Shown here: positions 1 to 64,000 of the stretch, piece by piece
How positions within the stretch are numbered: the first letter of the stretch is position 1
How the letters are laid out: every line of letters starts with the position of its first letter
Source: Microbulbifer sp. VAAF005
GTDB lineage: Bacteria; Pseudomonadota; Gammaproteobacteria; Pseudomonadales; Cellvibrionaceae
Reading direction: 5' to 3'
Assembly (NCBI RefSeq): GCF_030012985.1
Contig: NZ_CP120233.1
Span: 868,001-932,000 of the forward strand
DNA: 64,000 nucleotides
The notes under the pieces: model-generated
Told to the model about the DNA's origin: nothing
Database searches by the model: none
Seen by the model: the letters and a program-made list of their open reading frames with translations, nothing else
Made by a program: the position numbers and the translations under genes

Positions 1-2
1 TG

Positions 3-2942
3 GGCGCCACCGAATTGCGCCCTTATGTGGAAGCCTTATCGAGCGCCTGTACCTCTAATGTCTCCGCCCACCCCAACGCGGGATTGCCCAATGAGTTTGG
101 CGAATACGACGAAACCCCTGAGCAGACCGCCGCAATCGTAGCGGAATTTGCCCGCAGCGGATTTATTAATATCCTCGGCGGCTGTTGTGGCACCACCCCC
201 GGTCATATTCGTGCAATTGCCGATGCAGTGGCCGATATACCCCCACGACAGCAGCCGGAAATAAAACCTGCTCTGCGCCTGTCCGGACTGGAGCCATTTG
301 TCGCCGATGAAAACGCCTTATTCGTCAATGTGGGCGAGCGTTGCAACGTCACTGGCTCCGCCCGATTTAAGCGCCTGATCCTTGAAGAGGACTACGACAC
401 CGCCCTGCAAGTGGCTGCCGCCCAGGTGGAAGATGGGGCGCAGGTAATCGACTTCAATATGGATGAGGCGATGCTGGATGCACTCGCCGCTATGCGCCGC
501 TTCCTCAACCTTGCCGCTACCGAACCGGATATCGCCAAGGTGCCATTTATGGTGGACTCCTCCAAGTGGGAGGTGATCGAGGCCGGCCTGCAATGTATCC
601 AGGGCAAGCCCATTGTGAACTCTATCAGCCTCAAGGAAGGCAAAGAGGAGTTTATCGAAAAGGCTCAACTGTGCCTGCGCTACGGTGCAGCTGTGGTGGT
701 GATGGCTTTTGATGAAGATGGCCAGGCGGATACTTTCGAGCGCAAAATTGAGATCTGCAAACGCAGCTACGATGTGCTGGTCGATGAAGTCGGCTTCGAT
801 CCCACCGATATTATTTTCGACCCGAATATTTTTGCTGTCGCCACCGGTATTGAGGAACACAATAATTACGCGGTGGACTTTATCGAGGCGTGCCGCTGGA
901 TTCGCACAAACCTGCCCGGTGCCCAGATCAGTGGCGGCGTCTCCAATGTTTCCTTCTCTTTCCGGGGCAACAATCCGGTACGTGAAGCCATTCATTCAGT
1001 ATTCCTGTTTCACGCTATTAAAGCCGGCCTGAATATGGGTATCGTGAACGCCGGACAGCTGGCGGTTTACGACGAACTCCCACAGGAGCTGCGGGAAAAA
1101 GTTGAGGATGTGATCCTCAACCGCAGCCCAGATGCCACTGAAGCCCTGTTGGACATTGCCCCCAAATACCAGGGGGATGGCAGTGGAGCCGCGCGCAAAG
1201 AGGACCTGAGCTGGCGCCAATTGCCCGTGAAGGAACGCTTGGCACACTCCCTTGTGAAAGGCATTAACAACTATATCGAGGAAGATACCGAAGAGGCCCG
1301 TGCAAGTTCCTCACGCCCACTGGATGTGATCGAAGGTCCACTGATGGACGGTATGAATATCGTCGGCGACCTGTTTGGCGAAGGGAAAATGTTCTTGCCC
1401 CAGGTAGTGAAATCCGCCCGAGTTATGAAACAGGCGGTAGCCTACCTGCAACCCTATATTGAGGCGGAAAAAACCGAAGACAGCCGCTCCAACGGCCGTA
1501 TCCTGATGGCCACGGTTAAAGGGGATGTGCACGATATTGGCAAAAATATTGTGGGCGTGGTGCTGGCCTGCAACAACTATGAAGTGATCGACCTCGGCGT
1601 GATGGTGCCAGCGGAAACCATTTTGCAAACAGCAAAGGAAAAGGAGTGTGACATTATCGGCCTGTCCGGCCTGATCACCCCATCCCTGGATGAAATGGTT
1701 CACGTAGCCGCCGAGATGGAGCGCCAGGGGTTTGATATCCCATTATTGATCGGCGGAGCCACTACCTCCAAAGCCCATACCGCCGTAAAAATTGATCCCC
1801 AATTCCATCGCAACCAGGTGGTGTATGTAGCCGATGCATCCCGCGCCGTAGGCGTGGCCAGCAGCCTGATTTCCAATGAGCTGCGCCCAGCCTTTGTGGA
1901 AAAAATCCAGGCAGAGTATGACAAGGTGCGCACCCGCACCGCCAACCGCAAGCGCAATGACACCCGCTTAACCTACGAGGAAGCGCGGGATACTGCCCCG
2001 GAATTTGATTGGAAAAACTACCAGCCAGCACGACCCAACAAGCTGGGCCTTACCGTGATCGACGATTTCCCTCTGGAGAAACTGCTCGACACTATGGACT
2101 GGACGCCTTTCTTTATTTCCTGGGATTTGGCAGGTAAATTCCCGGCAATCCTTGAAGACGAAATTGTGGGAGAAGCCGCTACCGATCTCTACGACAACGC
2201 CCAGCGCATGTTAAAAGAGATTATCGATAAAAAGCTATTGCGCGCACGGGCTGTATTCGGCCTATGGCCCGCCAATAGCGTCGGCGACGATATCATCGTC
2301 TACAAGGATGAAAGCCGCAGTGAGGAGCTGGCTCGCCTTCACCATATGCGCCAACAGGTACAGAAACGCGGAGGCGATGGCCTGTGCCGCTCCCTGGCAG
2401 ATTTCGTCGCGCCGCTGGAGTCCGGCCAAATAGACTATGTGGGCGGCTTCGCGGTTACCACTGGCATCGGCGCAGACGAGTTGGCAGACACCTACGAAGC
2501 CAAGCACGACGATTACAACGCCATTATGGTAAAGGCCCTGGCAGACCGTATGGCAGAGTCCTTTGCTGAGACACTGCACCGTTTGGTGCGAAAAGAATAT
2601 TGGGGCTATGCCGAAGACGAAACTCTGAGCAATGAGGAGCTGATCAAGGAAGCCTACCAGGGCATCCGCCCAGCCCCGGGCTATCCCGCCTGCCCCGATC
2701 ATTCGGAAAAAGCTACCCTGTTCAAATTGCTACAAGCGGAGCAAAATGCAGGCGTCAGCCTTACCGAGCACTTTGCCATGATGCCCGCAGCTGCGGTGAG
2801 CGGTTGGTACTTCGCCCACCCCCAGGCAAAGTACTTCAATGTGGGCAAGATCGGCAGGGATCAGCTGCAAAGCCTGGCTAAACGAAAAGGGGTCAGCGAA
2901 CCGGAATTGGAGCGCTGGCTACGTCCCAACCTCGAGGAGTGA
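3..2942 (+). CDS. metH: Cobalamin-dependent methionine synthase MetH (5' end outside window)
   Basis: Transfers the methyl group of 5-methyl-THF to homocysteine through methylcobalamin, the last step of methionine synthesis in the cytoplasm. The reading frame is open at the left edge, so the gene starts upstream. About 980 codons are visible; the family is about 1,230 long, so most of the homocysteine domain is missing. Modules in order: the end of the homocysteine domain with the zinc cysteine pair GGCCGTTP (about 176-199), the pterin-binding domain opening [11 protein letters not shown] (about 325), the B12 domain with DVHDIG (about 1525-1545), whose His is the lower cobalt ligand, and the reactivation domain with the SAM-binding [12 protein letters not shown] (about 2668-2703). 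No lesion is visible. A short membrane-protein gene follows four bases after the stop and is probably cotranscribed. Confidence 0.97.
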
Positions 2943-2946
2943 GCCC

Positions 2947-3165
2947 GTGGAAGATAATAATAAGAAAGCGAAAAAGCCCAATTTTGGCCAGGTGGTAGTC
3001 AGTACCCTGGCCGCCGCAATTGGCGTGCAGAGTGATAAAAACCGCGAAAGGGATTTTCAAAGCGGCAGTATTATGACGTACGTTATTGCCGGCGTTGTTT
3101 TTACCGCCGTATTTGTAATCGGATTGGCACTTATTGTGAAAATAGTTCTCAGTAATATGGGCTGA
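2947..3165 (+). CDS. DUF2970 family small membrane protein
   Basis: A 72-residue protein of the DUF2970 type, function unknown. It starts at GTG 2947, with GAGGAG at the end of metH as ribosome binding site, so translation is probably coupled to metH. The N-terminal third is charged and Lys/Asn-rich. The centre carries the conserved stretch STLAAAIGVQSDKNRERDF, and the C-terminal third (from about residue 42) is one hydrophobic helix, YVIAGVVFTAVFVIGLALIV. An inner-membrane single-pass protein with a short cytoplasmic N-terminus is expected. An upstream in-frame start inside metH (2839) would add residues that do not fit the family. Confidence 0.8.
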   Translation: MEDNNKKAKKPNFGQVVVSTLAAAIGVQSDKNRERDFQSGSIMTYVIAGVVFTAVFVIGLALIVKIVLSNMG

Positions 3166-3189
3166 GAGCACCCAGATTTTTATTACATA

Positions 3190-3233
3190 AGCAGCAATAA
3201 AATAAACAAAATACTATCTATTTTATTGCTGCT
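3190..3233. terminator. Hairpin after the metH operon
   Basis: A perfect 15-bp inverted repeat (3190-3204 with 3219-3233) around a 14-base loop, 25 bases after the DUF2970 stop. It is AT-rich with no long T tract, so it may act as a weak or bidirectional terminator between the metH operon and the minus-strand genes to its right. Confidence 0.45.
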
Positions 3234-3283
3234 AAATACCAATTAAGACCGCCTGGGACTGCACGGCTCCAGGCCAGAAATAA

Positions 3284-3400
3284 CTAGCGTGTGGCCACCC
3301 AAAAAACACAGGTGGCTACGAAAATTGCGACCAGTGCTACAGCGGCAATCGCATCTACTACATTATCGTCTTCAGAAACTACAGCTACTTCATCATTCAT
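3284..3400 (-). CDS. Small single-pass membrane protein, 38 residues
   Basis: Not assignable to a family. ATG at 3400 is preceded by GGAGAG at good spacing (bases 3409-3414), which is the main support. The product begins MNDEVAVVSEDDNVVD, an acidic N-terminus. It continues as one hydrophobic helix (AIAAVALVAIFVATCVFWVA) and ends ATR, the layout of a small inner-membrane protein with its positive tail inside. It stands alone between the metH terminator and the nitrilase-like gene on the same strand. Function unknown. Confidence 0.5.
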   Translation of the reverse strand: MNDEVAVVSEDDNVVDAIAAVALVAIFVATCVFWVATR

Positions 3401-3534
3401 CGAATCTCTCCGACCATTCTTTTATTGTTATTTAAAGTAGTTGAGTCGCAAGTAGCGACAGCTCAAGTAGAGCAAATCAAGCCACCAGTTGCAAGGTGGA
3501 ACCTCGCAACAAGTATACCCATCCAATTAACCTA

Positions 3535-4350
3535 TTAAGCCTGACCAGAATACAGGGCAATATGAAACCCTCCAGCAAGGGTCTGCCCCGTTTTAGCGAC
3601 TTGTGTACGACTGTCAACATTGACATTCAGGTTGCCAAACTTGTTTGGGGACACTGACATGATTCCATTCACACCTTTGCCCTTGTTAATGCTCCTCATA
3701 TTGCAAAATACCACGGCCCCGCCACCATTTTTATTAGTTGCCAGGGAGTTGGGAGTGGGACTTGAGCCATCAGAGATCAGTATATGGACATCTACAGACT
3801 TTCCATCCAATGATTTCTTTAGGATTTTATTATTGTGGTCGAGACAGATATCAATGCCAAACGTTAAGCCCTTGTAAGTGAAGGTACTGTCACTTTGCTT
3901 AGTCGCAAAAGCATCAGCAGTTTGATACTGGTCATTGCCAACTTTATATTTTTTCAGTAAGAAATTACCACCAGCCAGAATAGGAGCAATGCTCAAGTAA
4001 GAGGTTGAAGAAAAACAGCAACCCCCTCCTTTTGTATAAGCAATTGTCCCTGCAACAATCAAAATATTCGGGTATTGACGAGAAACCCTGCGTAAGCCGG
4101 AATAGATGTCGCTCTTGGAGCTTTTGCTCAAAGAGTCAATATGATTGGTTACTGCTTTAGAAGAATATCCTGAAAAATAGTACTCTGGCGCAACCAGCAT
4201 CTTGATATATTTATCGTCAGGGTAGTCCTGCATCATGGCCTTGGCACGAACTACTGCCCCTTCAAATACACTGAAGTTAGCGTTACTTACGCCCATGAAC
4301 TTTGATGAATCATCAAATTCAATCATCGCTGCAAGGATATCTTTAGCCAT
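3535..4350 (-). CDS. Nitrilase-superfamily (carbon-nitrogen hydrolase) protein
   Basis: A 271-residue cytoplasmic protein with the three catalytic elements of the nitrilase superfamily: Glu in APEYYF (residue 56), Lys in LLKKYK (about 134) and Cys in GIDICLDH (residue 169). These enzymes hydrolyse or condense nitriles and amides through a Cys thioester. The residues between the triad elements do not match a substrate-specific branch I know, and the Cys context is unusual (the common form is ICYD/ICWE). The start at 4350 is chosen because AAGGG lies eight bases upstream; a GTG at 4380 is a weaker alternative. It is a single gene with no partner on the same strand, and AT-richer than cysI next door, so it may be acquired. 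Confidence 0.7.
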   Translation of the reverse strand: MAKDILAAMIEFDDSSKFMGVSNANFSVFEGAVVRAKAMMQDYPDDKYIKMLVAPEYYFSGYSSKAVTNHIDSLSKSSKSDIYSGLRRVSRQYPNILIVAGTIAYTKGGGCCFSSTSYLSIAPILAGGNFLLKKYKVGNDQYQTADAFATKQSDSTFTYKGLTFGIDICLDHNNKILKKSLDGKSVDVHILISDGSSPTPNSLATNKNGGGAVVFCNMRSINKGKGVNGIMSVSPNKFGNLNVNVDSRTQVAKTGQTLAGGFHIALYSGQA

Positions 4351-4777
4351 CTTATTGCCCTTTTTAACTGCTAAAAGCACTCAGCCACCGACTCATCTAC
4401 AAGAATTTCAAAATGTGACTGATCATCCGCACTTTATATCACCGCTTATAATCTGAAAGATGGTACCAATTCACACCTACCCGAATTTGTTTTGTTACAT
4501 CAGCTCACCGGCAACGTCGCTACACTCAACTGACTGAGTTACAGTAAAAGCGGGCTGAAATCCTTTACCACCAAGCCGCCAGCGCTTCACCAATACTTAG
4601 CAGCTAACAAGAATAGAAGGGACCATCCACCTCTTATAACTGTTAGTTACAGATATAGCGGAAAATATTGTTATTTATTGCATAAGAGCGCTGGTATGTT
4701 ATGCGCCAGCGGAGAATCGTCCGGGGCCTGCCCCTTTCTCCACCATCAGCGCACAAAGGCAATGGAATCAAGCTGTT
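4351..4777. other. Intergenic region upstream of cysI
   Basis: No gene seen. It must hold the divergent promoters of the nitrilase-like gene and cysI. An inverted repeat CGCTGG/CCAGCG lies at about 4689-4715 in front of cysI and could be a leader hairpin or part of a regulator site. I cannot identify a CysB box by eye. Confidence 0.4.
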
Positions 4778-6439
4778 ATGTATCGATACGACGACCGGGA
4801 CCGCGCCATCATCAACGATCGCGTAGCCCAGTTCCGCGGCCAAACGGAACGTTACCTTGCCGGCGAGTTGAGCGAGGAGCAATTCCTGCCGCTGCGCCTG
4901 CAAAATGGCCTCTATATTCAACGACTGGCCCCCATGTTGCGTATTGCCGTTCCCTACGGCCTGCTCAACAGTGCCCAGTTACGCCGTCTCGCTCGCGTAA
5001 GCCGCGACTACGATAAAGGCTACGCCCACTTCACTACGCGCCAGAACCTCCAATACAACTGGCCGCAGCTGGAAGATGTACCCGCTATTCTCGATGAGCT
5101 GGCGGAAGTGGAAATGCACGCGGTACAAACCAGCGGCAACTGTATCCGAAATACCACCTCGGACCCCTACGCCGGCATTGCGCTCGACGAGATTGCCGAC
5201 CCGCGCCCCTACTGCGAGCTGATTCGCCAATGGTCTACATTCCACCCGGAATTCGCTTTCTTGCCGCGCAAGTTCAAGATCGCGGTCAGTGGTTCAGAAC
5301 AGGACCGCGCCGCCATCCGTGTACACGATATCGGTGTACAGATCGTCAAGCGCGGTGAAGAGATTGGCTTCCAGGTATTGGTAGGTGGCGGTCAGGGCCG
5401 CACACCGGTTATTGCCGAGACCATCCGCGACTTCCTGCCGGAAGAAGACCTGCTCTCTTACCTTGAAGCGATTGTTCGCGTTTACAACCAGCTGGGTCGT
5501 CGCGACAACAAGTACAAAGCGCGCATTAAAATTCTGGTCAAGGCCCTCGGCCCGCAAGAGTTCGGCCGCCGCGTGGAAGAAGAGTGGCAACACATTAAAG
5601 ACGGCGCTGAAAAGTTAACCCAGGAAGCATTGGATTGGGCTAAATCCTTCTTCACTGCCCCGGAATATCGCGAGTTTGACGGATCAGCTGCTGAAGCTGC
5701 ACTGCAACTCCAAGCTGACAGCGACAAAGCCTTTGCCCGCTGGCTTGAACGCAACACCTACCCGCACCGGGTACCCGGTTATCGCGCGATTAAGTTGTCC
5801 ACCAAACCCACTGGTGTACCCCCAGGTGATGTAACCGATGCCCAATTAGAGGCTATTGCCGATCTTGCCGATACTTTTAGCTTTGGTGAAGCTCGGGTAA
5901 CTCACGACCAGAATGTGGTACTCGCAGACGTCGAACAGGACAAACTGTTTGAACTCTGGCAACAGGCCCGCAAGCACGGTTTCGCCACACCGAATATCGG
6001 CACCCTGACCGATATGATTTGCTGCCCCGGCGGTGACTACTGCTCACTTGCCAACGCCAAGTCCATCCCGGTAGCCGAAGCCATCCAGCGTCGCTTTGAC
6101 GATATGGACTACCTGTACGACCTGGGTGACCTCAACCTCAATATCTCTGGCTGTATGAATGCCTGTGGCCACCACCACGTGGGACATATCGGCATCCTCG
6201 GCGTCGACAAAAAAGGCGAAGAGTTCTACCAGATCCAGCTGGGCGGCAGTGCATCCAACGAGGCCAGCCTGGCCAAAGTATTGGGCCCCAGCTTCTCCCG
6301 CGCTGAAGTGCCAGACGTGATCAGCAAAATCCTCGACCTCTATGTCGAGCAACGCCAAACGGAAGAGCCCTTTATCGACACCTACAACCGCATCGGCCTT
6401 CAGCCCTTCAAGGAGAGAGTTTATGCCAAAGCCAGCTAA
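4778..6439 (+). CDS. cysI: Sulfite reductase hemoprotein subunit (nitrite/sulfite reductase family)
   Basis: Reduces sulfite to sulfide with six electrons for cysteine synthesis, in the cytoplasm. The 553-residue protein has the usual length of the Pseudomonas-type enzyme. It shows two ferredoxin-like halves, the siroheme-binding TRQNLQYNW near residue 89, and the four Cys of the Fe4S4-siroheme centre as CPGGDYC (about 416-422) and CMNAC (about 458-462). No flavoprotein partner gene (cysJ) is adjacent, so electrons probably come from ferredoxin or a distant flavoprotein. The stop overlaps the next gene by 17 bases, which indicates translational coupling with the DUF934 protein, a pairing common in gamma- and betaproteobacteria. 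Confidence 0.95.
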   Translation: MYRYDDRDRAIINDRVAQFRGQTERYLAGELSEEQFLPLRLQNGLYIQRLAPMLRIAVPYGLLNSAQLRRLARVSRDYDKGYAHFTTRQNLQYNWPQLEDVPAILDELAEVEMHAVQTSGNCIRNTTSDPYAGIALDEIADPRPYCELIRQWSTFHPEFAFLPRKFKIAVSGSEQDRAAIRVHDIGVQIVKRGEEIGFQVLVGGGQGRTPVIAETIRDFLPEEDLLSYLEAIVRVYNQLGRRDNKYKARIKILVKALGPQEFGRRVEEEWQHIKDGAEKLTQEALDWAKSFFTAPEYREFDGSAAEAALQLQADSDKAFARWLERNTYPHRVPGYRAIKLSTKPTGVPPGDVTDAQLEAIADLADTFSFGEARVTHDQNVVLADVEQDKLFELWQQARKHGFATPNIGTLTDMICCPGGDYCSLANAKSIPVAEAIQRRFDDMDYLYDLGDLNLNISGCMNACGHHHVGHIGILGVDKKGEEFYQIQLGGSASNEASLAKVLGPSFSRAEVPDVISKILDLYVEQRQTEEPFIDTYNRIGLQPFKERVYAKAS

Positions 6440-6971
6440 ACTGGGCCCACAGCCGGGCAACCCCGCAGAACTGATCATCGATGGTGAAGTAAAGACCAAC
6501 GAATGGCAGCTGGTACCCCAACTGGAAGCAGGGGAAGAGTTGGACCCAAGCACCCTGCCCTCCGGCAAAATTATCCTGCCACTGCGACAGTGGCTGGCGC
6601 ATCGCGATGCGCTAGCATCCCGCAGTGAAGAGGTCGGTGTTTGGCTGGACAGTGAAGAAGGTGCCGAGCAGATTGCGGAAGAAGCCACCAAATTGCCGGT
6701 AATTGCCGTGCACTTCCCGGCATTTGCCGATGGTCGGGGCTTTACCGCAGGCCGTATGCTGCGCGAGCGCTACAGCTTTACCGGAGAGTTACGCGCAGTA
6801 GGCGGGTTTATGCGAGACCAGCTGACCTATTTACAACGCTGCGGCTTCAATGCCTACGCATTTGAAGGCGAGCAGCCTCTGGCAAGCCTTAAAGACTCGA
6901 TGAGCGATTTTGGCGATAGCTACCAAACAGGGGTAGACCAACCGCTGCCCATGTTCCGTCGCCGCTTCTAA
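6423..6971 (+). CDS. DUF934 protein linked to sulfite reductase
   Basis: A 182-residue DUF934 protein, nearly always encoded directly after cysI and therefore taken to help sulfite reduction or its supply, although its biochemical role is not established. ATG 6423 lies inside the end of cysI with AGGAG at 6411-6415. Typical blocks seen are a central region around EVGVWLDSEE, FPAFADGRGFTAGRMLRER, and a C-terminal QLTYLQRCGFNAY followed by the Arg-rich end FRRRF. No membrane segment or signal peptide, so it should be cytosolic. Confidence 0.88.
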   Translation: MPKPAKLGPQPGNPAELIIDGEVKTNEWQLVPQLEAGEELDPSTLPSGKIILPLRQWLAHRDALASRSEEVGVWLDSEEGAEQIAEEATKLPVIAVHFPAFADGRGFTAGRMLRERYSFTGELRAVGGFMRDQLTYLQRCGFNAYAFEGEQPLASLKDSMSDFGDSYQTGVDQPLPMFRRRF

Positions 6972-6976
6972 AGCTC

Positions 6977-7010
6977 AATTTAGACCCCTGAATACTCAGG
7001 GGTCTAAATT
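6977..7010. terminator. Rho-independent terminator, bidirectional
   Basis: A perfect 15-bp stem (6977-6991 with 6996-7010) on a 4-base loop, GC-rich in the middle, with A-rich and T-rich flanks on both sides. It lies between the converging cysI-DUF934 operon and the tetR gene, and can stop transcription from both. Confidence 0.88.
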
Positions 7011-7020
7011 TTCACTTCCA

Positions 7021-7623
7021 TCACGCCTCCAACCCCAATCCATTGAGCGCAAGCTCCAAAGAGGGTTCCACCTCCTTGAGTTCTCGCCCGGATCGCAATA
7101 CCGATGCTGTGCCATGCAACAAGGTAATCAGGTACATAGCGCACTCCTCAGCACGTCGATCCAGCCCTATAGCCTGGGACTCTTTATCAGAACGAAACAA
7201 GTCAACCAGTTGCTTTACCGCTTCTGCGTCAGCAGCTTTTAAAGCGTCAATGGCATCAGAAGGCAAAGCGTCACCGGCAGTTTCCGATAATCCAAACGCC
7301 AGATAACAACCCCTCGGGGTTCCCTCCCCGGCCTGACCTTTAACGGTAGCCAGCAAATAACTATGCAATCGCTGCCGCAACGGCACTCCCTCTTCCGTCA
7401 GGAACTGCATACGATCTTTGGCATATCTATCCAGGTATTGCCCCAATGAAAGAACAAACAGTTTCTCTTTATTGCCAAAAGAAGAATACAGACTTGGCTT
7501 ATTAATCCCCATAGCCTTGGTCAGGTCGGCCATTGAGGCGCCCACATAGCCCTTTTTCCAAAAGACTTTCGTTGCTGATTCCAGCGCATACGCCTTATCA
7601 AACTCCGGCTTGCGTCCCGCCAT
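7021..7623 (-). CDS. TetR-family repressor controlling the divergent SDR gene
   Basis: A 200-residue TetR regulator. The N-terminal helix-turn-helix covers about residues 15-50 (ATKVFWKKGYVGASMADLTK, then MGINKPSLYSSFGNKEKLF), and the rest is a C-terminal ligand domain of the PF16925-like type. ATG 7623 is chosen over the longer frame because GGAG lies at the right distance and because the upstream extension would run through the operator. It is divergent from a short-chain dehydrogenase with a large palindrome between them, so it probably represses both itself and that gene until a small electrophile or aldehyde-like ligand binds. The ligand is inferred only from the target enzyme type. Confidence 0.88.
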   Translation of the reverse strand: MAGRKPEFDKAYALESATKVFWKKGYVGASMADLTKAMGINKPSLYSSFGNKEKLFVLSLGQYLDRYAKDRMQFLTEEGVPLRQRLHSYLLATVKGQAGEGTPRGCYLAFGLSETAGDALPSDAIDALKAADAEAVKQLVDLFRSDKESQAIGLDRRAEECAMYLITLLHGTASVLRSGRELKEVEPSLELALNGLGLEA

Positions 7624-7650
7624 TGGCAATCTCCAAAAAATTGTTTTGAC

Positions 7651-7705
7651 AATATTGTACCGATCGGTAAGACTTAGCTCAAACCTTACCGATCGGTACA
7701 ATATT
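7651..7705. promoter_or_regulatory. Operator and overlapping divergent promoters for TetR/SDR
   Basis: A perfect 21-bp inverted repeat (7651-7671 and 7685-7705) separated by 13 bases. Each arm contains the palindrome ACCGATCGGT. On the minus strand a promoter reads TTGAGC (7677-7682), a 17-base spacer, then TACAAT (7654-7659), which puts the -10 box inside one arm. A mirror TACAAT (7697-7702) serves the plus strand. A repressor bound to both arms would block both promoters. Confidence 0.85.
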
Positions 7706-7731
7706 CATCAACCCTTCACAGGAGAACGGAA

Positions 7732-8466
7732 TTGAGCATTTCAATCGAAGGAAAAACTGCCCTTGTAACTGGAGCAAACCGCGGAATTGGCAAGGCAATT
7801 GTTGAGCGCTTTCTCGACGGTGGCGCAAAAAAAGTCTATCTGGCCGTTCGCAACCCGGAGACAACGACAGAACTGACAGAAAAATATGGCGACAAAGTAA
7901 TCACATTGGAACTCGATGTGGCAAAAGCCCAAAGTGTAGGGGCGGCGGCAAAGGCGATTCAGGAATTGGATATTCTGGTGAACAATGCCGGGATACTTGC
8001 GCCCGCAGACCCGCTTAGCGACCATGTAGAGGACTCTCTTAAGCAGGAACTGGAAGTGAATACCTTTGGGCTTGTCCGTGTAGCCAAAGCATTCACCCCC
8101 CATTTGGAAAAGAGCAAAGGCGCCCTGGTACAAATGAATTCGGTAGTATCCTTGCGTACCTTCCCACACGTTAGCACCTATTCCGCATCCAAAGCCGCCA
8201 GCTACGCAATTACCCAGGCACTTCGAGAAACGCTTCAGGAGCGAGGCGTACAAGTATTGAGTGTTCACCCCGGCCCCATCAAAACAGATATGGCCAAACA
8301 GGCTGGGCTGGAGGACGGAGAATCCCCCGGTGCAGTGGCTGAGGAAATTGTTGGCGCGCTAAAAAATGGGGATTTTCACCTCTTCCCGGATGCCATGTCG
8401 CAGACTTTTGAAGCCGCTTATCAGAGCTTCTCTGATTCGGTGATCACCGCAGACCTTAGCGAATAA
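7732..8466 (+). CDS. Short-chain dehydrogenase/reductase, TetR-regulated
   Basis: An NAD(P)-dependent oxidoreductase of the classical SDR type, 244 residues, cytosolic. It has the Rossmann glycine motif TGANRGIG (about 14-21), NNAG (about 84), and the active site with Ser in the VVSL stretch and the YSASK Tyr-Lys pair (about 143-147), followed by the PG..KT segment (HPGPIKTDM). The start is TTG 7732 with AGGAG upstream; there is no ATG near. The substrate cannot be read from the sequence. Its dedicated TetR repressor suggests response to a xenobiotic or aldehyde. Confidence 0.9.
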   Translation: MSISIEGKTALVTGANRGIGKAIVERFLDGGAKKVYLAVRNPETTTELTEKYGDKVITLELDVAKAQSVGAAAKAIQELDILVNNAGILAPADPLSDHVEDSLKQELEVNTFGLVRVAKAFTPHLEKSKGALVQMNSVVSLRTFPHVSTYSASKAASYAITQALRETLQERGVQVLSVHPGPIKTDMAKQAGLEDGESPGAVAEEIVGALKNGDFHLFPDAMSQTFEAAYQSFSDSVITADLSE

Positions 8467-8520
8467 CACGGCCGAAGATTGTCTGAGTAAGAAGTAACAC
8501 AAGCCTCGAAGGAACCCGAT

Positions 8521-8813
8521 CTAGGGTTCTTTCAAGAGGCTGGAAAATTCCTCTGAAGCCATAACGGGTACAAACTCAGTGATCGTAAAAGTCGACGCCC
8601 CATGTTTTGTGAAAGGGTCTTCTTCCAGGACCTTTCGCAGCACTTCCTCAGAGGGATGACGTGAAATAATTATCGCGCCAGTTCTAGGCTCTTTCGCCCC
8701 CCAAAAAGCAGGTCTCCCGATTTATAGTGTCCCTCCAGGTAGCTCACATGCTCCGCCATTAACTCTGGGGTCAGTTTTTTAATATCCGGGAAATTCAAGT
8801 TCACTAAAAACAT
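8521..8813 (-). pseudogene. YCII-domain protein, interrupted by one frameshift
   Basis: The first frame from ATG 8813 (GGGAG upstream) gives MFLVNLNF and then HVSYLEGHYKSGDLLF. The rest of a normal YCII protein continues in another frame as WGAKEPRTGAIIISRHPSEE, followed by a stretch ending at the stop 8521-8523. The switch falls at an A5/C6 homopolymer (8697-8707), and one extra base restores a 97-residue protein. YCII proteins are small dimeric ferredoxin-like folds with a His-Asp pair and mostly unknown function. Either the gene is broken or a base has been missed. A second, more decayed copy lies at 11040-11168. Confidence 0.75.
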
Positions 8814-8889
8814 AACGTCTCCCCCTCCTTAGGGGCTATATATCAACTCTTTACACCACTTTAAGCTTGCAGAAATAGCCTCCACCAAT

Positions 8890-9153
8890 CTAATAGATAG
8901 CAAATCTTTCCACCTTGGCGATAGAGGATGATCCCAAGTAGTAGCTTAAATGGAAACCATCGGAGATTGATGATCGGGCATCATTTAATTTAATGGTCCC
9001 ATCACGTACCTTTCTTTAGGCAATAGTGCTAAATAGACGATACTTCAGATTAATCAAGTTACATGCGGCCTGAAGAGCTTCATCTGCCCTCCAGGCTATG
9101 GTATCCCCCTCAAAACGTATGGGGATTATTGCGATGGCACTCCCTCTTTGTGC
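8890..9153 (-). pseudogene. Decayed reading frame, unassigned
   Basis: One frame stays open for 88 codons except for a single TAA. It reads like protein (segments such as IPIRFEGDTIAWRADEALQ and KLNDARSSISDGFHLSYY) with no usable start or ribosome binding site. I do not recognise the family. It lies between the broken YCII and HxlR genes, in a stretch that looks like a decayed duplicated block. Confidence 0.3.
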
Positions 9154-9198
9154 TCACTCTTAAAACTGTTAATGCGAACTCATCTTTAGAAGATGTAA

Positions 9199-9507
9199 AA
9201 ACTGTTCAGAGGCTCGACTAGCGGTATAGCCATTATGGCTGTATTCGATCTGCTCGGGCGAAAATGAAATATGAGAATACTGTGGGAACTGAGGAACACA
9301 GCCCGGAGCTTCAGGGAGCTCCAAGCCCAGTGTGATGCCATGTCCCCTTCGGTACTAAATACAAGAATCAAACAGTTGAGCGAAGCTAAATTGATTAATA
9401 AGTGTACGAATGGATATCAACTGACAGATCTGGGAGTTTCGTTAATGGAGACCCTTGATCCGCTGAGGGAATGGGCTAATAACTGGGAGGAATCCTTCAA
9501 GGCCTAA
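9199..9507 (+). pseudogene. HxlR-type winged-helix regulator with in-frame TGA
   Basis: The frame reads SGIAIMAVFDLLGRK, then TGA at 9265-9267, then NMRILWELRNTARSFRELQ and a complete wHTH domain ending EESFKA. In HxlR proteins the position of the TGA is a nearly invariant Trp (the GKW motif), so this looks like a TGG-to-TGA nonsense change. A TAA shortly upstream (9196-9198) suggests the N-terminus is also lost. Restart at ATG 9271 would delete the first helix and has no ribosome binding site. It was probably once the regulator of a neighbouring YCII- or Spo0M-type gene. Confidence 0.7.
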
Positions 9508-9589
9508 TAGACACTCTGTAAAAGCCAAAACCCAAGAGCCTTGCAGCCTAGATGCCGCTGGGTTCTTGGATGCAGGCCAACTATCGCGA

Positions 9590-9771
9590 CAAAATGGACT
9601 GAACCGATGGGGCAGTCTCATTATCACTCGCATCATGCGCTAGCGAAAACGAATAATATTAATCGCCGCGCAAATCAAATCTACGAATAATTCTGTCAAA
9701 CAATGCACCTGCTAACCATCAAGGGTAAAGGAGGGGTCAATCTCTTTAGAAATCACCAAACCACTGCTCTT
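9590..9771 (-). pseudogene. Remnant of a second Spo0M gene (3' end)
   Basis: About 180 bases match the 3' end of the intact Spo0M gene (11443-11625) at roughly four bases in five, including the shared string CATTATCACTCGCATCATGC. The frame is broken by several substitutions and stops, and the upstream two thirds of the gene are absent. It is a relic of a duplication. Confidence 0.75.
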
Positions 9772-9920
9772 AAGGGCACCCTTATGAGTTACCTTTTTGT
9801 GCCCGTAAGTAGCGAGTCATGGGGATTGCAGGGAGATAAATTGAGAGAAATGTGATTTTCAGAAGTTTCCTTAACCCAAAAACAGCTATGCGCTGCATCC
9901 CCTACTTTTGATTGTTAAGG

Positions 9921-10331
9921 TCACATTTCTGGCATTTTTTCAAATTTTTGTAATTCCGGGTCCATATAGTCCCAAGATGCACCACTACCAGCATATACCA
10001 CCATTGTCGGGTTGGATTGCTCCAGGTCATGAAGACTTCCAGCGCGGATAAATTCAAACTGCGGCATACCGCTATTTTCCGCATAAATATGCGAACCGCA
10101 GCGAGGGCAAAAACCTCTCCTTACTGTATTGCCGCTATCTGTCTGCTTCTCATGAAATGCAAGATCGCCACTAATGGTTAAGCTTCCGCGAGGAATAGCA
10201 ATGTTAGCGATGTGTCCAGCCCCACTAATTTTCTGACAATCTGTACATTGGCAATGACCCGCCATTACCGGCTCTTCAGAGCAAGAATAACTAATATAAC
10301 CGCACAGGCATTCTCCAGATATTTTGGACAT
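9921..10331 (-). CDS. GFA-family (glutathione-dependent formaldehyde-activating-like) zinc protein
   Basis: A 136-residue CENP-V/GFA fold protein. Zinc ligands are visible as CLCG (about 8-11), CQCTDC (about 27-32) and CPRCG (about 75-79), the family set. Members bind zinc and sometimes glutathione adducts; most have no known substrate. ATG 10331 has AGGGGA at the right spacing. It is divergent from an intact HxlR regulator with a long inverted repeat between, so it is the likely target of that regulator, perhaps responding to reactive carbonyls. Cytosolic, with no signal peptide. Confidence 0.9.
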   Translation of the reverse strand: MSKISGECLCGYISYSCSEEPVMAGHCQCTDCQKISGAGHIANIAIPRGSLTISGDLAFHEKQTDSGNTVRRGFCPRCGSHIYAENSGMPQFEFIRAGSLHDLEQSNPTMVVYAGSGASWDYMDPELQKFEKMPEM

Positions 10332-10342
10332 AAATTTCCCCT

Positions 10343-10402
10343 GTTACTTACGAAGTTGAAGTAACCTTAGCCTAAATCAATAACTTCAACTTCGCAAGTA
10401 AC
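10343..10402. promoter_or_regulatory. HxlR operator between the GFA gene and hxlR
   Basis: A 20-bp inverted repeat with one mismatch (10343-10362 and 10383-10402), built around GTTACTT and AAGTTGAAGT blocks. Each arm is itself partly palindromic (GTTACTT at 10343 and AAGTAAC at 10359). On the plus strand TTCAAC (10385-10390), a 17-base spacer and TAGTAT (10408-10413) form a plausible promoter that overlaps the right arm. Confidence 0.7.
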
Positions 10403-10441
10403 TAGGCTAGTATTTCATTTTCTGGCAGTAAGAGTGTGAGC

Positions 10442-10801
10442 ATGAGTCCTGACAATCAATTTTTACGTTCGGGATGCCCTATCGTGAACGGACTGGACGT
10501 ATTCGGCGATAAATGGACATTAGTTATTCTAAGAGACTTACTGTGTGGTAAAGAGACCTATAGCGAGCTAGCTGACTCACCAGAGAAAATACCAACCAAT
10601 AGACTAGCAGAAAGATTAAAAATGCTAGAAGCAGAGGGAATGTTGGTGAGGGAACAATATCAATCAAAGCCTAAGCGATATAAGTACCTGCTAACACAGA
10701 AAGGCAAGGATGTCTTACCGATTCTTCAGGCAATCGCCAAATGGGGAAATACATATTTTGAAGGCTCGTGGGTTCCCCCGAAGTGGTTCATGGAAACCTA
10801 A
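10442..10801 (+). CDS. HxlR-family winged-helix transcriptional regulator
   Basis: A 119-residue HxlR regulator. It shows the family's opening SGCPIVNGLDVFGDKWTLVI with the Trp intact, a recognition helix region (IPTNRLAERLKMLEAEGML) and the wing with YKYLLTQKGKDVL. HxlR proteins bind as dimers and often sense reactive aldehydes or quinones through Cys; here Cys lies at about residue 12 and in LLCGKE. ATG 10442 is preferred to GTG 10436 because AAGAG sits seven bases upstream. It is divergent from the GFA-type gene and probably controls it and itself. Confidence 0.9.
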   Translation: MSPDNQFLRSGCPIVNGLDVFGDKWTLVILRDLLCGKETYSELADSPEKIPTNRLAERLKMLEAEGMLVREQYQSKPKRYKYLLTQKGKDVLPILQAIAKWGNTYFEGSWVPPKWFMET

Positions 10802-11039
10802 CCCCTTGATTCAGGGCCAGAAGCGTAACAATACCGCAAACCCGAGACAGACAATTTGGAGATAACAACAACTTTTATGCATTTATACTTCGTAATTGCA
10901 TAATTGTATTTTCCATAAATAACCAGAGGTTCATGATGTTGACTCTGATTGTTATGTTTCTCCCCCCAATCTCATTAAGAAATCCTCCTAGATCACTAAC
11001 GAACCTGGCGGCAATTGTTTTAAGAGTATACTGTTTTAA
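10802..11039. other. Intergenic, nothing recognised
   Basis: No gene or clear signal seen. Base composition is AT-rich and there is no strong hairpin. It separates hxlR from the second YCII relic. Confidence 0.4.
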
Positions 11040-11168
11040 CTGGAACACTTTCGCTTCCCAAAAAGCAAATCCCCCGATTTATAGTGTCCCTCCAGGTGGC
11101 TCACATGTTACACCATGAGCTCTGGGGTCAGTTTTCAAAACCTGGGAGGTTTAAATTCACTATAAACA
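11040..11168 (-). pseudogene. Relic of a second YCII gene (5' part)
   Basis: The 129 bases repeat the first half of the YCII gene at 8690-8813, including the shared CACATG and TATAGTGTCCCTCCAGGT blocks, with several stops and a frameshift. Similarity ends at the homopolymer where the first copy is broken. Together with the Spo0M relic it shows that a YCII-Spo0M block once existed twice. Confidence 0.7.
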
Positions 11169-11188
11169 TAGTGGACAAGGCCGGATTC

Positions 11189-11338
11189 TCAAAGCTGCGA
11201 TATCAACCCCTGAAGCCACTTACCTAGCCCCTTCAGAGCCAATTCCTCAAGGGGGCTGGCGGGCACTCTTTGGCATGCCCGGAGCCAGTTCTTGAAGCCA
11301 TTTACGTTAAGGTATCGCTCTAATACGTTAGCTGGAGA
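11189..11338 (-). other. Open stretch of 50 codons, possible gene remnant
   Basis: Between a TAA (11339-11341) and a TGA (11189-11191) the minus strand reads a protein-like sequence with NVNGFKNWLRACQRV and PLEELALKGLGKW. There is no start codon with a ribosome binding site and no recognised family. It may be the C-terminal fragment of a lost gene. Confidence 0.25.
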
Positions 11339-11433
11339 TTAGAAGGGGCCCACTAGAGAGATAATGGAGGCTATACAAATCGAGCTCAAGGGCCCGGCAG
11401 CTCAGTGCCACCAGGCTCTGTAGATCAGCTCAA

Positions 11434-12183
11434 CTATAGAGGCAAAATAGACTGAACTGCTGCGACAACCTCATTATCACTCGCATCATGCGCTAATGAA
11501 AACGAATGATATTCATCGCCGCGCAGTCCGAATCTACGATCAATTTCTGCCAAGCAGTGTACCTGCTCACCTTCAACGATAAAGGAGAGTTCAACCTCTT
11601 TAGAAGTCAACAAACCACTGCTCTTAAATTCTATTTCCTGATAACAGCCGGACTGGGAGGCAAAATTTCTTCCGCGCAGATGTCCCTTTTCAACATCTGC
11701 TTTTACCATCTTGAAGCCACTTTCCTCAATCATAGAGAGCACTTTTTCCACGACTGGCAAGGGCCTAATTTGCAATGGGTCCCTATCTTTTGGGTCCAGC
11801 GCAAAATCAATATCCAGAGAGGTTTCCAGCCACACGAAACTTTTATTTTTACGTGCATTCAAAACTGTTACCGGTGTCTCTTCATGCAGTTCCATCTCGA
11901 ATGGAACTTCCTGGCTGTCGCCAGCGCCGATAACAAATGGGTCTTGTACATGCATCTCGCTCAATACAAAACGCTCATAACTTACCCCTTCATCGGTCTC
12001 CACCTTGATCTCAGTGCAGAGCTTCAAACTTATAGCATCCACCTGCTGGTCGACATCCCCCCCAATGATATGGATAGCCCCTTCAATTACCCCACCCTGA
12101 ACCTGCTCAGGGTTCTGTAAAACAGTATCTACTTTTGCAGCACCGATACCTATTGATGCTTTCAATTTTTGAAACACAGACAT
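11434..12183 (-). CDS. Spo0M-like (sporulation-control arrestin-fold) protein
   Basis: A 249-residue Spo0M family protein, an arrestin-like double beta-sandwich found far outside spore formers; its role in proteobacteria is unknown. It begins MSVFQKLKASIGIGAAKVDT. The typical blocks follow: VQGGVIEGAIHIIGGDVDQQ, the VPFEMELHEETPV strand, and a C-terminal domain with the conserved FSLAHDASDNEV (about 232-243). ATG 12183 matches the family start; the upstream TTG (12189) adds two residues only. No signal peptide. The nearest same-strand neighbour is the decayed YCII copy. Confidence 0.88.
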   Translation of the reverse strand: MSVFQKLKASIGIGAAKVDTVLQNPEQVQGGVIEGAIHIIGGDVDQQVDAISLKLCTEIKVETDEGVSYERFVLSEMHVQDPFVIGAGDSQEVPFEMELHEETPVTVLNARKNKSFVWLETSLDIDFALDPKDRDPLQIRPLPVVEKVLSMIEESGFKMVKADVEKGHLRGRNFASQSGCYQEIEFKSSGLLTSKEVELSFIVEGEQVHCLAEIDRRFGLRGDEYHSFSLAHDASDNEVVAAVQSILPL

Positions 12184-12504
12184 AGTCAAAAACCTAATTC
12201 ACTCGTTATCGCTAACCTTCATATCATAAACTCCGAGCTACTTCACGGTCTTTGTAGGCATAAACGACCATAACTTTAGCCGTAGATACTAAACTTTTAA
12301 TGGAACACACCAGTTTGTAGCCCAAGGGGCCCCTTTCCTTCCGATTCACCTGTGGAGCTTTGGCATCTGCTTCTTAGCAGATCATCGAAACATATAATTT
12401 TTAGGTATTGCCATACTATACCTGGCCGGCATGAACACTTCATAAGATGTTCGGTTATAGAAGCCTGAACAAAAGGAAATTTTAGAAGCTCATGTTAATA
12501 TGTA
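12184..12504. other. Intergenic between spo0M and a hydrolase gene
   Basis: Divergent promoter region. No gene, repeat or convincing operator was found. Confidence 0.4.
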
Positions 12505-13224
12505 ATGTGCAAGACTACTAAAATAGGAATTTTAGATTTGAGGGTTTTACTACTACCAGGACTCGATGGAACTGGAGCACTATTTTCAGATTTAATTAAG
12601 GCACTACCAAAACAGTGGACAAGTGAAACCCTCTGCCTTTCTGAACTTCCAGGAGATACTTACCCGGCTCAAGCTCAATCAATCGCCAAGAGCTATCTCA
12701 ATGAGAAGACTTACATTATTGCTGAATCCTATTCAGGAAGCGTTGCATATGAGCTATCCCTTTTAGCTCCCGAAAAAATTTTAGGCATTACCTTTATAGC
12801 TAGCTTTATAACCTCTCCTTCGCTGCTATCCAAGGCAGCACAACTAGCTCCAATCTCGCTTATAGACTGCCCATCTTTAACCAAAATCACACTAAATTTC
12901 TTTGGTTTCAATGGCAAAGGCAGTGACATACTCATTGACAGCACCTATAACGCCCTACTAAATACCAACAGAGGCAAACTAAAGCAAAGGCTTCATAATA
13001 TCGCCTCTATCTCCAAACCATCCCAAAAATTGGAAATCCCTGCCATCTATATCCGCCCGGATAGAGATCGACTTATCAGGAAAAAAGCTGTCACCGATAT
13101 ATCTGCGATATACATCAACCTCAATGTCATTGATATTCCTGGTGGACACTTTATTGCTCAAGCACACCCCAATAAAGTCGCGAGAATAGTTATGAATTTT
13201 GCAGAAGGATTACTACAACCCTAA
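12505..13224 (+). CDS. Alpha/beta hydrolase
   Basis: A 239-residue alpha/beta-hydrolase fold. It has the oxyanion region LLLPGLDGTG (about 16-25), a nucleophile elbow AESYSG with Ser near residue 75, an acidic residue probably in RPDRD (about 185) and the catalytic His in GGHFIAQAHP (about 215). Substrate unknown; such proteins are esterases or lipases. ATG 12505 lacks a good ribosome binding site, and a TTG about 11 codons in (LRVLLLPG) is a possible alternative. Cytosolic by sequence. The gene is AT-richer than the core genes to the left, so it may be acquired. Confidence 0.75.
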   Translation: MCKTTKIGILDLRVLLLPGLDGTGALFSDLIKALPKQWTSETLCLSELPGDTYPAQAQSIAKSYLNEKTYIIAESYSGSVAYELSLLAPEKILGITFIASFITSPSLLSKAAQLAPISLIDCPSLTKITLNFFGFNGKGSDILIDSTYNALLNTNRGKLKQRLHNIASISKPSQKLEIPAIYIRPDRDRLIRKKAVTDISAIYINLNVIDIPGGHFIAQAHPNKVARIVMNFAEGLLQP

Positions 13225-13353
13225 CTTGCCTTTCAATTAACGATTATATGGCAAGCAAATCCACAAATAATCCTACCTTAGAATCTAAACTGTTATTCGT
13301 TCATTAACTACCCCTTACCAATCTTGCTTCCCACAAAATCCTCGGAGTTAACA

Positions 13354-14921
13354 GTGAGCAATAGAGAGCATATTTCCTTTCTAGAACCCATAAAAAATCC
13401 GCCCGCTTACTCAATGGACAAAGAGAATAGAAAGCTGCAGATAAAACTGGATGTACAATATGAGAAGAATAACATTTTCAGTTTTTACAAAACCCATGAC
13501 ACACCAACCTGGACCCGTGTATTTTCATCATCAATCACTCAAGAAGCAGGTTTCACACTGACAGGCCCTACCATTGAACTTCGCGCTGATAGCCACCTTA
13601 CTATCCAGACAAACAACCTGCTGCCAGAGGAAGCCCCCTCAATACACCCGCTACAATAAACTTCCCCCATGAGTTCAATACCTACAACTTGCATACTCAC
13701 GGGCTCCACGTCTCCCCAGAATCTCCGGCCGACAATGTCTGCATGAAGATCAAACCAGGGGAAAGTTATACCTACGAATATGACATCCCCAAGGACCAAC
13801 CCCCAGGACTCTACTGGTACCACCCCCATAAGCACGGCTCTGTCGCTATACAAGTCGGCAGCGGGATGGCAGGTGCCCTAATCGTAAGGGATGAATTTGA
13901 TGATGAACTTGAGGCAATGGGAGTTAAGGAACATATTCTTGTCTTCCAGAATATTGCCGTAGATGAGCACGGAAAAGTAGAGGATCAACACCAGGTCGCT
14001 AAGTTCCCAGATAGTGAATACTGTATAACCGTTAACGGACAATACTGCCCTATCATTCATGCAACGGTGGGTGAGCTTCTCAATCTGAGACTTCTCAATG
14101 CTACCACTCGCACATCGATAGACATCGATTGCCCTTGGTTCGCGCAAATGTACATCTACGGGTTTGATGGAAACCCTACTGATGACTACCGCCTACAAGA
14201 CGGAGTAAGCCTGGGCCCCGCTAATCGAGCCTCCCTTTTCTTAAAAATCAGTGAAGCCGCCACTCCGGGAGCTCATTTTTACATTTACAATAATGCGATT
14301 GAGTTCCAACAAATGCCGCATTATAAGTACCATAACAACAGTCCACTTTTTGTTATCGCTATTGCCCAGGGAGAGGAAATCGGAACGGCAATCTATGCTC
14401 CCAGCAAACCACCCGCTCGATGTGCGCCCCCACCCTTCCCCAGCAGTTTTAAAGTGGACTTACTGAAACCTATTACAGATGATGAGATCACCAATACACG
14501 TCGACTCACTTTCCAGGCCAACACGCTTGATGACCCCCAAAAATATTATCGCGGGCTGAATGTCAGTATTGACCATTCACCATTCGAAGGATGTGAAGTG
14601 GTTAATCATTACGTAGAACTTGATGCAGTAGAGGAGTGGACCTTGGTTAATGAAAGTGAATTCCCCCACCCAATCCATATTCATGTTAATCCGTATTATG
14701 TTATCGAGGTGGTTGGAGAAGACCCCATGCACCACACACTCAAACTACCGTTTTGGTGCGACACCTTTCAAGTACCGCCCCATGGACATGTCAAATTCCG
14801 TACTCGTTTCAAGGATTTTACCGGGAAGTATCCTCTGCATTGCCACTTACTTTATCATGAGGATGGGGGCATGATGCAGCATGTTAGGGTTGTCAAAGAT
14901 ACCTCTGAGATTCCAAAATAG
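13354..14921 (+). pseudogene. Multicopper oxidase, interrupted by one frameshift
   Basis: The first frame starts at GTG 13354 (GGAG seven bases upstream) and runs to a stop near 13659. The rest of the protein continues in another frame as FPHEFNTYNLHTHGLHVSPE. One added C at the C5 run (13634-13638) fuses them into about 522 residues. All four copper motifs are present: HTHGLH, WYHPHKHGS, HPIHIHVNP and HCHLLYHEDGGMM, giving the T1, T2 and T3 sites with Met as the T1 axial ligand. No signal peptide or Tat motif is visible at the N-terminus, unusual for a copper oxidase. Family members oxidise phenols, metals or bilirubin-like compounds. A missed base is as likely as a real lesion. Confidence 0.85.
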
Positions 14922-14963
14922 CCCACTTATCTACCCAGTCATTGAATGCAAGGATCGTTAAAG

Positions 14964-15000
14964 TCCCGTAAGAATTAACACTTACTGGGGGCTACTTTTT
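14964..15000. terminator. Terminator between the oxidase and gadB
   Basis: An imperfect stem (CCCGTAAG paired with CTTACTGGG, one bulge) followed on the plus strand by GGCTACTTTTT. It fits a stop for the oxidase gene and overlaps the gadB stop on the other strand. Confidence 0.5.
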
Positions 15001-16348
15001 GCGGGTCATGCAACTTGGGCGGAGTTGCATTACCACAATGCTTACTCAGCCAATCGCAAGCATGGATAATATCCTTTGCAAGGCCACTGATTGCATTCTG
15101 ATTGAGATGAGGGCGAACAACAATTCTCAGAGAGTTTACAGACTGAGCGTTTGGCGGCATCGAATAGGCAGAAAGAACCCATCCCCGCTCACGTACTTTA
15201 TTGGATATATCATATTCATTAAAATTCTTATATTTTTTATTCAGGGTCATGGCAACAACCGGGATTCTCTGGGTTTTATTCATTATTTCAAAGTACCCAC
15301 TGGCCACCAGAAGTTGACGAAGAGTCTGCGCATTTTCCAAGGTGTGCTGCATAATCTGCCTGTAACCCTCATAGCCTAAACGTATAAAGTTGTAATACTG
15401 GTAGGCAACCGGTGATGCATTTCGGCTGAAGTTCAATGTGGCTGTAGGCATCTCCCCACCCAGGTAATTAACATAAAACATCAAGTCTTCATCAAAAACT
15501 GCTCTTTCACGAAAAATTATCCACCCCAATCCCGGCGGCACCAAGCCAAACTTGTGCCCGGAAGCATTGATAGATTTCACTCTTGGCAAGCGAAAATCCC
15601 ATTTATAGTTCGGGTAGAGAAATGGATTAACAAACCCTCCCGACGCCCCATCAATATGCATAGGGATATCGTGCCCTGTTCTCTCTTCATACTTATCCAA
15701 CCAGTTTTGAATCGCCCTAAATGCATCATCCTCACCGGTAAAGGTTTGCCCGGCGATAGCAACAACAGCGATGGTATTCTCATCGACCAATTCATCCAGG
15801 TGTTTACTGGTAAAGCGGTAATGACCAGGCCTTAACGGTGCTATGCGCGGCTCCACATCGAAGTACCGCATAAATTTTTCCCAAACAATCTGCACATTGG
15901 CTCCGGTAACCAGGTTAGGTTTTGAGCCGTCTTTGCCGGTTTGCTGCCTCTTCTTACGCCAATTCCACTTGTGCGCCAAACCAGCCAACATGCAGGCCTC
16001 TGACGAGCCTATGGTTGCTGCGCCGTATGGCTCTACTCCCTCAGGTCCATTCCAAAGGTTGTGTAACCAGCCAACCATTCGCGCTTCCATCGCGAACAGC
16101 TGTGGATACATGTCGTGATCAATATAGTTCTTCAGATAATGTTTCTTAGCGACCTCAAATGCTTCTGACTCAGTAAAAGTTGTGACAAACGAAGATAAGT
16201 TCATCGCAGGCTTTGCGTCAGCCCAGGTTTCACTGGTTACAATAGCCTCGGCAGCCTCTGCTGAAATACTACACCGGGGAAAATGCTTTTCTGGAATATC
16301 TTCATTGTATTCGTCAAAGAACCTGTCAAATGGAGATTGCTCTTTCAC
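14975..16348 (-). CDS. gadB: Glutamate decarboxylase
   Basis: Converts glutamate to GABA and CO2 with PLP, consuming an intracellular proton. The 457-residue protein has the length of E. coli GadA/B. It contains IGSSEACMLAGLAHKW (substrate/PLP loop), the cofactor Asp in HIDGASGGF, and the Schiff-base Lys in ASGHKFG (residue about 266). GTG 16348 is preceded by GGAGGTAGGTA, a strong ribosome binding site, and the start lies 15 bases after the gadC stop, so the two form an operon. The pair is a glutamate-dependent acid-resistance or GABA shunt system. The C-terminal tail after residue 440 is Pro/Lys-rich. Confidence 0.95.
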   Translation of the reverse strand: MKEQSPFDRFFDEYNEDIPEKHFPRCSISAEAAEAIVTSETWADAKPAMNLSSFVTTFTESEAFEVAKKHYLKNYIDHDMYPQLFAMEARMVGWLHNLWNGPEGVEPYGAATIGSSEACMLAGLAHKWNWRKKRQQTGKDGSKPNLVTGANVQIVWEKFMRYFDVEPRIAPLRPGHYRFTSKHLDELVDENTIAVVAIAGQTFTGEDDAFRAIQNWLDKYEERTGHDIPMHIDGASGGFVNPFLYPNYKWDFRLPRVKSINASGHKFGLVPPGLGWIIFRERAVFDEDLMFYVNYLGGEMPTATLNFSRNASPVAYQYYNFIRLGYEGYRQIMQHTLENAQTLRQLLVASGYFEIMNKTQRIPVVAMTLNKKYKNFNEYDISNKVRERGWVLSAYSMPPNAQSVNSLRIVVRPHLNQNAISGLAKDIIHACDWLSKHCGNATPPKLHDPQKVAPSKC

Positions 16349-16362
16349 TACCTACCTCCGGC

Positions 16363-17883
16363 TCATTCATCAATATCAGAAAATGACTGCTGTTGATGGC
16401 CACCCTCCCCTCGCCAGGAGGGATTGTGAAAATAGAAAATTAACAAGGGAACGGTGATCGCTATAGCAATTCCACCCAGGTTGAGAGCAACATAAGTTAC
16501 AGGATTTTTTATCGTGAGCTGTTCTGGCGGGAAAAATGAAACTACCAAGGCAAAAACAACGGAAATTAAGCCTATTCCGGCAACAATACAAACCCCTGGC
16601 AGCCCTCCCGGGATACGAAAACTTCTGGGTAAGTCTGGTTGCGTGATCCGCAATCGAATAACCGCAGCAAACATCATTATGTACATAATGATATATAAGC
16701 TAATAGCCATCACTGAAATCAAAACAAAAGCTGTAGATACATTATCCATTAAAATATAAATGGACGAGATTGCTGCTACCACTACAAACTGTGCGAGGAG
16801 AATATTTTTTTGTACACCCACCCGGTTTTCTCGCTGAAACCAGGGCGGCAACATCCCATCCTGGGCCGTAGCCAGTAGCCCTCGACTGGGGCCAGCCAAC
16901 CATGCCAAGGCACCACTTAGTGCACCATAGCCAATTAGCCAGGAAAGTGCTTGCACGGGCCATTGAACCCCAAGTAGCTGCCCAAAAGCTCTTTCGTAAG
17001 CTGTAAATAAGCCAGTTTCTACAGATATCTCTTTATAGGGCAAAATTGCAGCAATAGAGAGAGCGCCGAGGGTGAACACCAGGATGGAAATAACGGCGGC
17101 GATGGCAATTACAGCTGGATATCCTCGACGGGTATCACGTAGTTCCGACACATGCGTGGCCTGTGCTTCCACCCCAGCAAAGGCAAGTAAAATACCCCCG
17201 AGAAAAGCAATAGCCCCCAAACCGTTAATATGGGGAAACCAGCGTGGGTGATCATAACCATCCCGACGCACTGCTACTTCCGGGTCGGTCAAGGTCTCCC
17301 AGCCAATAGGATTACCACTCACCACCCACCAAACAGCCAGGACAATCAAAATCAAGCAGGGAAATATGATACCCACCAGAAACCCAAACTGTGCCACTTT
17401 TACCAGAAAGCGGGTTCCAGTAAGAGCAATCAGGGTCGCTAGCAAATAGGCAAGGATGCAAAACCCACCGATATAGTAGGTATTCTGGGCGATGGTATTA
17501 TCGCCCACCGCATAAGCCACCGCCGCAGCGGCAAAACCCAACTCCGTGGGATACCAAACAATGCACTCGATCCATTGCAACCATATAGCGACAAAACCCA
17601 CCTTCGGGGTGAAGGCCTCACCAACCCAGGTATAGACACCCCCAGTGCGCTCTGAAAAGGCGCTGCCAAGTTCTGCCGACACGAGCCCTGCAGGAATCAA
17701 GAACAACAATGCCGCAAAGCCGATATAGAAAAACATCGTCAGTTCTTCTTGCGCCATCATCGGCAGGGTGCGCAAGCTGGTAACGACCGTTGCGGCAGTT
17801 AGGAGCCCGAGAGCAGCCACAGAAAACATCTTTCTGTTGGCAATATCCGGGGTGCTCGATGCACTGCTCCCTTTTGGTCGCAC
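16363..17883 (-). CDS. gadC: Glutamate/GABA antiporter
   Basis: A 506-residue APC-family transporter that exchanges external glutamate for internal GABA in the inner membrane. About 12 hydrophobic segments start at about residue 20 (MFSVAALGLLTAATVV). The Glu/GABA branch is supported by LRTLPMMAQEELTMFFY, SERTGGVYTWVGEAF and by the gadB gene directly downstream. GTG 17883 is selected because AGGGAGG precedes it; the longer TTG version (17934) would add 17 residues before the true start. The hydrophilic C-terminal tail (about 25 residues) may play the role of the pH plug known from E. coli GadC. Confidence 0.92.
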   Translation of the reverse strand: MRPKGSSASSTPDIANRKMFSVAALGLLTAATVVTSLRTLPMMAQEELTMFFYIGFAALLFLIPAGLVSAELGSAFSERTGGVYTWVGEAFTPKVGFVAIWLQWIECIVWYPTELGFAAAAVAYAVGDNTIAQNTYYIGGFCILAYLLATLIALTGTRFLVKVAQFGFLVGIIFPCLILIVLAVWWVVSGNPIGWETLTDPEVAVRRDGYDHPRWFPHINGLGAIAFLGGILLAFAGVEAQATHVSELRDTRRGYPAVIAIAAVISILVFTLGALSIAAILPYKEISVETGLFTAYERAFGQLLGVQWPVQALSWLIGYGALSGALAWLAGPSRGLLATAQDGMLPPWFQRENRVGVQKNILLAQFVVVAAISSIYILMDNVSTAFVLISVMAISLYIIMYIMMFAAVIRLRITQPDLPRSFRIPGGLPGVCIVAGIGLISVVFALVVSFFPPEQLTIKNPVTYVALNLGGIAIAITVPLLIFYFHNPSWRGEGGHQQQSFSDIDE

Positions 17884-18103
17884 TGATGGGACCTCCCTGG
17901 AGTGCAATATTTTTGCGGCAGTACAAAGAAGCAAAGCCTATCGTGGGAGTCTGCGGGATAGATGGGATAACAGAGGTGCCTCTGCCAAGGCATAAGCCGC
18001 CCTTTTAGCAAGGGGCTTATGGAAATATAAAATTCATAGCAAGTCGGTGCCCACACCATCTTTCACCCAGTGAGAAATCGGCTACGACACCGGTATGCGG
18101 CAG

Positions 18104-18907
18104 TTAACCTGGAACCCCATGTTTGGTGTAGATATCGAAGCGGCCGGATTTCCCCTCCAAGGAAAGGTTGGGCTTCATATCAGCCAAATAGGGGGCAAGC
18201 TTAGGGCGCTTAACTACTGTGCGGTAGTAGCAGGCCGCCAAGGCAGGGCTCAATAAGCTATCCGCATCCTCATCAGTCCCAACCAAATGATGGAAGGCAG
18301 CCATTTCCTTTTTGACCTTGGCAGCTTTCCCCCGCGCAGGGAACATCGGATCCAGATAAATAACAGGGATGGATTCCTCCGATTGCAGCGCGAGCCACTC
18401 TGACGCCGCCGTACAGCAATCCACCAAGCTCATTCGCTCAGAAATTGCAGCCAACTCAGCATCCCCGATAGACGCCTGTCGCAGCCGGCGTATTCCATCT
18501 TTCAGCAATTGGAAAACAACCGGGTTGCGCTCCAGCATCTGCACCTCACATCCCAGCGCCGCCAGAACAAAAGCATCTCTACCCAAACCAGCGGTGGCAT
18601 CGAGGACTTTGGGATGGAAGCCAGAACGCAGACCAACAGCTTTTGCTACTGGTTGAGCTTTACCGCCGCCATACTTGCGGCGATGAGCAAGTGTTCCAGC
18701 AACAAAATCCACCCATACTGGCCCCGCCGCTTTGCGCCCGGTCGCACATAGCTGCAACGGCTCCCCAAGACACAAGACCTGTGGAAAGTCGACCACATCA
18801 ACGGGAGAAGTAACTCCAAGGAAGGGATAGTCTAGCTGAGCGGATAGTTCTTCAGCAGCGGAAATATATTCTGGCGCCGCAGCGACAATAGCCAACGATG
18901 GACTCAC
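18104..18907 (-). CDS. rsmJ: 16S rRNA (guanine1516-N2)-methyltransferase
   Basis: SAM-dependent methylation of G1516 of 16S rRNA in the cytoplasm. The 267-residue protein has the RsmJ order: an N-terminal extension, VDFVAGTLAHRRKYGGGK (about 67-84), the SAM loop DATAGLGRDAFVLA (about 103-116), and the catalytic LDPMFP (about 189-194) followed by GKAAKVKKEM. GTG 18907 has GGGAGGGCAG upstream. It is slightly longer than the E. coli enzyme (250). Next on the strand is the unlinked SpoIIAA-like gene, so no functional operon is implied. Confidence 0.94.
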   Translation of the reverse strand: MSPSLAIVAAAPEYISAAEELSAQLDYPFLGVTSPVDVVDFPQVLCLGEPLQLCATGRKAAGPVWVDFVAGTLAHRRKYGGGKAQPVAKAVGLRSGFHPKVLDATAGLGRDAFVLAALGCEVQMLERNPVVFQLLKDGIRRLRQASIGDAELAAISERMSLVDCCTAASEWLALQSEESIPVIYLDPMFPARGKAAKVKKEMAAFHHLVGTDEDADSLLSPALAACYYRTVVKRPKLAPYLADMKPNLSLEGKSGRFDIYTKHGVPG

Positions 18908-18943
18908 CTGCCCTCCCGGTAACAGTTAAAAAGGGAGGCGATG

Positions 18944-19312
18944 CTAACCCGGTTTTTGCAACCATTCCAGGGCTTGAGTCAACTCCACTTCGGGAAAGGG
19001 GCGCACCTCAGCGCTGATGAAGTGACAGGCAAGCGTAGGCATAAAACGAAGAATGGGGTTATCGGTTACCACAGCGATTCGCCGGATATGTTGTTGGTGC
19101 TCTCGAATAAAGCGGAAATGAGAGATCATTGCGACGAAGCTCTCCCAACCAGCGAAGTCTCCCGCATTGACTAGTAACCCCTCTATACGTCCCCGCTTGC
19201 TGATGATCGGATCAATTTGCGCGGCTAGCAACTGGAAGTCCTCAACGGTTAACTTCCCAACTGGCCTAACCTCGAGTATTCGATCACCCTGATGCCAGGC
19301 ATGCTCAATCAT
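18944..19312 (-). CDS. SpoIIAA/STAS-like protein (DUF3478)
   Basis: A 122-residue protein of the SpoIIAA-like family, a STAS-related fold; no function is assigned. Features are the short hydrophobic strand ILEVRPVGKLTVEDF, the central ISKRGRIEGLLVNAGDFAGW, and the helix RIAVVTDNPILRFMP. ATG 19312 is chosen because it gives the family length. The longer version from 19384 would translate through a strong hairpin (19328-19351), which is more likely a terminator or leader element. No signal peptide; peripheral association with the inner membrane is possible because its relatives bind lipids. Confidence 0.8.
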   Translation of the reverse strand: MIEHAWHQGDRILEVRPVGKLTVEDFQLLAAQIDPIISKRGRIEGLLVNAGDFAGWESFVAMISHFRFIREHQQHIRRIAVVTDNPILRFMPTLACHFISAEVRPFPEVELTQALEWLQKPG

Positions 19313-19327
19313 ATTTTGAGAATGCGA

Positions 19328-19351
19328 CAGGGCCACACTTCTGTGCGGCCC
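19328..19351. terminator. Strong hairpin between the acidic membrane protein and SpoIIAA-like genes
   Basis: AGGGCC...GGCCCT with an inner four pairs (one G-U) and an AGAA/TTCT loop gives a 10-bp stem. On the plus strand it is followed by GCTTTTC. It separates the minus-strand gene at 19394 from the next one at 19312. Confidence 0.55.
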
Positions 19352-19393
19352 TGCTTTTCGCTTAGCTCGATGCAGCTGAGTCATTACTATTGG

Positions 19394-19960
19394 TCAGTTA
19401 TCGTTACTTTCCATCCCCTCATCCTGACCGGTCTCTGCCTCTGTATCTGTTTCAGTGCCGTCGGCGGAGGCATCCATATCGTTGGTCGCGCCCTCTACAG
19501 CATCATTGGCTTCCTTTGTAGCATCTTCTACGACCTTATCCGCTTGCTGATTTAGGTCGCCGCCAGAGTTATTGCTCGCCTCTGGCATGGAGCTAGAATC
19601 ATTAGCATCCGGGCTCATGTTGCCATCTGCACCCATATTGTCTGACCCAGACATAGTAGCGTCAGGTGAGCCCCCGTTATCTGAAGACCCCGGAGGAGCG
19701 GGATCGGTTGAGTCAGAGTCCTGAGGCATTTGGGAATCGGGATTGCCCATACCATCCGGGGAATCCGAGGTATCTGCTGGGGCCATTGAGCCACCGCTAC
19801 TTCCTCCACTAGAGGGAGTAGAGGATCCCCTCATCTGTTCACTCTTCTGCTCCTGCTCCATCGAGTTATAGGCTTCTTTAGCCTTATGCTCGCCGCTGCG
19901 CGACATAAAATAACCGATGATCAGTAATAAAATGATCAGGGGAATCAGTAACTTCTTCAT
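19394..19960 (-). CDS. Membrane-anchored acidic low-complexity protein
   Basis: A 188-residue protein with no family that I recognise. The first 19 residues form one hydrophobic anchor (MKKLLIPLIILLLIIGYFM), and the rest is disordered and dominated by Ser, Asp, Gly, Asn and Met, with Glu/Thr at the C-terminus (DADGTETDTEAETGQDEG-like). No lipobox Cys. The topology suggests an inner-membrane anchor with a long acidic tail in the periplasm or cytoplasm. The composition suits a cation-buffering or surface-repulsion role, but this is a guess. ATG 19960 is preceded by AGAGGTCC. Confidence 0.7.
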   Translation of the reverse strand: MKKLLIPLIILLLIIGYFMSRSGEHKAKEAYNSMEQEQKSEQMRGSSTPSSGGSSGGSMAPADTSDSPDGMGNPDSQMPQDSDSTDPAPPGSSDNGGSPDATMSGSDNMGADGNMSPDANDSSSMPEASNNSGGDLNQQADKVVEDATKEANDAVEGATNDMDASADGTETDTEAETGQDEGMESNDN

Positions 19961-20269
19961 ATCTGGACCTCTCGACCCCAGGCAAACTCAAAAGAAGACA
20001 TTAATCATTAAAATCGAGCCGGTTACACAGTGCTGGTCGGTGTACTCTCTCGATAACAATCCCAAACCCTGACACTCCAGCCTGTTTACAACGGTGCGCA
20101 ACTTAATGAGATGCAGCGCCTGTAAAAGAAGGTCGCGCCAATACTGATAAGAATAACCCGCCTTTGGGGTTCTTCAAGGGAGAGATCTACTTCGTAGCAG
20201 TTTGGATTGCTGTAAAGAAAGATTCAGTTAAAACCATTAGTTCTAACAGGTCGACAAGAAAACAACTTA
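19961..20269. other. Intergenic, weak terminator only
   Basis: A short imperfect hairpin near 20147-20171 (GAATAACCC with GGGGTTCTTC) may end the minus-strand gene at 20270. Nothing else recognised. Confidence 0.35.
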
Positions 20270-20722
20270 CTAGCCCTGTTTTATAAACTCATTAAGTTGG
20301 GCAAGTATCGCGGTGGCATCTGACTCAGCAATAACCGCTTCACAGCTCTTCAGGTGTAACCTTCCATAGCTATCCAAATTAGCGAAGATCAGATAGTTTT
20401 CACCCTGCTCCAACTTTATATCACAGGATTCAAACCCAAGGCGGAAGGTTATCTCTCCACCCATAGGCCCTTTCCATACCTGGCTTGGCACTGCTGAATA
20501 GATATAGCCGGATATAGCTGTAACTCCATCTTCAGACAGTGCGCTATCCACATCCCGGTGGACATCAATCACTTCTACTTGTGCAACAATCTCAGCCTGG
20601 GCAAATCGCAACTCCAAGTGAGTAGTAGATGCCGCAGCGATATCTTCAGTCGTATGCACCAGGCCACTCATTAGAAAAAAGAATATACCGCCCACAATTC
20701 GGGGGAATAATTCGAAAGACAT
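20270..20722 (-). CDS. Secreted protein of unknown function
   Basis: A 150-residue protein with a signal peptide (about residues 1-25, hydrophobic core IVGGIFFFLMSGLV). The mature part is beta-rich (AEIVAQVEVIDVHRD, then GGEITFRLGFESCDIKLEQG and NYLIFANLDSYGRLHLKSC) with two Cys that may form one disulfide. The pattern resembles netrin/TIMP-like NTR domains, in which a beta barrel carries such segments, but I cannot confirm it. ATG 20722 gives the cleanest signal peptide; a longer frame exists upstream. It stands alone between the acidic membrane protein and the sorbosone-dehydrogenase-like gene. Confidence 0.65.
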   Translation of the reverse strand: MSFELFPRIVGGIFFFLMSGLVHTTEDIAAASTTHLELRFAQAEIVAQVEVIDVHRDVDSALSEDGVTAISGYIYSAVPSQVWKGPMGGEITFRLGFESCDIKLEQGENYLIFANLDSYGRLHLKSCEAVIAESDATAILAQLNEFIKQG

Positions 20723-20923
20723 TTTTTCCGCCACCACCCTCTCCTTACTTGTATTCTTATCGCAGTAGAAATAGCACAAGCCATCAAGATCGGCTTACTG
20801 TTTTGTCATAACTTCGAAGAGAAAACTATTCGACAGAAAAATTGGCATGGATTGATCTGAGAGGAAGTGGACAACTGAGCGGGCCACCAAGCTGGCAGCC
20901 CAGGCAACCTTTACATCTACTGC

Positions 20924-22009
20924 TCATATACCCGTATAGGATAAACGATAGATTTTATGCGCAAAATCATCGGAAATCAGGACGCTTCCATCTGGCATTT
21001 CCAAAAATGCAACCGGACGACCATATGTGGTTTCCTCCTGCATAAAGCCGGTAATCAGCGGCTCATACTTCGTTATCTCACTATTCTCGACAGTCGCCAA
21101 CATCACTCGGTAGCCAGATTTTTCGCTCCGATTCCAGGACCCATGCTCAGCAACCAACAGATTGTGCCGATAATCCTTGGGATATTGTTCGCCGCGATAA
21201 AAGTGGATTCCCAATGGCGCTACATGGGCACCAAAGTTTAACACGGGTTTAGAGTAGTCAGCAGCGTTCTTACCCAGCCCAAATTCCGGGTCTGCAATAT
21301 CATCTCCATGAAAATAGGGATAGCCAAAATGCTCTCCCCAAAAACTCACCTTATTGATTTCGCAGGGCGGGATATCGTCCCCCATCATGTCCCGGCCATT
21401 ATCGGTAAACCACAATTCATTGGTTTGTGGATGAAAGTCAAAACCAACTGAATTCCTTACCCCGTTGGCAATAATTTTTGTTTTTTTAGAGGACAAATCC
21501 AGGGAAAATATCTTTGAATAGTTTTCATTGGCATCACAGATATTGCAGGGTGCGCCCACAGGCACAATTAATTGCCCTTCACGATCAAAGCGTAAGAACT
21601 TCCAACCATGATGCCTATCCGTCGGAAATTGATCGTAAACAACTTCTGACTTTGGTTGATCCAGATTACGCTCTATCTGGGGAAAGCGAATAATTTTATC
21701 GACATCAGCCACATATAAGTCGCCATCCTTGAAGGCTATACCTGTAGGAGCCTTTAGGTTTTCCATCAGGACCCAGCGCTTATCTGCCGCGCCATCATTG
21801 TCTGTATCTCTTAAGGCGTAGACTTTCTTTGCTCGAAAAGAGCCGGAAAAAACTGTCCCCGACTCAGAGCGAGCCAGTTGTCGAGCCGTTTCAACATCTT
21901 CGGCAAAATAGCTGAGTTCAAACCCCTCAGGTACTTGCAATTGATCCAGGGTTATTTCTGCTTGTACCGCAGAGGCAAACAGCAAAGTGGCGAACAATAT
22001 CTTTTTCAT
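20924..22009 (-). CDS. Sorbosone/glucose dehydrogenase-like beta-propeller, periplasmic
   Basis: A 361-residue protein of the GSDH (PQQ glucose/sorbosone dehydrogenase-like) group. A signal peptide ends after residue 17 (LFASAVQA). Propeller strands follow, with GNLKAPTGIAF-type blades, HHGWKFLRFDREGQL (about 134-148), ICDANENY, NSVGFDFHPQTNELWFTDNGRDMMGDD and HGSWNRSEKSGYRV (about 290), the family's conserved blocks. Oxidation of an aldose or related alcohol in the periplasm is likely; cofactor and substrate are not certain, since many members have no proven PQQ. No linked pqq genes. One Cys pair (CNIC, about 157-160) may form a disulfide. Confidence 0.85.
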   Translation of the reverse strand: MKKILFATLLFASAVQAEITLDQLQVPEGFELSYFAEDVETARQLARSESGTVFSGSFRAKKVYALRDTDNDGAADKRWVLMENLKAPTGIAFKDGDLYVADVDKIIRFPQIERNLDQPKSEVVYDQFPTDRHHGWKFLRFDREGQLIVPVGAPCNICDANENYSKIFSLDLSSKKTKIIANGVRNSVGFDFHPQTNELWFTDNGRDMMGDDIPPCEINKVSFWGEHFGYPYFHGDDIADPEFGLGKNAADYSKPVLNFGAHVAPLGIHFYRGEQYPKDYRHNLLVAEHGSWNRSEKSGYRVMLATVENSEITKYEPLITGFMQEETTYGRPVAFLEMPDGSVLISDDFAHKIYRLSYTGI

Positions 22010-22168
22010 TCTTATTAGCCGACAGAAAAAAGAACATCTTAACTCTCGACATAGAACTTGACTAATTTAGCGCAAGAAAAGGAGTTGAAATACAGGCTGG
22101 ATACGATGAGCGGTAAAAAGTTTTCCGAGGAGGCAAAACAGAAGGGATTCTAGAGGTTAGAGTAGACT

Positions 22169-22200
22169 CGAGACCCAGGACATTATTGTCCAGGGCCTCG
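22169..22200. terminator. Hairpin after the OmpA-type lipoprotein gene
   Basis: A 14-bp stem with two mismatches and a TTAT/ATAA loop, and a second short hairpin (ACAGCC/GGCTGT) at about 22206-22221. There is no T-run, so this is a tentative terminator for the minus-strand gene above. Confidence 0.4.
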
Positions 22201-22233
22201 CTGTACACAGCCCTCTGGCTGTATCACTAGTAC

Positions 22234-22881
22234 TTACAGTGGCAACAATTCCAGCTCAACTCTGCGATTGGCCTGGCGCCCAGCTTCAGAGTCATTGCTG
22301 GCAATAGGATAGCGCTCACCGTAGCCTACAGCTTGAACACGACCTGAAGACACGCCCTGACCGCTGAAGAAGCTGGCTACAGAGTTAGCACGCTGCTCAC
22401 TCAAGCTCTGATTGTAAACATCTGAACCAGTGCTATCGGTATGGCCGCTGACTCGAATTGCAGTTTTATCGAACTCCTGCAATACAACAGTGACCGATTC
22501 CAAGGTGTCATAGAAGTCTGTACGAATATCCGCGCGGTTAGTACCGAAGGTAATGTTACCCGGCATGATCAGGCGAATATTATCACCTTCACGCTCAACG
22601 CGTACGCCGGTACCTTCCAGGCGCTGACGCAGCAACATTTCCTGACGATCCATATAGTAACCAATGCCACCACCGATCGCCGCGCCACCCAGGGCACCTG
22701 TCAAGGCTCCCTTACCACGGTCTTTCTTACTGGCAGTAGCGACACCAACGATCGCTCCAGTTACAGCTCCAATTCCAGCCCCCTTGGCGGCATTACTGGT
22801 CTTACTTTCACCTGTGTAAGGGTCCAATGTGGAACAACCAACCATCGAACCCAGTGCCAGGGCTGCTACCCAATATTTCAT
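22234..22881 (-). CDS. OmpA-family outer membrane lipoprotein (YiaD-like)
   Basis: A 215-residue lipoprotein: signal peptide with lipobox GSMVGC (Cys about 16), a glycine-zipper region (AGIGAVTGAIVGVATASKKD and GALTGALGGAAIGGGIGYYM, about 35-80), then an OmpA-like peptidoglycan-binding domain with SGHTDSTGSDVYNQSLSEQRA. It is expected to anchor the outer membrane to the peptidoglycan. ATG 22881 is chosen for GGAG eight bases upstream and because the longer frame has no signal. It ends at a hairpin, with no linked neighbour. Confidence 0.92.
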   Translation of the reverse strand: MKYWVAALALGSMVGCSTLDPYTGESKTSNAAKGAGIGAVTGAIVGVATASKKDRGKGALTGALGGAAIGGGIGYYMDRQEMLLRQRLEGTGVRVEREGDNIRLIMPGNITFGTNRADIRTDFYDTLESVTVVLQEFDKTAIRVSGHTDSTGSDVYNQSLSEQRANSVASFFSGQGVSSGRVQAVGYGERYPIASNDSEAGRQANRRVELELLPL

Positions 22882-23494
22882 TATTGGCTCTCCTAACGCA
22901 TTTTTAAGTAACGGGTATTGAGCTACACATGTCTTGTGCAATCTCTGTATTGTTCAACACACTATCTGACTGGCGGCTGAACCAACCCAATGAAATTTTC
23001 CATAGACTAAAGCGAATTTATTGTCAGTTCTACTGACTAGTCCCCATTACGTACTAACTATTCATAACTACGTACCAATGACGGACAAAATAACGAGCAA
23101 GAAGTGATCAGCCTCCCGGTCTTCCACAAAATCTGTGGATAAAACTGTGCACTAATAAGCTATCCGTGGCGCCAGCCGGCGTAAACTCTCGCCTACAGCG
23201 TTTTGCACATTTTTTAAACTCTTCAGTTTTTCTTTAAAAAACAATAAGTTAGAAATCTGCCTTGGCATTAAATAGCAGTGGATATCTTCTTGCTTGAAGG
23301 CAAATTTTGCCAACTGCGCATGTGGAAAAGTTTGTCAATAGCCTCGCGCTCCACTGAGGCAATTTTTTTAGACGCTTTTGTTTTTAAAGTCGCCCCCAAG
23401 AGGCAGCGAATACCACTATGTCTGTCATTTAGTAACAAAAAATTTCGTGCCAGCCCCTGTGGACTTCTATAAAAACCCTTTTGTAACCACTGAA
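22882..23494. other. Intergenic, about 610 bases, nothing assigned
   Basis: Holds the promoter of the OmpA-type gene. AT-rich with short T-runs (about 23210-23250). No convincing gene, RNA or repeat seen on either strand. Confidence 0.4.
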
Positions 23495-23722
23495 TTAGTA
23501 ATGCGGAGGTTTTTCATCCAGCGGCTTGCCGGCCCCCTGCATCTCAAAAGCAATCGTCCGATACTTTTCGCCCAACTCGCGCATATGTGCGAGTAGAGTG
23601 CGAATATCCGTATCCTGACGAGTAATCACATCATTTAATTGGCTTATAGTGTCTTCCTGGAAAGCCAAACGGCTCTCCAGTTCATCGACCCGCTCTACCA
23701 GAGCCTTTATTTCTTCAGTCAT
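23495..23722 (-). CDS. slyX: SlyX-family protein
   Basis: A 75-residue SlyX protein of unknown function, cytosolic, common in gammaproteobacteria. It is a helical coiled coil (ELESRLAFQEDTISQLNDVI, about 13-32) with the conserved tail ending PPHY. ATG 23722 overlaps the stop of the esterase gene in a TGATG arrangement, so translation is coupled. A GTG one codon earlier is possible but less likely. Confidence 0.92.
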   Translation of the reverse strand: MTEEIKALVERVDELESRLAFQEDTISQLNDVITRQDTDIRTLLAHMRELGEKYRTIAFEMQGAGKPLDEKPPHY

Positions 23723-24864
23723 CACAACAACCCGTAAAGAACATCTACCAGACCGACCGCTCGACGATCCATAAATAAGCTCTGCCCCAAACGAGTTGTC
23801 ACGTATCCGAAGCCCAGCCCTTTTTCCGGATCAGCAAAGCCGACACTACCACCCGCTCCCGGATGGCCAAAGCCCTGGCTACCCCCAAAGCGCAAGTCCG
23901 CCGCGGAACTGCTGCGAATAAAGCCACAACCAAAACTCACCTCAGCCTGCAATACTTTATCGTGGCCATGACTCTGCTCCTTTGCCGCTTCATCTATCAA
24001 CCGCTTGGGCAAAATAGTCGGCTCGTCACAGGTGAGTTCACCGTAAACCGCTGCCAGGTCTCTCGCACTGAAGTGGCCATTGGCTGCAGGAATTAAAGCA
24101 CCGCGCCACTCGGAGCTATTGGTACCCATCATCAAGCTCACCGGGTTGCTAAATGCCATCGCAACAGGCCCTTTGCGGTCTTCTTTTATGGCGCGGCCAA
24201 TGGCATTTTCCCGAAGCTCTGGTAAGGGTTGTTTCAGCGGGCTGACATCGGCAATTCTCTGCGAACGATGTCCATTTGCCCCAAAGCCCCCATCAAGATT
24301 GAGGGGTTTGGCTAGCAATTCCCGATAAAGTTCCAACAAGGGTTTTTCGGCAACCCTTTCAATTAATCCACCCAAGCTCCAGCCGTATAAAAATGGGGCG
24401 TAACCCTGTGCACTTCCGGGCTTCCACCAAGGCTCGCTGCCAGCCACCTGGTCGCAAGCCGCCTGCCAATCGTAAATCAAACTGTCTTTTACCCGCTCAC
24501 GGAAAGCGACAAGTCCGCTGCGGTGGCACAGCAATTGGCGTGCGGTGACAGTTTCTTTGCCTGGGGCAAATTCAGGCCAGTAATCCGCTACCGGGCGATC
24601 CAAATCCAGTTTGCCTGCGGCAACTTGCTGCATCGCCAAAACTGCAAGAACGCCTTTGGAAGATGAGAAGACATTGGCCAATGTGTCTTCAGTAAATGGC
24701 CTCTCTGCACCCCGATCCGCACTTCCCGCCCATAAGGAACAGATTAATTCTCCATGCTGGCGCACGGCAAAGGCCGCTCCTGTATCACCGCACTCGCGAA
24801 AATTTCTGGCAAAAGCATCGTAAAGAGCCTCTAAACCAGGGGCACAAAAGCCGTATATGTCCAT
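23722..24864 (-). CDS. Serine beta-lactamase-like esterase (class C fold)
   Basis: A 380-residue EstB/LACTB-type hydrolase. The SxxK nucleophile is SSSK (about 69-72), the second motif is YGWS in YAPFLYGWSLGGL (about 160-172), and the third is HPG in GHPGAGGS (about 335-342). These enzymes hydrolyse esters, not beta-lactams. The start at 24864 (MDIYGFCAPGL) agrees with the family N-terminus. Longer starts at 24960 and 24993 would overlap the divergent thioesterase gene. No signal peptide with this start, so it is cytosolic. It is followed by slyX with a coupled start. Confidence 0.85.
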   Translation of the reverse strand: MDIYGFCAPGLEALYDAFARNFRECGDTGAAFAVRQHGELICSLWAGSADRGAERPFTEDTLANVFSSSKGVLAVLAMQQVAAGKLDLDRPVADYWPEFAPGKETVTARQLLCHRSGLVAFRERVKDSLIYDWQAACDQVAGSEPWWKPGSAQGYAPFLYGWSLGGLIERVAEKPLLELYRELLAKPLNLDGGFGANGHRSQRIADVSPLKQPLPELRENAIGRAIKEDRKGPVAMAFSNPVSLMMGTNSSEWRGALIPAANGHFSARDLAAVYGELTCDEPTILPKRLIDEAAKEQSHGHDKVLQAEVSFGCGFIRSSSAADLRFGGSQGFGHPGAGGSVGFADPEKGLGFGYVTTRLGQSLFMDRRAVGLVDVLYGLL

Positions 24865-24974
24865 GTATTTACGTCCAGATAATTCGGATAACTCTGTTGC
24901 AAGCCCGCAAGGGTAGTTTCTTCCACTCTGCGGCGCAAATCGGTAGTATTGCGCGCTCATAGCGAGGGATAAAT

Positions 24975-25439
24975 ATGACTCAGGAAAGCGCAATTCAAGA
25001 TCAGATCCAGGGCAATCATTGCTTCGGCTGTGGTCCAGACAATGACCAGGGCCTGCGTATTAAAAGCTACTGGACCGAGAAGGATCAAACCCGCTGCGAG
25101 TTCCTTCCCAGCTCCCATCACAATGCTGGACCTGCTCAATATTTAAACGGTGGAATTATCGCTACGGTTATCGACTGCCATACCGTATGCACAGCCATCG
25201 CCGATGGTTACCTGCAAGCCGGACGAGCTGTCGGCACTGGTGACAAGATCTGGTATGCCACCGGCAAACTGGATATTAGCTATCTGGCACCGGCTGCCAT
25301 CGATAAACCGGTCATTCTCGAAGCCACTATTGTTCAGCGCTCCTCCAAGAAAACTGTTCTGCACTGCAATCTCACCAGCAATGGACGCCTCTGCGCCAAG
25401 GCAGAAGTCATAGCAGTCCGCGTCCCGGATGAGTGGTAA
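24975..25439 (+). CDS. PaaI-type hotdog thioesterase
   Basis: A 154-residue hotdog-fold protein of the PaaI family, which hydrolyses acyl-CoA thioesters. It opens with the conserved NHCFGCG (about 14-20). The active-site helix has the NGGIIATVIDCH pattern (about 58-69), where the Asp at about 67 is the probable catalytic acid and the HGG triad of some relatives is NGG. ATG 24975 has GAGGG upstream. It is divergent from the serine esterase, so the two promoters share the short region 24865-24974. Confidence 0.85.
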   Translation: MTQESAIQDQIQGNHCFGCGPDNDQGLRIKSYWTEKDQTRCEFLPSSHHNAGPAQYLNGGIIATVIDCHTVCTAIADGYLQAGRAVGTGDKIWYATGKLDISYLAPAAIDKPVILEATIVQRSSKKTVLHCNLTSNGRLCAKAEVIAVRVPDEW

Positions 25440-25502
25440 AACCATAAGCTGATAAATGGCTGCCGGCCCTGTTTTGGCCGGCGGTGACAAAGGGCGAATA
25501 AC

Positions 25503-26336
25503 TTACAGCGCTTCGCTCTCTTCCATATCCTCCAGGCGATGGCCACAGAATTTGCAGTATTCCGCATCTGGGTCATGGGCACTACGGCTGCAGTTATCAC
25601 AGCGCTGTTGCACTCGCTCCCGATGCATTTCTCCAGCCAACTCCGCCGTTAGAATGCCGGTAGGCACTGCAATAATTGAGTAACCAATCAGCATGGTCAT
25701 TGCAGCAATGCCCTGCCCCAAAGGCGTTTGCGGAGAGATATCGCCATAACCAACGGTTGTGATGGTCACAATGGCCCAATAAACACTCGTGGGAATACTG
25801 GTAAATCCGTGGCCTGGCCCCTCCACCACAAACATCAGGGAACCAAAAATAATGCACATAACCAAAACACTGGAGTAAAACACCAGGATTTTGCGCCGGG
25901 CCAGCCCGAGGGCTCGCAACAAGACATTGGCATCACGTAAGTAGCGAACCAACTTCAGGATTCGGAAGATCCGCAGCACCCGCAACAGGCGAATCACCAA
26001 AAGATAAGTGGCCCCGGTATAGAGAAGCGCCAAGTAACTGGGGAGAATTGCGAGCAGATCCACAATCCCATAGAAACTGAAAATATATTTGCGGCGATTT
26101 ACCGTGCAATATATCCGGGCGATATATTCAATGGTAAAGAGGCCAGTAAATACCCATTCCAGGCCGATGAGAATGTGCTCATAGCGATCGCGCACCGTAC
26201 CTATGGAGGTCAGGAGCACCAAACCTACGCTGATCAGGATCGCCCAGATCAAAAAAACATCAAAATTCCGCCCTGCCCGGGTCTCGGTTCCGAAAATTAC
26301 CTCATTGAGCAGTTTGCGACGTCCCGTCAACGCCAT
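25503..26336 (-). CDS. Voltage-gated-type potassium channel with C-terminal zinc ribbon
   Basis: A 277-residue K+ channel subunit in the inner membrane. Six transmembrane helices S1-S6 are visible. The S4 helix carries the Arg series RLLRVLRIFRILKLVRYLR (about 116-134), and the selectivity filter is TTVGYGD (193-199). After S6 there is a cytosolic tail with a four-Cys zinc-ribbon pattern, CDNC (246-249) and CKFC (261-264), which is not part of the standard channel and may sense zinc or redox state. The start at 26336 keeps the N-terminal helix. No operon partner is seen. Confidence 0.92.
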   Translation of the reverse strand: MALTGRRKLLNEVIFGTETRAGRNFDVFLIWAILISVGLVLLTSIGTVRDRYEHILIGLEWVFTGLFTIEYIARIYCTVNRRKYIFSFYGIVDLLAILPSYLALLYTGATYLLVIRLLRVLRIFRILKLVRYLRDANVLLRALGLARRKILVFYSSVLVMCIIFGSLMFVVEGPGHGFTSIPTSVYWAIVTITTVGYGDISPQTPLGQGIAAMTMLIGYSIIAVPTGILTAELAGEMHRERVQQRCDNCSRSAHDPDAEYCKFCGHRLEDMEESEAL

Positions 26337-26502
26337 TTATCACCTCAACTACGCTGCTGTATCATATTGCGGCAAAATTCTAACCTCTCAGGCATCAGCG
26401 GTCGCCCCATTTTCAACATCGTTTACAGCGGCTTTGACATCCTGCGCACCTCGGGCACAATTCCCGGCATTTTCAGCAAATACCAACGGAGTATTCCCAG
26501 CC

Positions 26503-26826
26503 ATGGCTAAGGAGAATCGTCTCGTCTATTCAACTGATCTCGGTCGAATTAAAGAGGAATCCAAGACAGAGAAGCGCCGTGATGGAGATGGCATAGTTCG
26601 AATCCAAAGGGAAACCAAGGGCCGCAAAGGAAAAGGGGTGACTTGCGTACGCGGGCTGCCAGGCACTGACAGCGAACTCAAGCTGCTCCTGGCAGAGCTC
26701 AAGAAGCGCTGTGGCTGCGGTGGCGCCCTCAAAGATGGGGTGATTGAGATTCAGGGTGACAAGCGTACTGAGATCAAAACATTCCTGGAATCTCGCAACC
26801 ACACGGTAAAACTGGCCGGCGGTTAG
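26503..26826 (+). CDS. yciH: SUI1/eIF1-like translation factor YciH
   Basis: A 107-residue YciH/SUI1 protein, related to eukaryotic eIF1, that affects start-codon selection. The family signature is GKGVTCVRGLPG (about 45-56), then the Cys/Gly-rich KRCGCGGALKDGVIEIQGD (about 68-86). ATG 26503 has GGAG upstream; longer in-frame openings to the left are not needed. The stop lies in the loop of a hairpin shared with the converging membrane-protein gene. Cytosolic. Confidence 0.95.
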   Translation: MAKENRLVYSTDLGRIKEESKTEKRRDGDGIVRIQRETKGRKGKGVTCVRGLPGTDSELKLLLAELKKRCGCGGALKDGVIEIQGDKRTEIKTFLESRNHTVKLAGG

Positions 26827-26832
26827 CCGGCC
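26814..26832. terminator. Hairpin containing two stop codons
   Basis: A 7-bp GC stem (26814-26820 with 26826-26832) with a five-base loop GGTTA. The yciH stop (26824-26826) and the converging gene's stop (26823-26825 on the minus strand) lie in and beside the loop. It may end both transcripts. Confidence 0.5.
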
Positions 26833-29366
26833 TTAAGCAGTCGCAGTGGCTTTAACTGCAACTGCTTTTCCCGCTCCAAACACTGACTCAGCAAGGCGGC
26901 TAGCTGGATATGATAGTGTTCCAGAATCGCAGCGCGAATGTGTTTGCAACGCGATTCCATAACCTGCAGAGAATCCAGCACTTCCTGTCGCCCTTGTGGC
27001 AGCTGCCTGAAAGGCTCCTCCTGAGCTTTCAAATTTATTGCCGCAGCCACCCCTTGCTCTTTTAATAGAGCCGAACTCTCCACTGCCGCTACTATGGCAT
27101 CTATCTCTCGCAAAGACAGCGCTGTATATTTTTGCAGCAGCTCCCTTTCATTCAACTCTGGTGATAGGTGCTGGGCAAATATTGCCAGCGAGTGGCTATA
27201 ACCGGCGAGCCGATCCAGATGTGGTGCCAAGCTATCGTAGGCGGCCAAATGGCGCAGCTGGTTCCTGGCTGTCTGACGCTGATCCGTGGGCATAGTTACC
27301 AGGGATAGACACAGGCGCTGATAGAAAACACCATAAATCTGCTGTAATTGCTTGTGTGACTCCTCCAGTTCAGCGCGCTTAACAGCGATCTGCTCTTGAG
27401 CTCCTGCAAGGCTGGCCCCCTTCAAGCAAAAGTCTTCAGCGGTAAAAGGGATTTTACCGCGTATCAGCGCCGCTCCCAGCTGCATTGTAAAAACCCTGAT
27501 CTGCAAGTCCTCCCGGCGTCCACGCAAATCACGCAACTCCACGAGTTTACTGCGCAGCCAATCGATAGTGCCCTGCAGATCCAGCGCCTGCATTTCCGCA
27601 GAGGATGGCCTGCGCAGAGGCATCAGGGCCAAGGGTGCCAGGCGATTGAAATACTCGTCCAGTACCTCAGCAGACTCCTCTGACTCCTTACTTGAACTCA
27701 GTAAAAGTCGGTTTTCGACCATCTCGCAGTCTTTGCCAGTAACTTCAGAGGTCACAGCGGTCGTCAGGCCGGCAAAGTCTACAAACATGGATTGCAGGGG
27801 TATCGCAGATCTAACCTGCCCCACAAACTCCCGCTCAATCAACACCGTTACACATTCACTGTCGATCGCCTGCTGAATATCCCAGGGGTCCCTGGCCTGT
27901 GTCATAGCAGCCTCAACTACATCGCTGGTATCAACATCCAGATTCTCCTGCATCCAACGGACGGCATCGGGAATATTTGCACAACTGCGTCCCAGCGCCT
28001 GGGCTTCGCGATTAATTTCTGTCACTAAGAGATCTGCGTGCACTAACCGATGCCACTTCCTGGCGAAGTCTGCCAACGCATCACTACCTATTATCTGAGC
28101 CGCAACACCGTCAGCCCTCTCCTGTAGCATTACGGCACTGCCTGCGGTTAAGCGGCAATGCAGTGCCTCCAGGCGCTGCAAGATAGGGAGCAAAATATAT
28201 CCACCTGTCACTAGCATACGGTGAAATGGCCCGGCCAGTGCTCCGGGGGCATTCTCCGGGCTAACAACACTGCGCTCATTTTCAAAAGCCCACTGCATCA
28301 GTTCCAATCGCTGCACGGTGCCGTAAGTCAACCAACCAAGTGCGCCGAGCAAACGGCCGCGATAGAAGGCGAGCCCCCTACCCACGAGTGCCAGGACCTC
28401 CTTTCCATCCAATGAGGCGACGCTGGCAAGCCCTACTGTAAGTGGTAAATTCTGCCTAAAAACCTGGAGAAATCCCGGCTGGGACACAATATGGGAGTCT
28501 GCACTTACAAAGACTTGGCTGATCTTTGGCAGCCCTAGCTTATCGACCAATGAATTAATTAACTTCAAGACCTCCTTACCTTCAGAGGGCAACAGCTGAC
28601 GGGGCTCCGATGAATCTCGCAAACGGGAGGATAAGCAGAAAAATGGCCAAACAAACAGCAGACCAACAAGCAGGGCGAGAAGTACGGTTAAAATACTCAG
28701 CGACACCCCCACCCAAGTAAGTTCTCCCTGCCAAACAGCCATAGGGATTTGCCATAGGGCATATCCACTGGAGAAAACACAAGCGAACAGTACCAACCAG
28801 AATATCGAGGGCACGATTACTGCTTTGACCACTCCCCAAACTGCCTTGCCCTGACTCGTGACACTGTCAGCCTGTAATCGGCCTGCATCAGATAAATACC
28901 ACTCAACCGAATCCTGGGAGCCTTCCGGCTTTATTGCTGGATTGCCTGCGGCAGGAGTGGATGAAACGACTTTCTGGGGCTCGTCTGCTTCGAGAGTTTT
29001 CTGGCTAACAGGAACAAAAGGGTCAGTACCAGCGCGCGCCTTATCCGGCGCATCCACCGATGCAGCATTGACCTGGGCCTTGCGCCGCTGGGCGACTTTT
29101 ATCTTTGCAATCAGCTCGCGGTTATCAAATCGTCCCGCCGGACAAACCTCCACTCGCAGGCCAATTTTCTGCAGACTGGTGCGAAACTCCAGCGCCTGGT
29201 CAGAAACCAACCGATCTTTAATTACCCAGCCTTTTAGTAGCAGCCTGCGCGCCTGGGGCTCCGAGATAGAGAACAACTTCGCCACATCCCGGATAACCGG
29301 ACCCGGTTCTTTGGCGTGAAGCGTCCTTCCCGTGGAAACCACCTGGTACAAATCCTGGCCCGCCAT
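26823..29366 (-). CDS. Large membrane protein with degenerate M48 peptidase domain
   Basis: An 847-residue protein. N-terminal (1-80) is a small domain seen in M48-type proteins. A disordered linker runs to about 155. Two or more transmembrane helices follow (about 178-205 and 220-245). After them comes a region aligned to M48 zinc peptidases: GLASVASLDGKEVLALVGRG (about 312-331) sits where the family has ELxAVLAHELGHxxxRD. The HExxH is replaced by GRGLAFYRGRL, so the zinc site is gone. A later ERADGVAAQIIGSDAL matches the third-ligand helix. The C-terminal half is long and helical. A dead protease with a binding or scaffold role is inferred. ATG 29366 has GGAGAGGGAG upstream. Confidence 0.8.
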   Translation of the reverse strand: MAGQDLYQVVSTGRTLHAKEPGPVIRDVAKLFSISEPQARRLLLKGWVIKDRLVSDQALEFRTSLQKIGLRVEVCPAGRFDNRELIAKIKVAQRRKAQVNAASVDAPDKARAGTDPFVPVSQKTLEADEPQKVVSSTPAAGNPAIKPEGSQDSVEWYLSDAGRLQADSVTSQGKAVWGVVKAVIVPSIFWLVLFACVFSSGYALWQIPMAVWQGELTWVGVSLSILTVLLALLVGLLFVWPFFCLSSRLRDSSEPRQLLPSEGKEVLKLINSLVDKLGLPKISQVFVSADSHIVSQPGFLQVFRQNLPLTVGLASVASLDGKEVLALVGRGLAFYRGRLLGALGWLTYGTVQRLELMQWAFENERSVVSPENAPGALAGPFHRMLVTGGYILLPILQRLEALHCRLTAGSAVMLQERADGVAAQIIGSDALADFARKWHRLVHADLLVTEINREAQALGRSCANIPDAVRWMQENLDVDTSDVVEAAMTQARDPWDIQQAIDSECVTVLIEREFVGQVRSAIPLQSMFVDFAGLTTAVTSEVTGKDCEMVENRLLLSSSKESEESAEVLDEYFNRLAPLALMPLRRPSSAEMQALDLQGTIDWLRSKLVELRDLRGRREDLQIRVFTMQLGAALIRGKIPFTAEDFCLKGASLAGAQEQIAVKRAELEESHKQLQQIYGVFYQRLCLSLVTMPTDQRQTARNQLRHLAAYDSLAPHLDRLAGYSHSLAIFAQHLSPELNERELLQKYTALSLREIDAIVAAVESSALLKEQGVAAAINLKAQEEPFRQLPQGRQEVLDSLQVMESRCKHIRAAILEHYHIQLAALLSQCLEREKQLQLKPLRLLKAG

Positions 29367-29549
29367 CTCCCTCTCCTGTCACCAAGTGACGCAAATTGTC
29401 ACATTTATTACATCTTGCGCGGAGAGTAAAAGATTCAGAGAAAATCAGTTGCGCACCAGTTCTCACCAAGCCAGTTCAAAAACAAAAATGGCAGGAAAGA
29501 AGGCAAAGTTCACAGTTTTTCTGGCACGCTTTGCCAATTTAGGAAGAAA

Positions 29550-30194
29550 TCAGGGAGTGAATATCGCTAGAACACGCGCCGCCAGATCTGGAATAGACAA
29601 CCCCTTATCTCTCGGCTTATACCAACTGTATGTGTGACTCAAGGCACCGACCAGCAAACGCCTTACCAGTGCGGGATCACCACCGGGACACTCGGCGGCC
29701 TCAATAGCGTCCAGCCATATCTGCTCATACTCCTCCCTTAGGCGTAAAACTTCCTGCTGACTCTCTTCGGATAGGCTTCTCCACTCCACCACCAGGATAG
29801 AAAAACCCGGTACTGCCAATCCATGAATAGCCTCTAATTCACACTGAATACAGGCCTGAAGCCTCTCTTGCGGTGTTCGACTCTGTTCCGCTGCGGTTCG
29901 CATTCGCGCACCGGCAAATATCGTCACCTCCCGCATTACTTCACAGAGAATCTGCTCCTTACTGGAAAAATGATGAAAAATACTGCCAGACAAAATACCC
30001 ACTTCCGCAGCGAGATCCCGCACTGTTGTCCGGGCGAACCCTTTTTGCTCAAACAACCGCGCTGCAGCATTCAGCAAACGTCCACGGGCAGATTCAGGAT
30101 CTGTTAGCACTCCATCTGCCACCAAAGCACCTACCAGCTGCTGCGGCGATAACTCTTCGGGAACTCTCACAAAATCCTGCCCACTTTCAATCAC
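29550..30194 (-). CDS. TetR-family regulator of the terpene operon (AtuR-like)
   Basis: A TetR repressor of about 214 residues. The DNA-binding helix-turn-helix is RLLNAAARLFEQKGFARTTV followed by RDLAAEVGILSGSIFHHFSSKEQ, well conserved. The N-terminal extension before it is longer than usual. GTG 30194 (GGGGAG six bases upstream) is chosen; a TTG at 30227 adds eleven residues. It lies divergent from the seven-gene operon with a palindrome (30280-30297) between, so it is the probable repressor that responds to a terpenoid or acyl-CoA, as AtuR does in Pseudomonas. The ligand is inferred from context. Confidence 0.83.
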   Translation of the reverse strand: MIESGQDFVRVPEELSPQQLVGALVADGVLTDPESARGRLLNAAARLFEQKGFARTTVRDLAAEVGILSGSIFHHFSSKEQILCEVMREVTIFAGARMRTAAEQSRTPQERLQACIQCELEAIHGLAVPGFSILVVEWRSLSEESQQEVLRLREEYEQIWLDAIEAAECPGGDPALVRRLLVGALSHTYSWYKPRDKGLSIPDLAARVLAIFTP

Positions 30195-30279
30195 GAACCA
30201 CTCCCCGTATTGGTCAATTTGAGTCAAACATCTTAACGGCCCTGAGAATTTTTAATCAAATAGGCGCCAAGTATTGAAC

Positions 30280-30297
30280 ACCAAGCGCTTGCTTGGT
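30280..30297. promoter_or_regulatory. Operator palindrome upstream of the atu operon
   Basis: ACCAAGC, a four-base centre, then GCTTGGT: an 18-bp perfect inverted repeat in the divergent region between the TetR gene and the SDR gene. A possible -35 (TTGAAC) lies immediately 5' of it. It is the most likely TetR binding site. Confidence 0.65.
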
Positions 30298-30396
30298 AGC
30301 GTTAAGCTATTCTGCGTTTTCCCACATGCAGGCGCAAGCGCCGACAAGAACAATAAAAACTGAATAAGCCGTAAGGCCGTAAAAAAGGAAACTTTC

Positions 30397-31290
30397 ATGC
30401 GCTATCAAAGCCAGCTGCGCTCCGGCAGCTTTAGCGAGCAAACCTATATCGTCACCGGTGGCGGCAGCGGTATTGGACGCTGCATTGCCCACGAACTGGC
30501 TAGCCTCGGCGCCCATGTAGTATTGATCGGGCGCAAACTGGACAAGCTGGAAAGAGTTGCCGGCGAGATCCACAACGATGCTGGCGAGTGCAGCTTATTC
30601 AGCCTGGACATTCGCGATGAAGAAGGAGTCCAGGAGACAGTGGGGCAAATAGTCCAGGCCCGGGGCCAAATTCACGGATTAGTGAACAATGCCGGTGGCC
30701 AGTTCCCCTCACCCCTTGAGCAGATCAACACAAAAGGGTTCGATGCTGTTGTACGCAGTAACCTGCTCGGTGGCTTTTTAATGTCCCGAGAAGTTTTTGT
30801 TCAATCTATGAAACAGCACGGCGGCAGTATCGTAAATATCACCGCAGATAACGCCGGCGGTATGCCAATGATGGGCCATTCCGGTGCCGCTCGAGCAGGC
30901 ATGGAAAATATTACCGAAACCTCCGCCTTAGAGTGGGCACCTTTTGGGGTTCGAGTTAATGCTGTAGCGCCAGGCTATATTCTCTCCAGCGGCTTTGGTA
31001 CTTACGACCCCAAATTCCTGCGCGAGCTATTACCGGGCTTCCGAGACAGTATTCCCCTCTATCGATTGGGAGAGGAAGCGGAAATTAGTGGGGCCGTGTG
31101 CTTCCTGCTTTCCGATGCCGCCAGCTATATCACTGGACAAACGCTGCGTATCGATGGTGGCTCGAGTCTCAAACATCACTCTCCCCTTTGGCAGCCACAG
31201 GCGGCCCGTAACTCTAAACGCTTCAACGGATTCCATCGCAAACGCCGGCCGCAGGTAGTGGAAGAATTGGAAGCGGAGGGCAAGCTCTAA
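30397..31290 (+). CDS. SDR oxidoreductase of the terpene operon (AtuB/AtuG-like)
   Basis: An SDR of 297 residues. It has the TGGGSGIGR cofactor motif (about 21-29), NNAGG (about 100), and Ser of ITADN followed by SGAARAGMEN in place of the usual YxxxK. This replacement, known in peroxisomal trans-2-enoyl-CoA reductases and some Atu-type proteins, means the catalytic Tyr is absent here (His occupies the preceding site). It probably acts on a terpenoid alcohol, aldehyde or enoyl-CoA. First gene of the operon; stop 31290 overlaps the carboxylase start by one base (TAATG). A C-terminal tail rich in Arg/Lys follows the domain. Confidence 0.8.
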   Translation: MRYQSQLRSGSFSEQTYIVTGGGSGIGRCIAHELASLGAHVVLIGRKLDKLERVAGEIHNDAGECSLFSLDIRDEEGVQETVGQIVQARGQIHGLVNNAGGQFPSPLEQINTKGFDAVVRSNLLGGFLMSREVFVQSMKQHGGSIVNITADNAGGMPMMGHSGAARAGMENITETSALEWAPFGVRVNAVAPGYILSSGFGTYDPKFLRELLPGFRDSIPLYRLGEEAEISGAVCFLLSDAASYITGQTLRIDGGSSLKHHSPLWQPQAARNSKRFNGFHRKRRPQVVEELEAEGKL

Positions 31291-32897
31291 TGCAGCCGAT
31301 TGATTCCCAGCTCGACAACCGCTCGGCAGAGTTCAATGACAACCAAGCTGCCATGCTGGAACAGATCAACCATTTTCGTGAAGCTGAGCAACGTCCGGTA
31401 CAGGCAGAGAAAAGTAAGGCTGCGCGCTATCGTGACCGGGGCTGGCTGCTGCCAAGGGAGCGCCTTAATTTATTGCTCGACCCCGGCGCGCCTTTTGTAG
31501 AGTTGTGCTCCCTTGCCGGCTATAAACTTTTTGACGACCAGGATGGTACCGGTGCGGGTGGCGGAGCCATTTGTGGCATTGGCCAGGTCAGCGGACAACG
31601 TTGCATGGTTCGGGTAGATAACTATGCCGTAAAAGGTGGCACCATCTCACCAGCCGGGATGGATAAAGCCCTGCGAATGCAGAGGATAGCTCTGGAGAAT
31701 CATTTGCCGATTGTCGCCCTGGCACAAAGTGGTGGTGCCAACCTGATGTATGCCAGCGACACTTTCGCTCCCGGTGGACGCGGATTTGCTAACCAGGCTC
31801 GAATGTCCGCTGCCGGTATTCCGCAAGTAACCGTGGTACATGGCGGCGCTACTGCCGGCGGTGCTTACCAGCCAGGCCTGTCAGATTATGTGGTCATGGT
31901 ACGCGGGCAAACCGGTATGTATCTGGCTGGGCCGCCGCTACTGAAAGCAGCCACCGGTGAAATTGCCGATGCGGAAAGCCTCGGCGGAGCGGAAATGCAC
32001 TGTACCGAATCCGGCAGTGGCGATTACTTAGCTGAGAACGACGCCGATGGTATCCGCATAGCAAGGGAAATTATTGCCACCCTCCCCTCACCCATTAAAA
32101 GCTCAGTACAAAAAGACTACCGAGACCCATTGCATCCTATCGACGACCTGCTCGGCCTGATTCCAGCAGACAGCAAAAAGCCCTACGACGTGCGCGAAAT
32201 TCTCGCTCGTGTAGCCGACGGCTCTGCCATGTTGGATTTCAAGCCGGAATTCGATCGACAAACCGTATGTGGCCATATTCGTATTGAAGGCTTTCCTGTA
32301 GGAATTATTGGGAATAACGGCCCGATCACCCCCAAGGGGGCCAACAAGGCCGCGCAGTTTATTCAGTTGTGCGAACAGAGTGGCACTCCACTGCTGTTTT
32401 TACATAACACCACCGGCTTTATGGTGGGTACCGAGGTGGAGCGCAACGGCATCATCAAGCACGGGGCCAAAATGATTCAGGCCGTGGCCAATGCCAGCGT
32501 ACCAAAACTCAGTATTGTCGTGGGCGGTTCCTATGGGGCCGGCAACTACGCCATGTGCGGTCGCGGATTCGATCCCCGCTTTATTTTTGCCTGGCCCAAC
32601 TCCCGCACCGCAGTTATGGGCGCAGCCCAGGCCGGCAAGGTAATGCGCATCGTCACCGAGCAAAAAATGCAACGCAGTGGCAATGTGGATGAGACTGTAT
32701 TGGACAAATTGGAAAATGACACCAGCGCATTTATGCATGGCAATTCCGATGCTCTCGCCTGCAGTGCACGCCTCTGGGATGACGGCATTATCGATCCCCG
32801 CGATACACGCAAACTTTTAGGTATGTTGCTAGAAATTTGCAATGAGGCCGAGCAGAGAAAACTCAATAAAAATACCTTTGGCGTAGCTAGGTTCTAA
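31290..32897 (+). CDS. atuC: Geranyl-CoA carboxylase-type carboxyltransferase (beta) subunit
   Basis: The carboxyltransferase subunit of an acyl-CoA carboxylase, 535 residues. It moves CO2 from biotin to the gamma carbon of a 2-enoyl-CoA. Blocks seen are ESQLDNR-like opening, SGGANLMYASDTF, GGATAGGAYQPGLSDYVVMV and GNNGPITPKGANKAAQFI. The GGAYQPGLSDY form matches geranyl-CoA carboxylase (AtuC) more than methylcrotonyl-CoA carboxylase. With the alpha subunit (atuF) it forms the holoenzyme. The neighbours fit the acyclic terpene (citronellol/geraniol) pathway, with no HMG-CoA lyase. I am sure of the enzyme class, less of the substrate. Confidence 0.85.
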   Translation: MQPIDSQLDNRSAEFNDNQAAMLEQINHFREAEQRPVQAEKSKAARYRDRGWLLPRERLNLLLDPGAPFVELCSLAGYKLFDDQDGTGAGGGAICGIGQVSGQRCMVRVDNYAVKGGTISPAGMDKALRMQRIALENHLPIVALAQSGGANLMYASDTFAPGGRGFANQARMSAAGIPQVTVVHGGATAGGAYQPGLSDYVVMVRGQTGMYLAGPPLLKAATGEIADAESLGGAEMHCTESGSGDYLAENDADGIRIAREIIATLPSPIKSSVQKDYRDPLHPIDDLLGLIPADSKKPYDVREILARVADGSAMLDFKPEFDRQTVCGHIRIEGFPVGIIGNNGPITPKGANKAAQFIQLCEQSGTPLLFLHNTTGFMVGTEVERNGIIKHGAKMIQAVANASVPKLSIVVGGSYGAGNYAMCGRGFDPRFIFAWPNSRTAVMGAAQAGKVMRIVTEQKMQRSGNVDETVLDKLENDTSAFMHGNSDALACSARLWDDGIIDPRDTRKLLGMLLEICNEAEQRKLNKNTFGVARF

Positions 32898-32978
32898 CGA
32901 AAAACCGGGGCAACAAGGAAGTGCGGTTGCCCATTAACACAATCACCGGGTTCACACTTCAAGGCAGGGAAAACAATA

Positions 32979-34145
32979 ATGATATTTAGCGATCAACACC
33001 GGGAACTACAGCGCACTGTACAAAACTTTGTACAGCAGGAAATCAATCCCAATGTGGCGGAATGGGAAAAGGCCGGCCGCTTTCCTATCCACGAAATTTT
33101 CCAACAACTGGCCAACCTGGGCCTGCTGGGCATCAGCAAGTCCACGGACTTCGGTGGTCTGGGCCTCGACTTCAGTTACGAAACCGTTTTCCTGGAAGAG
33201 CTGGGCAGCGCCCACTGTGGCGGTGTACCCCTGTCAATTTCAGTGCAAACCTCCATGTGCACCCCGGCCCTGGCTAATTTTGGCAGCCAGGATTTGAAAG
33301 AACAGTTCCTGATTCCCGCTGTGAGTGGCGAGATGATCGGTGCAATTGCCGTTTCCGAACCCGGCGCCGGTTCCGATGTTGCTTCGATTAAGACCACCGC
33401 CAAGAGCGATGGCGACGACTATGTGATTAACGGCAGCAAGATGTGGATCACCAACGCCCCCTGCGCCGATTTTTTCTGCACCCTGGTCAATACCAGTGAG
33501 GGCAAAGCCCATAGCAACAAATCCCTGGTCATTATTCCGGCGAAAACGCCTGGTGTACGCATCGGCGAAAAACTCGACAAATTAGGCATGCGCTCATCGG
33601 AAACCGCTCCCATCTTTTTTGACAATGTACGGGTGCCCAAACATTTCCGTATCGGCGATGAAGGTGCCGGATTCCTATTGCAGATGCTTCAGTTCCAGGA
33701 AGAACGTCTCGCCGGCGCCGCGCTGAACTTAAAAGGCCTGGAGCACTGTGTAACCAGCACCATCGACTATGTGCGCGAACGCCATGCCTTTAAATCGCCA
33801 TTGATCGACAATCAAACTATCCACTTTGCCCTCGCAGAAATGCAGACCGAAGTGGAATGCCTGCGCTCTCTAACCTGGCGCGCGGTGGAAGCTTATGTGG
33901 CAGGTGAAGATGTCACTACCCTTGCTTCAATGGCCAAGCTCAAGGCTGGTCGCCTGTCCCGCTCTATTCCCGATCAGTGCCTGCAGTTCTGGGGTGGCAT
34001 GGGCTATATCGAGGAGACTGTAATCAACCGTGCTTACCGGGATAGCCGTCTCACCGCTATCGGCGGCGGTGCAGATGAAGTAATGCTCGGCATTATCTGT
34101 AAGCTGATGGGCATACTGCCCAGCAAACGCAAACCCACCGCGTGA
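32979..34145 (+). CDS. atuD: Acyl-CoA dehydrogenase, citronellyl-CoA type
   Basis: An FAD acyl-CoA dehydrogenase, 388 residues. It opens MIFSDQHRELQRTVQNFVQQ, with EPGAGSDVASIKT (about 125-137), MWITNAPCADF (about 152), the substrate/FAD region LNLKGLEHC and the C-terminal GGGADEVMLG. The N-terminal half resembles the AtuD citronellyl-CoA dehydrogenase of Pseudomonas. It introduces the 2,3-double bond in the citronellyl-CoA to geranyl-CoA step. It follows the carboxylase beta gene with a 78-base gap. A second dehydrogenase is present in the operon at 36994. Confidence 0.85.
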   Translation: MIFSDQHRELQRTVQNFVQQEINPNVAEWEKAGRFPIHEIFQQLANLGLLGISKSTDFGGLGLDFSYETVFLEELGSAHCGGVPLSISVQTSMCTPALANFGSQDLKEQFLIPAVSGEMIGAIAVSEPGAGSDVASIKTTAKSDGDDYVINGSKMWITNAPCADFFCTLVNTSEGKAHSNKSLVIIPAKTPGVRIGEKLDKLGMRSSETAPIFFDNVRVPKHFRIGDEGAGFLLQMLQFQEERLAGAALNLKGLEHCVTSTIDYVRERHAFKSPLIDNQTIHFALAEMQTEVECLRSLTWRAVEAYVAGEDVTTLASMAKLKAGRLSRSIPDQCLQFWGGMGYIEETVINRAYRDSRLTAIGGGADEVMLGIICKLMGILPSKRKPTA

Positions 34146-34154
34146 GGTCAGGCC

Positions 34155-34958
34155 ATGGAGACAATTATTGATGAAACCATCGGCATCGCCCGTCATCTCA
34201 CGCTAAATCGCCCGCAACAGCGCAACGCCATCAGTTTGCAAATGGTAGATGAGCTTCTACAAAAACTCGCAGAAGCGGAAGAAGATCCGCAGGTGCGAGC
34301 ACTGGTGCTGCGGGGTGCAGAACACAACTTCTGTGCCGGTGGCGATATTGCCGATATGCTCAATGCTCAGCAGGGCGCGAGCGATGGAAATAGTGATGTA
34401 TTTTTTCACTTAAACCGTCGTTTCGGTGAACTGATGGAACGATTTAATCGCACCCCTTTAATAGTCATTGCCGTACTGGAAGGTGCCGTAATGGGCGGTG
34501 GTTTCGGGCTCGCTTGCAGTGCCGATATTGCCATCGCCGATCGTAGTTGCCGCTTTGCCCTTCCGGAAACTCGCTTGGGTTTACCGCCTGCACAAATTGC
34601 TCCCTTTGTCGTGGCACGAGTCGGCCTCTCCCAGGCCCGGCGCCTGGCCCTCAGCGGAGCAAAAGTCAATGCACAGCAGGCCTTGGAAATTGGGTTAATC
34701 CACCAGTTGCTCGATAATTCCGAAGCCCTCGAAGGCGCGCTGCAGGAACACTTGGGTGCGATCAATGCCTGCGCTCCCGGCGCCCTGGCAACGACCAAGC
34801 AGATCTTGCTGGATGCTGCACGGGTGAGCGATGAGACTGCCCTCGGCCAACTGCTCGACGGCGCTGCGCAGCAGTTTTCCCGTGCAATTCAAGGCCATGA
34901 AGGGCGCGAAGGCGCCCGTGCATTTCTGGAAAAACGATCACCGGAGTGGCAGCACTGA
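34155..34958 (+). CDS. atuE: Enoyl-CoA hydratase (isohexenylglutaconyl-CoA hydratase-like)
   Basis: A crotonase-fold hydratase of 267 residues. The oxyanion loop is in CAGGDIADMLN (about 57-67), and the second catalytic block is GAVMGGGFGLACSADI (about 111-126), with the PETRLGLPPAQ segment (about 137-147) giving the second Glu. In the terpene pathway it hydrates isohexenylglutaconyl-CoA, the product of the carboxylase. The stop overlaps the alpha-subunit start by one base, so the two are coupled. ATG 34155 follows the dehydrogenase stop by nine bases. Confidence 0.85.
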   Translation: METIIDETIGIARHLTLNRPQQRNAISLQMVDELLQKLAEAEEDPQVRALVLRGAEHNFCAGGDIADMLNAQQGASDGNSDVFFHLNRRFGELMERFNRTPLIVIAVLEGAVMGGGFGLACSADIAIADRSCRFALPETRLGLPPAQIAPFVVARVGLSQARRLALSGAKVNAQQALEIGLIHQLLDNSEALEGALQEHLGAINACAPGALATTKQILLDAARVSDETALGQLLDGAAQQFSRAIQGHEGREGARAFLEKRSPEWQH

Positions 34959-36982
34959 TGTCGACAACAGAGACCCTGTTAATCGCCAATCGAGGCGAGA
35001 TCGCACTGCGAATTATGCGAACTGCTCGGGCGGAAGGCTATCGCACAGTCGCCGTCTACAGCGATGCGGACTGCGATGCACTGCACGCACAGACTGCCGA
35101 TATCGCCGTAGCCATTGGCGGGCAGACTTCGGCAGAGTCCTATCTGGATATCCAAAAAATTCTCGCCGCAGCTAAAAAATCCGGAGCCACTGCCGTCCAC
35201 CCTGGCTACGGCTTTCTCGCTGAGAATGCGGAATTTGCCAGCGCTTGCGAAGAGAATGGACTGAGTTTTGTTGGCCCGAGTGCCGAAGTCATAGAATTGA
35301 TGGGCAACAAACGCAAAGCCAAGGAGTTTGTTGCCGCTGCCGGCGTACCCTGTATTCCCGGCTTCCAGGGTGCCCAGGACGACGACACCCTGGTCGCCGA
35401 GGCGCGGCGCATTGGCTTCCCGTTAATGATCAAAGCTGCCGCAGGCGGTGGTGGGCGCGGCATGCGCCTGGCTCACGGAGACAACGAGCTGGCCTCCCAG
35501 TTGCGCGCCGCCCGCAGTGAATCCATGAGTGCATTCGGCAGCGACGAGTTAATTCTGGAAAAGGCACTGGTCAACGCTCGCCATATCGAAATCCAGGTAT
35601 TTGCGGATCGTCATGGCAACTGTATTCACCTGGGGGAGCGGGATTGCTCCGTACAGCGACGCCATCAAAAAGTGGTCGAAGAGTGCCCTTCCCCAGCGGT
35701 CGACACCCAGCTGCGGGAAAGAATGGGGCAAGCCGCAGTCGACGCCGCGCGAGCCTGCGGTTATCTAGGCGCGGGCACCGTAGAGTTTCTACTCTGCCCC
35801 AACGGCGAATTCTATTTCCTGGAAATGAACACCCGGTTGCAAGTAGAGCACCCGGTAACAGAAATGGTAACCGGTTTTGACCTGGTAGCTTGGCAACTGG
35901 CAGTAGCACGCGGCGAAGCCCTATGCGTTTCCCAGCAGCAAGTCTCCCAGCAGGGGCACGCCATTGAAGTCCGCCTGTATGCCGAAGACCCGGAACAACA
36001 ATTCCTGCCCCAGGCCGGAAAAGTACTCCACTGGGTAGCGCCAAAGGGGCAAGGAATCCGTATCGACCACGCTTTGAAAAATGGTTGCGAAATTACGCCA
36101 TTTTACGACCCCATGCTCGGCAAATTAATTGCTTGGGGGCAGGATCGAGAAGAAGCTCGGCGCAAGCTAACCCAAGCCCTAACCCGGCTGGAATTTATCG
36201 GCCCCAAAAACAATATCCATTTCCTGCAGAAGATCCTGGCCGAATCACAGTTTATCGCTGGCGATGCCGATACCAGCTTTCTCGACCAAAACAGCACGCT
36301 GACATCCGCAGAACCAGTTCCAGCAGTAATTGCAGCCCAAGCCACATTACTTAATCACTTGCACCAAGCCAACCCTCAGGATCGGCGTAGCGGCCGCAGT
36401 GACTGGCGCAGTGGTGACAACAGCGTGCCGATCAACTACCGACTGGAAATTGCAGGACAAACCCTAAACTGTGAGCTGCTGGCGTTAGTAGATAATTCTT
36501 ATCAAATCTCAGTAGGCGACCAGCAGTTCCTGATTCAGTGGGTCCATTTTGAGAAATCACAAAAAGAAACTGGAGTTTATAGCGCTGAACTTCTGCTGGA
36601 TGGCGTTAGCCAAAAGAGACTGTTTCTAGCCAACCAAAGCAATCTGCACCTCCTTTTAGACAGCAGGCAATTTCATTTTGTCGATATCACCCACGCCCCC
36701 GCCAAATCGAGCCTTAACGAAGGCAGTGGCCGCATCACGGCTCCTATGGACGGTTGCCTGGTGCAGGTATTGGTTGAGCCCAATCAAAGAGTTCAGCGGG
36801 GAGACACTATCGCCTTAATGGAAGCCATGAAAATGGAGCACGCCCTGCGCGCAGACCGCGACGGTACCGTAATTAAACTGGGCGCCTGTGAAGGAGACCA
36901 GGTACGCGGTGGCCAGCTGTTAGTTCAGATCGAAGCCGCTCCCACGGAAACCGCCAAAATCCCCAGCGACGCTACTTCCTAA
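34958..36982 (+). CDS. atuF: Biotin carboxylase/biotin carrier (alpha) subunit
   Basis: The ATP-dependent biotin carboxylase plus biotin carrier subunit, 674 residues. ATG 34958 overlaps the upstream TGA (TGATG); a longer frame at 34946 is unlikely. The N-terminal biotin-carboxylase domain has LIANRGEIALRIMR, VHPGYGFLAENAEFA, AAAGGGGRGMR (ATP grasp), RDCSVQRRHQK and EMNTRLQVEHPVTE. The biotin acceptor is Lys in EAMKMEH near the end (about 625). It pairs with the beta subunit at 31290. It contains the linker domain seen in geranyl/methylcrotonyl-type enzymes. Confidence 0.9.
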   Translation: MSTTETLLIANRGEIALRIMRTARAEGYRTVAVYSDADCDALHAQTADIAVAIGGQTSAESYLDIQKILAAAKKSGATAVHPGYGFLAENAEFASACEENGLSFVGPSAEVIELMGNKRKAKEFVAAAGVPCIPGFQGAQDDDTLVAEARRIGFPLMIKAAAGGGGRGMRLAHGDNELASQLRAARSESMSAFGSDELILEKALVNARHIEIQVFADRHGNCIHLGERDCSVQRRHQKVVEECPSPAVDTQLRERMGQAAVDAARACGYLGAGTVEFLLCPNGEFYFLEMNTRLQVEHPVTEMVTGFDLVAWQLAVARGEALCVSQQQVSQQGHAIEVRLYAEDPEQQFLPQAGKVLHWVAPKGQGIRIDHALKNGCEITPFYDPMLGKLIAWGQDREEARRKLTQALTRLEFIGPKNNIHFLQKILAESQFIAGDADTSFLDQNSTLTSAEPVPAVIAAQATLLNHLHQANPQDRRSGRSDWRSGDNSVPINYRLEIAGQTLNCELLALVDNSYQISVGDQQFLIQWVHFEKSQKETGVYSAELLLDGVSQKRLFLANQSNLHLLLDSRQFHFVDITHAPAKSSLNEGSGRITAPMDGCLVQVLVEPNQRVQRGDTIALMEAMKMEHALRADRDGTVIKLGACEGDQVRGGQLLVQIEAAPTETAKIPSDATS

Positions 36983-36993
36983 AGGAGATCAGC

Positions 36994-38157
36994 ATGTACG
37001 ATATTGATGCCTCCCGTATGGCAAGCCCCTTCTATGACGAAGGCCATCAGGAATGGCGCACCCAGTTGCGCCGCTTTGTCGACCGTGAGATTACTCCCTA
37101 CATTACTGAATGGGACGAAGACGGCCAGCTACCCGCCGAGCTTTGGAAAAAAGCCGCAGAAGTTGGCCTTCTGCAGATGAGTTATCCGGAAAACTACGGC
37201 GGCATCGAAACCGATCTCTTCCATATGATTGTTGCCGCAGAGGAGTTAGCCCGCCCCGGCGCTGGTGGCCTCTACGCCAGCCTAATGGTCCACGGCATTG
37301 CCCTGCCCCCATTACTGCACTATGGCAGTGAGGCCCTAAAAGATCAGGTTATTCCCTCGGTATTACGTGGCGAAAAGCATATTTCCCTGGCTGTTACCGA
37401 ACCAGGCGCAGGCTCCGATGTAGCCAATCTCCAGTGCCGCGCAGAGCGTGATGGGGATGACTATATCGTTACCGGCGAAAAGACCTATATCACCGGCGGT
37501 ATGCGCGCTAACTGGTTTACTACTGCGGTGCGCACTGGCGAGGAAGGCTTCGGCGGTATCTCCCTGCTCTTAATCCCTGCGGATGCCGAAGGCGTTAGCC
37601 GGCAGCTTCTCGATAAAAAGCAGGGCTGGTGGTGTTCTGATACGGCCAGTATCTTTTTTGATCAGGTGCGCGTGCCCGCGAGTAATCTAATTGGCGGTGA
37701 GAACCAAGGTTTCTTGCCCATAGTGCACAACTTCAATCGCGAGCGCCTGGGCATTGCCGCTTCCTGTGTAGAATTCAGCCGGGTCTGTTTGCAGGATGCC
37801 ATTGAGTGGGCCCAGGAGCGCCAAACTTTCGGAAAGCGTCTCGCCAATCACCAGGTGATTCGACACAAATTTGCCCAGATGCTTCAACGCATCAATGCCA
37901 CCCAAGCCTATCTGGATCTCTGTGCCTGGGCAGAGCAACAACACCAGCTCAAAGTAGCGGATATCGCACTACTCAAAGTCCAAGCCACAGAAACCCTTGA
38001 GTTCTGCGCTCGGGAGGCTATGCAGGTGTTGGGCGGCGCAGGCTATATGCGCGGCAGCCGTGTTGAGCGTATCTATCGTGAAGTGCGGGTGAATGCGATT
38101 GGTGGCGGATCTGAAGAAATTATGCGGGATCTGGCGTCCAGGCAAATGGGGATTTAA
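36994..38157 (+). CDS. Second acyl-CoA dehydrogenase of the terpene operon
   Basis: An FAD acyl-CoA dehydrogenase of 387 residues. It has EPGAGSDVANLQCRAERDGD (about 137-156), TGEKTYITGGMRANWF and the C-terminal RVNAIGGGSEEIMRDL. It is not close to the atuD copy in its opening and probably acts on another chain length or a branched intermediate. AAGGAG lies six bases before ATG 36994, right after the alpha subunit. The operon ends here at a terminator. Pseudomonas atu has one such gene, so a second copy is a difference in this organism. Confidence 0.85.
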   Translation: MYDIDASRMASPFYDEGHQEWRTQLRRFVDREITPYITEWDEDGQLPAELWKKAAEVGLLQMSYPENYGGIETDLFHMIVAAEELARPGAGGLYASLMVHGIALPPLLHYGSEALKDQVIPSVLRGEKHISLAVTEPGAGSDVANLQCRAERDGDDYIVTGEKTYITGGMRANWFTTAVRTGEEGFGGISLLLIPADAEGVSRQLLDKKQGWWCSDTASIFFDQVRVPASNLIGGENQGFLPIVHNFNRERLGIAASCVEFSRVCLQDAIEWAQERQTFGKRLANHQVIRHKFAQMLQRINATQAYLDLCAWAEQQHQLKVADIALLKVQATETLEFCAREAMQVLGGAGYMRGSRVERIYREVRVNAIGGGSEEIMRDLASRQMGI

Positions 38158-38171
38158 GGTAGCCTTTAAGG

Positions 38172-38234
38172 CAAGGATAAAAGCCTTGCTAAGCCTATTT
38201 TTAACTCAGTCCCGCATGGGTGTGGGACTGAGTT
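38172..38234. terminator. Double terminator after the terpene operon
   Basis: First hairpin GCAAGG/CCTTGC followed by CTATTTTT (about 38171-38202) for the plus strand. A second perfect 11-bp hairpin (38203-38213 with 38224-38234) follows directly and may serve the minus-strand gene ending at 38254. Confidence 0.7.
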
Positions 38235-38253
38235 AGCGAAAATCCCGCTTAAA

Positions 38254-40022
38254 TTAACCCTGCTTCTTTTCTTCGATAAAGTCCCTTACCTGCTCACTTA
38301 GTACGGCCATAGGGACATTGCCATTTCTCAGAATGATTTCATGGAAGTCCTTAATATCGAAGTCTTCACCAAGTTCATTTTGCATCAGTTCTCGCAAGGC
38401 GAAAATCTCAAGTGCACCAGAATCATAAGAGGTAAGCTGGGCCGGCATAACCGCCATTCGGTCCATCAGAGTTCTCGGGCCTTTAGCAAATGAAGCTCCA
38501 GAATCCTGCAAAAACTCCGCAACCTTTTCATCACTCCAACCGAGTACATGCATTGCGGTGTCCGCTACCATACCTCGCGCAGGCCATGCTCTCCTTAGGA
38601 TCTTGGTTGACCCATACTGATACATTCCCGCTTCCTCCGCTAGATGTTCAGAGTACCTACCCCAACCTTCAGCAAAAGCAGAGTTAGACAAAGCATCTTC
38701 TATTTTGTGAAACTTTTCTTGCTCTTGTACGAGAGCAATTTGCATATGATGGCCCGGGTACCCTTCGTGGATAGTAACCTTCTCTGCAGAAGCGTAAGAC
38801 TCATCCTTGTAAGTTGTCGGATCATATCCAAATCTCGCCTTGCGCTCCTTGGTGCCCGGAATATAGTGTGCGCTGCGACCTGAGCCCTGTTCATGCTCAG
38901 GGATAGCTTTTACTTCCATTTCGATCAAAGGCATTTCATGGAAGAAATCAACGGTTAAATCTCTAGACTTATCTACCAGGCGCTCATAAAACTGATGCAT
39001 CTCATCAGCGCTATTAAATTTCTGAGTTTTATCCTCACTGGCCCTTGCCACTGCCTGAGAATAGGAATCTACTTGATAGAACTCCTTGCCTAAGCGAACC
39101 ACTTCGCTCTTGTTTGAGTTGACAGCCCTTAAACCCAACTCAAAAACTTCTTCTGGTGTTCTCTGCAAAGTCGTATAAGAACGATACTGAGCCATATAAC
39201 ATTCACGGCCATTAGGAATCGCATGGATACCAAGCTCGGCTCTGGCTTCAGGTAAATAGGCAGACTCTAGAAAATTCTTGTAATTCTCCATTGAGGGGAT
39301 AACGTGATCTGAAAGCACCTGTTTAAATGCAGCAGCAAACTCAGGGTCCCCAGCTTTCTTCACTAACCCCAAGAACGGGTGCTCATCGATAGGTACTTGG
39401 GTCAAGCCATCAACTTGCTGAATGACTCGCTTAACCACACTCTGAGGTGCGGAGTAACCTTGCTCTAACCCCCGGCGGAGATTGGCTATTTCTTGCTCAT
39501 AGTAACGAGCCGCGTCAAGCCAACGTTCAATCGCATCTGCCTTTTCTTGGGCTGTTTCAACCGGCTGAACCTCGGTCAAAAAGCCAAGAATGATATGAGG
39601 CCCAAACATATGATCAACAGACCAGAGTTCAGTCTTACACACCCTTAGGCCAACATTGGACTCTAATCGCTCTTTCAGTTTGAAGTAGAATACCTTCTCT
39701 TGATCACTTTTTAGACCATCAAGATCTATCTCTGCCAATTTATTGAGTATTCTGTCCTCAGATGCCGCTAGAGAGGCAGCGTTACTGGGGGAATTACTTA
39801 AAAAAGGTTGTGCCTGTCCAGCTCCATATCTGAGAAGTAAGCGTACGGCTGGAAGTTTTCTAAATAAGCTTCGGCATATTGATCCGCTAGATCATGGAGT
39901 AGTGCCGAGTTGTCAATAGCTTCCCTACCGGCCACATCAGTTTGGTTATCAGTAACTGAGCATCCCATTAGGACCGATGAAACTACCAATACACCTAAAC
40001 CCGCTCTTTTTACATTAATCAT
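38254..40022 (-). pseudogene. DUF885 lipoprotein peptidase, interrupted by one frameshift
   Basis: The N-terminal part (40022 to about 39798) reads MINVKRAGLGVLVVSSVLMG with a lipobox Cys and ends MELDRHNLF plus stop. The rest, read in the next frame, continues LSNSPSNAASLAASEDRIL into a full DUF885 domain. The break is an A6 run (39800-39805 on the plus strand), and one more base gives about 589 residues. The DUF885 zinc motif HEGYPGHHMQ is present (HExxxGHH type). These proteins are predicted peptidases anchored to the outer membrane. Next to it is the dehalogenase-like lipoprotein on the same strand, 350 bases away. Confidence 0.82.
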
Positions 40023-40291
40023 TCTTATAAGACCGCAACATAAAACTCATTAAAAAGGTTTCTACAAAGAAAACTTCAACTTCCTGTTTTATAGTAGGCA
40101 CTGTAACAAAATGAGTTTCAACACCTCAAATGCGGAATATCGGCGAAGCGAGGATATTTATAGATAAATCCCAGAGATAGAGCGTAGAATCCATTTAATT
40201 GACAGAGTCACAAGTAACAAGCGCTAGCAACTTGACATAGAGACCACCTAAGCCTCCTTTAACCTATGCACTTGAAGGGTATGGCGATGTA

Positions 40292-40325
40292 TAAGAAGCC
40301 CACCTTAATAAAAATGGGCTTCTTA
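40292..40325. terminator. Terminator after the dehalogenase-like lipoprotein gene
   Basis: A perfect 11-bp stem (40292-40302 with 40315-40325), 12-base AT-rich loop, placed 48 bases after the stop of the minus-strand gene at 40373. The rest of the gap 40023-40372 holds nothing that I recognise. Confidence 0.6.
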
Positions 40326-40372
40326 AAGAACAGTAATTCCTTATAACACCAATGAATGTTACTTCATTTATA

Positions 40373-42190
40373 CTACGGCACTAACTGGTAGCTATTACCT
40401 AAGTCGTCTTGTACCACCTCAGCAATACCATCGATGGCGGAGATTTCTAATGGCTCACTTAGAATGCGACTTCTAAATGTCCAGCCTTCTGGCAGATTGA
40501 GGCGACTTCCCAGGTCTTTTAAATCGTCAAACTGAAGATCAGAGACCTCAATACGACTAAATGATTGCATAATATACACCTGCCCATTCATATCAGTTAG
40601 CTCATAAACACGACGGCCTTCATAAAACAACCAAGTATTATTCCTTAGTACCTGTCCAGGAATATAGGAAACACTCTCTCCAAGATCAGAACTATAATTC
40701 ATGGTAGTCAATAAGCGCATTTCTAAGTCACCGAAAAAACGGTGTTCATCATCCGGACTGGGTGAGACAATATCGCCACCTAAAATTTCATCCACCACAA
40801 AAAAACGCGGCCCATTAGGGATTGCAAAAAGCACACCATACTCAATTTCTATATCGCTGAAGTTGATAGCATCCCACAGATTTTGGGGACAAAAATTAAC
40901 ACCCGGGGTACCCCAAATCTCTGTTGACTCCTCAGCCCCGTCTAGATAAGAAAGTAATATCTCACAATAGCGAAAATTAAAGAGTGGACCGCCAGCTTGC
41001 AATGGTTCCTCAACCGTAGTATTTCGCAAGAAATCTAAAAAGTGTATGGCCAATTCTTCGCCTACATCGTCTTGAATAAAGTGGCCGGCAATAAACCGCT
41101 TATGATCATTGCCGTCTGATCCAGGTACATGTTCAACCCACTTCTTCTGGACCTCTAAGCTACCCAACTTTATATCATAAGCTCCCGCATTAAACATAAA
41201 GGGGTTGTGAAAGGCTCCAAGTGTTTTCCAAGCTGAAAAATTTTCCATTTCAATACCTGCCGACATCGCAGGAAAAGCTCGAATTGCCGCTTTATACTCG
41301 AAAGCAGGATATGGAGCATTGTAAGCTGCGACTTCATCACTGCTCAGCTCAACTCTGGTTACTACTTGCAGTACATCTCCAGCTATTAATTCTGGCACAC
41401 CGGCAGCATAGTCAATCCACTGCTGAAACCCCTCCACTCCATCAGGTTCTTTTGACGCAAAGAATGTAGCCGCATCACCCAGTGACTCATCGATCTCAAA
41501 TGTCGGGTAAATATATGGGTTTTGACCCACCGGAATGAGGGGAAGATCACCATTAGCAACAACCAGTCTAGCAATTACATGTGGCATATCACCCGCAATA
41601 CGAAGACCGATAAGACTGCCCCAGTCCTGTACGAAAAGGTTGATATCAGTTAATTGTAATTTATTAATAAATGCCTTATTCCAAGCAACATGCTGTTCAT
41701 ACTGATGTACAGTGACGTCAATCGGTTTGTCTGACCTTCCCATTCCAATATGATCTGGTGCAATCACTCGGTAACCGGCATCAGCAAGGATCGGGATCAT
41801 TTTTCGGTATAAATAGGACCAGCTGGGTTGACCATGTAGTAACAGTATAACTTCACCATTATCAGGCCCAACATCCACGTAATGCATATTTAAGCCGTCA
41901 ATTTCTACGTAACTTGGCTCAAACTCATATCCGGAAAGGGAGTCAAAACAGGCATCGGGAGTAACAATATATTCCAAACCCGTAGCGGTTGCATGTATTT
42001 CACTTTCAGACAATTTACAAGCATCGCTATTTGGGCCTGTAACTAAGGGAATCTCTGTCCCTGAGACATCTTCAGAGTCATCCGAGTCACAAGCAACCAA
42101 TAGGGAACCCAAAAAGCAGATACCGAACAGACACCGGAATAGAGAGATATATTGGGGAGTTTTAGATATAGAGACAAAAGAATAATTCAT
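40373..42190 (-). CDS. Haloalkane-dehalogenase-like lipoprotein with C-terminal extension
   Basis: A 605-residue lipoprotein: lipobox LLVAC (Cys 34), then an alpha/beta hydrolase domain (about 90-385) of the haloalkane dehalogenase branch. HGQPSWSYLYRKM (about 119-131) holds the oxyanion loop, Asp nucleophile in FVQDWG (Asp 179, with a halide-type Trp at 180), and His in IAGHFIQDD (His 360). The remaining 220 residues form an extra domain with VSDLQFDDLKDLGSRLNLPE and GWTFRSRIL, which I do not recognise as part of dehalogenases. Dehalogenase or epoxide/ester hydrolase activity is plausible but not shown. ATG 42190 has GGAAGG upstream. Divergent from a LytS/LytTR pair. Confidence 0.8.
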   Translation of the reverse strand: MNYSFVSISKTPQYISLFRCLFGICFLGSLLVACDSDDSEDVSGTEIPLVTGPNSDACKLSESEIHATATGLEYIVTPDACFDSLSGYEFEPSYVEIDGLNMHYVDVGPDNGEVILLLHGQPSWSYLYRKMIPILADAGYRVIAPDHIGMGRSDKPIDVTVHQYEQHVAWNKAFINKLQLTDINLFVQDWGSLIGLRIAGDMPHVIARLVVANGDLPLIPVGQNPYIYPTFEIDESLGDAATFFASKEPDGVEGFQQWIDYAAGVPELIAGDVLQVVTRVELSSDEVAAYNAPYPAFEYKAAIRAFPAMSAGIEMENFSAWKTLGAFHNPFMFNAGAYDIKLGSLEVQKKWVEHVPGSDGNDHKRFIAGHFIQDDVGEELAIHFLDFLRNTTVEEPLQAGGPLFNFRYCEILLSYLDGAEESTEIWGTPGVNFCPQNLWDAINFSDIEIEYGVLFAIPNGPRFFVVDEILGGDIVSPSPDDEHRFFGDLEMRLLTTMNYSSDLGESVSYIPGQVLRNNTWLFYEGRRVYELTDMNGQVYIMQSFSRIEVSDLQFDDLKDLGSRLNLPEGWTFRSRILSEPLEISAIDGIAEVVQDDLGNSYQLVP

Positions 42191-42584
42191 AATATAAACC
42201 TTCCTTTTACATTAAATAGAAATTCCTTTAACTGGAGAGGATATTCATATCACCATCAGAGCATCCACCTATGACAGAATTGTGCGGATGGTGAAAATCT
42301 CCGCACGACCAGAACTATTGGAAGTTTTATCATTAATTAAACAGGGAAAACCCTATAAAAAAGCACATGACTAACTTCCGCCAATTTAAGAACCTGAGAT
42401 ACATAAACTTATGCTTAGATACTTAAAAATTTGCTTTCAATCGAGAATGTTTTGTATGAACGGTGCATATTTCAAGCTCAATGGAGCAAATGGCAAGTTT
42501 CTTTCATATGAGATTACCTATATCATTCACTGTTGATATTCTGATATATAAAATCGATATTGAATGTAACATAGGCAAGAAACC
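42191..42584. other. Divergent promoter region for the lipoprotein and the sensor kinase
   Basis: About 390 AT-rich bases. No gene. LytTR regulators bind paired direct repeats of about nine bases, but I cannot point to a convincing pair by eye. Confidence 0.4.
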
Positions 42585-43637
42585 TTGTTTGAATTTCGCA
42601 AAATAAATAAGATCCAAGCATGGATATTTCTTCTAATATGGCCATGGGTGAATATCTTTATCGTCTCTGCTACACTTTATTCACTTGAGTCACTAACCCC
42701 CCACCTCTTCCTGTTGGCTACAGCTAAAATATGGGGAACGTTTATTTTATGTCACCTTCTTTTCATTTTTATTGAAAATCTTCCCAACAGCCCTCTACGA
42801 TTGTTAAAAGAAAAACACACCTACTTACTTAGACCAATTGTAGTCATTTTTCTATTTATAAGCATTGCACCGATCGTAGAACCCCCATTAACTTTCAAAG
42901 TGCCTGATATTAAAATATTACCATTGGCGATAATGCTACTTGAATCCACAGTTTATATTTTTGCCATATATATATTTCAACAGCAAAGTTTCTTCTATCG
43001 CTCGCAGCTTCATGCGCAACAGGCAGAGCTACAAATACTTAAAATGCAATCAAATCCTCACTTTCTATTTAACACTCTAAATTTGATTGCATCAGAAGTC
43101 ATTCAGCACCCATCAAAAGCTAAAGAGCTCATTTACAGCCTATCCGATTTATTGCGCGACACAATCAACTTAACCAAAACCCAATGGATAACTATTGAGG
43201 AAGAACTAAGATTAATCGAGTTATACCTCTTGCTGCAGCAAAAGCGCTTTGAGGATCGATTCACCTTTGATATTGACTGCCCACAAAATTTGAATGGAAT
43301 GAATATACCTTCATTACTATTAATGCCAGCTGTGGAAAATGCCATAAAGTACGGTATTGCACCCTACGCTAAAAGTGGGCATGTGAGTGTAAATGTGGAA
43401 CTAAATAATAGCTACATAGAAGTGGAAGTTCAGGATACAGGGGCATGCTTTGATGACAAGAACATCACTTATGGTGAAGGATTACGTATTCTAACTCAAA
43501 CATTAAGAGTCAACTTCAGTGACAACCACGCCCTTAAGCTAAATTCAAGCGGTGAAGGAGCAAGTTTGAAAATTCGCTTCCCACAAGTAAATTCATCCAT
43601 AACCCCGCAGGTTGAAAATGCCGAAAATGAATACTAA
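42585..43637 (+). CDS. LytS/YehU-type sensor histidine kinase
   Basis: A 350-residue histidine kinase of the LytS class. Four to five hydrophobic segments at about 12-155 form the membrane input domain, without a known ligand domain. The phosphoacceptor is His in MQSNPHFLFNTLNLIA (about 169-184, the His_kinase domain). The ATPase domain carries LLMPAVENAIKYGI (N box) and GEGLRILTQTL. TTG at 42585 is the only start that gives the membrane part. The next gene overlaps the 3' end by 20 bases and is its response regulator. A sensor for envelope stress or a peptide is likely by family; the stimulus is unknown. Confidence 0.88.
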   Translation: MFEFRKINKIQAWIFLLIWPWVNIFIVSATLYSLESLTPHLFLLATAKIWGTFILCHLLFIFIENLPNSPLRLLKEKHTYLLRPIVVIFLFISIAPIVEPPLTFKVPDIKILPLAIMLLESTVYIFAIYIFQQQSFFYRSQLHAQQAELQILKMQSNPHFLFNTLNLIASEVIQHPSKAKELIYSLSDLLRDTINLTKTQWITIEEELRLIELYLLLQQKRFEDRFTFDIDCPQNLNGMNIPSLLLMPAVENAIKYGIAPYAKSGHVSVNVELNNSYIEVEVQDTGACFDDKNITYGEGLRILTQTLRVNFSDNHALKLNSSGEGASLKIRFPQVNSSITPQVENAENEY

Positions 43638-44394
43638 AAAAGTAATTATTGTCGATGACGAACCTGCAGCAAGATCCAATCTAATAGAAGTAATCAACAC
43701 CTTCGATGAATTGAAAGTTGTGGCGCAAGTAACTGATGGAAAGTCAGCAATAAAGCAGATCATAACCAAAAGCCCTGATATCGTATTCCTTGACATTGAA
43801 ATGCCAGAGGTGAATGGCTTTGATGTGGCCAATGCAACTCAACATATAAACTATCAACTTGTCTTCCTAACAGCCTATCAGCACTATGCCCTGCGTGCGT
43901 TCGACACAAATGCAATTGACTATTTGACAAAGCCTGCTCATCCAGAATTAATAAAGAAAAGCATTCGCAAGATATTACGGCAAGAGATGTATGCCTTAGG
44001 GCAACAGACGTCTTCAACAAGCGGAAACCGATTGGTTTTGAGTGATTACAATCAAATGAAGATATTTGAATATGACCAAATTAACTATATCGACAGTATC
44101 GGTCGTTATCGTCGCATCCACCTTACCGAGACAGGAGTTAAATCTCACAATACAAATACCATTATTTCAGATATGACACTTGACAGTTTCAGTGAGCAGC
44201 TACCTAAGGAAACTTTTTACCGATTACATCGAAGCTACATCATTAACAGCCATAGAATCCTTGAATTAAAGTTACAGTCACGACGCCATTTTGTCCGGCT
44301 CTCCGGAACAGATACACTTATCCCAGTATCTCGCAGTTTTCTATCCATCTTAAAGGAGAGTATTAAAGTCTCAGCTAGCTCTCTAATTGGGTAA
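43618..44394 (+). CDS. LytTR-family response regulator
   Basis: A 258-residue response regulator. The receiver domain (about 1-120) shows IIVDDEPAARSNLIEVI with the acidic pair, the phospho-Asp in IVFLDIEMPEVNGFD and Lys in YLTKPAHPE. The C-terminal LytTR domain (about 150-250) includes YIDSIGRYRRIHL, TFYRLHRSYIINSHRI, and the end PVSRSFLSILKESI. ATG 43618 has GCAGG upstream; a second Met (43627) is possible. Coupled to the kinase. It likely regulates the divergent dehalogenase-like lipoprotein, or genes elsewhere. Confidence 0.9.
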   Translation: MPKMNTKKVIIVDDEPAARSNLIEVINTFDELKVVAQVTDGKSAIKQIITKSPDIVFLDIEMPEVNGFDVANATQHINYQLVFLTAYQHYALRAFDTNAIDYLTKPAHPELIKKSIRKILRQEMYALGQQTSSTSGNRLVLSDYNQMKIFEYDQINYIDSIGRYRRIHLTETGVKSHNTNTIISDMTLDSFSEQLPKETFYRLHRSYIINSHRILELKLQSRRHFVRLSGTDTLIPVSRSFLSILKESIKVSASSLIG

Positions 44395-44462
44395 TAGATG
44401 GCTCTAAGTAATCCCGCAAATACAGCTATGAAATTACTCCGAGCCTCCATAATCCCAGAAAC

Positions 44463-44905
44463 CTACATGTTCTTTTTAAGGAAGCTGATGATCGACCCAA
44501 AAATAGCTCTATGGTGCTCACTATCCGTAGGACCATGAGCCATATCTGGATATAGTTTTCACTCATAGTCCTTATCAAACTTACTTAACATCATATTCAT
44601 GCGGTACATATGTTCACCATCAACAGTTTCATCCTTCTCACCATGAATAATAAATACAGGCCTTTGAAGGTTTTGTGCCAGATATACCGGTGAAATATTC
44701 TTCAGAGTGCTACTGTTCTTAACAGTATCTCCAACATTCTCCAGAAACCACTTACTTTAAGCCTCAGTTGCACAGGGTGAGTTCAGGTCGAGATTAATAC
44801 CTGTGACACCGCCACACTGACTGTACAGCGGAACAACTACTGATGCTTGATAGCCTACATTTGTGTATAATATCCGCCATAACTCATTCCGACTGAACAA
44901 CTTTT
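44463..44905 (-). pseudogene. Remnant of a prolyl-oligopeptidase (S9) family protein
   Basis: The C-terminal part of an S9 peptidase in decay. The Ser elbow GMSYGGYYTQM (about 44860-44895) is followed by a TAG, then LFRCTVSVA in the same frame. After a one-base shift GINLDLNSPCATEA, a TAA, and then SPVYLAQNLQRPVFIIHGEK and YPDMAHG appear with another TGA before KLYPD. The Asp and His of the triad remain. At least three stops and one frameshift show genuine decay and not just one missed base. Confidence 0.75.
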
Positions 44906-45012
44906 CGAAGAAAAAGTATTGCTTCGGTTACTTACCTCCTTTGCTGCTTGAAATATATTCAAGTATTAAGTTGCCGAAAAGCTGAATAATTGTCAGCCAA
45001 TAACCAAGCCCA

Positions 45013-46094
45013 TCAAAAACTGAACCAATTTCCTTCCGCATGAAAATACAGCTCATCTTCCGCAGACTCACCCGAGAACGCCCTCTGAAAAAATTTGTGT
45101 ACCTTGGCATTTTTCTTCACCGACGAATTGGCAAAATAGGAATGTGAGTCCTTAACCCAAGGTGCGTTAGTGAAGTTGATATAGTGAGCGTTTCTAGAAT
45201 TTAAATTCCTCAGAGAGTGCCCAAGTCGTGCAAGTTGTTCATAGCCAGATTTAATTCTTGACACTCCGAGCGCACGATCATTTTCGTTAATAGTGATAAA
45301 ACAACGTTTCCGAAACGCAATACGGTCAACCCACAAACTATGATCAAAGTTATTAGTATCAGCTGCTGCCAATATTACATTGTCAAATATCAACCCACCG
45401 CCCTCTGTGATTGTGCTCTTCAGCATTTGCTTATAAAGATAATTCCCCATACTGTGAAATAAAGCATTCACAGTAAAAGGGCACTCCTTCTTCAGCAACT
45501 TACTGAAAAGCATTTCCTTTCTCTCCGGATTATCTGGATATTTTTCAGAAGCCGCTTTATAAAGTTCACTTCTCCGTGATTCTGTAATGAGGCGCAAGTA
45601 CTCATGAAATGTATGCAGCGTACGTTCCAGTGCGCAAGTTGATGCTTTTGCGTCACGTTTATCTGATTTATAACTTATAGTTCCGATTATACCTCCACCA
45701 TTTGCGGGCCAAGAAAATACTATTACAATCACACCGTATTGTTTTTCTATTTTTTTAGCTCGATCTACAATATCGCCCATATCATTGTTATACCCATGCA
45801 CAAAAAAAGTATATGGGATTTTTTCTCACGTGCTTCTTCTGCAATTTCACAAGCAACTTTCAAACTGACATAGTGATTTTCTTTTGCATCAAGGGGCAAT
45901 TTATATTTATTGATGAGTAGCTTTGCTTCATCCCGAGTTAAATCATCTGCCAAAAACTCTACGTTCCAACCTCTTTTCTTTTTAGTTATTTTCGCTATCC
46001 GCAACTCATTAGGACCTTTTTGATTGACGCTTTTACCAAACTGGTTTAAACCCTTCTTTCTCGCAAGCACTTCACGATTGGTGATAACATACAT
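45013..46094 (-). pseudogene. Alpha/beta hydrolase of the DUF900 kind, interrupted by one frameshift
   Basis: ATG 46094 has AGGAG upstream and leads to KKSHIL, then the frame is lost at the A7 run (45802-45808 on the plus strand). The next frame continues directly as FFVHGYNNDMGDIVDRAKKI, the oxyanion strand of an alpha/beta hydrolase. One extra T in the transcript gives about 360 residues. The nucleophile elbow is ALFHSMGNYL (Ser about residue 210), with His probably near the C-terminus. No signal peptide. Resembles DUF900-type hydrolases, which have no known substrate. It sits at the left end of the AT-rich island. Confidence 0.75.
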
Positions 46095-47080
46095 GCTCTG
46101 CTCCTTTGTCAAGGTGAATCAGATAGATCTTTATATAATAGCTTGCCTGTACTCCCTTGAGGCTCTCTTGATTATTAATTGATTCAGTCAAAACGCCTTA
46201 TACATCAAACTTGCTTTTATCAAACTGCTTTTCCGTTCGCACAATTTAACCTTCCGCTTATTCATGGCAGTTGCAGAATAACTTTATCTCGATATAGATG
46301 ACAGCGTACACTAAAGCTAATACAACCGACAGCCAAGTATTACTTGTATAATATGAGGCACTAATGCTCTATACTTTGCTTATCTTCAATATAGGAGGAT
46401 GGGTTAATCAAACTGTCTATCTAAGCTGGAAATATCAAATTTTAAAAGACTTACTGTGTACGCCACTTACAGCAAAGATTAACTATTGATGGGTTTTGAA
46501 CCTGCCATTACCCACGCCGAAGGAAGGGACTTCGACGTCAACAGAAGCGTAACTATTAATTTTCTAGGAACTAAAGAGTATGCTGGAGAAGGCGCTCAAG
46601 CTTAACCGGGGAAGAATTAGTACGATTAATTTTATCTGCCCTACAACGCAGACACGTCTCATCAGCCTTAAAGATCTGTGTCCTACTAGAATACTTAGAT
46701 ATTTAATAGGGAATTGTATGACTTTACGACTCAGAGGTTAGAGCCTCATCTCAGGCAGTTTCATAATAGAGGCTGAATAAGCCTATATTTTATTCAACTT
46801 TACCAGGATCCATAAAACGGTCTTTGTGTGGCTTCTCGATACCTCACAATCAAAACTGTTTCGACAAACTACCACTAGAGGGCTTCTGAGCTATCCCGAC
46901 GGGTGAGTTTGTGGACCACCGCTAATTCATTGGCATCCCAAAAACAGCACAAATGACTATCAGGAACACGGCAATCCACAGCCTGGTAATCTGGACCCCG
47001 ATCGAGATCCCCAAAATCGATTAGGAGTCCGACAAGGCCGCTTAAAACTAGATTAGTCTAGTTTTATTAGCTTACGACGC
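46095..47080. other. Long AT-rich gap with gene fragments
   Basis: Nearly 1 kb without a complete gene. Two protein-like open stretches are seen: on the plus strand ATG 46488-46604 (PAITHAEGRDFDVNRSV, then a stop) and on the minus strand about 46879-47054 (LIDFGDLDRGPDYQAVDC and FWDANELAVVHKL). Neither has a good ribosome binding site or known family, so they may be relics. No transposase is identified. Confidence 0.4.
47044..47065. terminator. Hairpin terminator of the peptidoglycan-hydrolase gene
   Basis: Perfect 9-bp stem AAAACTAGA/TCTAGTTTT with a TTAG loop, about 16 bases after the stop of the minus-strand gene at 47081. The stem itself supplies the A and T tracts. Confidence 0.65.
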
Positions 47081-49147
47081 TCAACCCAAATGTTTCATAT
47101 AAAACTGTGCACGTGCGATAACATCATTTCCGTAATCATTACCGGTCGTACCGACATCCATACGTTTAATAGTCTGTACATTACTGACGCCCGAATTATA
47201 AGCTACGACAGCTCCCTTCAGAACATCTTTATCTTCCCACTCCGGGCGTTTTTCTTGAACTTGACGACGGAAGCGAACAAATATTTCTGTGGCTTGCTCA
47301 ATATGGTCAATACTATATGGTCCTCCTCGCGGGTTATGGTGTCGATTATCAACCTGCATAACACCCCACCCGTGTCCCTTATCACCGGTGCCATCTTTGT
47401 CCAGGACGTTGCCTGCACGGGACTCGCGACTGGCTAAAGCTGCCAGTAGCGCCGGAGGAACATCAAACTTATCCCCACAGGTACGAAACAGCTCACGAAG
47501 GTCAAGCACTCTTTCAAGGTCTGTTCGTGCCATTTTATGAGAAGACGCCACTCCAGAGGGTAGGTTATCTTGACGAGCGGTTCTAGCAGAAGCTCCCTTT
47601 GTGCTAGCTGCAGCCAGGGCTAAACTCCATCGATTATTTGTGTGCTTTGCAGCGCCATCATGTGTGACTTCACTGCCTGTACAGAGCTTGCTAAGTACGC
47701 CGTCTAAAGCTACTAGGGTAACAGCATCAGTTTCACCAGAGGGAGTTAGGCCCTGGTCAGCCTGAAAGTTCTTGATCGCCTCAGCAGTCTTAGGGCCATA
47801 AAATCCACGATATTCTTGATTTTCCCCTAGATCAACCTGATATTTGGGATTGATTGGGGTTAGTTGATTCAAAGCATCATGCAGGGCACCACAACCACCC
47901 ATGTAATCACCGGTAGGCTCAAGGATCAGCTTTCCTGTGACAACCAGCTTTAAGGTCGTGTCATATGAAAGCAACCTGTGATGGAGGCGCATATTGGACG
48001 GAAGCTGGTCAGCTTCACTTTCATCTATATCAGGCTCCGGGAGGTCAAAAAGATCTCGCAATGCCGCGTAGTCAATTTGCATGATACGGGCTTTTGGATG
48101 ATTTCGGAAAATATCAATACTGGTCTCTCGAATCGCGTCGCCATGTATTTTGTTATTACCAGAAGAACAGTGAATTACGCTTGTGGGCTCACCTCCCTTT
48201 ACTTCAGTAATAATCCCCATGTGCCCTTGCTTTCTGCCATGATCAGGGTACACATACAGGTCACCGGGTTGCGCCTGGGCTGAAGTGACTAAAGCAAATA
48301 AATCATCCCCAACTTCTCCTCCCCCTTCCCAGTAACTACTTGTTTGGAGCCACTTGGCGCTACCTGGCGGAAGCTCTCTAGGGACGCCAATCGACCAAGC
48401 CACAAAGCCGGAGCAATCACACTCTGCCACTAACGGATTTAGAGGATTTATGCCCCCTTTTCCCAATTTGTATCGGGTCTTTCTTTCAAGGCAACTCCGA
48501 GCTCGCTTGAGTGTAGTTTTCTGGCTGGCTGTTTTTAACAGTTCTTTCCAACCACTCAAATAACTTTCTTTATCCTTCTCCTTATCTGCTCCACCTGCAA
48601 TCTGTATTGCGCGCGCGATGATTTGAGGTATCTGTGAAATACGTCGATCCCCAGGGCATACCTTACCCCCAGCATTACTCCACTTTTCTCCTCCAGAAAT
48701 TCGCCCACTGTAATCGTAGCCGGACCAATTACCATCGATACCCTGACGGTGGTAAGCGATCCCCCGTGAGCCGGGTTTGCTGTTAGGGCATTCGACGAGC
48801 GGAATATCGTGGGTCTTATGCGCCCATACGCAGATCTTTGCGATGGCTTCGATCTGTTGCTCAGTAAACGCCGGAACAGCATGTCCATCATCAACGTTCC
48901 AGTCTCCGAAAGCAGGACCATGATCCTCATTTTCGACTGCAATAACTCGGTAGTTGCCACTTCGATTGGCTGCTGATCGGTAGTCAGTGTCACGGGATTG
49001 AATAATTGTGCCATCCGCCTTGGTAGAAAAGTGCGCAGCATGTGCAGGCGCAAATCCCACGATTGTATGCAAACAGACAATATCATGGCGAGTCATCGGG
49101 ACCTTGCCGTATTCGCGCTCCCGAATAGCACCCGGCATGCGTGCCAT
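47081..49147 (-). CDS. Multi-module peptidoglycan hydrolase (amidase, Cys peptidase-like, PG-binding, goose lysozyme)
   Basis: A 688-residue cell-wall hydrolase. Residues 1-180 are an N-acetylmuramoyl-L-alanine amidase (Amidase_2), zinc ligands His27, His133 and Cys164 (KVCPG). Residues 215-350 look like an NlpC/P60-type Cys peptidase: Cys in AECDCSGFVAW (about 245) and His in KQGHMGII (309). Residues 440-485 form a peptidoglycan-binding domain (GFYGPKTAEAIKNFQADQGL). Residues 545-688 are a goose-type lysozyme, Glu in ASRESRAG (575) and GWGVMQVD. There is no signal peptide, so export needs another route (phage-type lysis or a contact-dependent secretion system). Same-strand exported proteins flank it upstream. 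ATG 49147; GGAGGT lies upstream. Confidence 0.9.
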   Translation of the reverse strand: MARMPGAIREREYGKVPMTRHDIVCLHTIVGFAPAHAAHFSTKADGTIIQSRDTDYRSAANRSGNYRVIAVENEDHGPAFGDWNVDDGHAVPAFTEQQIEAIAKICVWAHKTHDIPLVECPNSKPGSRGIAYHRQGIDGNWSGYDYSGRISGGEKWSNAGGKVCPGDRRISQIPQIIARAIQIAGGADKEKDKESYLSGWKELLKTASQKTTLKRARSCLERKTRYKLGKGGINPLNPLVAECDCSGFVAWSIGVPRELPPGSAKWLQTSSYWEGGGEVGDDLFALVTSAQAQPGDLYVYPDHGRKQGHMGIITEVKGGEPTSVIHCSSGNNKIHGDAIRETSIDIFRNHPKARIMQIDYAALRDLFDLPEPDIDESEADQLPSNMRLHHRLLSYDTTLKLVVTGKLILEPTGDYMGGCGALHDALNQLTPINPKYQVDLGENQEYRGFYGPKTAEAIKNFQADQGLTPSGETDAVTLVALDGVLSKLCTGSEVTHDGAAKHTNNRWSLALAAASTKGASARTARQDNLPSGVASSHKMARTDLERVLDLRELFRTCGDKFDVPPALLAALASRESRAGNVLDKDGTGDKGHGWGVMQVDNRHHNPRGGPYSIDHIEQATEIFVRFRRQVQEKRPEWEDKDVLKGAVVAYNSGVSNVQTIKRMDVGTTGNDYGNDVIARAQFYMKHLG

Positions 49148-49594
49148 AATTTACCTCCAAAATATCGCTAAGTAACGAATAGAGCGGCCGCTAAAGCATT
49201 GATGGGAATAGAACCAGGCATTAGCGTAATTCGATGCCATGGTGATTTCAGTATCTGCGTGTATCAAACTTCACACTGTTCGCCTACCGGCAATCCAAGT
49301 AATGAGTCCATTCCAGTTTCTTATGGGTAGGAACCACACCATATTTAAAAGATAGCGATATAAATCCTATTGTCCAGGCGACAAAACCTCTTTACCAAGC
49401 AATTCCCGCTGAAAATCTTAGGCGGAAAAATCAGATAATATAACCCGATATATTTAACTGTGAGCGGCCCACAATTTACTATTTTACAGACAACTATTAC
49501 CCCGTATTCTTAGATGCGGCTGTAACTAAACAAATGAAATCGGCTCCATGACAGATTTTTTTATTTATCACCAAATCTCTTTAGACAAACTAAC
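49148..49594. other. Gap between the hydrolase and the repeat protein
   Basis: About 450 bases upstream of the hydrolase. No gene, repeat or attC-like pair that I can support. Promoter presumably here. Confidence 0.4.
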
Positions 49595-50865
49595 TCACAT
49601 CCTTTCCTTGGCCAAGTCATTAATACATGCAGGATTTGTACAGTTTCTACTTTCACTAGGAGATATCGTTAACATTTTATCGTAGCCCACCTCCTCTCCA
49701 CCTTTAAGCAACGCAAGTGTACTGCCATCTAAGATACCCGAGGTATTTTTCATACCAAACTCAGATTGAAAAGCTTTAACAGTCCTTTTACCATTGACAC
49801 TTAACACATATTCACTCTGCGATGGATCATAAACAATAAAATCCTTTAAATTGCCTTCCCTCCCCATTTTTTCTAACGCCAAAAAAATAGAATTAGGACA
49901 TTTTGCCTTAATATTTTCTTTGATGTTTCACCCCCTCTTTCAAGTCTGGCTAAAATTTCATTATATTCAAATGCTGCGGGACCAAATTCTTTGTCTTCAT
50001 ATAATTTATTTGCTCTTCTGACTAGCACACTCCTCCCCTCATTTACCGTATTAGAAAACAAATCACCACTCTTGTACTCTTCTGCAAGATCTAATACACA
50101 AGGAGATTGAAAGCAAGACCTATCGCTACTACTTTCCTCTAAATCTTTACGCTCACTTTCACTCCACAGAGTGTGGCTATTGAGCTTTCCGGAGATTTTC
50201 TTTAGAACATTTTTACCTATCACCCCAATTTTACCAGATAAGTCATTGTCTGCCTTATACTTCTCCACAATATATTCCCCATACTTTGTTAACACTAACC
50301 TTTTCTGCTTAGGGTCAAAAATAACGGCTTCCTCCACCTGATCATGGACTCCATATTTTGAGCCAGATACAGCCTTTAGAAACATTATCAAAACATTTTG
50401 CCTAGCCCGCAAAGCATTTTCTTCATCTCGATCACCGACTTTCACCGCAAACTCATTATAGGTAAGAGCAGCCTTCCCATATTCTTTATCATTGAAGTAT
50501 CTATTTGCCCTTATTTTCAGATTTCCAAGGGCCTCTTTAGAGGCAACGACTATAGTTGTTCCCTTTTCCCCTTCACAACTCGCCTCCTCATCTTTATACC
50601 TCCGAGGATGTGGATCAACTTTAATCTTTGTGCGAGGTATACACTTCTCTCCCGACAAAGATCCATCATCTCTAGTTGTAAGTTCCACCTCCTCTTTATC
50701 ACCATCATTTTTCCTTCTAGTTATAGTCACATCACTTTGAACCCCTTCTCGATCAGCGTCTTCAACTTGAATATCATGCTTACCTTTATCCTTACCCAGG
50801 GATAAACTTGAAAAGAGTATTAACACTACAAATATTCCCAACAAAAAATAGAACCTAAACTGCAT
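49595..50865 (-). pseudogene. Exported protein with two internal repeats, PG-binding-like, interrupted by one frameshift
   Basis: ATG 50865 (GAGGTAGGC upstream) starts a signal peptide (MQFRFYFLLGIFVVLILFSS). An acidic, Lys-rich segment follows, then a unit of about 150 residues repeated twice. Both carry RANRYFNDKEYGKAALTYNE-like and RQNVLIMFL-type helices, then CFQSPCVLDLAEE or CTNPACINDLAKE. The second has VNGKRTVKAFQSEFG, like PG_binding_1. The reading frame breaks at the A7 run (49881-49887 on the plus strand); one more base joins both halves (423 residues). Family not recognised. It lies upstream of the cell-wall hydrolase and is exported, so an immunity or accessory role is possible. 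Confidence 0.7.
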
Positions 50866-50920
50866 GCCTACCTCACAATACGATCAAATAGCCACCAATT
50901 AAAGCCAGAGGAATTAGTTT

Positions 50921-51689
50921 TCAACCATTGCCTTTTTCATTACCATTTTTAAAAAGCACAAACAAATAGAAAAATACTACAATGACAATGGCAATTAGAA
51001 AAAAATGATTATGCTCCCCTCATGAGTAATTAATCCTGTCTCCCAGTTTGGGGTCCTTAAATATATTGGCCCTGACGACTCCTTAACGGTCAACAACAAC
51101 TGATACGATGAGTCTTTCTTGTCTTTTGGAGCACTATTTGTTCTCACCTTAACGATATATTTCGCAGTCGGATTTAATGTTACTGTTGCAGACTCCCAGT
51201 AATCAACTGTGCAATACGAGACATTCTTTTCATTGAGATTAGTATGTTGGTCTGGCGCTTCCGTCCAGCTCTTAATGTCATACCCCCTCTAGACTTAATA
51301 ACAAACTTAACATCTTTAACCCAATTCACTTTAGAAATATTTGTTATTTGAAACTTATGAATAATGTCATCATCTTTGTTAGAGTGCTTCCTTATACCAT
51401 CAGATTTTGTTTTGTTATCATCACAGAAATCCCAAATCTTCTCTTTAGCGCCATCAGAATCATCGCGACCCTTTTTTTCTGGCCTGCAATCCTCTGTGTA
51501 AGTAATATTAGCGCCATAAGAGTCATCGCGACCTTCTTTTTCTGGCCTGCAATCCTCTGTGTACTCTGTGTATGTAATAATCGGTTGATTTAATGTTCTA
51601 CTTGCAAGATGATTTGCAGCCCAGCCAAATGAAGCTAAGACTATTAAAAACAAAAATGGGGCTTCTTTCTGTCGAATAATCCTAATCAT
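50921..51689 (-). pseudogene. Exported/double-anchored protein with a 21-residue tandem repeat, interrupted by two frameshifts
   Basis: ATG 51689 starts a membrane segment (PFLFLIVLASFGW), followed by the repeat NITYTEDCRPEKKGRDDSDG (two copies, from a 63-base DNA repeat). Frame loss occurs at a C5 run (51283-51287). The next frame is a beta-rich region ending in GPIYLRTPNWETGLITHEG. A second change at a C4 run (51016-51019) opens a hydrophobic C-terminal helix (FLIAIVIVVFFYLFVLF). With two added bases the product is 256 residues. No family recognised. It is the upstream neighbour of the repeat protein. Confidence 0.6.
51447..51572. repeat. 63-base tandem repeat (two copies) inside the exported protein gene
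   Basis: Units begin at 51447 and 51510 with GCGCCAT and share GCCTGCAATCCTCTGTGTA. The second copy diverges at its end. The repeat is in frame (21 residues) and encodes an acidic and basic, Cys-containing segment. Confidence 0.8.
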
Positions 51690-53146
51690 TAATTAAATCT
51701 ACCGTCAGAATCGATTTAGCTACATCTCCCTTAAATTCAGTTCAGATATCTCAACTCCGGAAACACTATATTTTGGCCAAACATCCTTCACTCATTTAAG
51801 TTAAGAATTTATTTCTTTCAACACCTGCCTTCTCGAAAAAAACAACAAATAAATAGACAACACTGAAATCTAAATAATGAAATTTATTGTAGCTAAAAAT
51901 AAGAAGACAGCCTTACTTAAATATATATGATAAGGTTTTTTTCACATAAAAGAATATTCGAAAAAATTCTTAACGTTAACGAATGAATTTCCGAAAATAT
52001 ATAAATGCGGGCACCCCAACCTTATTCTATCCAGAGCTCAACTGGCTCTTTCAAAGCCCTAGAAAACTCTCACAGTGCGGCTACAACTAAAGATCTTAAT
52101 TGAATGATTACTGCATCTAAAATCTCAATAAATAAAAATATAAATTTTAAGTGTTAAGCCCAAGCCCCAAACATTCAAGATGCTCTGCAACCTTTGCCCT
52201 AGTAGATCCTTCTATTATAGGAGACTTTTAAAACTCACGCTTTCTCAATTTCATTGCTCTACAACCTCCATGAATCAGCGCTATCTCACACAAAATTTAA
52301 TTTACAGGGTCGCTCTACAGTACATTTCAATACTAGATGACTCTCCATTCACATTCTGAGTCATACCTTTAGAAATAGCATACAGCTCTTGCTTTTTTAA
52401 TGTACAGAACTATTTTTTTTATGATATCCAATCAAAGAGGAATCGAAAGTACTCTGGGTATAAACTTCAAGTTCAGTTAAGATCAATATGAGTATGGTAC
52501 AAACGCTTATTGGCAAGTATTAGAATCGTACTATCTACCTCCTTATTAGACCTTAAATCGCCTACAGTCAACCTAAACTTTCAATACCGGAGGCTAGCAA
52601 TTACTTTTCTACCGGAAAATTCATATACTATAATTTTTCTGCTACTTACCCTTATGTTAATACGTTTGCCTAGCTGCCAACTGTGTACTCTCTATTACAC
52701 TAGCCACCCTTCATAGATGACAGAACCTTACGATATATCACTACTTCTAACTAAAGGTTCTTTGGCGATTCCTCCGAAGAATCATTTTTTAATTTCCCCC
52801 AAAGTCCCATCTACAGCACATATGCAATGGAATAACAAACTATTTTCACAAGTATATTTATATTCCATAAACCCTCAGCCAATCGAGAGTCTATCCCATT
52901 AAGCAGACACTCACTTTTTTGATAGGGAAAGTAAAAGTAAGAATTATAACCTCAACAAACCAGTTGAAGACAGGCTCACTTGTAATCCCAAAACTCAATT
53001 TCAACTTGGACACATCCATATTCAAGCTAATAAAGGATAAAACTTATCAATTATTGGCTCACCTACCTTCAACCTCCAAGCAGGCTTATCAACTACATAC
53101 TAAAATAAACGTATGTGTTTAAGTATTTCCATGTATATAAGCTAAT
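51690..53146. other. 1.45-kb AT-rich gap with possible decayed gene
   Basis: No complete gene found. On the plus strand 52510-53122 stays open in three successive pieces of 61-68 codons, two of them in one frame, more than expected in DNA this AT-rich. The pieces have weak matches to each other (LAIPPKNHF and LVIPKLNFN) but no start with a ribosome binding site. It could be a decayed gene. The rest shows no structure. Confidence 0.35.
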
Positions 53147-54238
53147 ATGGTGGGAGCTATGAAGTCAAAAAAGGGCAAAAACCAAGACAATAAGAAAACC
53201 TTATGCGCTTTACCTGAAGTGCCAATTAAAAAATTGAGCAAGAAAATTGGCAAACACAGAGAGTCACTCATACGCCTCAATGAGAAGAAATGGACAAACG
53301 GAACAGTACTTCACTACTATTTTTTTGAAAATCCAGCTTCATGGCGTGGTGACTCCACCCAAAAGGATGTTGTTCGCAAAGCTTTTTTAGAATGGAAAAA
53401 CCTGGGGATAGGATTGGATTTCTCTGAAGTTTTTTCGCCTGAAGAGGCAGAAATTCGCATTTCATTTGATTATAATCAAGGCTCATATTCTTATGTTGGA
53501 AGAGACAATATAAATATAGAAGAAGCTAAGGACCCCAAATTTAATACCATGAATTTTGGGTGGGATCTTACTGAAACACATGGATATGATACAGCCCTAC
53601 ATGAAATAGGACATGCCCTAGGGTTTTCACACGAACATCAAAACCCAATGTCTGGGATTGTGTGGAACAAGCAAGCCGTTCTTGAGTATTTTTCGGGGGA
53701 GCCTAACTATTGGGATGAAGAAGCAATTCATTATAACATTCTTAACAAGCTGTACACACATGAGGTTAGCGGTTCAAAATGGGATAAAGATTCTATTATG
53801 CACTATCCTTTTGATCCTGGACTAATATTAAAACCTAACAAGTACCAGAGAAAACCCCTTATCCCTGCTCCAGGTTTGTCACCTACAGATATTAAAGAAG
53901 CACTTCGTTTTTACCCGGCTTTAGACTCTAATTTGATAGAGTTGAAGCCTTGGGAATCTCATCGCATTAAAATACTTCCATGCGAACAATCGAACTTTTT
54001 AATTAAACCTGAATATAGCCGAGAATATACTATACAGACATTCGGGAATGCCGATACAGCATTAGTTTTATTTGAAAAAACAGGTGATGATTGCATTTAT
54101 TACAAAGGCGATGATGATAGCGGCACATCACTTAATGCTAAATTAAACGTACGTTTGGTACGTGGTCGCAGCTATGTATTGCGTGTAAGGTTAAATTATA
54201 TAGAAACATTAGGTGAAGCTGCATTGATGCTAACCTAG
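53147..54238 (+). CDS. Astacin/matrixin-like zinc metalloprotease
   Basis: A 363-residue protein with a metzincin zinc motif HEIGHALGFSHEHQNP (His152, His156, His162, Glu153) and a Met-turn DSIMHYPF (Met218, Tyr220), which fits the astacin family. The C-terminal 100 residues form a PPC-like beta domain (QTFGNADTALVLFEKTGDDC, with the DDDSGTSLNA loop). No signal peptide is seen: the N-terminus is Lys-rich (MKSKKGKNQDNKK), so export route is unknown or a non-classical one. Start at 53147 is tentative; ATG 53159 is an alternative. Base composition is AT-rich, as in the rest of the island. Confidence 0.8.
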   Translation: MVGAMKSKKGKNQDNKKTLCALPEVPIKKLSKKIGKHRESLIRLNEKKWTNGTVLHYYFFENPASWRGDSTQKDVVRKAFLEWKNLGIGLDFSEVFSPEEAEIRISFDYNQGSYSYVGRDNINIEEAKDPKFNTMNFGWDLTETHGYDTALHEIGHALGFSHEHQNPMSGIVWNKQAVLEYFSGEPNYWDEEAIHYNILNKLYTHEVSGSKWDKDSIMHYPFDPGLILKPNKYQRKPLIPAPGLSPTDIKEALRFYPALDSNLIELKPWESHRIKILPCEQSNFLIKPEYSREYTIQTFGNADTALVLFEKTGDDCIYYKGDDDSGTSLNAKLNVRLVRGRSYVLRVRLNYIETLGEAALMLT

Positions 54239-54710
54239 CTCGCCATTTATATTTTATTAGTGAGCCTTTCCCTATTCGGCCTTGCATACATATAAGCTAA
54301 TCCCAGCGAAAGAAAATTAATTTCAACCCATTTTTTGCAGCAGATCCCTACCCATGCTTCATAAAAGTGATAAATAATATGTTAATTAACGCAAAGCAGA
54401 CCCACCTGAAGAGGAAAAATATCTTATGAGGTATCTCAAGCCTAAAGTCATAAATAACTCATCACGATCCACACTAATAGTCACATTATCAAACACAAGA
54501 TCTGATCGCTCAATCTAACAGAAGAGCTCGGTAATATCTCTAGGGATGACAAGATAACGTATATATCGAGTGATACTTTCTAGCAATAAATGGGAGCTGC
54601 CTCAGGTGACGACATCGATACCTTTCTGAAAAAAATCTGCAAGCATTCAGCCACAAGTATAACAGATTTACATTATATAAATTGTATCTAAGTTCTGTAA
54701 TAGTTGCAGG
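54239..54710. other. Gap upstream of the integrase fragment
   Basis: No gene seen. If the fragment next to it came from an integron, the attI site would be expected here, but I find no clear match. Confidence 0.35.
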
Positions 54711-54878
54711 TCAATACTTCATACATTTCGCCATTCGTTTGCCACCAAACTTCTGCGTGCTGGTACTGATATACGCAATATCCAGGAACTACTCGGCCAC
54801 AACGATATCAGTACAACCATGATTTACACCCATGTTATAGGCGTACATGAGCGCGGTGTTACCAGCCCTCTTGACTAA
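54711..54878 (+). pseudogene. C-terminal fragment of an integron-type tyrosine recombinase (IntI-like)
   Basis: Reads [35 protein letters not shown], then ERGVTSPLD and TAA. It has the box-II His and Arg, the HxxR-type Arg, LLGH and the nucleophile Tyr of tyrosine recombinases. The end RGVTSPLD is characteristic of integron integrases, not of XerC/D. About 56 codons remain; the N-terminal part is missing with no frame continuing upstream, so the gene is truncated. The genes to its left lie on the minus strand, which is how an integron array would be oriented to this integrase, but no attC sites are recognised. Confidence 0.75.
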
Positions 54879-55014
54879 TTTCGGCCCCCGGCAGCTATGC
54901 CTTTGGGTGGTAGCTGGCTTTAGGCCAAGCCTTGTTGATTTCATCCACCTAAAATTTCACCTTAAAGAGTTCCCAGGTAATGCCAATAATGTCAGATCTG
55001 CGATAATTATATTG

Positions 55015-56576
55015 TTAATTACTACCACTCGCCCCAGCTTCCAGCTGCTTCTGTACCTTATCCAAATTAAAAGATCCGGGTACCTGGCTGGGTGGATATT
55101 CTTTCATAGTTTGCAAAAATTTTGATGCGAGCTGCTGCATAGGGACTAAAACAAAAGCACGATCAATAAACCAGTCGTTGTAGGTATTCGAGTTGTGTTG
55201 GGCTTTTTCAAAAGGATCTTGCCTCAAATTGAACAATAGTGGCACTCGTAATTCAGTAAAGGGCTCTCGCCAGACTTCAAAACCCCGCCCGCGATTTTCC
55301 AGGAAAATAGCCTTCCAGGGTTCGTAGCGCATAGCTACAATTTGGCCGTCATCATTTACGTAGATAAATTCTTTTCTTGGTGAAAGTTTTGCTTTGCCGG
55401 TGAAGTAATCCATCATGTTGTAGCCATCAACATAATTTCTGTACTCGCGACCATTGAGCTCGACCCCTTCCTTGAGCTGTTCCTTGATATTCGGGTTCCC
55501 CCGGCCGCAGCGAGAGTCGGCAGCCAGTCTTCATGGGAGACAATACCTGTCAGCGTAGTGCCCGCTGGAAATTTGCCCGGCCAGCGCACGAAAGCTGGCA
55601 CCCTATAAGCTCCTTCCCAATTGGAATTTTTCTCACTGCGAAATGGCGTAGTTGCAGCATCTGGCCAGGTATTGAAGTGGGGGCCGTTGTCTGTGGAATA
55701 AAACACGATGGTATTGTCGGTGATATCCAGGCGATCGAGCACACTTAGCAGCTTTCCTACCAGGATGTCATGCTCAACCATGCCATCCATATACTCATTG
55801 CTGTTGGGGCCCGCAAGGTTTGTGTGCTCCTCTCTGACATGAGTGCGAAAGTGCATCCGGGTGGCGTTCCACCAGACAAAGAATGGGGTCTTAGCCGCGT
55901 GTGCACGTTCGATAAAGTCGATAGCTGCCGCTAGGGTTTCATCATCGATGGTTTCCATCCGTTTCTTGGTAAGGGGGCCGGTATCTTCGATTGGTCCGCC
56001 GGCCTTGGCCTTAATCACTCCTCTGGGGCCAAACTTCTTGCGGAATTCAGGGTCTTTGGGATAGTCCCGGTTCTCAGGCTCTTCCTCCGCATTCAAGTGA
56101 TAGAGATTGCCAAAAAATTCATCAAAACCATGGTTGATGGGCAGGTGTTCGTCCCTATCCCCTTGGTGGTTTTTACCAAACTGGCCGGTGGCATAACCCA
56201 GGCTTTTCATTACTGTGGCGATAGTGGCATCACTCTTCTGCCAACCCTCTTTGGCACCTGGAAGCCCCACCTTAGTCATGCCGGTGCGCACTGGGACATT
56301 ACCCGCTAAAAACGCCGCGCGGCCTGCTGTGCACGATTGCTGGCCGTAGTAGTCGGTAAAAGAAAGGCCTTCTACCGCCAGCCGGTCAATATTGGGCGTG
56401 GTGTAGCCCATCATACCGCGACTGTTGAAGCTGATATTCCAGATGCCAATATCATCTCCCCAGATCACCAAAATATTGGGTTTGGTCTGTGCGAATAGGC
56501 TACCAGGGGAAAGGAATACAGCAGCCAGTACAACCAAAAGGAACTGTCGGAGACGGGATCGGGAGATCAGGAGCAT
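55015..56576 (-). pseudogene. Sulfatase with signal peptide, interrupted by one frameshift
   Basis: A type I sulfatase. ATG 56576 (GAGG upstream) begins a signal peptide (LRQFLLVVLAAVFLSPGSLF). The metal site begins NILVIWGDDIG and the formylglycine motif is CTAGR (in YGQQSCTAGRAAFLAG). Later blocks are YATGQFGKNHQGDR and YSTDNGPHFNTWPD. Reading is lost at a C5 run (55498-55502 on the plus strand); the next frame gives NPNIKEQLKEGVELNGREY and reaches the natural end. One extra base yields about 520 residues. Periplasmic. It may act on a sulfated polysaccharide or other sulfate ester. Neighbouring HAD gene is 43 bases upstream on the same strand. Confidence 0.85.
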
Positions 56577-56618
56577 TACACACCTCGATATTGGCAGGCT
56601 CAATACACCGCTTTAAGA

Positions 56619-57668
56619 CTAGTCCTGGTAGGCGGGAACTTGAGGAATCAACGGCCCCTGGCTTGATTGATCCTTCTCTTCTGGCGGAAACACCGTCCGC
56701 CAGTCCTTCGCCATATCTACCACTAACCAGCTATTTGCCTTAGCGGCTTGTAGCGCTTTGTCCAGGCGCCCCACTGAGGAGTTCTTATCGTATGCCCATT
56801 CTCTTTTGGCATCGGTATGATGAATCAGCATGGCAAAACGCGGCCCCTTGGCGGCGGTGGTCCATTCCAGCATTTGTAAATCACCATCGGAATTGCCTGC
56901 GGCAAAAACTGGCCTCCGGCCAATCACGTCATTGATTGCGATAGGCTTCCCCTGTTTATCGGTGAGGAAGGCCAGTTCATCTAATTTCACGATATAGGGA
57001 TGCCCACCCCCATTTTCATAGCGAGACTTTAGGCGACTGCCGATAACCTGCTCTGGTGGGATTCCATATAACTCCTGGGAAAACACTCGGATAAAATCAG
57101 TGCCGCCCCCCGAAACAATGTAGGTTTTAAAACCATTTGCTCTTAAGTATTCCAGCAACTCCAGCATGGGCTGGAACACCATCGCACTGTAGTGTTTGCC
57201 AGTTTCCGGGTTCTTAGCACTCTTGAGCCATTGGGCAACAGAGTGCTGGAAGGCATCCGTACTCAATCCCGCATGAGTCGCAGTAAGCATTACTTCCAAA
57301 CCTTCCCTGCCTCGCCCCAACAGGTTTGATAAATTGCCCTTTAGAATCGAAGCGAATGGCTCTTGGGTTTTCCACTCTGGGTGTTGGGGCGATAGCCTTT
57401 TAACCTCATCAGCGGCATAGAGAAGCTGGAAGTACACGGGCTTCTCGGACCAGAGGGTGCCATCATTATCAAATACCGCAATACGTTCACCGACAGGTAT
57501 AAAGTCGGCGCTGTCCTTACGGGTAACCTTGTCAACAAAGGCCATAATTTGGGCTTTAACGCCATCTTGCCAGGATGGCAAGGGAGAACTGAGTGCCGGT
57601 AAGCTGATTACCAAAACCAGCAATAGACACCCTCGGCTCAGGACAACCCTAAATTTCCAATCCAGCAT
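56619..57668 (-). CDS. Exported HAD-superfamily phosphatase
   Basis: A HAD-fold protein of 349 residues with a signal peptide (about 1-28). The HAD motif I is AVFDNDGTLWSEKP (the Asp pair), motif II is in TYIVSGGGTDF, and motif III/IV is VFAAGNSDGDLQML. This form (DNDGTLW with GDxDGD) is found in exported phosphatases that act on phosphoserine-like compounds, but the substrate is unknown. ATG 57668 is selected over 57692 for GAGAGGG and a better signal peptide. The sulfatase follows 42 bases later, so they form an operon, and the two may strip sulfate and phosphate from the same class of compounds. Confidence 0.82.
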   Translation of the reverse strand: MLDWKFRVVLSRGCLLLVLVISLPALSSPLPSWQDGVKAQIMAFVDKVTRKDSADFIPVGERIAVFDNDGTLWSEKPVYFQLLYAADEVKRLSPQHPEWKTQEPFASILKGNLSNLLGRGREGLEVMLTATHAGLSTDAFQHSVAQWLKSAKNPETGKHYSAMVFQPMLELLEYLRANGFKTYIVSGGGTDFIRVFSQELYGIPPEQVIGSRLKSRYENGGGHPYIVKLDELAFLTDKQGKPIAINDVIGRRPVFAAGNSDGDLQMLEWTTAAKGPRFAMLIHHTDAKREWAYDKNSSVGRLDKALQAAKANSWLVVDMAKDWRTVFPPEEKDQSSQGPLIPQVPAYQD

Positions 57669-57774
57669 TCTGGCCCTCTCACAAAATGACATTTACGGCA
57701 CATGAACTAATCTTTTGGCCTAGGGAGCCTCTGAATAACTCCCTAAGATAAGAACTCATCACAATAAAAAAACC

Positions 57775-60039
57775 GTGATAAATATAGCTGGCACTAGCCT
57801 CCTCCAAATCAGCCTTATCTGTCTCGTACTGGTGGCCTGTAGTGACGAAGAGCCGGTTGATACCCAACCTCTCAAGCGCCAGGATGAAGCAATCAGCTCA
57901 GAAGCCACTTTCGTGGGCTCCGCGCAATGCGCCCTATGCCACAAAGAAGAGGCCGGTGCCTGGCAAGGTTCCCACCACCAGCTAGCAATGCAGGCCGCCA
58001 ATAGCGACAGCGTTCTAGGTGATTTCTCCGGGGTGGCATTTGAATATCAGGGGCAGAAATCTCACTTCTATCAAAAGGAAGGGCGCTATTACGTACGCAC
58101 TGATGGGCCCAATGGAGACCTTCAGGACTATCCCCTTGCCTATACATTTGGTGTCCACCCTTTACAGCAATACTTGATTGATTTGGGAGGCGGACATTTT
58201 CAGGCACTGAGTATTGCTTGGGACAGCCGGGACAAATCTGCTGGTGGCCAGCGCTGGTTCCATCTCTATCCCGATCAAGCGATAGACCATCAACATCCCC
58301 TGCACTGGACCGGCATAAACCAGAATTGGAACTTTATGTGTTCCGACTGCCATTCCACCAATCTGCAAAAGGCCTATAACCTACAAACCGATAGCTACCA
58401 GACATCCTGGTCAGAGATCAGTGTTGGTTGCGAATCCTGTCATGGCCCGGGATCGAGACACCTTCAGTGGGCAAAAACACAGAATGAGACATTGCAGAAT
58501 AAAGGGCTTGCCCCACATCTTATTGACCCAACCCAACAGCTCCGGGAAATGGATCTGCAAACGGGGATTGCCAAGCTTGCGCCATCGGCAGCCATCCAGC
58601 GTGAAATAACAACTTGCGCCCAGTGCCATTCTCGGCGGAGTACCCATTTACCGGGGGCGCAGGCTAACAGCGAATTACTGGATCATTTCAACCTTACACT
58701 TCTGCAAGAGCCTCTCTACCACGCAGATGGCCAGGCCGATGGCGAGGTATTCGTATACGGATCGTTTCTGCAAAGCAAAATGTACGCAGCAGGTGTTACC
58801 TGTGGCCACTGTCATAACCCCCACAGCCTACAACTGAGAACAGCTGGTGATGCAGTTTGTGCCCAGTGCCATATGCCGGCGCGATTTGCCCGTACTGACC
58901 ACCATCTGCACCCAACTCAAAGCCCCGGTGCCCGCTGCACAAACTGCCATATGCCGGAGAAAAATTTCATGCAGGTGGATGGACGTCGGGATCACAGTTT
59001 CCGCGTTCCCCGACCCGACCTTTCCAAGGCGCTGGGCACCCCCAATACTTGCAACAGCTGCCATCAAGATAAATCGAGCCAGTGGGCGGCGAAAATACTG
59101 GAAGACAAATACGGCTCACCTCCCCCTCACTACGGGCAGACATTGCACGCAGCTATGCGCGGGGATAGCGAGGCCGATAAGATGTTAATGGACCTTATTC
59201 AGGACAGCAGTCAACCGGAGATTGTCCGGGCCAGCGCAATCCGTTTGTTACCGCGCTACCTGACGATAAATTCCGCTCAGTTACTCCAACAAATTGCCCA
59301 GGGCGAAGAACCCTTATTAAACCTGGCCCTTGCGCAGTCTCTGGATGAACTACCAGAGCAATTGCGACTGATGATCGGTGTACCGCTGCTTTTCAGTAAA
59401 ATGGCCGTAACAAGGTCGCTGGCTGCCAATGGCGTTACCGATGCTCAGATCGGGACTATGCCCGCGCAAGTACAGCAGCAATACTCAAAGGCCCTTAAAA
59501 CCTATACCACCTCAGAATTATTCAACAGCGACCGGCCGGAATCCCTGGTAAACCTAGGCAACCTCCATTTCCGGAGAGGAAATACGCAACAAGCGGAAGC
59601 CTTCTATCGCCGGGCAATAACCAAGGCCTCCTACTACACACCCGCCTATATCAACTTGGCCGACCTTTACCGGGCAAGTGGACGTGAAACCGACGCGGAA
59701 TTATTACTTAGAGGAGCACTATCGAAGAGTGAGGATATCGCCGTAATCCAACATGCCTTAGGCCTTTCCCTGGTTCGCCAGAACCGCCACCAGGAGGCAA
59801 TGGGTTTTCTAAAGGCGGCGGCTGAGCATGAGCAAACCCAGAGTCGCTATCTCTACGTATATGCCATAGCCGTTCACTCGGAAGGCAACAGCGAACTCGC
59901 CCTGGATATTCTAGAAGACGGCTATCACCAGTTTCCGCAGGACCTGGATATTTTGCGGGCATTAATTTCTATTAGCAGGGAATCCGGCAAGCGGGAAATC
60001 GCACAAAAATATGAAGCACTTTTAGCCAGCAAACGCTAA
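57775..60039 (+). CDS. Octaheme c-type cytochrome/TPR lipoprotein
   Basis: A 754-residue protein. Lipobox LVACSD near residue 22. Eight CxxCH heme motifs are counted: CALCH, CSDCH, CESCH, CAQCH (twice), CGHCH, CTNCH and CNSCH, in the first 430 residues. A C-terminal TPR region (about 560-750, ALKTYTTSEL onward) has five or six repeats. The combination is found in cytochrome c554/perC-like proteins linked to periplasmic electron transfer. The GTG 57775 start has no clear ribosome binding site. The gene diverges from the HAD-sulfatase operon. Role in redox unknown. Confidence 0.88.
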   Translation: MINIAGTSLLQISLICLVLVACSDEEPVDTQPLKRQDEAISSEATFVGSAQCALCHKEEAGAWQGSHHQLAMQAANSDSVLGDFSGVAFEYQGQKSHFYQKEGRYYVRTDGPNGDLQDYPLAYTFGVHPLQQYLIDLGGGHFQALSIAWDSRDKSAGGQRWFHLYPDQAIDHQHPLHWTGINQNWNFMCSDCHSTNLQKAYNLQTDSYQTSWSEISVGCESCHGPGSRHLQWAKTQNETLQNKGLAPHLIDPTQQLREMDLQTGIAKLAPSAAIQREITTCAQCHSRRSTHLPGAQANSELLDHFNLTLLQEPLYHADGQADGEVFVYGSFLQSKMYAAGVTCGHCHNPHSLQLRTAGDAVCAQCHMPARFARTDHHLHPTQSPGARCTNCHMPEKNFMQVDGRRDHSFRVPRPDLSKALGTPNTCNSCHQDKSSQWAAKILEDKYGSPPPHYGQTLHAAMRGDSEADKMLMDLIQDSSQPEIVRASAIRLLPRYLTINSAQLLQQIAQGEEPLLNLALAQSLDELPEQLRLMIGVPLLFSKMAVTRSLAANGVTDAQIGTMPAQVQQQYSKALKTYTTSELFNSDRPESLVNLGNLHFRRGNTQQAEAFYRRAITKASYYTPAYINLADLYRASGRETDAELLLRGALSKSEDIAVIQHALGLSLVRQNRHQEAMGFLKAAAEHEQTQSRYLYVYAIAVHSEGNSELALDILEDGYHQFPQDLDILRALISISRESGKREIAQKYEALLASKR

Positions 60040-61379
60040 AAATCATAATAGAGACTTAACCTAAGAAGCCTTTCAGTAGGCAGCAGACCAAATTCACAGG
60101 ACTCACAGCCCCGGAAAAACTGGGCTTGCAGTCGAGTACTAAAATGCTCAGTCCAGTTCTGAATCAATTCCAGGTTGTGGTACTGGCTCTTGTCATCCAG
60201 GTTGTATTGCACACTCTGACGATATTGAAACTTCTTATCCAGCCGGGTGTTACCCCACATCAAGAACAAATACTCTTGCCGTAGTTGTCCGGTAGATAAA
60301 AGGTGAAAACTTTCGGACAGAAATGAAATCGCCTCATAAACCCGCGCGCTGTTCAATCCGTTCTTTGCACTATCTACCTGCGTTTGAACCAAATCCCACT
60401 CGTCATCATCGAATCCATGCTGATTATACAGATACTCCGCAGTAACATCCCATCCCCCATTAAAACTGAGCTGAGTGCCAACCACCAGCTTCAAATAACC
60501 ATCCTCCTCTGCTGGAAAATAGGAGAGTTCGCCCGGCTGCGGTAACTCCCGCTGATGTTCCCAAGCCCCCTCCAACCTGAGTGTGGCACTGTCTCCAGCC
60601 AAAGTACTCAACCCGAGAGCGACATTGGTTGCCTCCCCCTCTATCTGATGTAATACCAAACGGGTATCCAAGTCACCTTCACGATTCACCACGAGAGCGT
60701 ACTGAAACTCATGGTCATTTACGCTAGTGTCAAAGTGACCATCCAGATCACCCTCAACCTGAGACATATAAATGCCGGTGTTCCAGCGACCATAGCGGAA
60801 ATCGAGATGGGCCATATCCCAGCCCAGTTGCTGGGTAAGCTCATCGGCATCCAGATTGGGGCGATCAAATGTGGCTTTTAAAAGATTTGCTGGAGACCAG
60901 TTGTAACCGTTGCTCCACTGAGGTTTTATCCGACCGACGTTAATACCAAACCTTCGGTTATCAGTGTAAGAAGAGAAATACCCCTCTAGCAGATGGGATT
61001 CTGTCTCTTTTTCAGATGTTCCAGCCTCATTAGACCGATAGTGCTCTATCGCCGCAAACCGCGAGTAAACTGAGAAGTGTGCTCCCAGGGAAAACTGGCC
61101 ACTGAGATCCAGAGCAAGCAAAGACTCTTGTTCATCAAAGACAAACAGACCCGGATCGAAATAGGGATCATCCCGAATTTCATTCTGCTGGTGATACCCC
61201 AGTAGCGAAGCATCAATATCCCAAACAACTCGAGAAAGCCCTTCCTCAGTGCTCACTTCATCGAAAAGTTCCGAGTTGGTCTCGAAAGGATCTTGATAGT
61301 CTTCGGCACTGGCAACTTTTTCAGCAAAAGCGAGAGGAAGGAGTACAAATGGGAGAATTTTCCTGATTCTGATAACCAT
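60036..61379 (-). CDS. Outer-membrane beta-barrel protein
   Basis: A 447-residue protein with signal peptide (about 1-25) and beta-strand repeats typical of a porin, ending in the aromatic terminal Phe (LSLYYDF) recognised by the BAM complex. Family unknown. Visible segments include VGRIKPQWSNGYNWSPANLL (about 148-167) and LGWDMAHLDFRYGRWNTG (about 185). It is the last gene of a minus-strand set with a LolA-like protein and an FtsX permease, which suggests involvement in lipid or lipoprotein transport to the outer membrane. Overlaps the octaheme gene end-to-end by four bases. Confidence 0.8.
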   Translation of the reverse strand: MVIRIRKILPFVLLPLAFAEKVASAEDYQDPFETNSELFDEVSTEEGLSRVVWDIDASLLGYHQQNEIRDDPYFDPGLFVFDEQESLLALDLSGQFSLGAHFSVYSRFAAIEHYRSNEAGTSEKETESHLLEGYFSSYTDNRRFGINVGRIKPQWSNGYNWSPANLLKATFDRPNLDADELTQQLGWDMAHLDFRYGRWNTGIYMSQVEGDLDGHFDTSVNDHEFQYALVVNREGDLDTRLVLHQIEGEATNVALGLSTLAGDSATLRLEGAWEHQRELPQPGELSYFPAEEDGYLKLVVGTQLSFNGGWDVTAEYLYNQHGFDDDEWDLVQTQVDSAKNGLNSARVYEAISFLSESFHLLSTGQLRQEYLFLMWGNTRLDKKFQYRQSVQYNLDDKSQYHNLELIQNWTEHFSTRLQAQFFRGCESCEFGLLPTERLLRLSLYYDF

Positions 61380-61391
61380 TACCGACTCACC

Positions 61392-62144
61392 TCAGTTCAG
61401 CCTGCCAAGGGAGCCTTTTTGGAAAATTGCCGGGTCCAGGCTCTCAAGACGATAGTCATCGAACTTCATCCAGGTATAACTTTCGTCAATGAGTGCATCC
61501 ACCAAGAGTAATTTATGCAGTTTCAACTCGCCTTCAAACTGCTTGAACTCTTTATAGTGCGCTGTTTTAAGGAGGCGCCCGGAGCGAGTATAAAACTCCC
61601 CCTTTAAAGGCAGGTTTCCCTCAGCCTGTGCCATCCATATTTTTACTTTGTCATAGGCAACTCCAGAGGATTTTGCCGATAAATACAGCACCCAGTAATC
61701 TTCCCCATCAACAGTTTCCTGCCCTTGCAGCTCTGCGGTGTAATCCCGGGAGAAATTTGCCCCCACTACATCACCGTTACTGGTCTCGCCTATTAATCGC
61801 TGTGAGGGCGCAATCCGGATAACCCTGCGCGTACCGGGAATATAGAGCCACATATTGGCGCTCTCTTTTAGCATTGCCCTGCCCTTTTCCCGGGCGGGCG
61901 CCAAAAATTGGATCAGTGATTGCTCATTAAATACTTTGACACTGAGCTTATTGGTGCGGGGCTCCTTGTCCTTTTTATAGCTGATATTGGTGATATCAAA
62001 GCTAAAGCCCTGATTCCTGAACCCGCGAAAGTCATCCAGCTTATTAACCAGTGACTCAGCCGAAACCGATGCATAACTTGAGTAGCTAAACAACAAGCAG
62101 GCTATCGCCAACACCCACCCATAAAAAGAATTCAACTTATACAT
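61392..62144 (-). CDS. LolA-like outer-membrane lipoprotein-sorting protein
   Basis: A 250-residue periplasmic protein with a signal peptide (about 1-25) and the sorting-protein fold seen in the LolA-like DUF family. It contains the conserved KESANMWLYIPGTRRVIRIA (about 93-112), SQRLIGETSNGDVVGANFSRDY and KIWMAQAEGNLPLKGEFYT. It probably carries a lipid-like or lipoprotein cargo from the permease complex. It lies 12 bases after the permease stop and 12 before the barrel start, so one operon. Confidence 0.82.
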   Translation of the reverse strand: MYKLNSFYGWVLAIACLLFSYSSYASVSAESLVNKLDDFRGFRNQGFSFDITNISYKKDKEPRTNKLSVKVFNEQSLIQFLAPAREKGRAMLKESANMWLYIPGTRRVIRIAPSQRLIGETSNGDVVGANFSRDYTAELQGQETVDGEDYWVLYLSAKSSGVAYDKVKIWMAQAEGNLPLKGEFYTRSGRLLKTAHYKEFKQFEGELKLHKLLLVDALIDESYTWMKFDDYRLESLDPAIFQKGSLGRLN

Positions 62145-62156
62145 AGAAGACCCAAA

Positions 62157-63386
62157 TCAAGTAAACCTAAGTGCTTTTACTACCGGCAGCCGGGATGCTT
62201 TTATCGCTGGATAAAGGCTGGAAACAAGTGAAATACAAAAACCCAACAGGAATGTTTTCAATAAGATATCCGGCACGACAAACACACGGATAGGATAATC
62301 CTGGGTACTGCCCGGTGGCCGAGGCATCATCCATTCGGCATAGGTAATTCCCTTGGCTGCCAGTGCACCAATCAGTAGCCCCAGCAAACTTCCGATCAAA
62401 CCGAGAAATACCGACTCTAGTAAAATCAGGTTTACAACCTGCCGGGGAGTACCGCCCATGGCTCGGATAGTACCCAGCTCACGGGTACGCTCCATTACTG
62501 CCATCAACATGGTATTGGAAATACTCAACGCGACGATTACCAACACAATGACGGTAATAAAACCAAAAACTCCGTTAAACAGGCCAACAACCTGATGATA
62601 GTAACCCGCCAGTTCTTCCCAGCTTTTTATTTCTAGGTTCAAATTGTTCTGCTCAAAGACACTGGCCAGAGTCGCAATTGAGGTAGATGTAAGTTCGGTC
62701 TCCTCCAGTAAAACCACTAGCCGTGTAATATCTGACGTATAGAGCAGTTCCTGGGCCAGAGGCAAATTCACCCTGAGCAAGCGATCATCCAGTTCCTTAA
62801 CACCGGTTGTGATTACCCCCATCACCTGTACATCGACAGCATTGATTGCTCCATCCTGGGTGCTTGCCAACAGGGTCAAGTAGTCCCCAATCTGAACATC
62901 CAGAGCATTGAACAAGTCTTCTCCAAGGTGGGCAGCAGAAATATCCTCTGGAAATAGATCGTCCCCTTGAACAATCTGAATTGCAGAGGAAAGCATCACT
63001 TCTTTCTCCGCATCGATACCAATTCCAGTGATGGCTATCGATTGCTTGCCATCACTAAGCAGGCCATTGAAATTAAGGCGTGGTGCTACCACCAGTGTAT
63101 CGGTTTCGTTTTCTACCAGCTCGGAAATCTTTTTGAGATCCCCATCAGCAATCAGGTATTTTTCCGGTTCCGCTTTGCCAAACTGGTTGTAACCTTTGGC
63201 ATAGATTTGTATATGACCAAGCTGCGAGCGGATCATACTCTCCCGCATCCCCTCATACATCGACTGTACAAAACCGCCAAAAATAATCAGGCTGGTACAA
63301 CCGAAAACGATCGCAGCCAAGGTAATCAGGCTGCGGCGCCCGTTACGCATAATATTCAGCAGTGCAACTTTCCAACCCAAGCCCAT
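62157..63386 (-). CDS. ABC transporter permease of the FtsX/MacB type
   Basis: A 409-residue inner-membrane permease. One N-terminal helix (SLITLAAIVFGCTSLIIFGG), a periplasmic MacB-like core (about 45-270), and three C-terminal helices (VFGFITVIVLVIVALSISNTM, LILLESVFLGLIGSLLGLLI, LLGFCISLVSSLYPAIKASR) with the FtsX signature MERTRELGTIRAMGGTPRQV. Members export lipoproteins, peptides or lipids. The ATPase partner is not in the window and may lie to the right of the edge or elsewhere. It is followed by the LolA-like gene. Confidence 0.88.
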   Translation of the reverse strand: MGLGWKVALLNIMRNGRRSLITLAAIVFGCTSLIIFGGFVQSMYEGMRESMIRSQLGHIQIYAKGYNQFGKAEPEKYLIADGDLKKISELVENETDTLVVAPRLNFNGLLSDGKQSIAITGIGIDAEKEVMLSSAIQIVQGDDLFPEDISAAHLGEDLFNALDVQIGDYLTLLASTQDGAINAVDVQVMGVITTGVKELDDRLLRVNLPLAQELLYTSDITRLVVLLEETELTSTSIATLASVFEQNNLNLEIKSWEELAGYYHQVVGLFNGVFGFITVIVLVIVALSISNTMLMAVMERTRELGTIRAMGGTPRQVVNLILLESVFLGLIGSLLGLLIGALAAKGITYAEWMMPRPPGSTQDYPIRVFVVPDILLKTFLLGFCISLVSSLYPAIKASRLPVVKALRFT

Positions 63387-63388
63387 GA

Positions 63389-64000
63389 CTAAATACTCCG
63401 AAGCGCCAGCTTGGCTTTAGCGGACCAGTCGGTATCCGACTCGGCCACCTTTCCCCAAAGAACCCGGGCATCATCGGGCTGTTTATTGCGCTCGTAAGCC
63501 TGGGCAAGGTAGAACTCTACAAAGCCAAGAAATTCTTTACCGAACCGATTGCCCACCTGTTCCTTAACCAGCTCCAGGTCTTCAACAGCGTAGCGCGCTC
63601 TTTTTAGAAAGGCCGGCATATTGGCACAGCTGATTCCCCGCTGAAGGCGGGCGCCCAGATTAAATGGAGATTGTTTAACAGCCCGGTCCATCATGCGATT
63701 GCCTCGTCTGGAGAACAGCGATAGTTTTGCCAATCGATCAAGGTAGAAGCTGGATTTAAAGGAAGTTGTCGATCCCAATGCAGCATTGAGTTCGGGGTCA
63801 TCCGGGAGACTCTCCACCAGTGACTGCATCAGAGCCTCTAACTCCTCAACATCCTGCAACTCTGCATCTTCCATCGACGTAAGGCGCGCAAGCTGAGCCA
63901 AGTAGGCCTGCTTTCTCTGCTCACTGGTCGTTTCTCCATTGACAGCAGCAAACAGCGCTTCCCTTTCGCTATTGGTGAATGGAATCGGAGTTGGATAGAC
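63389..64000 (-). CDS. TPR-like protein, 5' end outside window
   Basis: The frame is open to the right edge, so the start lies beyond 64000. The visible 203 residues form helical pairs (LVESLPDDPELNAALGSTTS, FKSSFYLDRLAKLSLF, the AQAYERNKQPDDARVLWGKV TPR-like pair). A periplasmic or inner-membrane assembly role fits its place as first visible gene of the permease operon. The stop lies three bases before the permease ATG. Function unknown. Confidence 0.7.
   Translation of the reverse strand, partial: VYPTPIPFTNSEREALFAAVNGETTSEQRKQAYLAQLARLTSMEDAELQDVEELEALMQSLVESLPDDPELNAALGSTTSFKSSFYLDRLAKLSLFSRRGNRMMDRAVKQSPFNLGARLQRGISCANMPAFLKRARYAVEDLELVKEQVGNRFGKEFLGFVEFYLAQAYERNKQPDDARVLWGKVAESDTDWSAKAKLALRSI

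Follow-up and report, generated by a model that had tools for sequence, protein, structure and literature searches.

The window, by which we mean the whole 64,000-base stretch of DNA analysed here, comprises bases 868,001-932,000 of the single 5,397,440-base contig of a Microbulbifer genome that is rated 100% complete. Seven genes in the window are each divided over two or three open reading frames (Table 1), and together these genes carry eight net losses of bases and no gains. An earlier note on this DNA had described seven genes broken by single-base losses, all in homopolymers and all in the same direction. The seven runs that it named are present where it placed them, and the net losses and the absence of gains hold for every gene, but the exported-protein gene accounts for two of the eight losses. 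The first of these lies at the C5 run at 51,283 proposed in the note, whereas the second falls at the A run at 50,999-51,005 rather than at the suggested C4 run at 51,016. The break lies at a run in six of the seven genes, the multicopper oxidase being the exception.

Table 1. Broken genes in the window, with window positions, strand, open reading frames, location of the break and Pfam matches.
Gene	Span	Strand	Open reading frames	Break	Pfam
YCII-domain gene	8524..8813	-	8697-8813, 8524-8697	run 8697-8707	PF03795 (weak, both pieces)
Multicopper oxidase	13243..14918	+	13243-13650, 13635-14918	about 13630-13650, not tied to a run	PF07731 and PF07732 (second piece)
DUF885 gene	38257..40022	-	39801-40022, 38257-39804	run 39800-39805	PF05960
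DUF900 alpha/beta hydrolase	45016..46103	-	45789-46103, 45016-45810	run 45802-45808	PF05990
Repeat protein	49598..50826	-	two frames	run 49881-49887	
Exported protein	50924..51689	-	51282-51689, 50998-51285, 50924-50998	51283-51287 and 50999-51005	
Sulfatase	55018..56603	-	55464-56603, 55018-55500	run 55498-55502	PF00884 and PF14707 (in the two pieces)

Four of these genes are open in relatives. The sulfatase corresponds to a 529-aa open frame in G010, the closest relative used, and its downstream piece is 100% identical at the protein level; the DUF885 gene corresponds to a 589-aa open frame in the same relative. The comparison with relatives at the same positions that the earlier note had proposed bears out its reading here, as the sulfatase run is one base longer in G010 and the DUF885 run is one base longer in both G010 and G003. 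Against a 556-aa open frame of G010, the multicopper oxidase shows a one-base deficit between about 13,630 and 13,650, which cannot be put on the C run because G010 has no matching C run there. Both pieces of the DUF900 hydrolase align to a single 322-aa frame of G007, their junction lying at 45,789-45,810; a search with the hydrolase piece in 47 other Microbulbifer genomes gave a match in G007 only.

For the remaining three genes, searching with the protein sequences yielded a single relative apiece, with lengths of 410 aa (repeat protein, P0001), 256 aa (exported protein, P0002) and 97 aa (YCII, P0003), all single-frame proteins that the window encodes in two, three and two frames, respectively. 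Over 95% of its length, the 330-aa piece of the repeat protein shows 100% identity to P0001, and the last 94 residues match P0001 exactly in the other frame, the frames joining at about 49,879-49,885. The three pieces of the exported protein are exact and together make up P0002. Both YCII pieces are exact to P0003 and join at 8697; the PF03795 match of each is below the cut-off, and the two cover consecutive parts of the profile. The pieces of the repeat and exported proteins had no match in the 47 other Microbulbifer genomes. The assemblies that hold P0001, P0002 and P0003 have longest contigs of 5,162,457, 5,162,457 and 5,364,442 bases, compared with 5,397,440 bases here. The three intact copies are known at the protein level only, and as they carry no source, they could in principle derive from a different assembly of this very strain.

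Window positions 42,040-54,720, which have no alignment to G010 at its locus and contain three of the seven genes, are possibly an island; its other products include a LytTR response regulator, a matrixin/astacin-like peptidase and a protein with matches of the amidase, CHAP and peptidoglycan-binding types. At 10,955-11,146 there is another YCII-like stretch, which shares 48% identity with the broken gene, and a multihaem cytochrome with TPR repeats (57,775-60,036) adjoins the sulfatase region. On the plus strand of the window C runs outnumber G runs (58 C5 versus 15 G5, and six C6-C7 versus no G6), and the GC skew is negative at every 4-kb step. Relative to G010, one base is gained and one is lost 57 bases apart at 26,408-26,465, and the frame is restored.

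Losses and gains were surveyed against G010, which is largely syntenic with the present genome in inverted orientation, over five blocks covering 444 kb of the present genome, including the window, of which 312 kb aligned; G010 is the only close relative in this survey, and the contexts of losses are those of the pairwise alignment. With G010 as the reference, 235 genes (86,574 codons) yielded 19 uncompensated interior losses and no convincing gain. A twentieth loss, at 844,361, was detected only with the present genome as the reference. Sixteen of the 20 losses remove one base and four remove two, and they are spread over 16 genes. These are the sulfatase, DUF885 and multicopper oxidase genes of the window, a YbbP-like permease with three losses, a NAPRTase with two losses 81 codons apart (kept in the count although the two sum to three), an RsgA-like GTPase with two losses ahead of the matched domain, and genes for an AraC-type regulator, an alpha/beta hydrolase, a lipase-like hydrolase, a LolD-like ABC ATPase, an AllG-like protein, a CHRD protein, two macro-domain proteins and two unnamed proteins.

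The G010-reference list held 30 genes, of which 15, with the 19 losses, were kept. Seven were dropped since indels close to each other in them add up to a multiple of three (a stop is also present in one, 1330402), and ORFs 112297, 126022, 159046 and 4304207 were dropped for a pN/pS of at least 0.59, two of them holding gains. Also removed were 4322776 (a lone gain near the start, with unconstrained codons upstream), 2188055 (77% identity and several losses), 124014 (GDPD, whose unconstrained N-terminal part contains stops) and 2179377 (a stop at codon 39). Lone gains in the survey numbered two, the first close to a start and the second within an ORF that lacks constraint. In the reverse direction, with 241 genes tested and 24 listed, no convincing G010-specific frameshift was found, the rest of that list being taken as mirrored losses of the present genome, compensated pairs, doubtful ORFs or start-proximal events. 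One G010 gene, at 851,870 in the present genome, has two in-frame stops, which is what natural decay looks like; the survey found no solid nonsense change in the genes of the present genome.

The direction of change differs between genes and the sequence outside them. Clean indels of one or two bases inside genes comprise 23 losses versus 7 gains, and all seven gains are doubtful as coding changes, being start-proximal, part of a compensated pair, in doubtful ORFs or, at 888,007, between ORFs of the present genome. Outside genes, the same class is balanced, with 22 losses versus 18 gains. The earlier note had named a mixture of gains and losses elsewhere in the genome as evidence that would count against it; the survey did not refute it, as genes show 20 interior losses with no convincing gain, while the indels outside them are balanced. 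In addition, codons past the breaks are as constrained as codons ahead of them, pN/pS being low on both sides (beyond the break in the sulfatase, pS is 0.164 and pN 0.003), and the relaxed constraint after a break that is expected of real pseudogenes is therefore not seen.

Taking the in-gene runs of G010 as the reference, the present genome is shorter in 9 of 545 runs of at least five bases versus none of the 8,169 that have three or four (Fisher p about 1e-11), and longer in no run; one or two of the nine shortened runs may not be among the 20 counted losses. With the runs of the present genome as the reference, G010 is shorter in one of 965 A/T runs of four. In several losses outside the window, the missing base stood next to G/C runs or between them, and the losses are thus not confined to runs of identical bases. 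The claim that all lie in homopolymers is therefore somewhat too sweeping.

In a family search, the long essential frames that were found were all open, and because this spoke against an error in the sequence, a wider E. coli panel was run. Among 138 E. coli K-12 proteins, 95 were matched within 846 kb, and 88 of these (29,588 aa) were counted as essential. Nine were flagged, and three of these are frame breaks: ftsW, lspA and ispU (uppS), the break in ftsW being judged by comparison with E. coli only. The other flags were rejected, for ispB since the stretch ends, for mlaF and mnmE owing to paralogs, for ftsK and lepB as partial matches in one frame, and for proS, which is still counted among the 88, as its frame is open. 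In 20 of 20 other genomes, uppS and lspA each have one match in one open frame, while only a split copy of each, and no second copy, was found in the present genome. In the comparison with G010, a single loss falls in uppS and two fall in lspA, located at G/C runs or next to them; gains at these loci fall only between genes or at the locus edge, outside ORFs. The essential genes carry four losses versus 6.8 expected, a shortfall that is not significant (P about 0.19). This is no evidence that essential genes are spared, and the sparing of essential single-copy genes that real pseudogenes would lead one to expect is not found. Lacking UppS, LspA and FtsW, a cell should not be viable. As the cell needs these genes, the fault lies in the record and not in the cell, and as the seven genes of the window share the signature of the losses in uppS, lspA and ftsW, the same reading would extend to them.

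The seven genes broken here are accessory ones, and the dependence on run length also fits slipped-strand mutation, so that a strain or culture, perhaps a mismatch-repair mutator, that truly carries recent deletions has some features in its favour. Such decay is nevertheless very improbable, given that it would have struck uppS, lspA and ftsW, that slippage would yield gains as well as losses and gains are absent, and that the survey found no solid nonsense change in the genes of the present genome, whereas one G010 gene has two in-frame stops. Phase-variable switches caught in the off state in the sequenced cells could likewise account for breaks in homopolymers within genes, but all are in the same minus state, the runs are short and housekeeping genes are included, which leaves hardly any room for this explanation.

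Short runs might also be real, with the frames rescued by transcriptional or ribosomal slippage, a rescue reported in insect endosymbionts, where it acts at poly(A) tracts. Many breaks do lie at runs of 5 to 7 bases, and the endosymbionts resemble the present case in having homopolymer frameshifts in conserved genes; here, however, the sites include G/C runs and non-run positions in a large genome, and identical proteins exist in a single frame elsewhere. In rescued genes every break would be expected on a slippery run, whereas several breaks here are at non-run sites that are unable to slip, and with three breaks in the permease and two in lspA the yields of successive slips would multiply. 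We therefore give rescue scarcely any credence. It is equally hard to believe that FtsW, UppS, LspA and hundreds of further proteins are produced in a free-living bacterium solely by transcriptional or ribosomal slippage at runs lacking one base.

The losses can be compared with known sequencing errors. In a nanopore assembly described in the Kastor paper (PMC12007338), homopolymer deletions dominate the indel errors and few fall at non-repeated bases. The long-read deletion errors described there for Pss508 are alike in being mostly false homopolymer deletions that frameshift genes, with a small share outside repeats. They differ in that A/T runs dominate and errors number in the thousands (PMC12007338), while the density here is far lower and G/C runs of five or six are struck at least as often per run. 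Homopolymer miscounts of older platforms such as 454 and Ion Torrent (PMC6742220) are similar in that miscounted runs produce false frameshifts, and differ in that some of the losses here are off runs.

Judged from the sequence, the seven apparent pseudogenes are almost certainly errors in the assembled sequence, and in the cell these genes are most likely unbroken. Either the reads or their consensus would count one base, and sometimes two, too few in runs of at least five identical bases, with an occasional base also lost next to G/C runs or between them. The cause, we infer, lies in the read technology or in polishing, and long reads or older pyrosequencing could each be the source. The earlier proposal of systematic under-calling with intact proteins is thus upheld by the one-way losses, the run-length dependence, the split uppS, lspA and ftsW, the constraint on both sides of the breaks and the intact identical proteins elsewhere. 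Scaling the 20 losses in 260 kb of codons by coding length, about 370 false frameshifts are expected genome-wide (Poisson range 224-567). With some 220-570 false frameshifts expected, a pseudogene count taken from this genome record would mislead, as would claims of gene absence or stories of decay. The combination of one-sided losses within genes, balanced intergenic indels, run-length dependence and broken single-copy essential genes is a signature that needs no reads and is usable to screen other deposited genomes. For this organism, its meaning is a warning about sequence quality and not biology.
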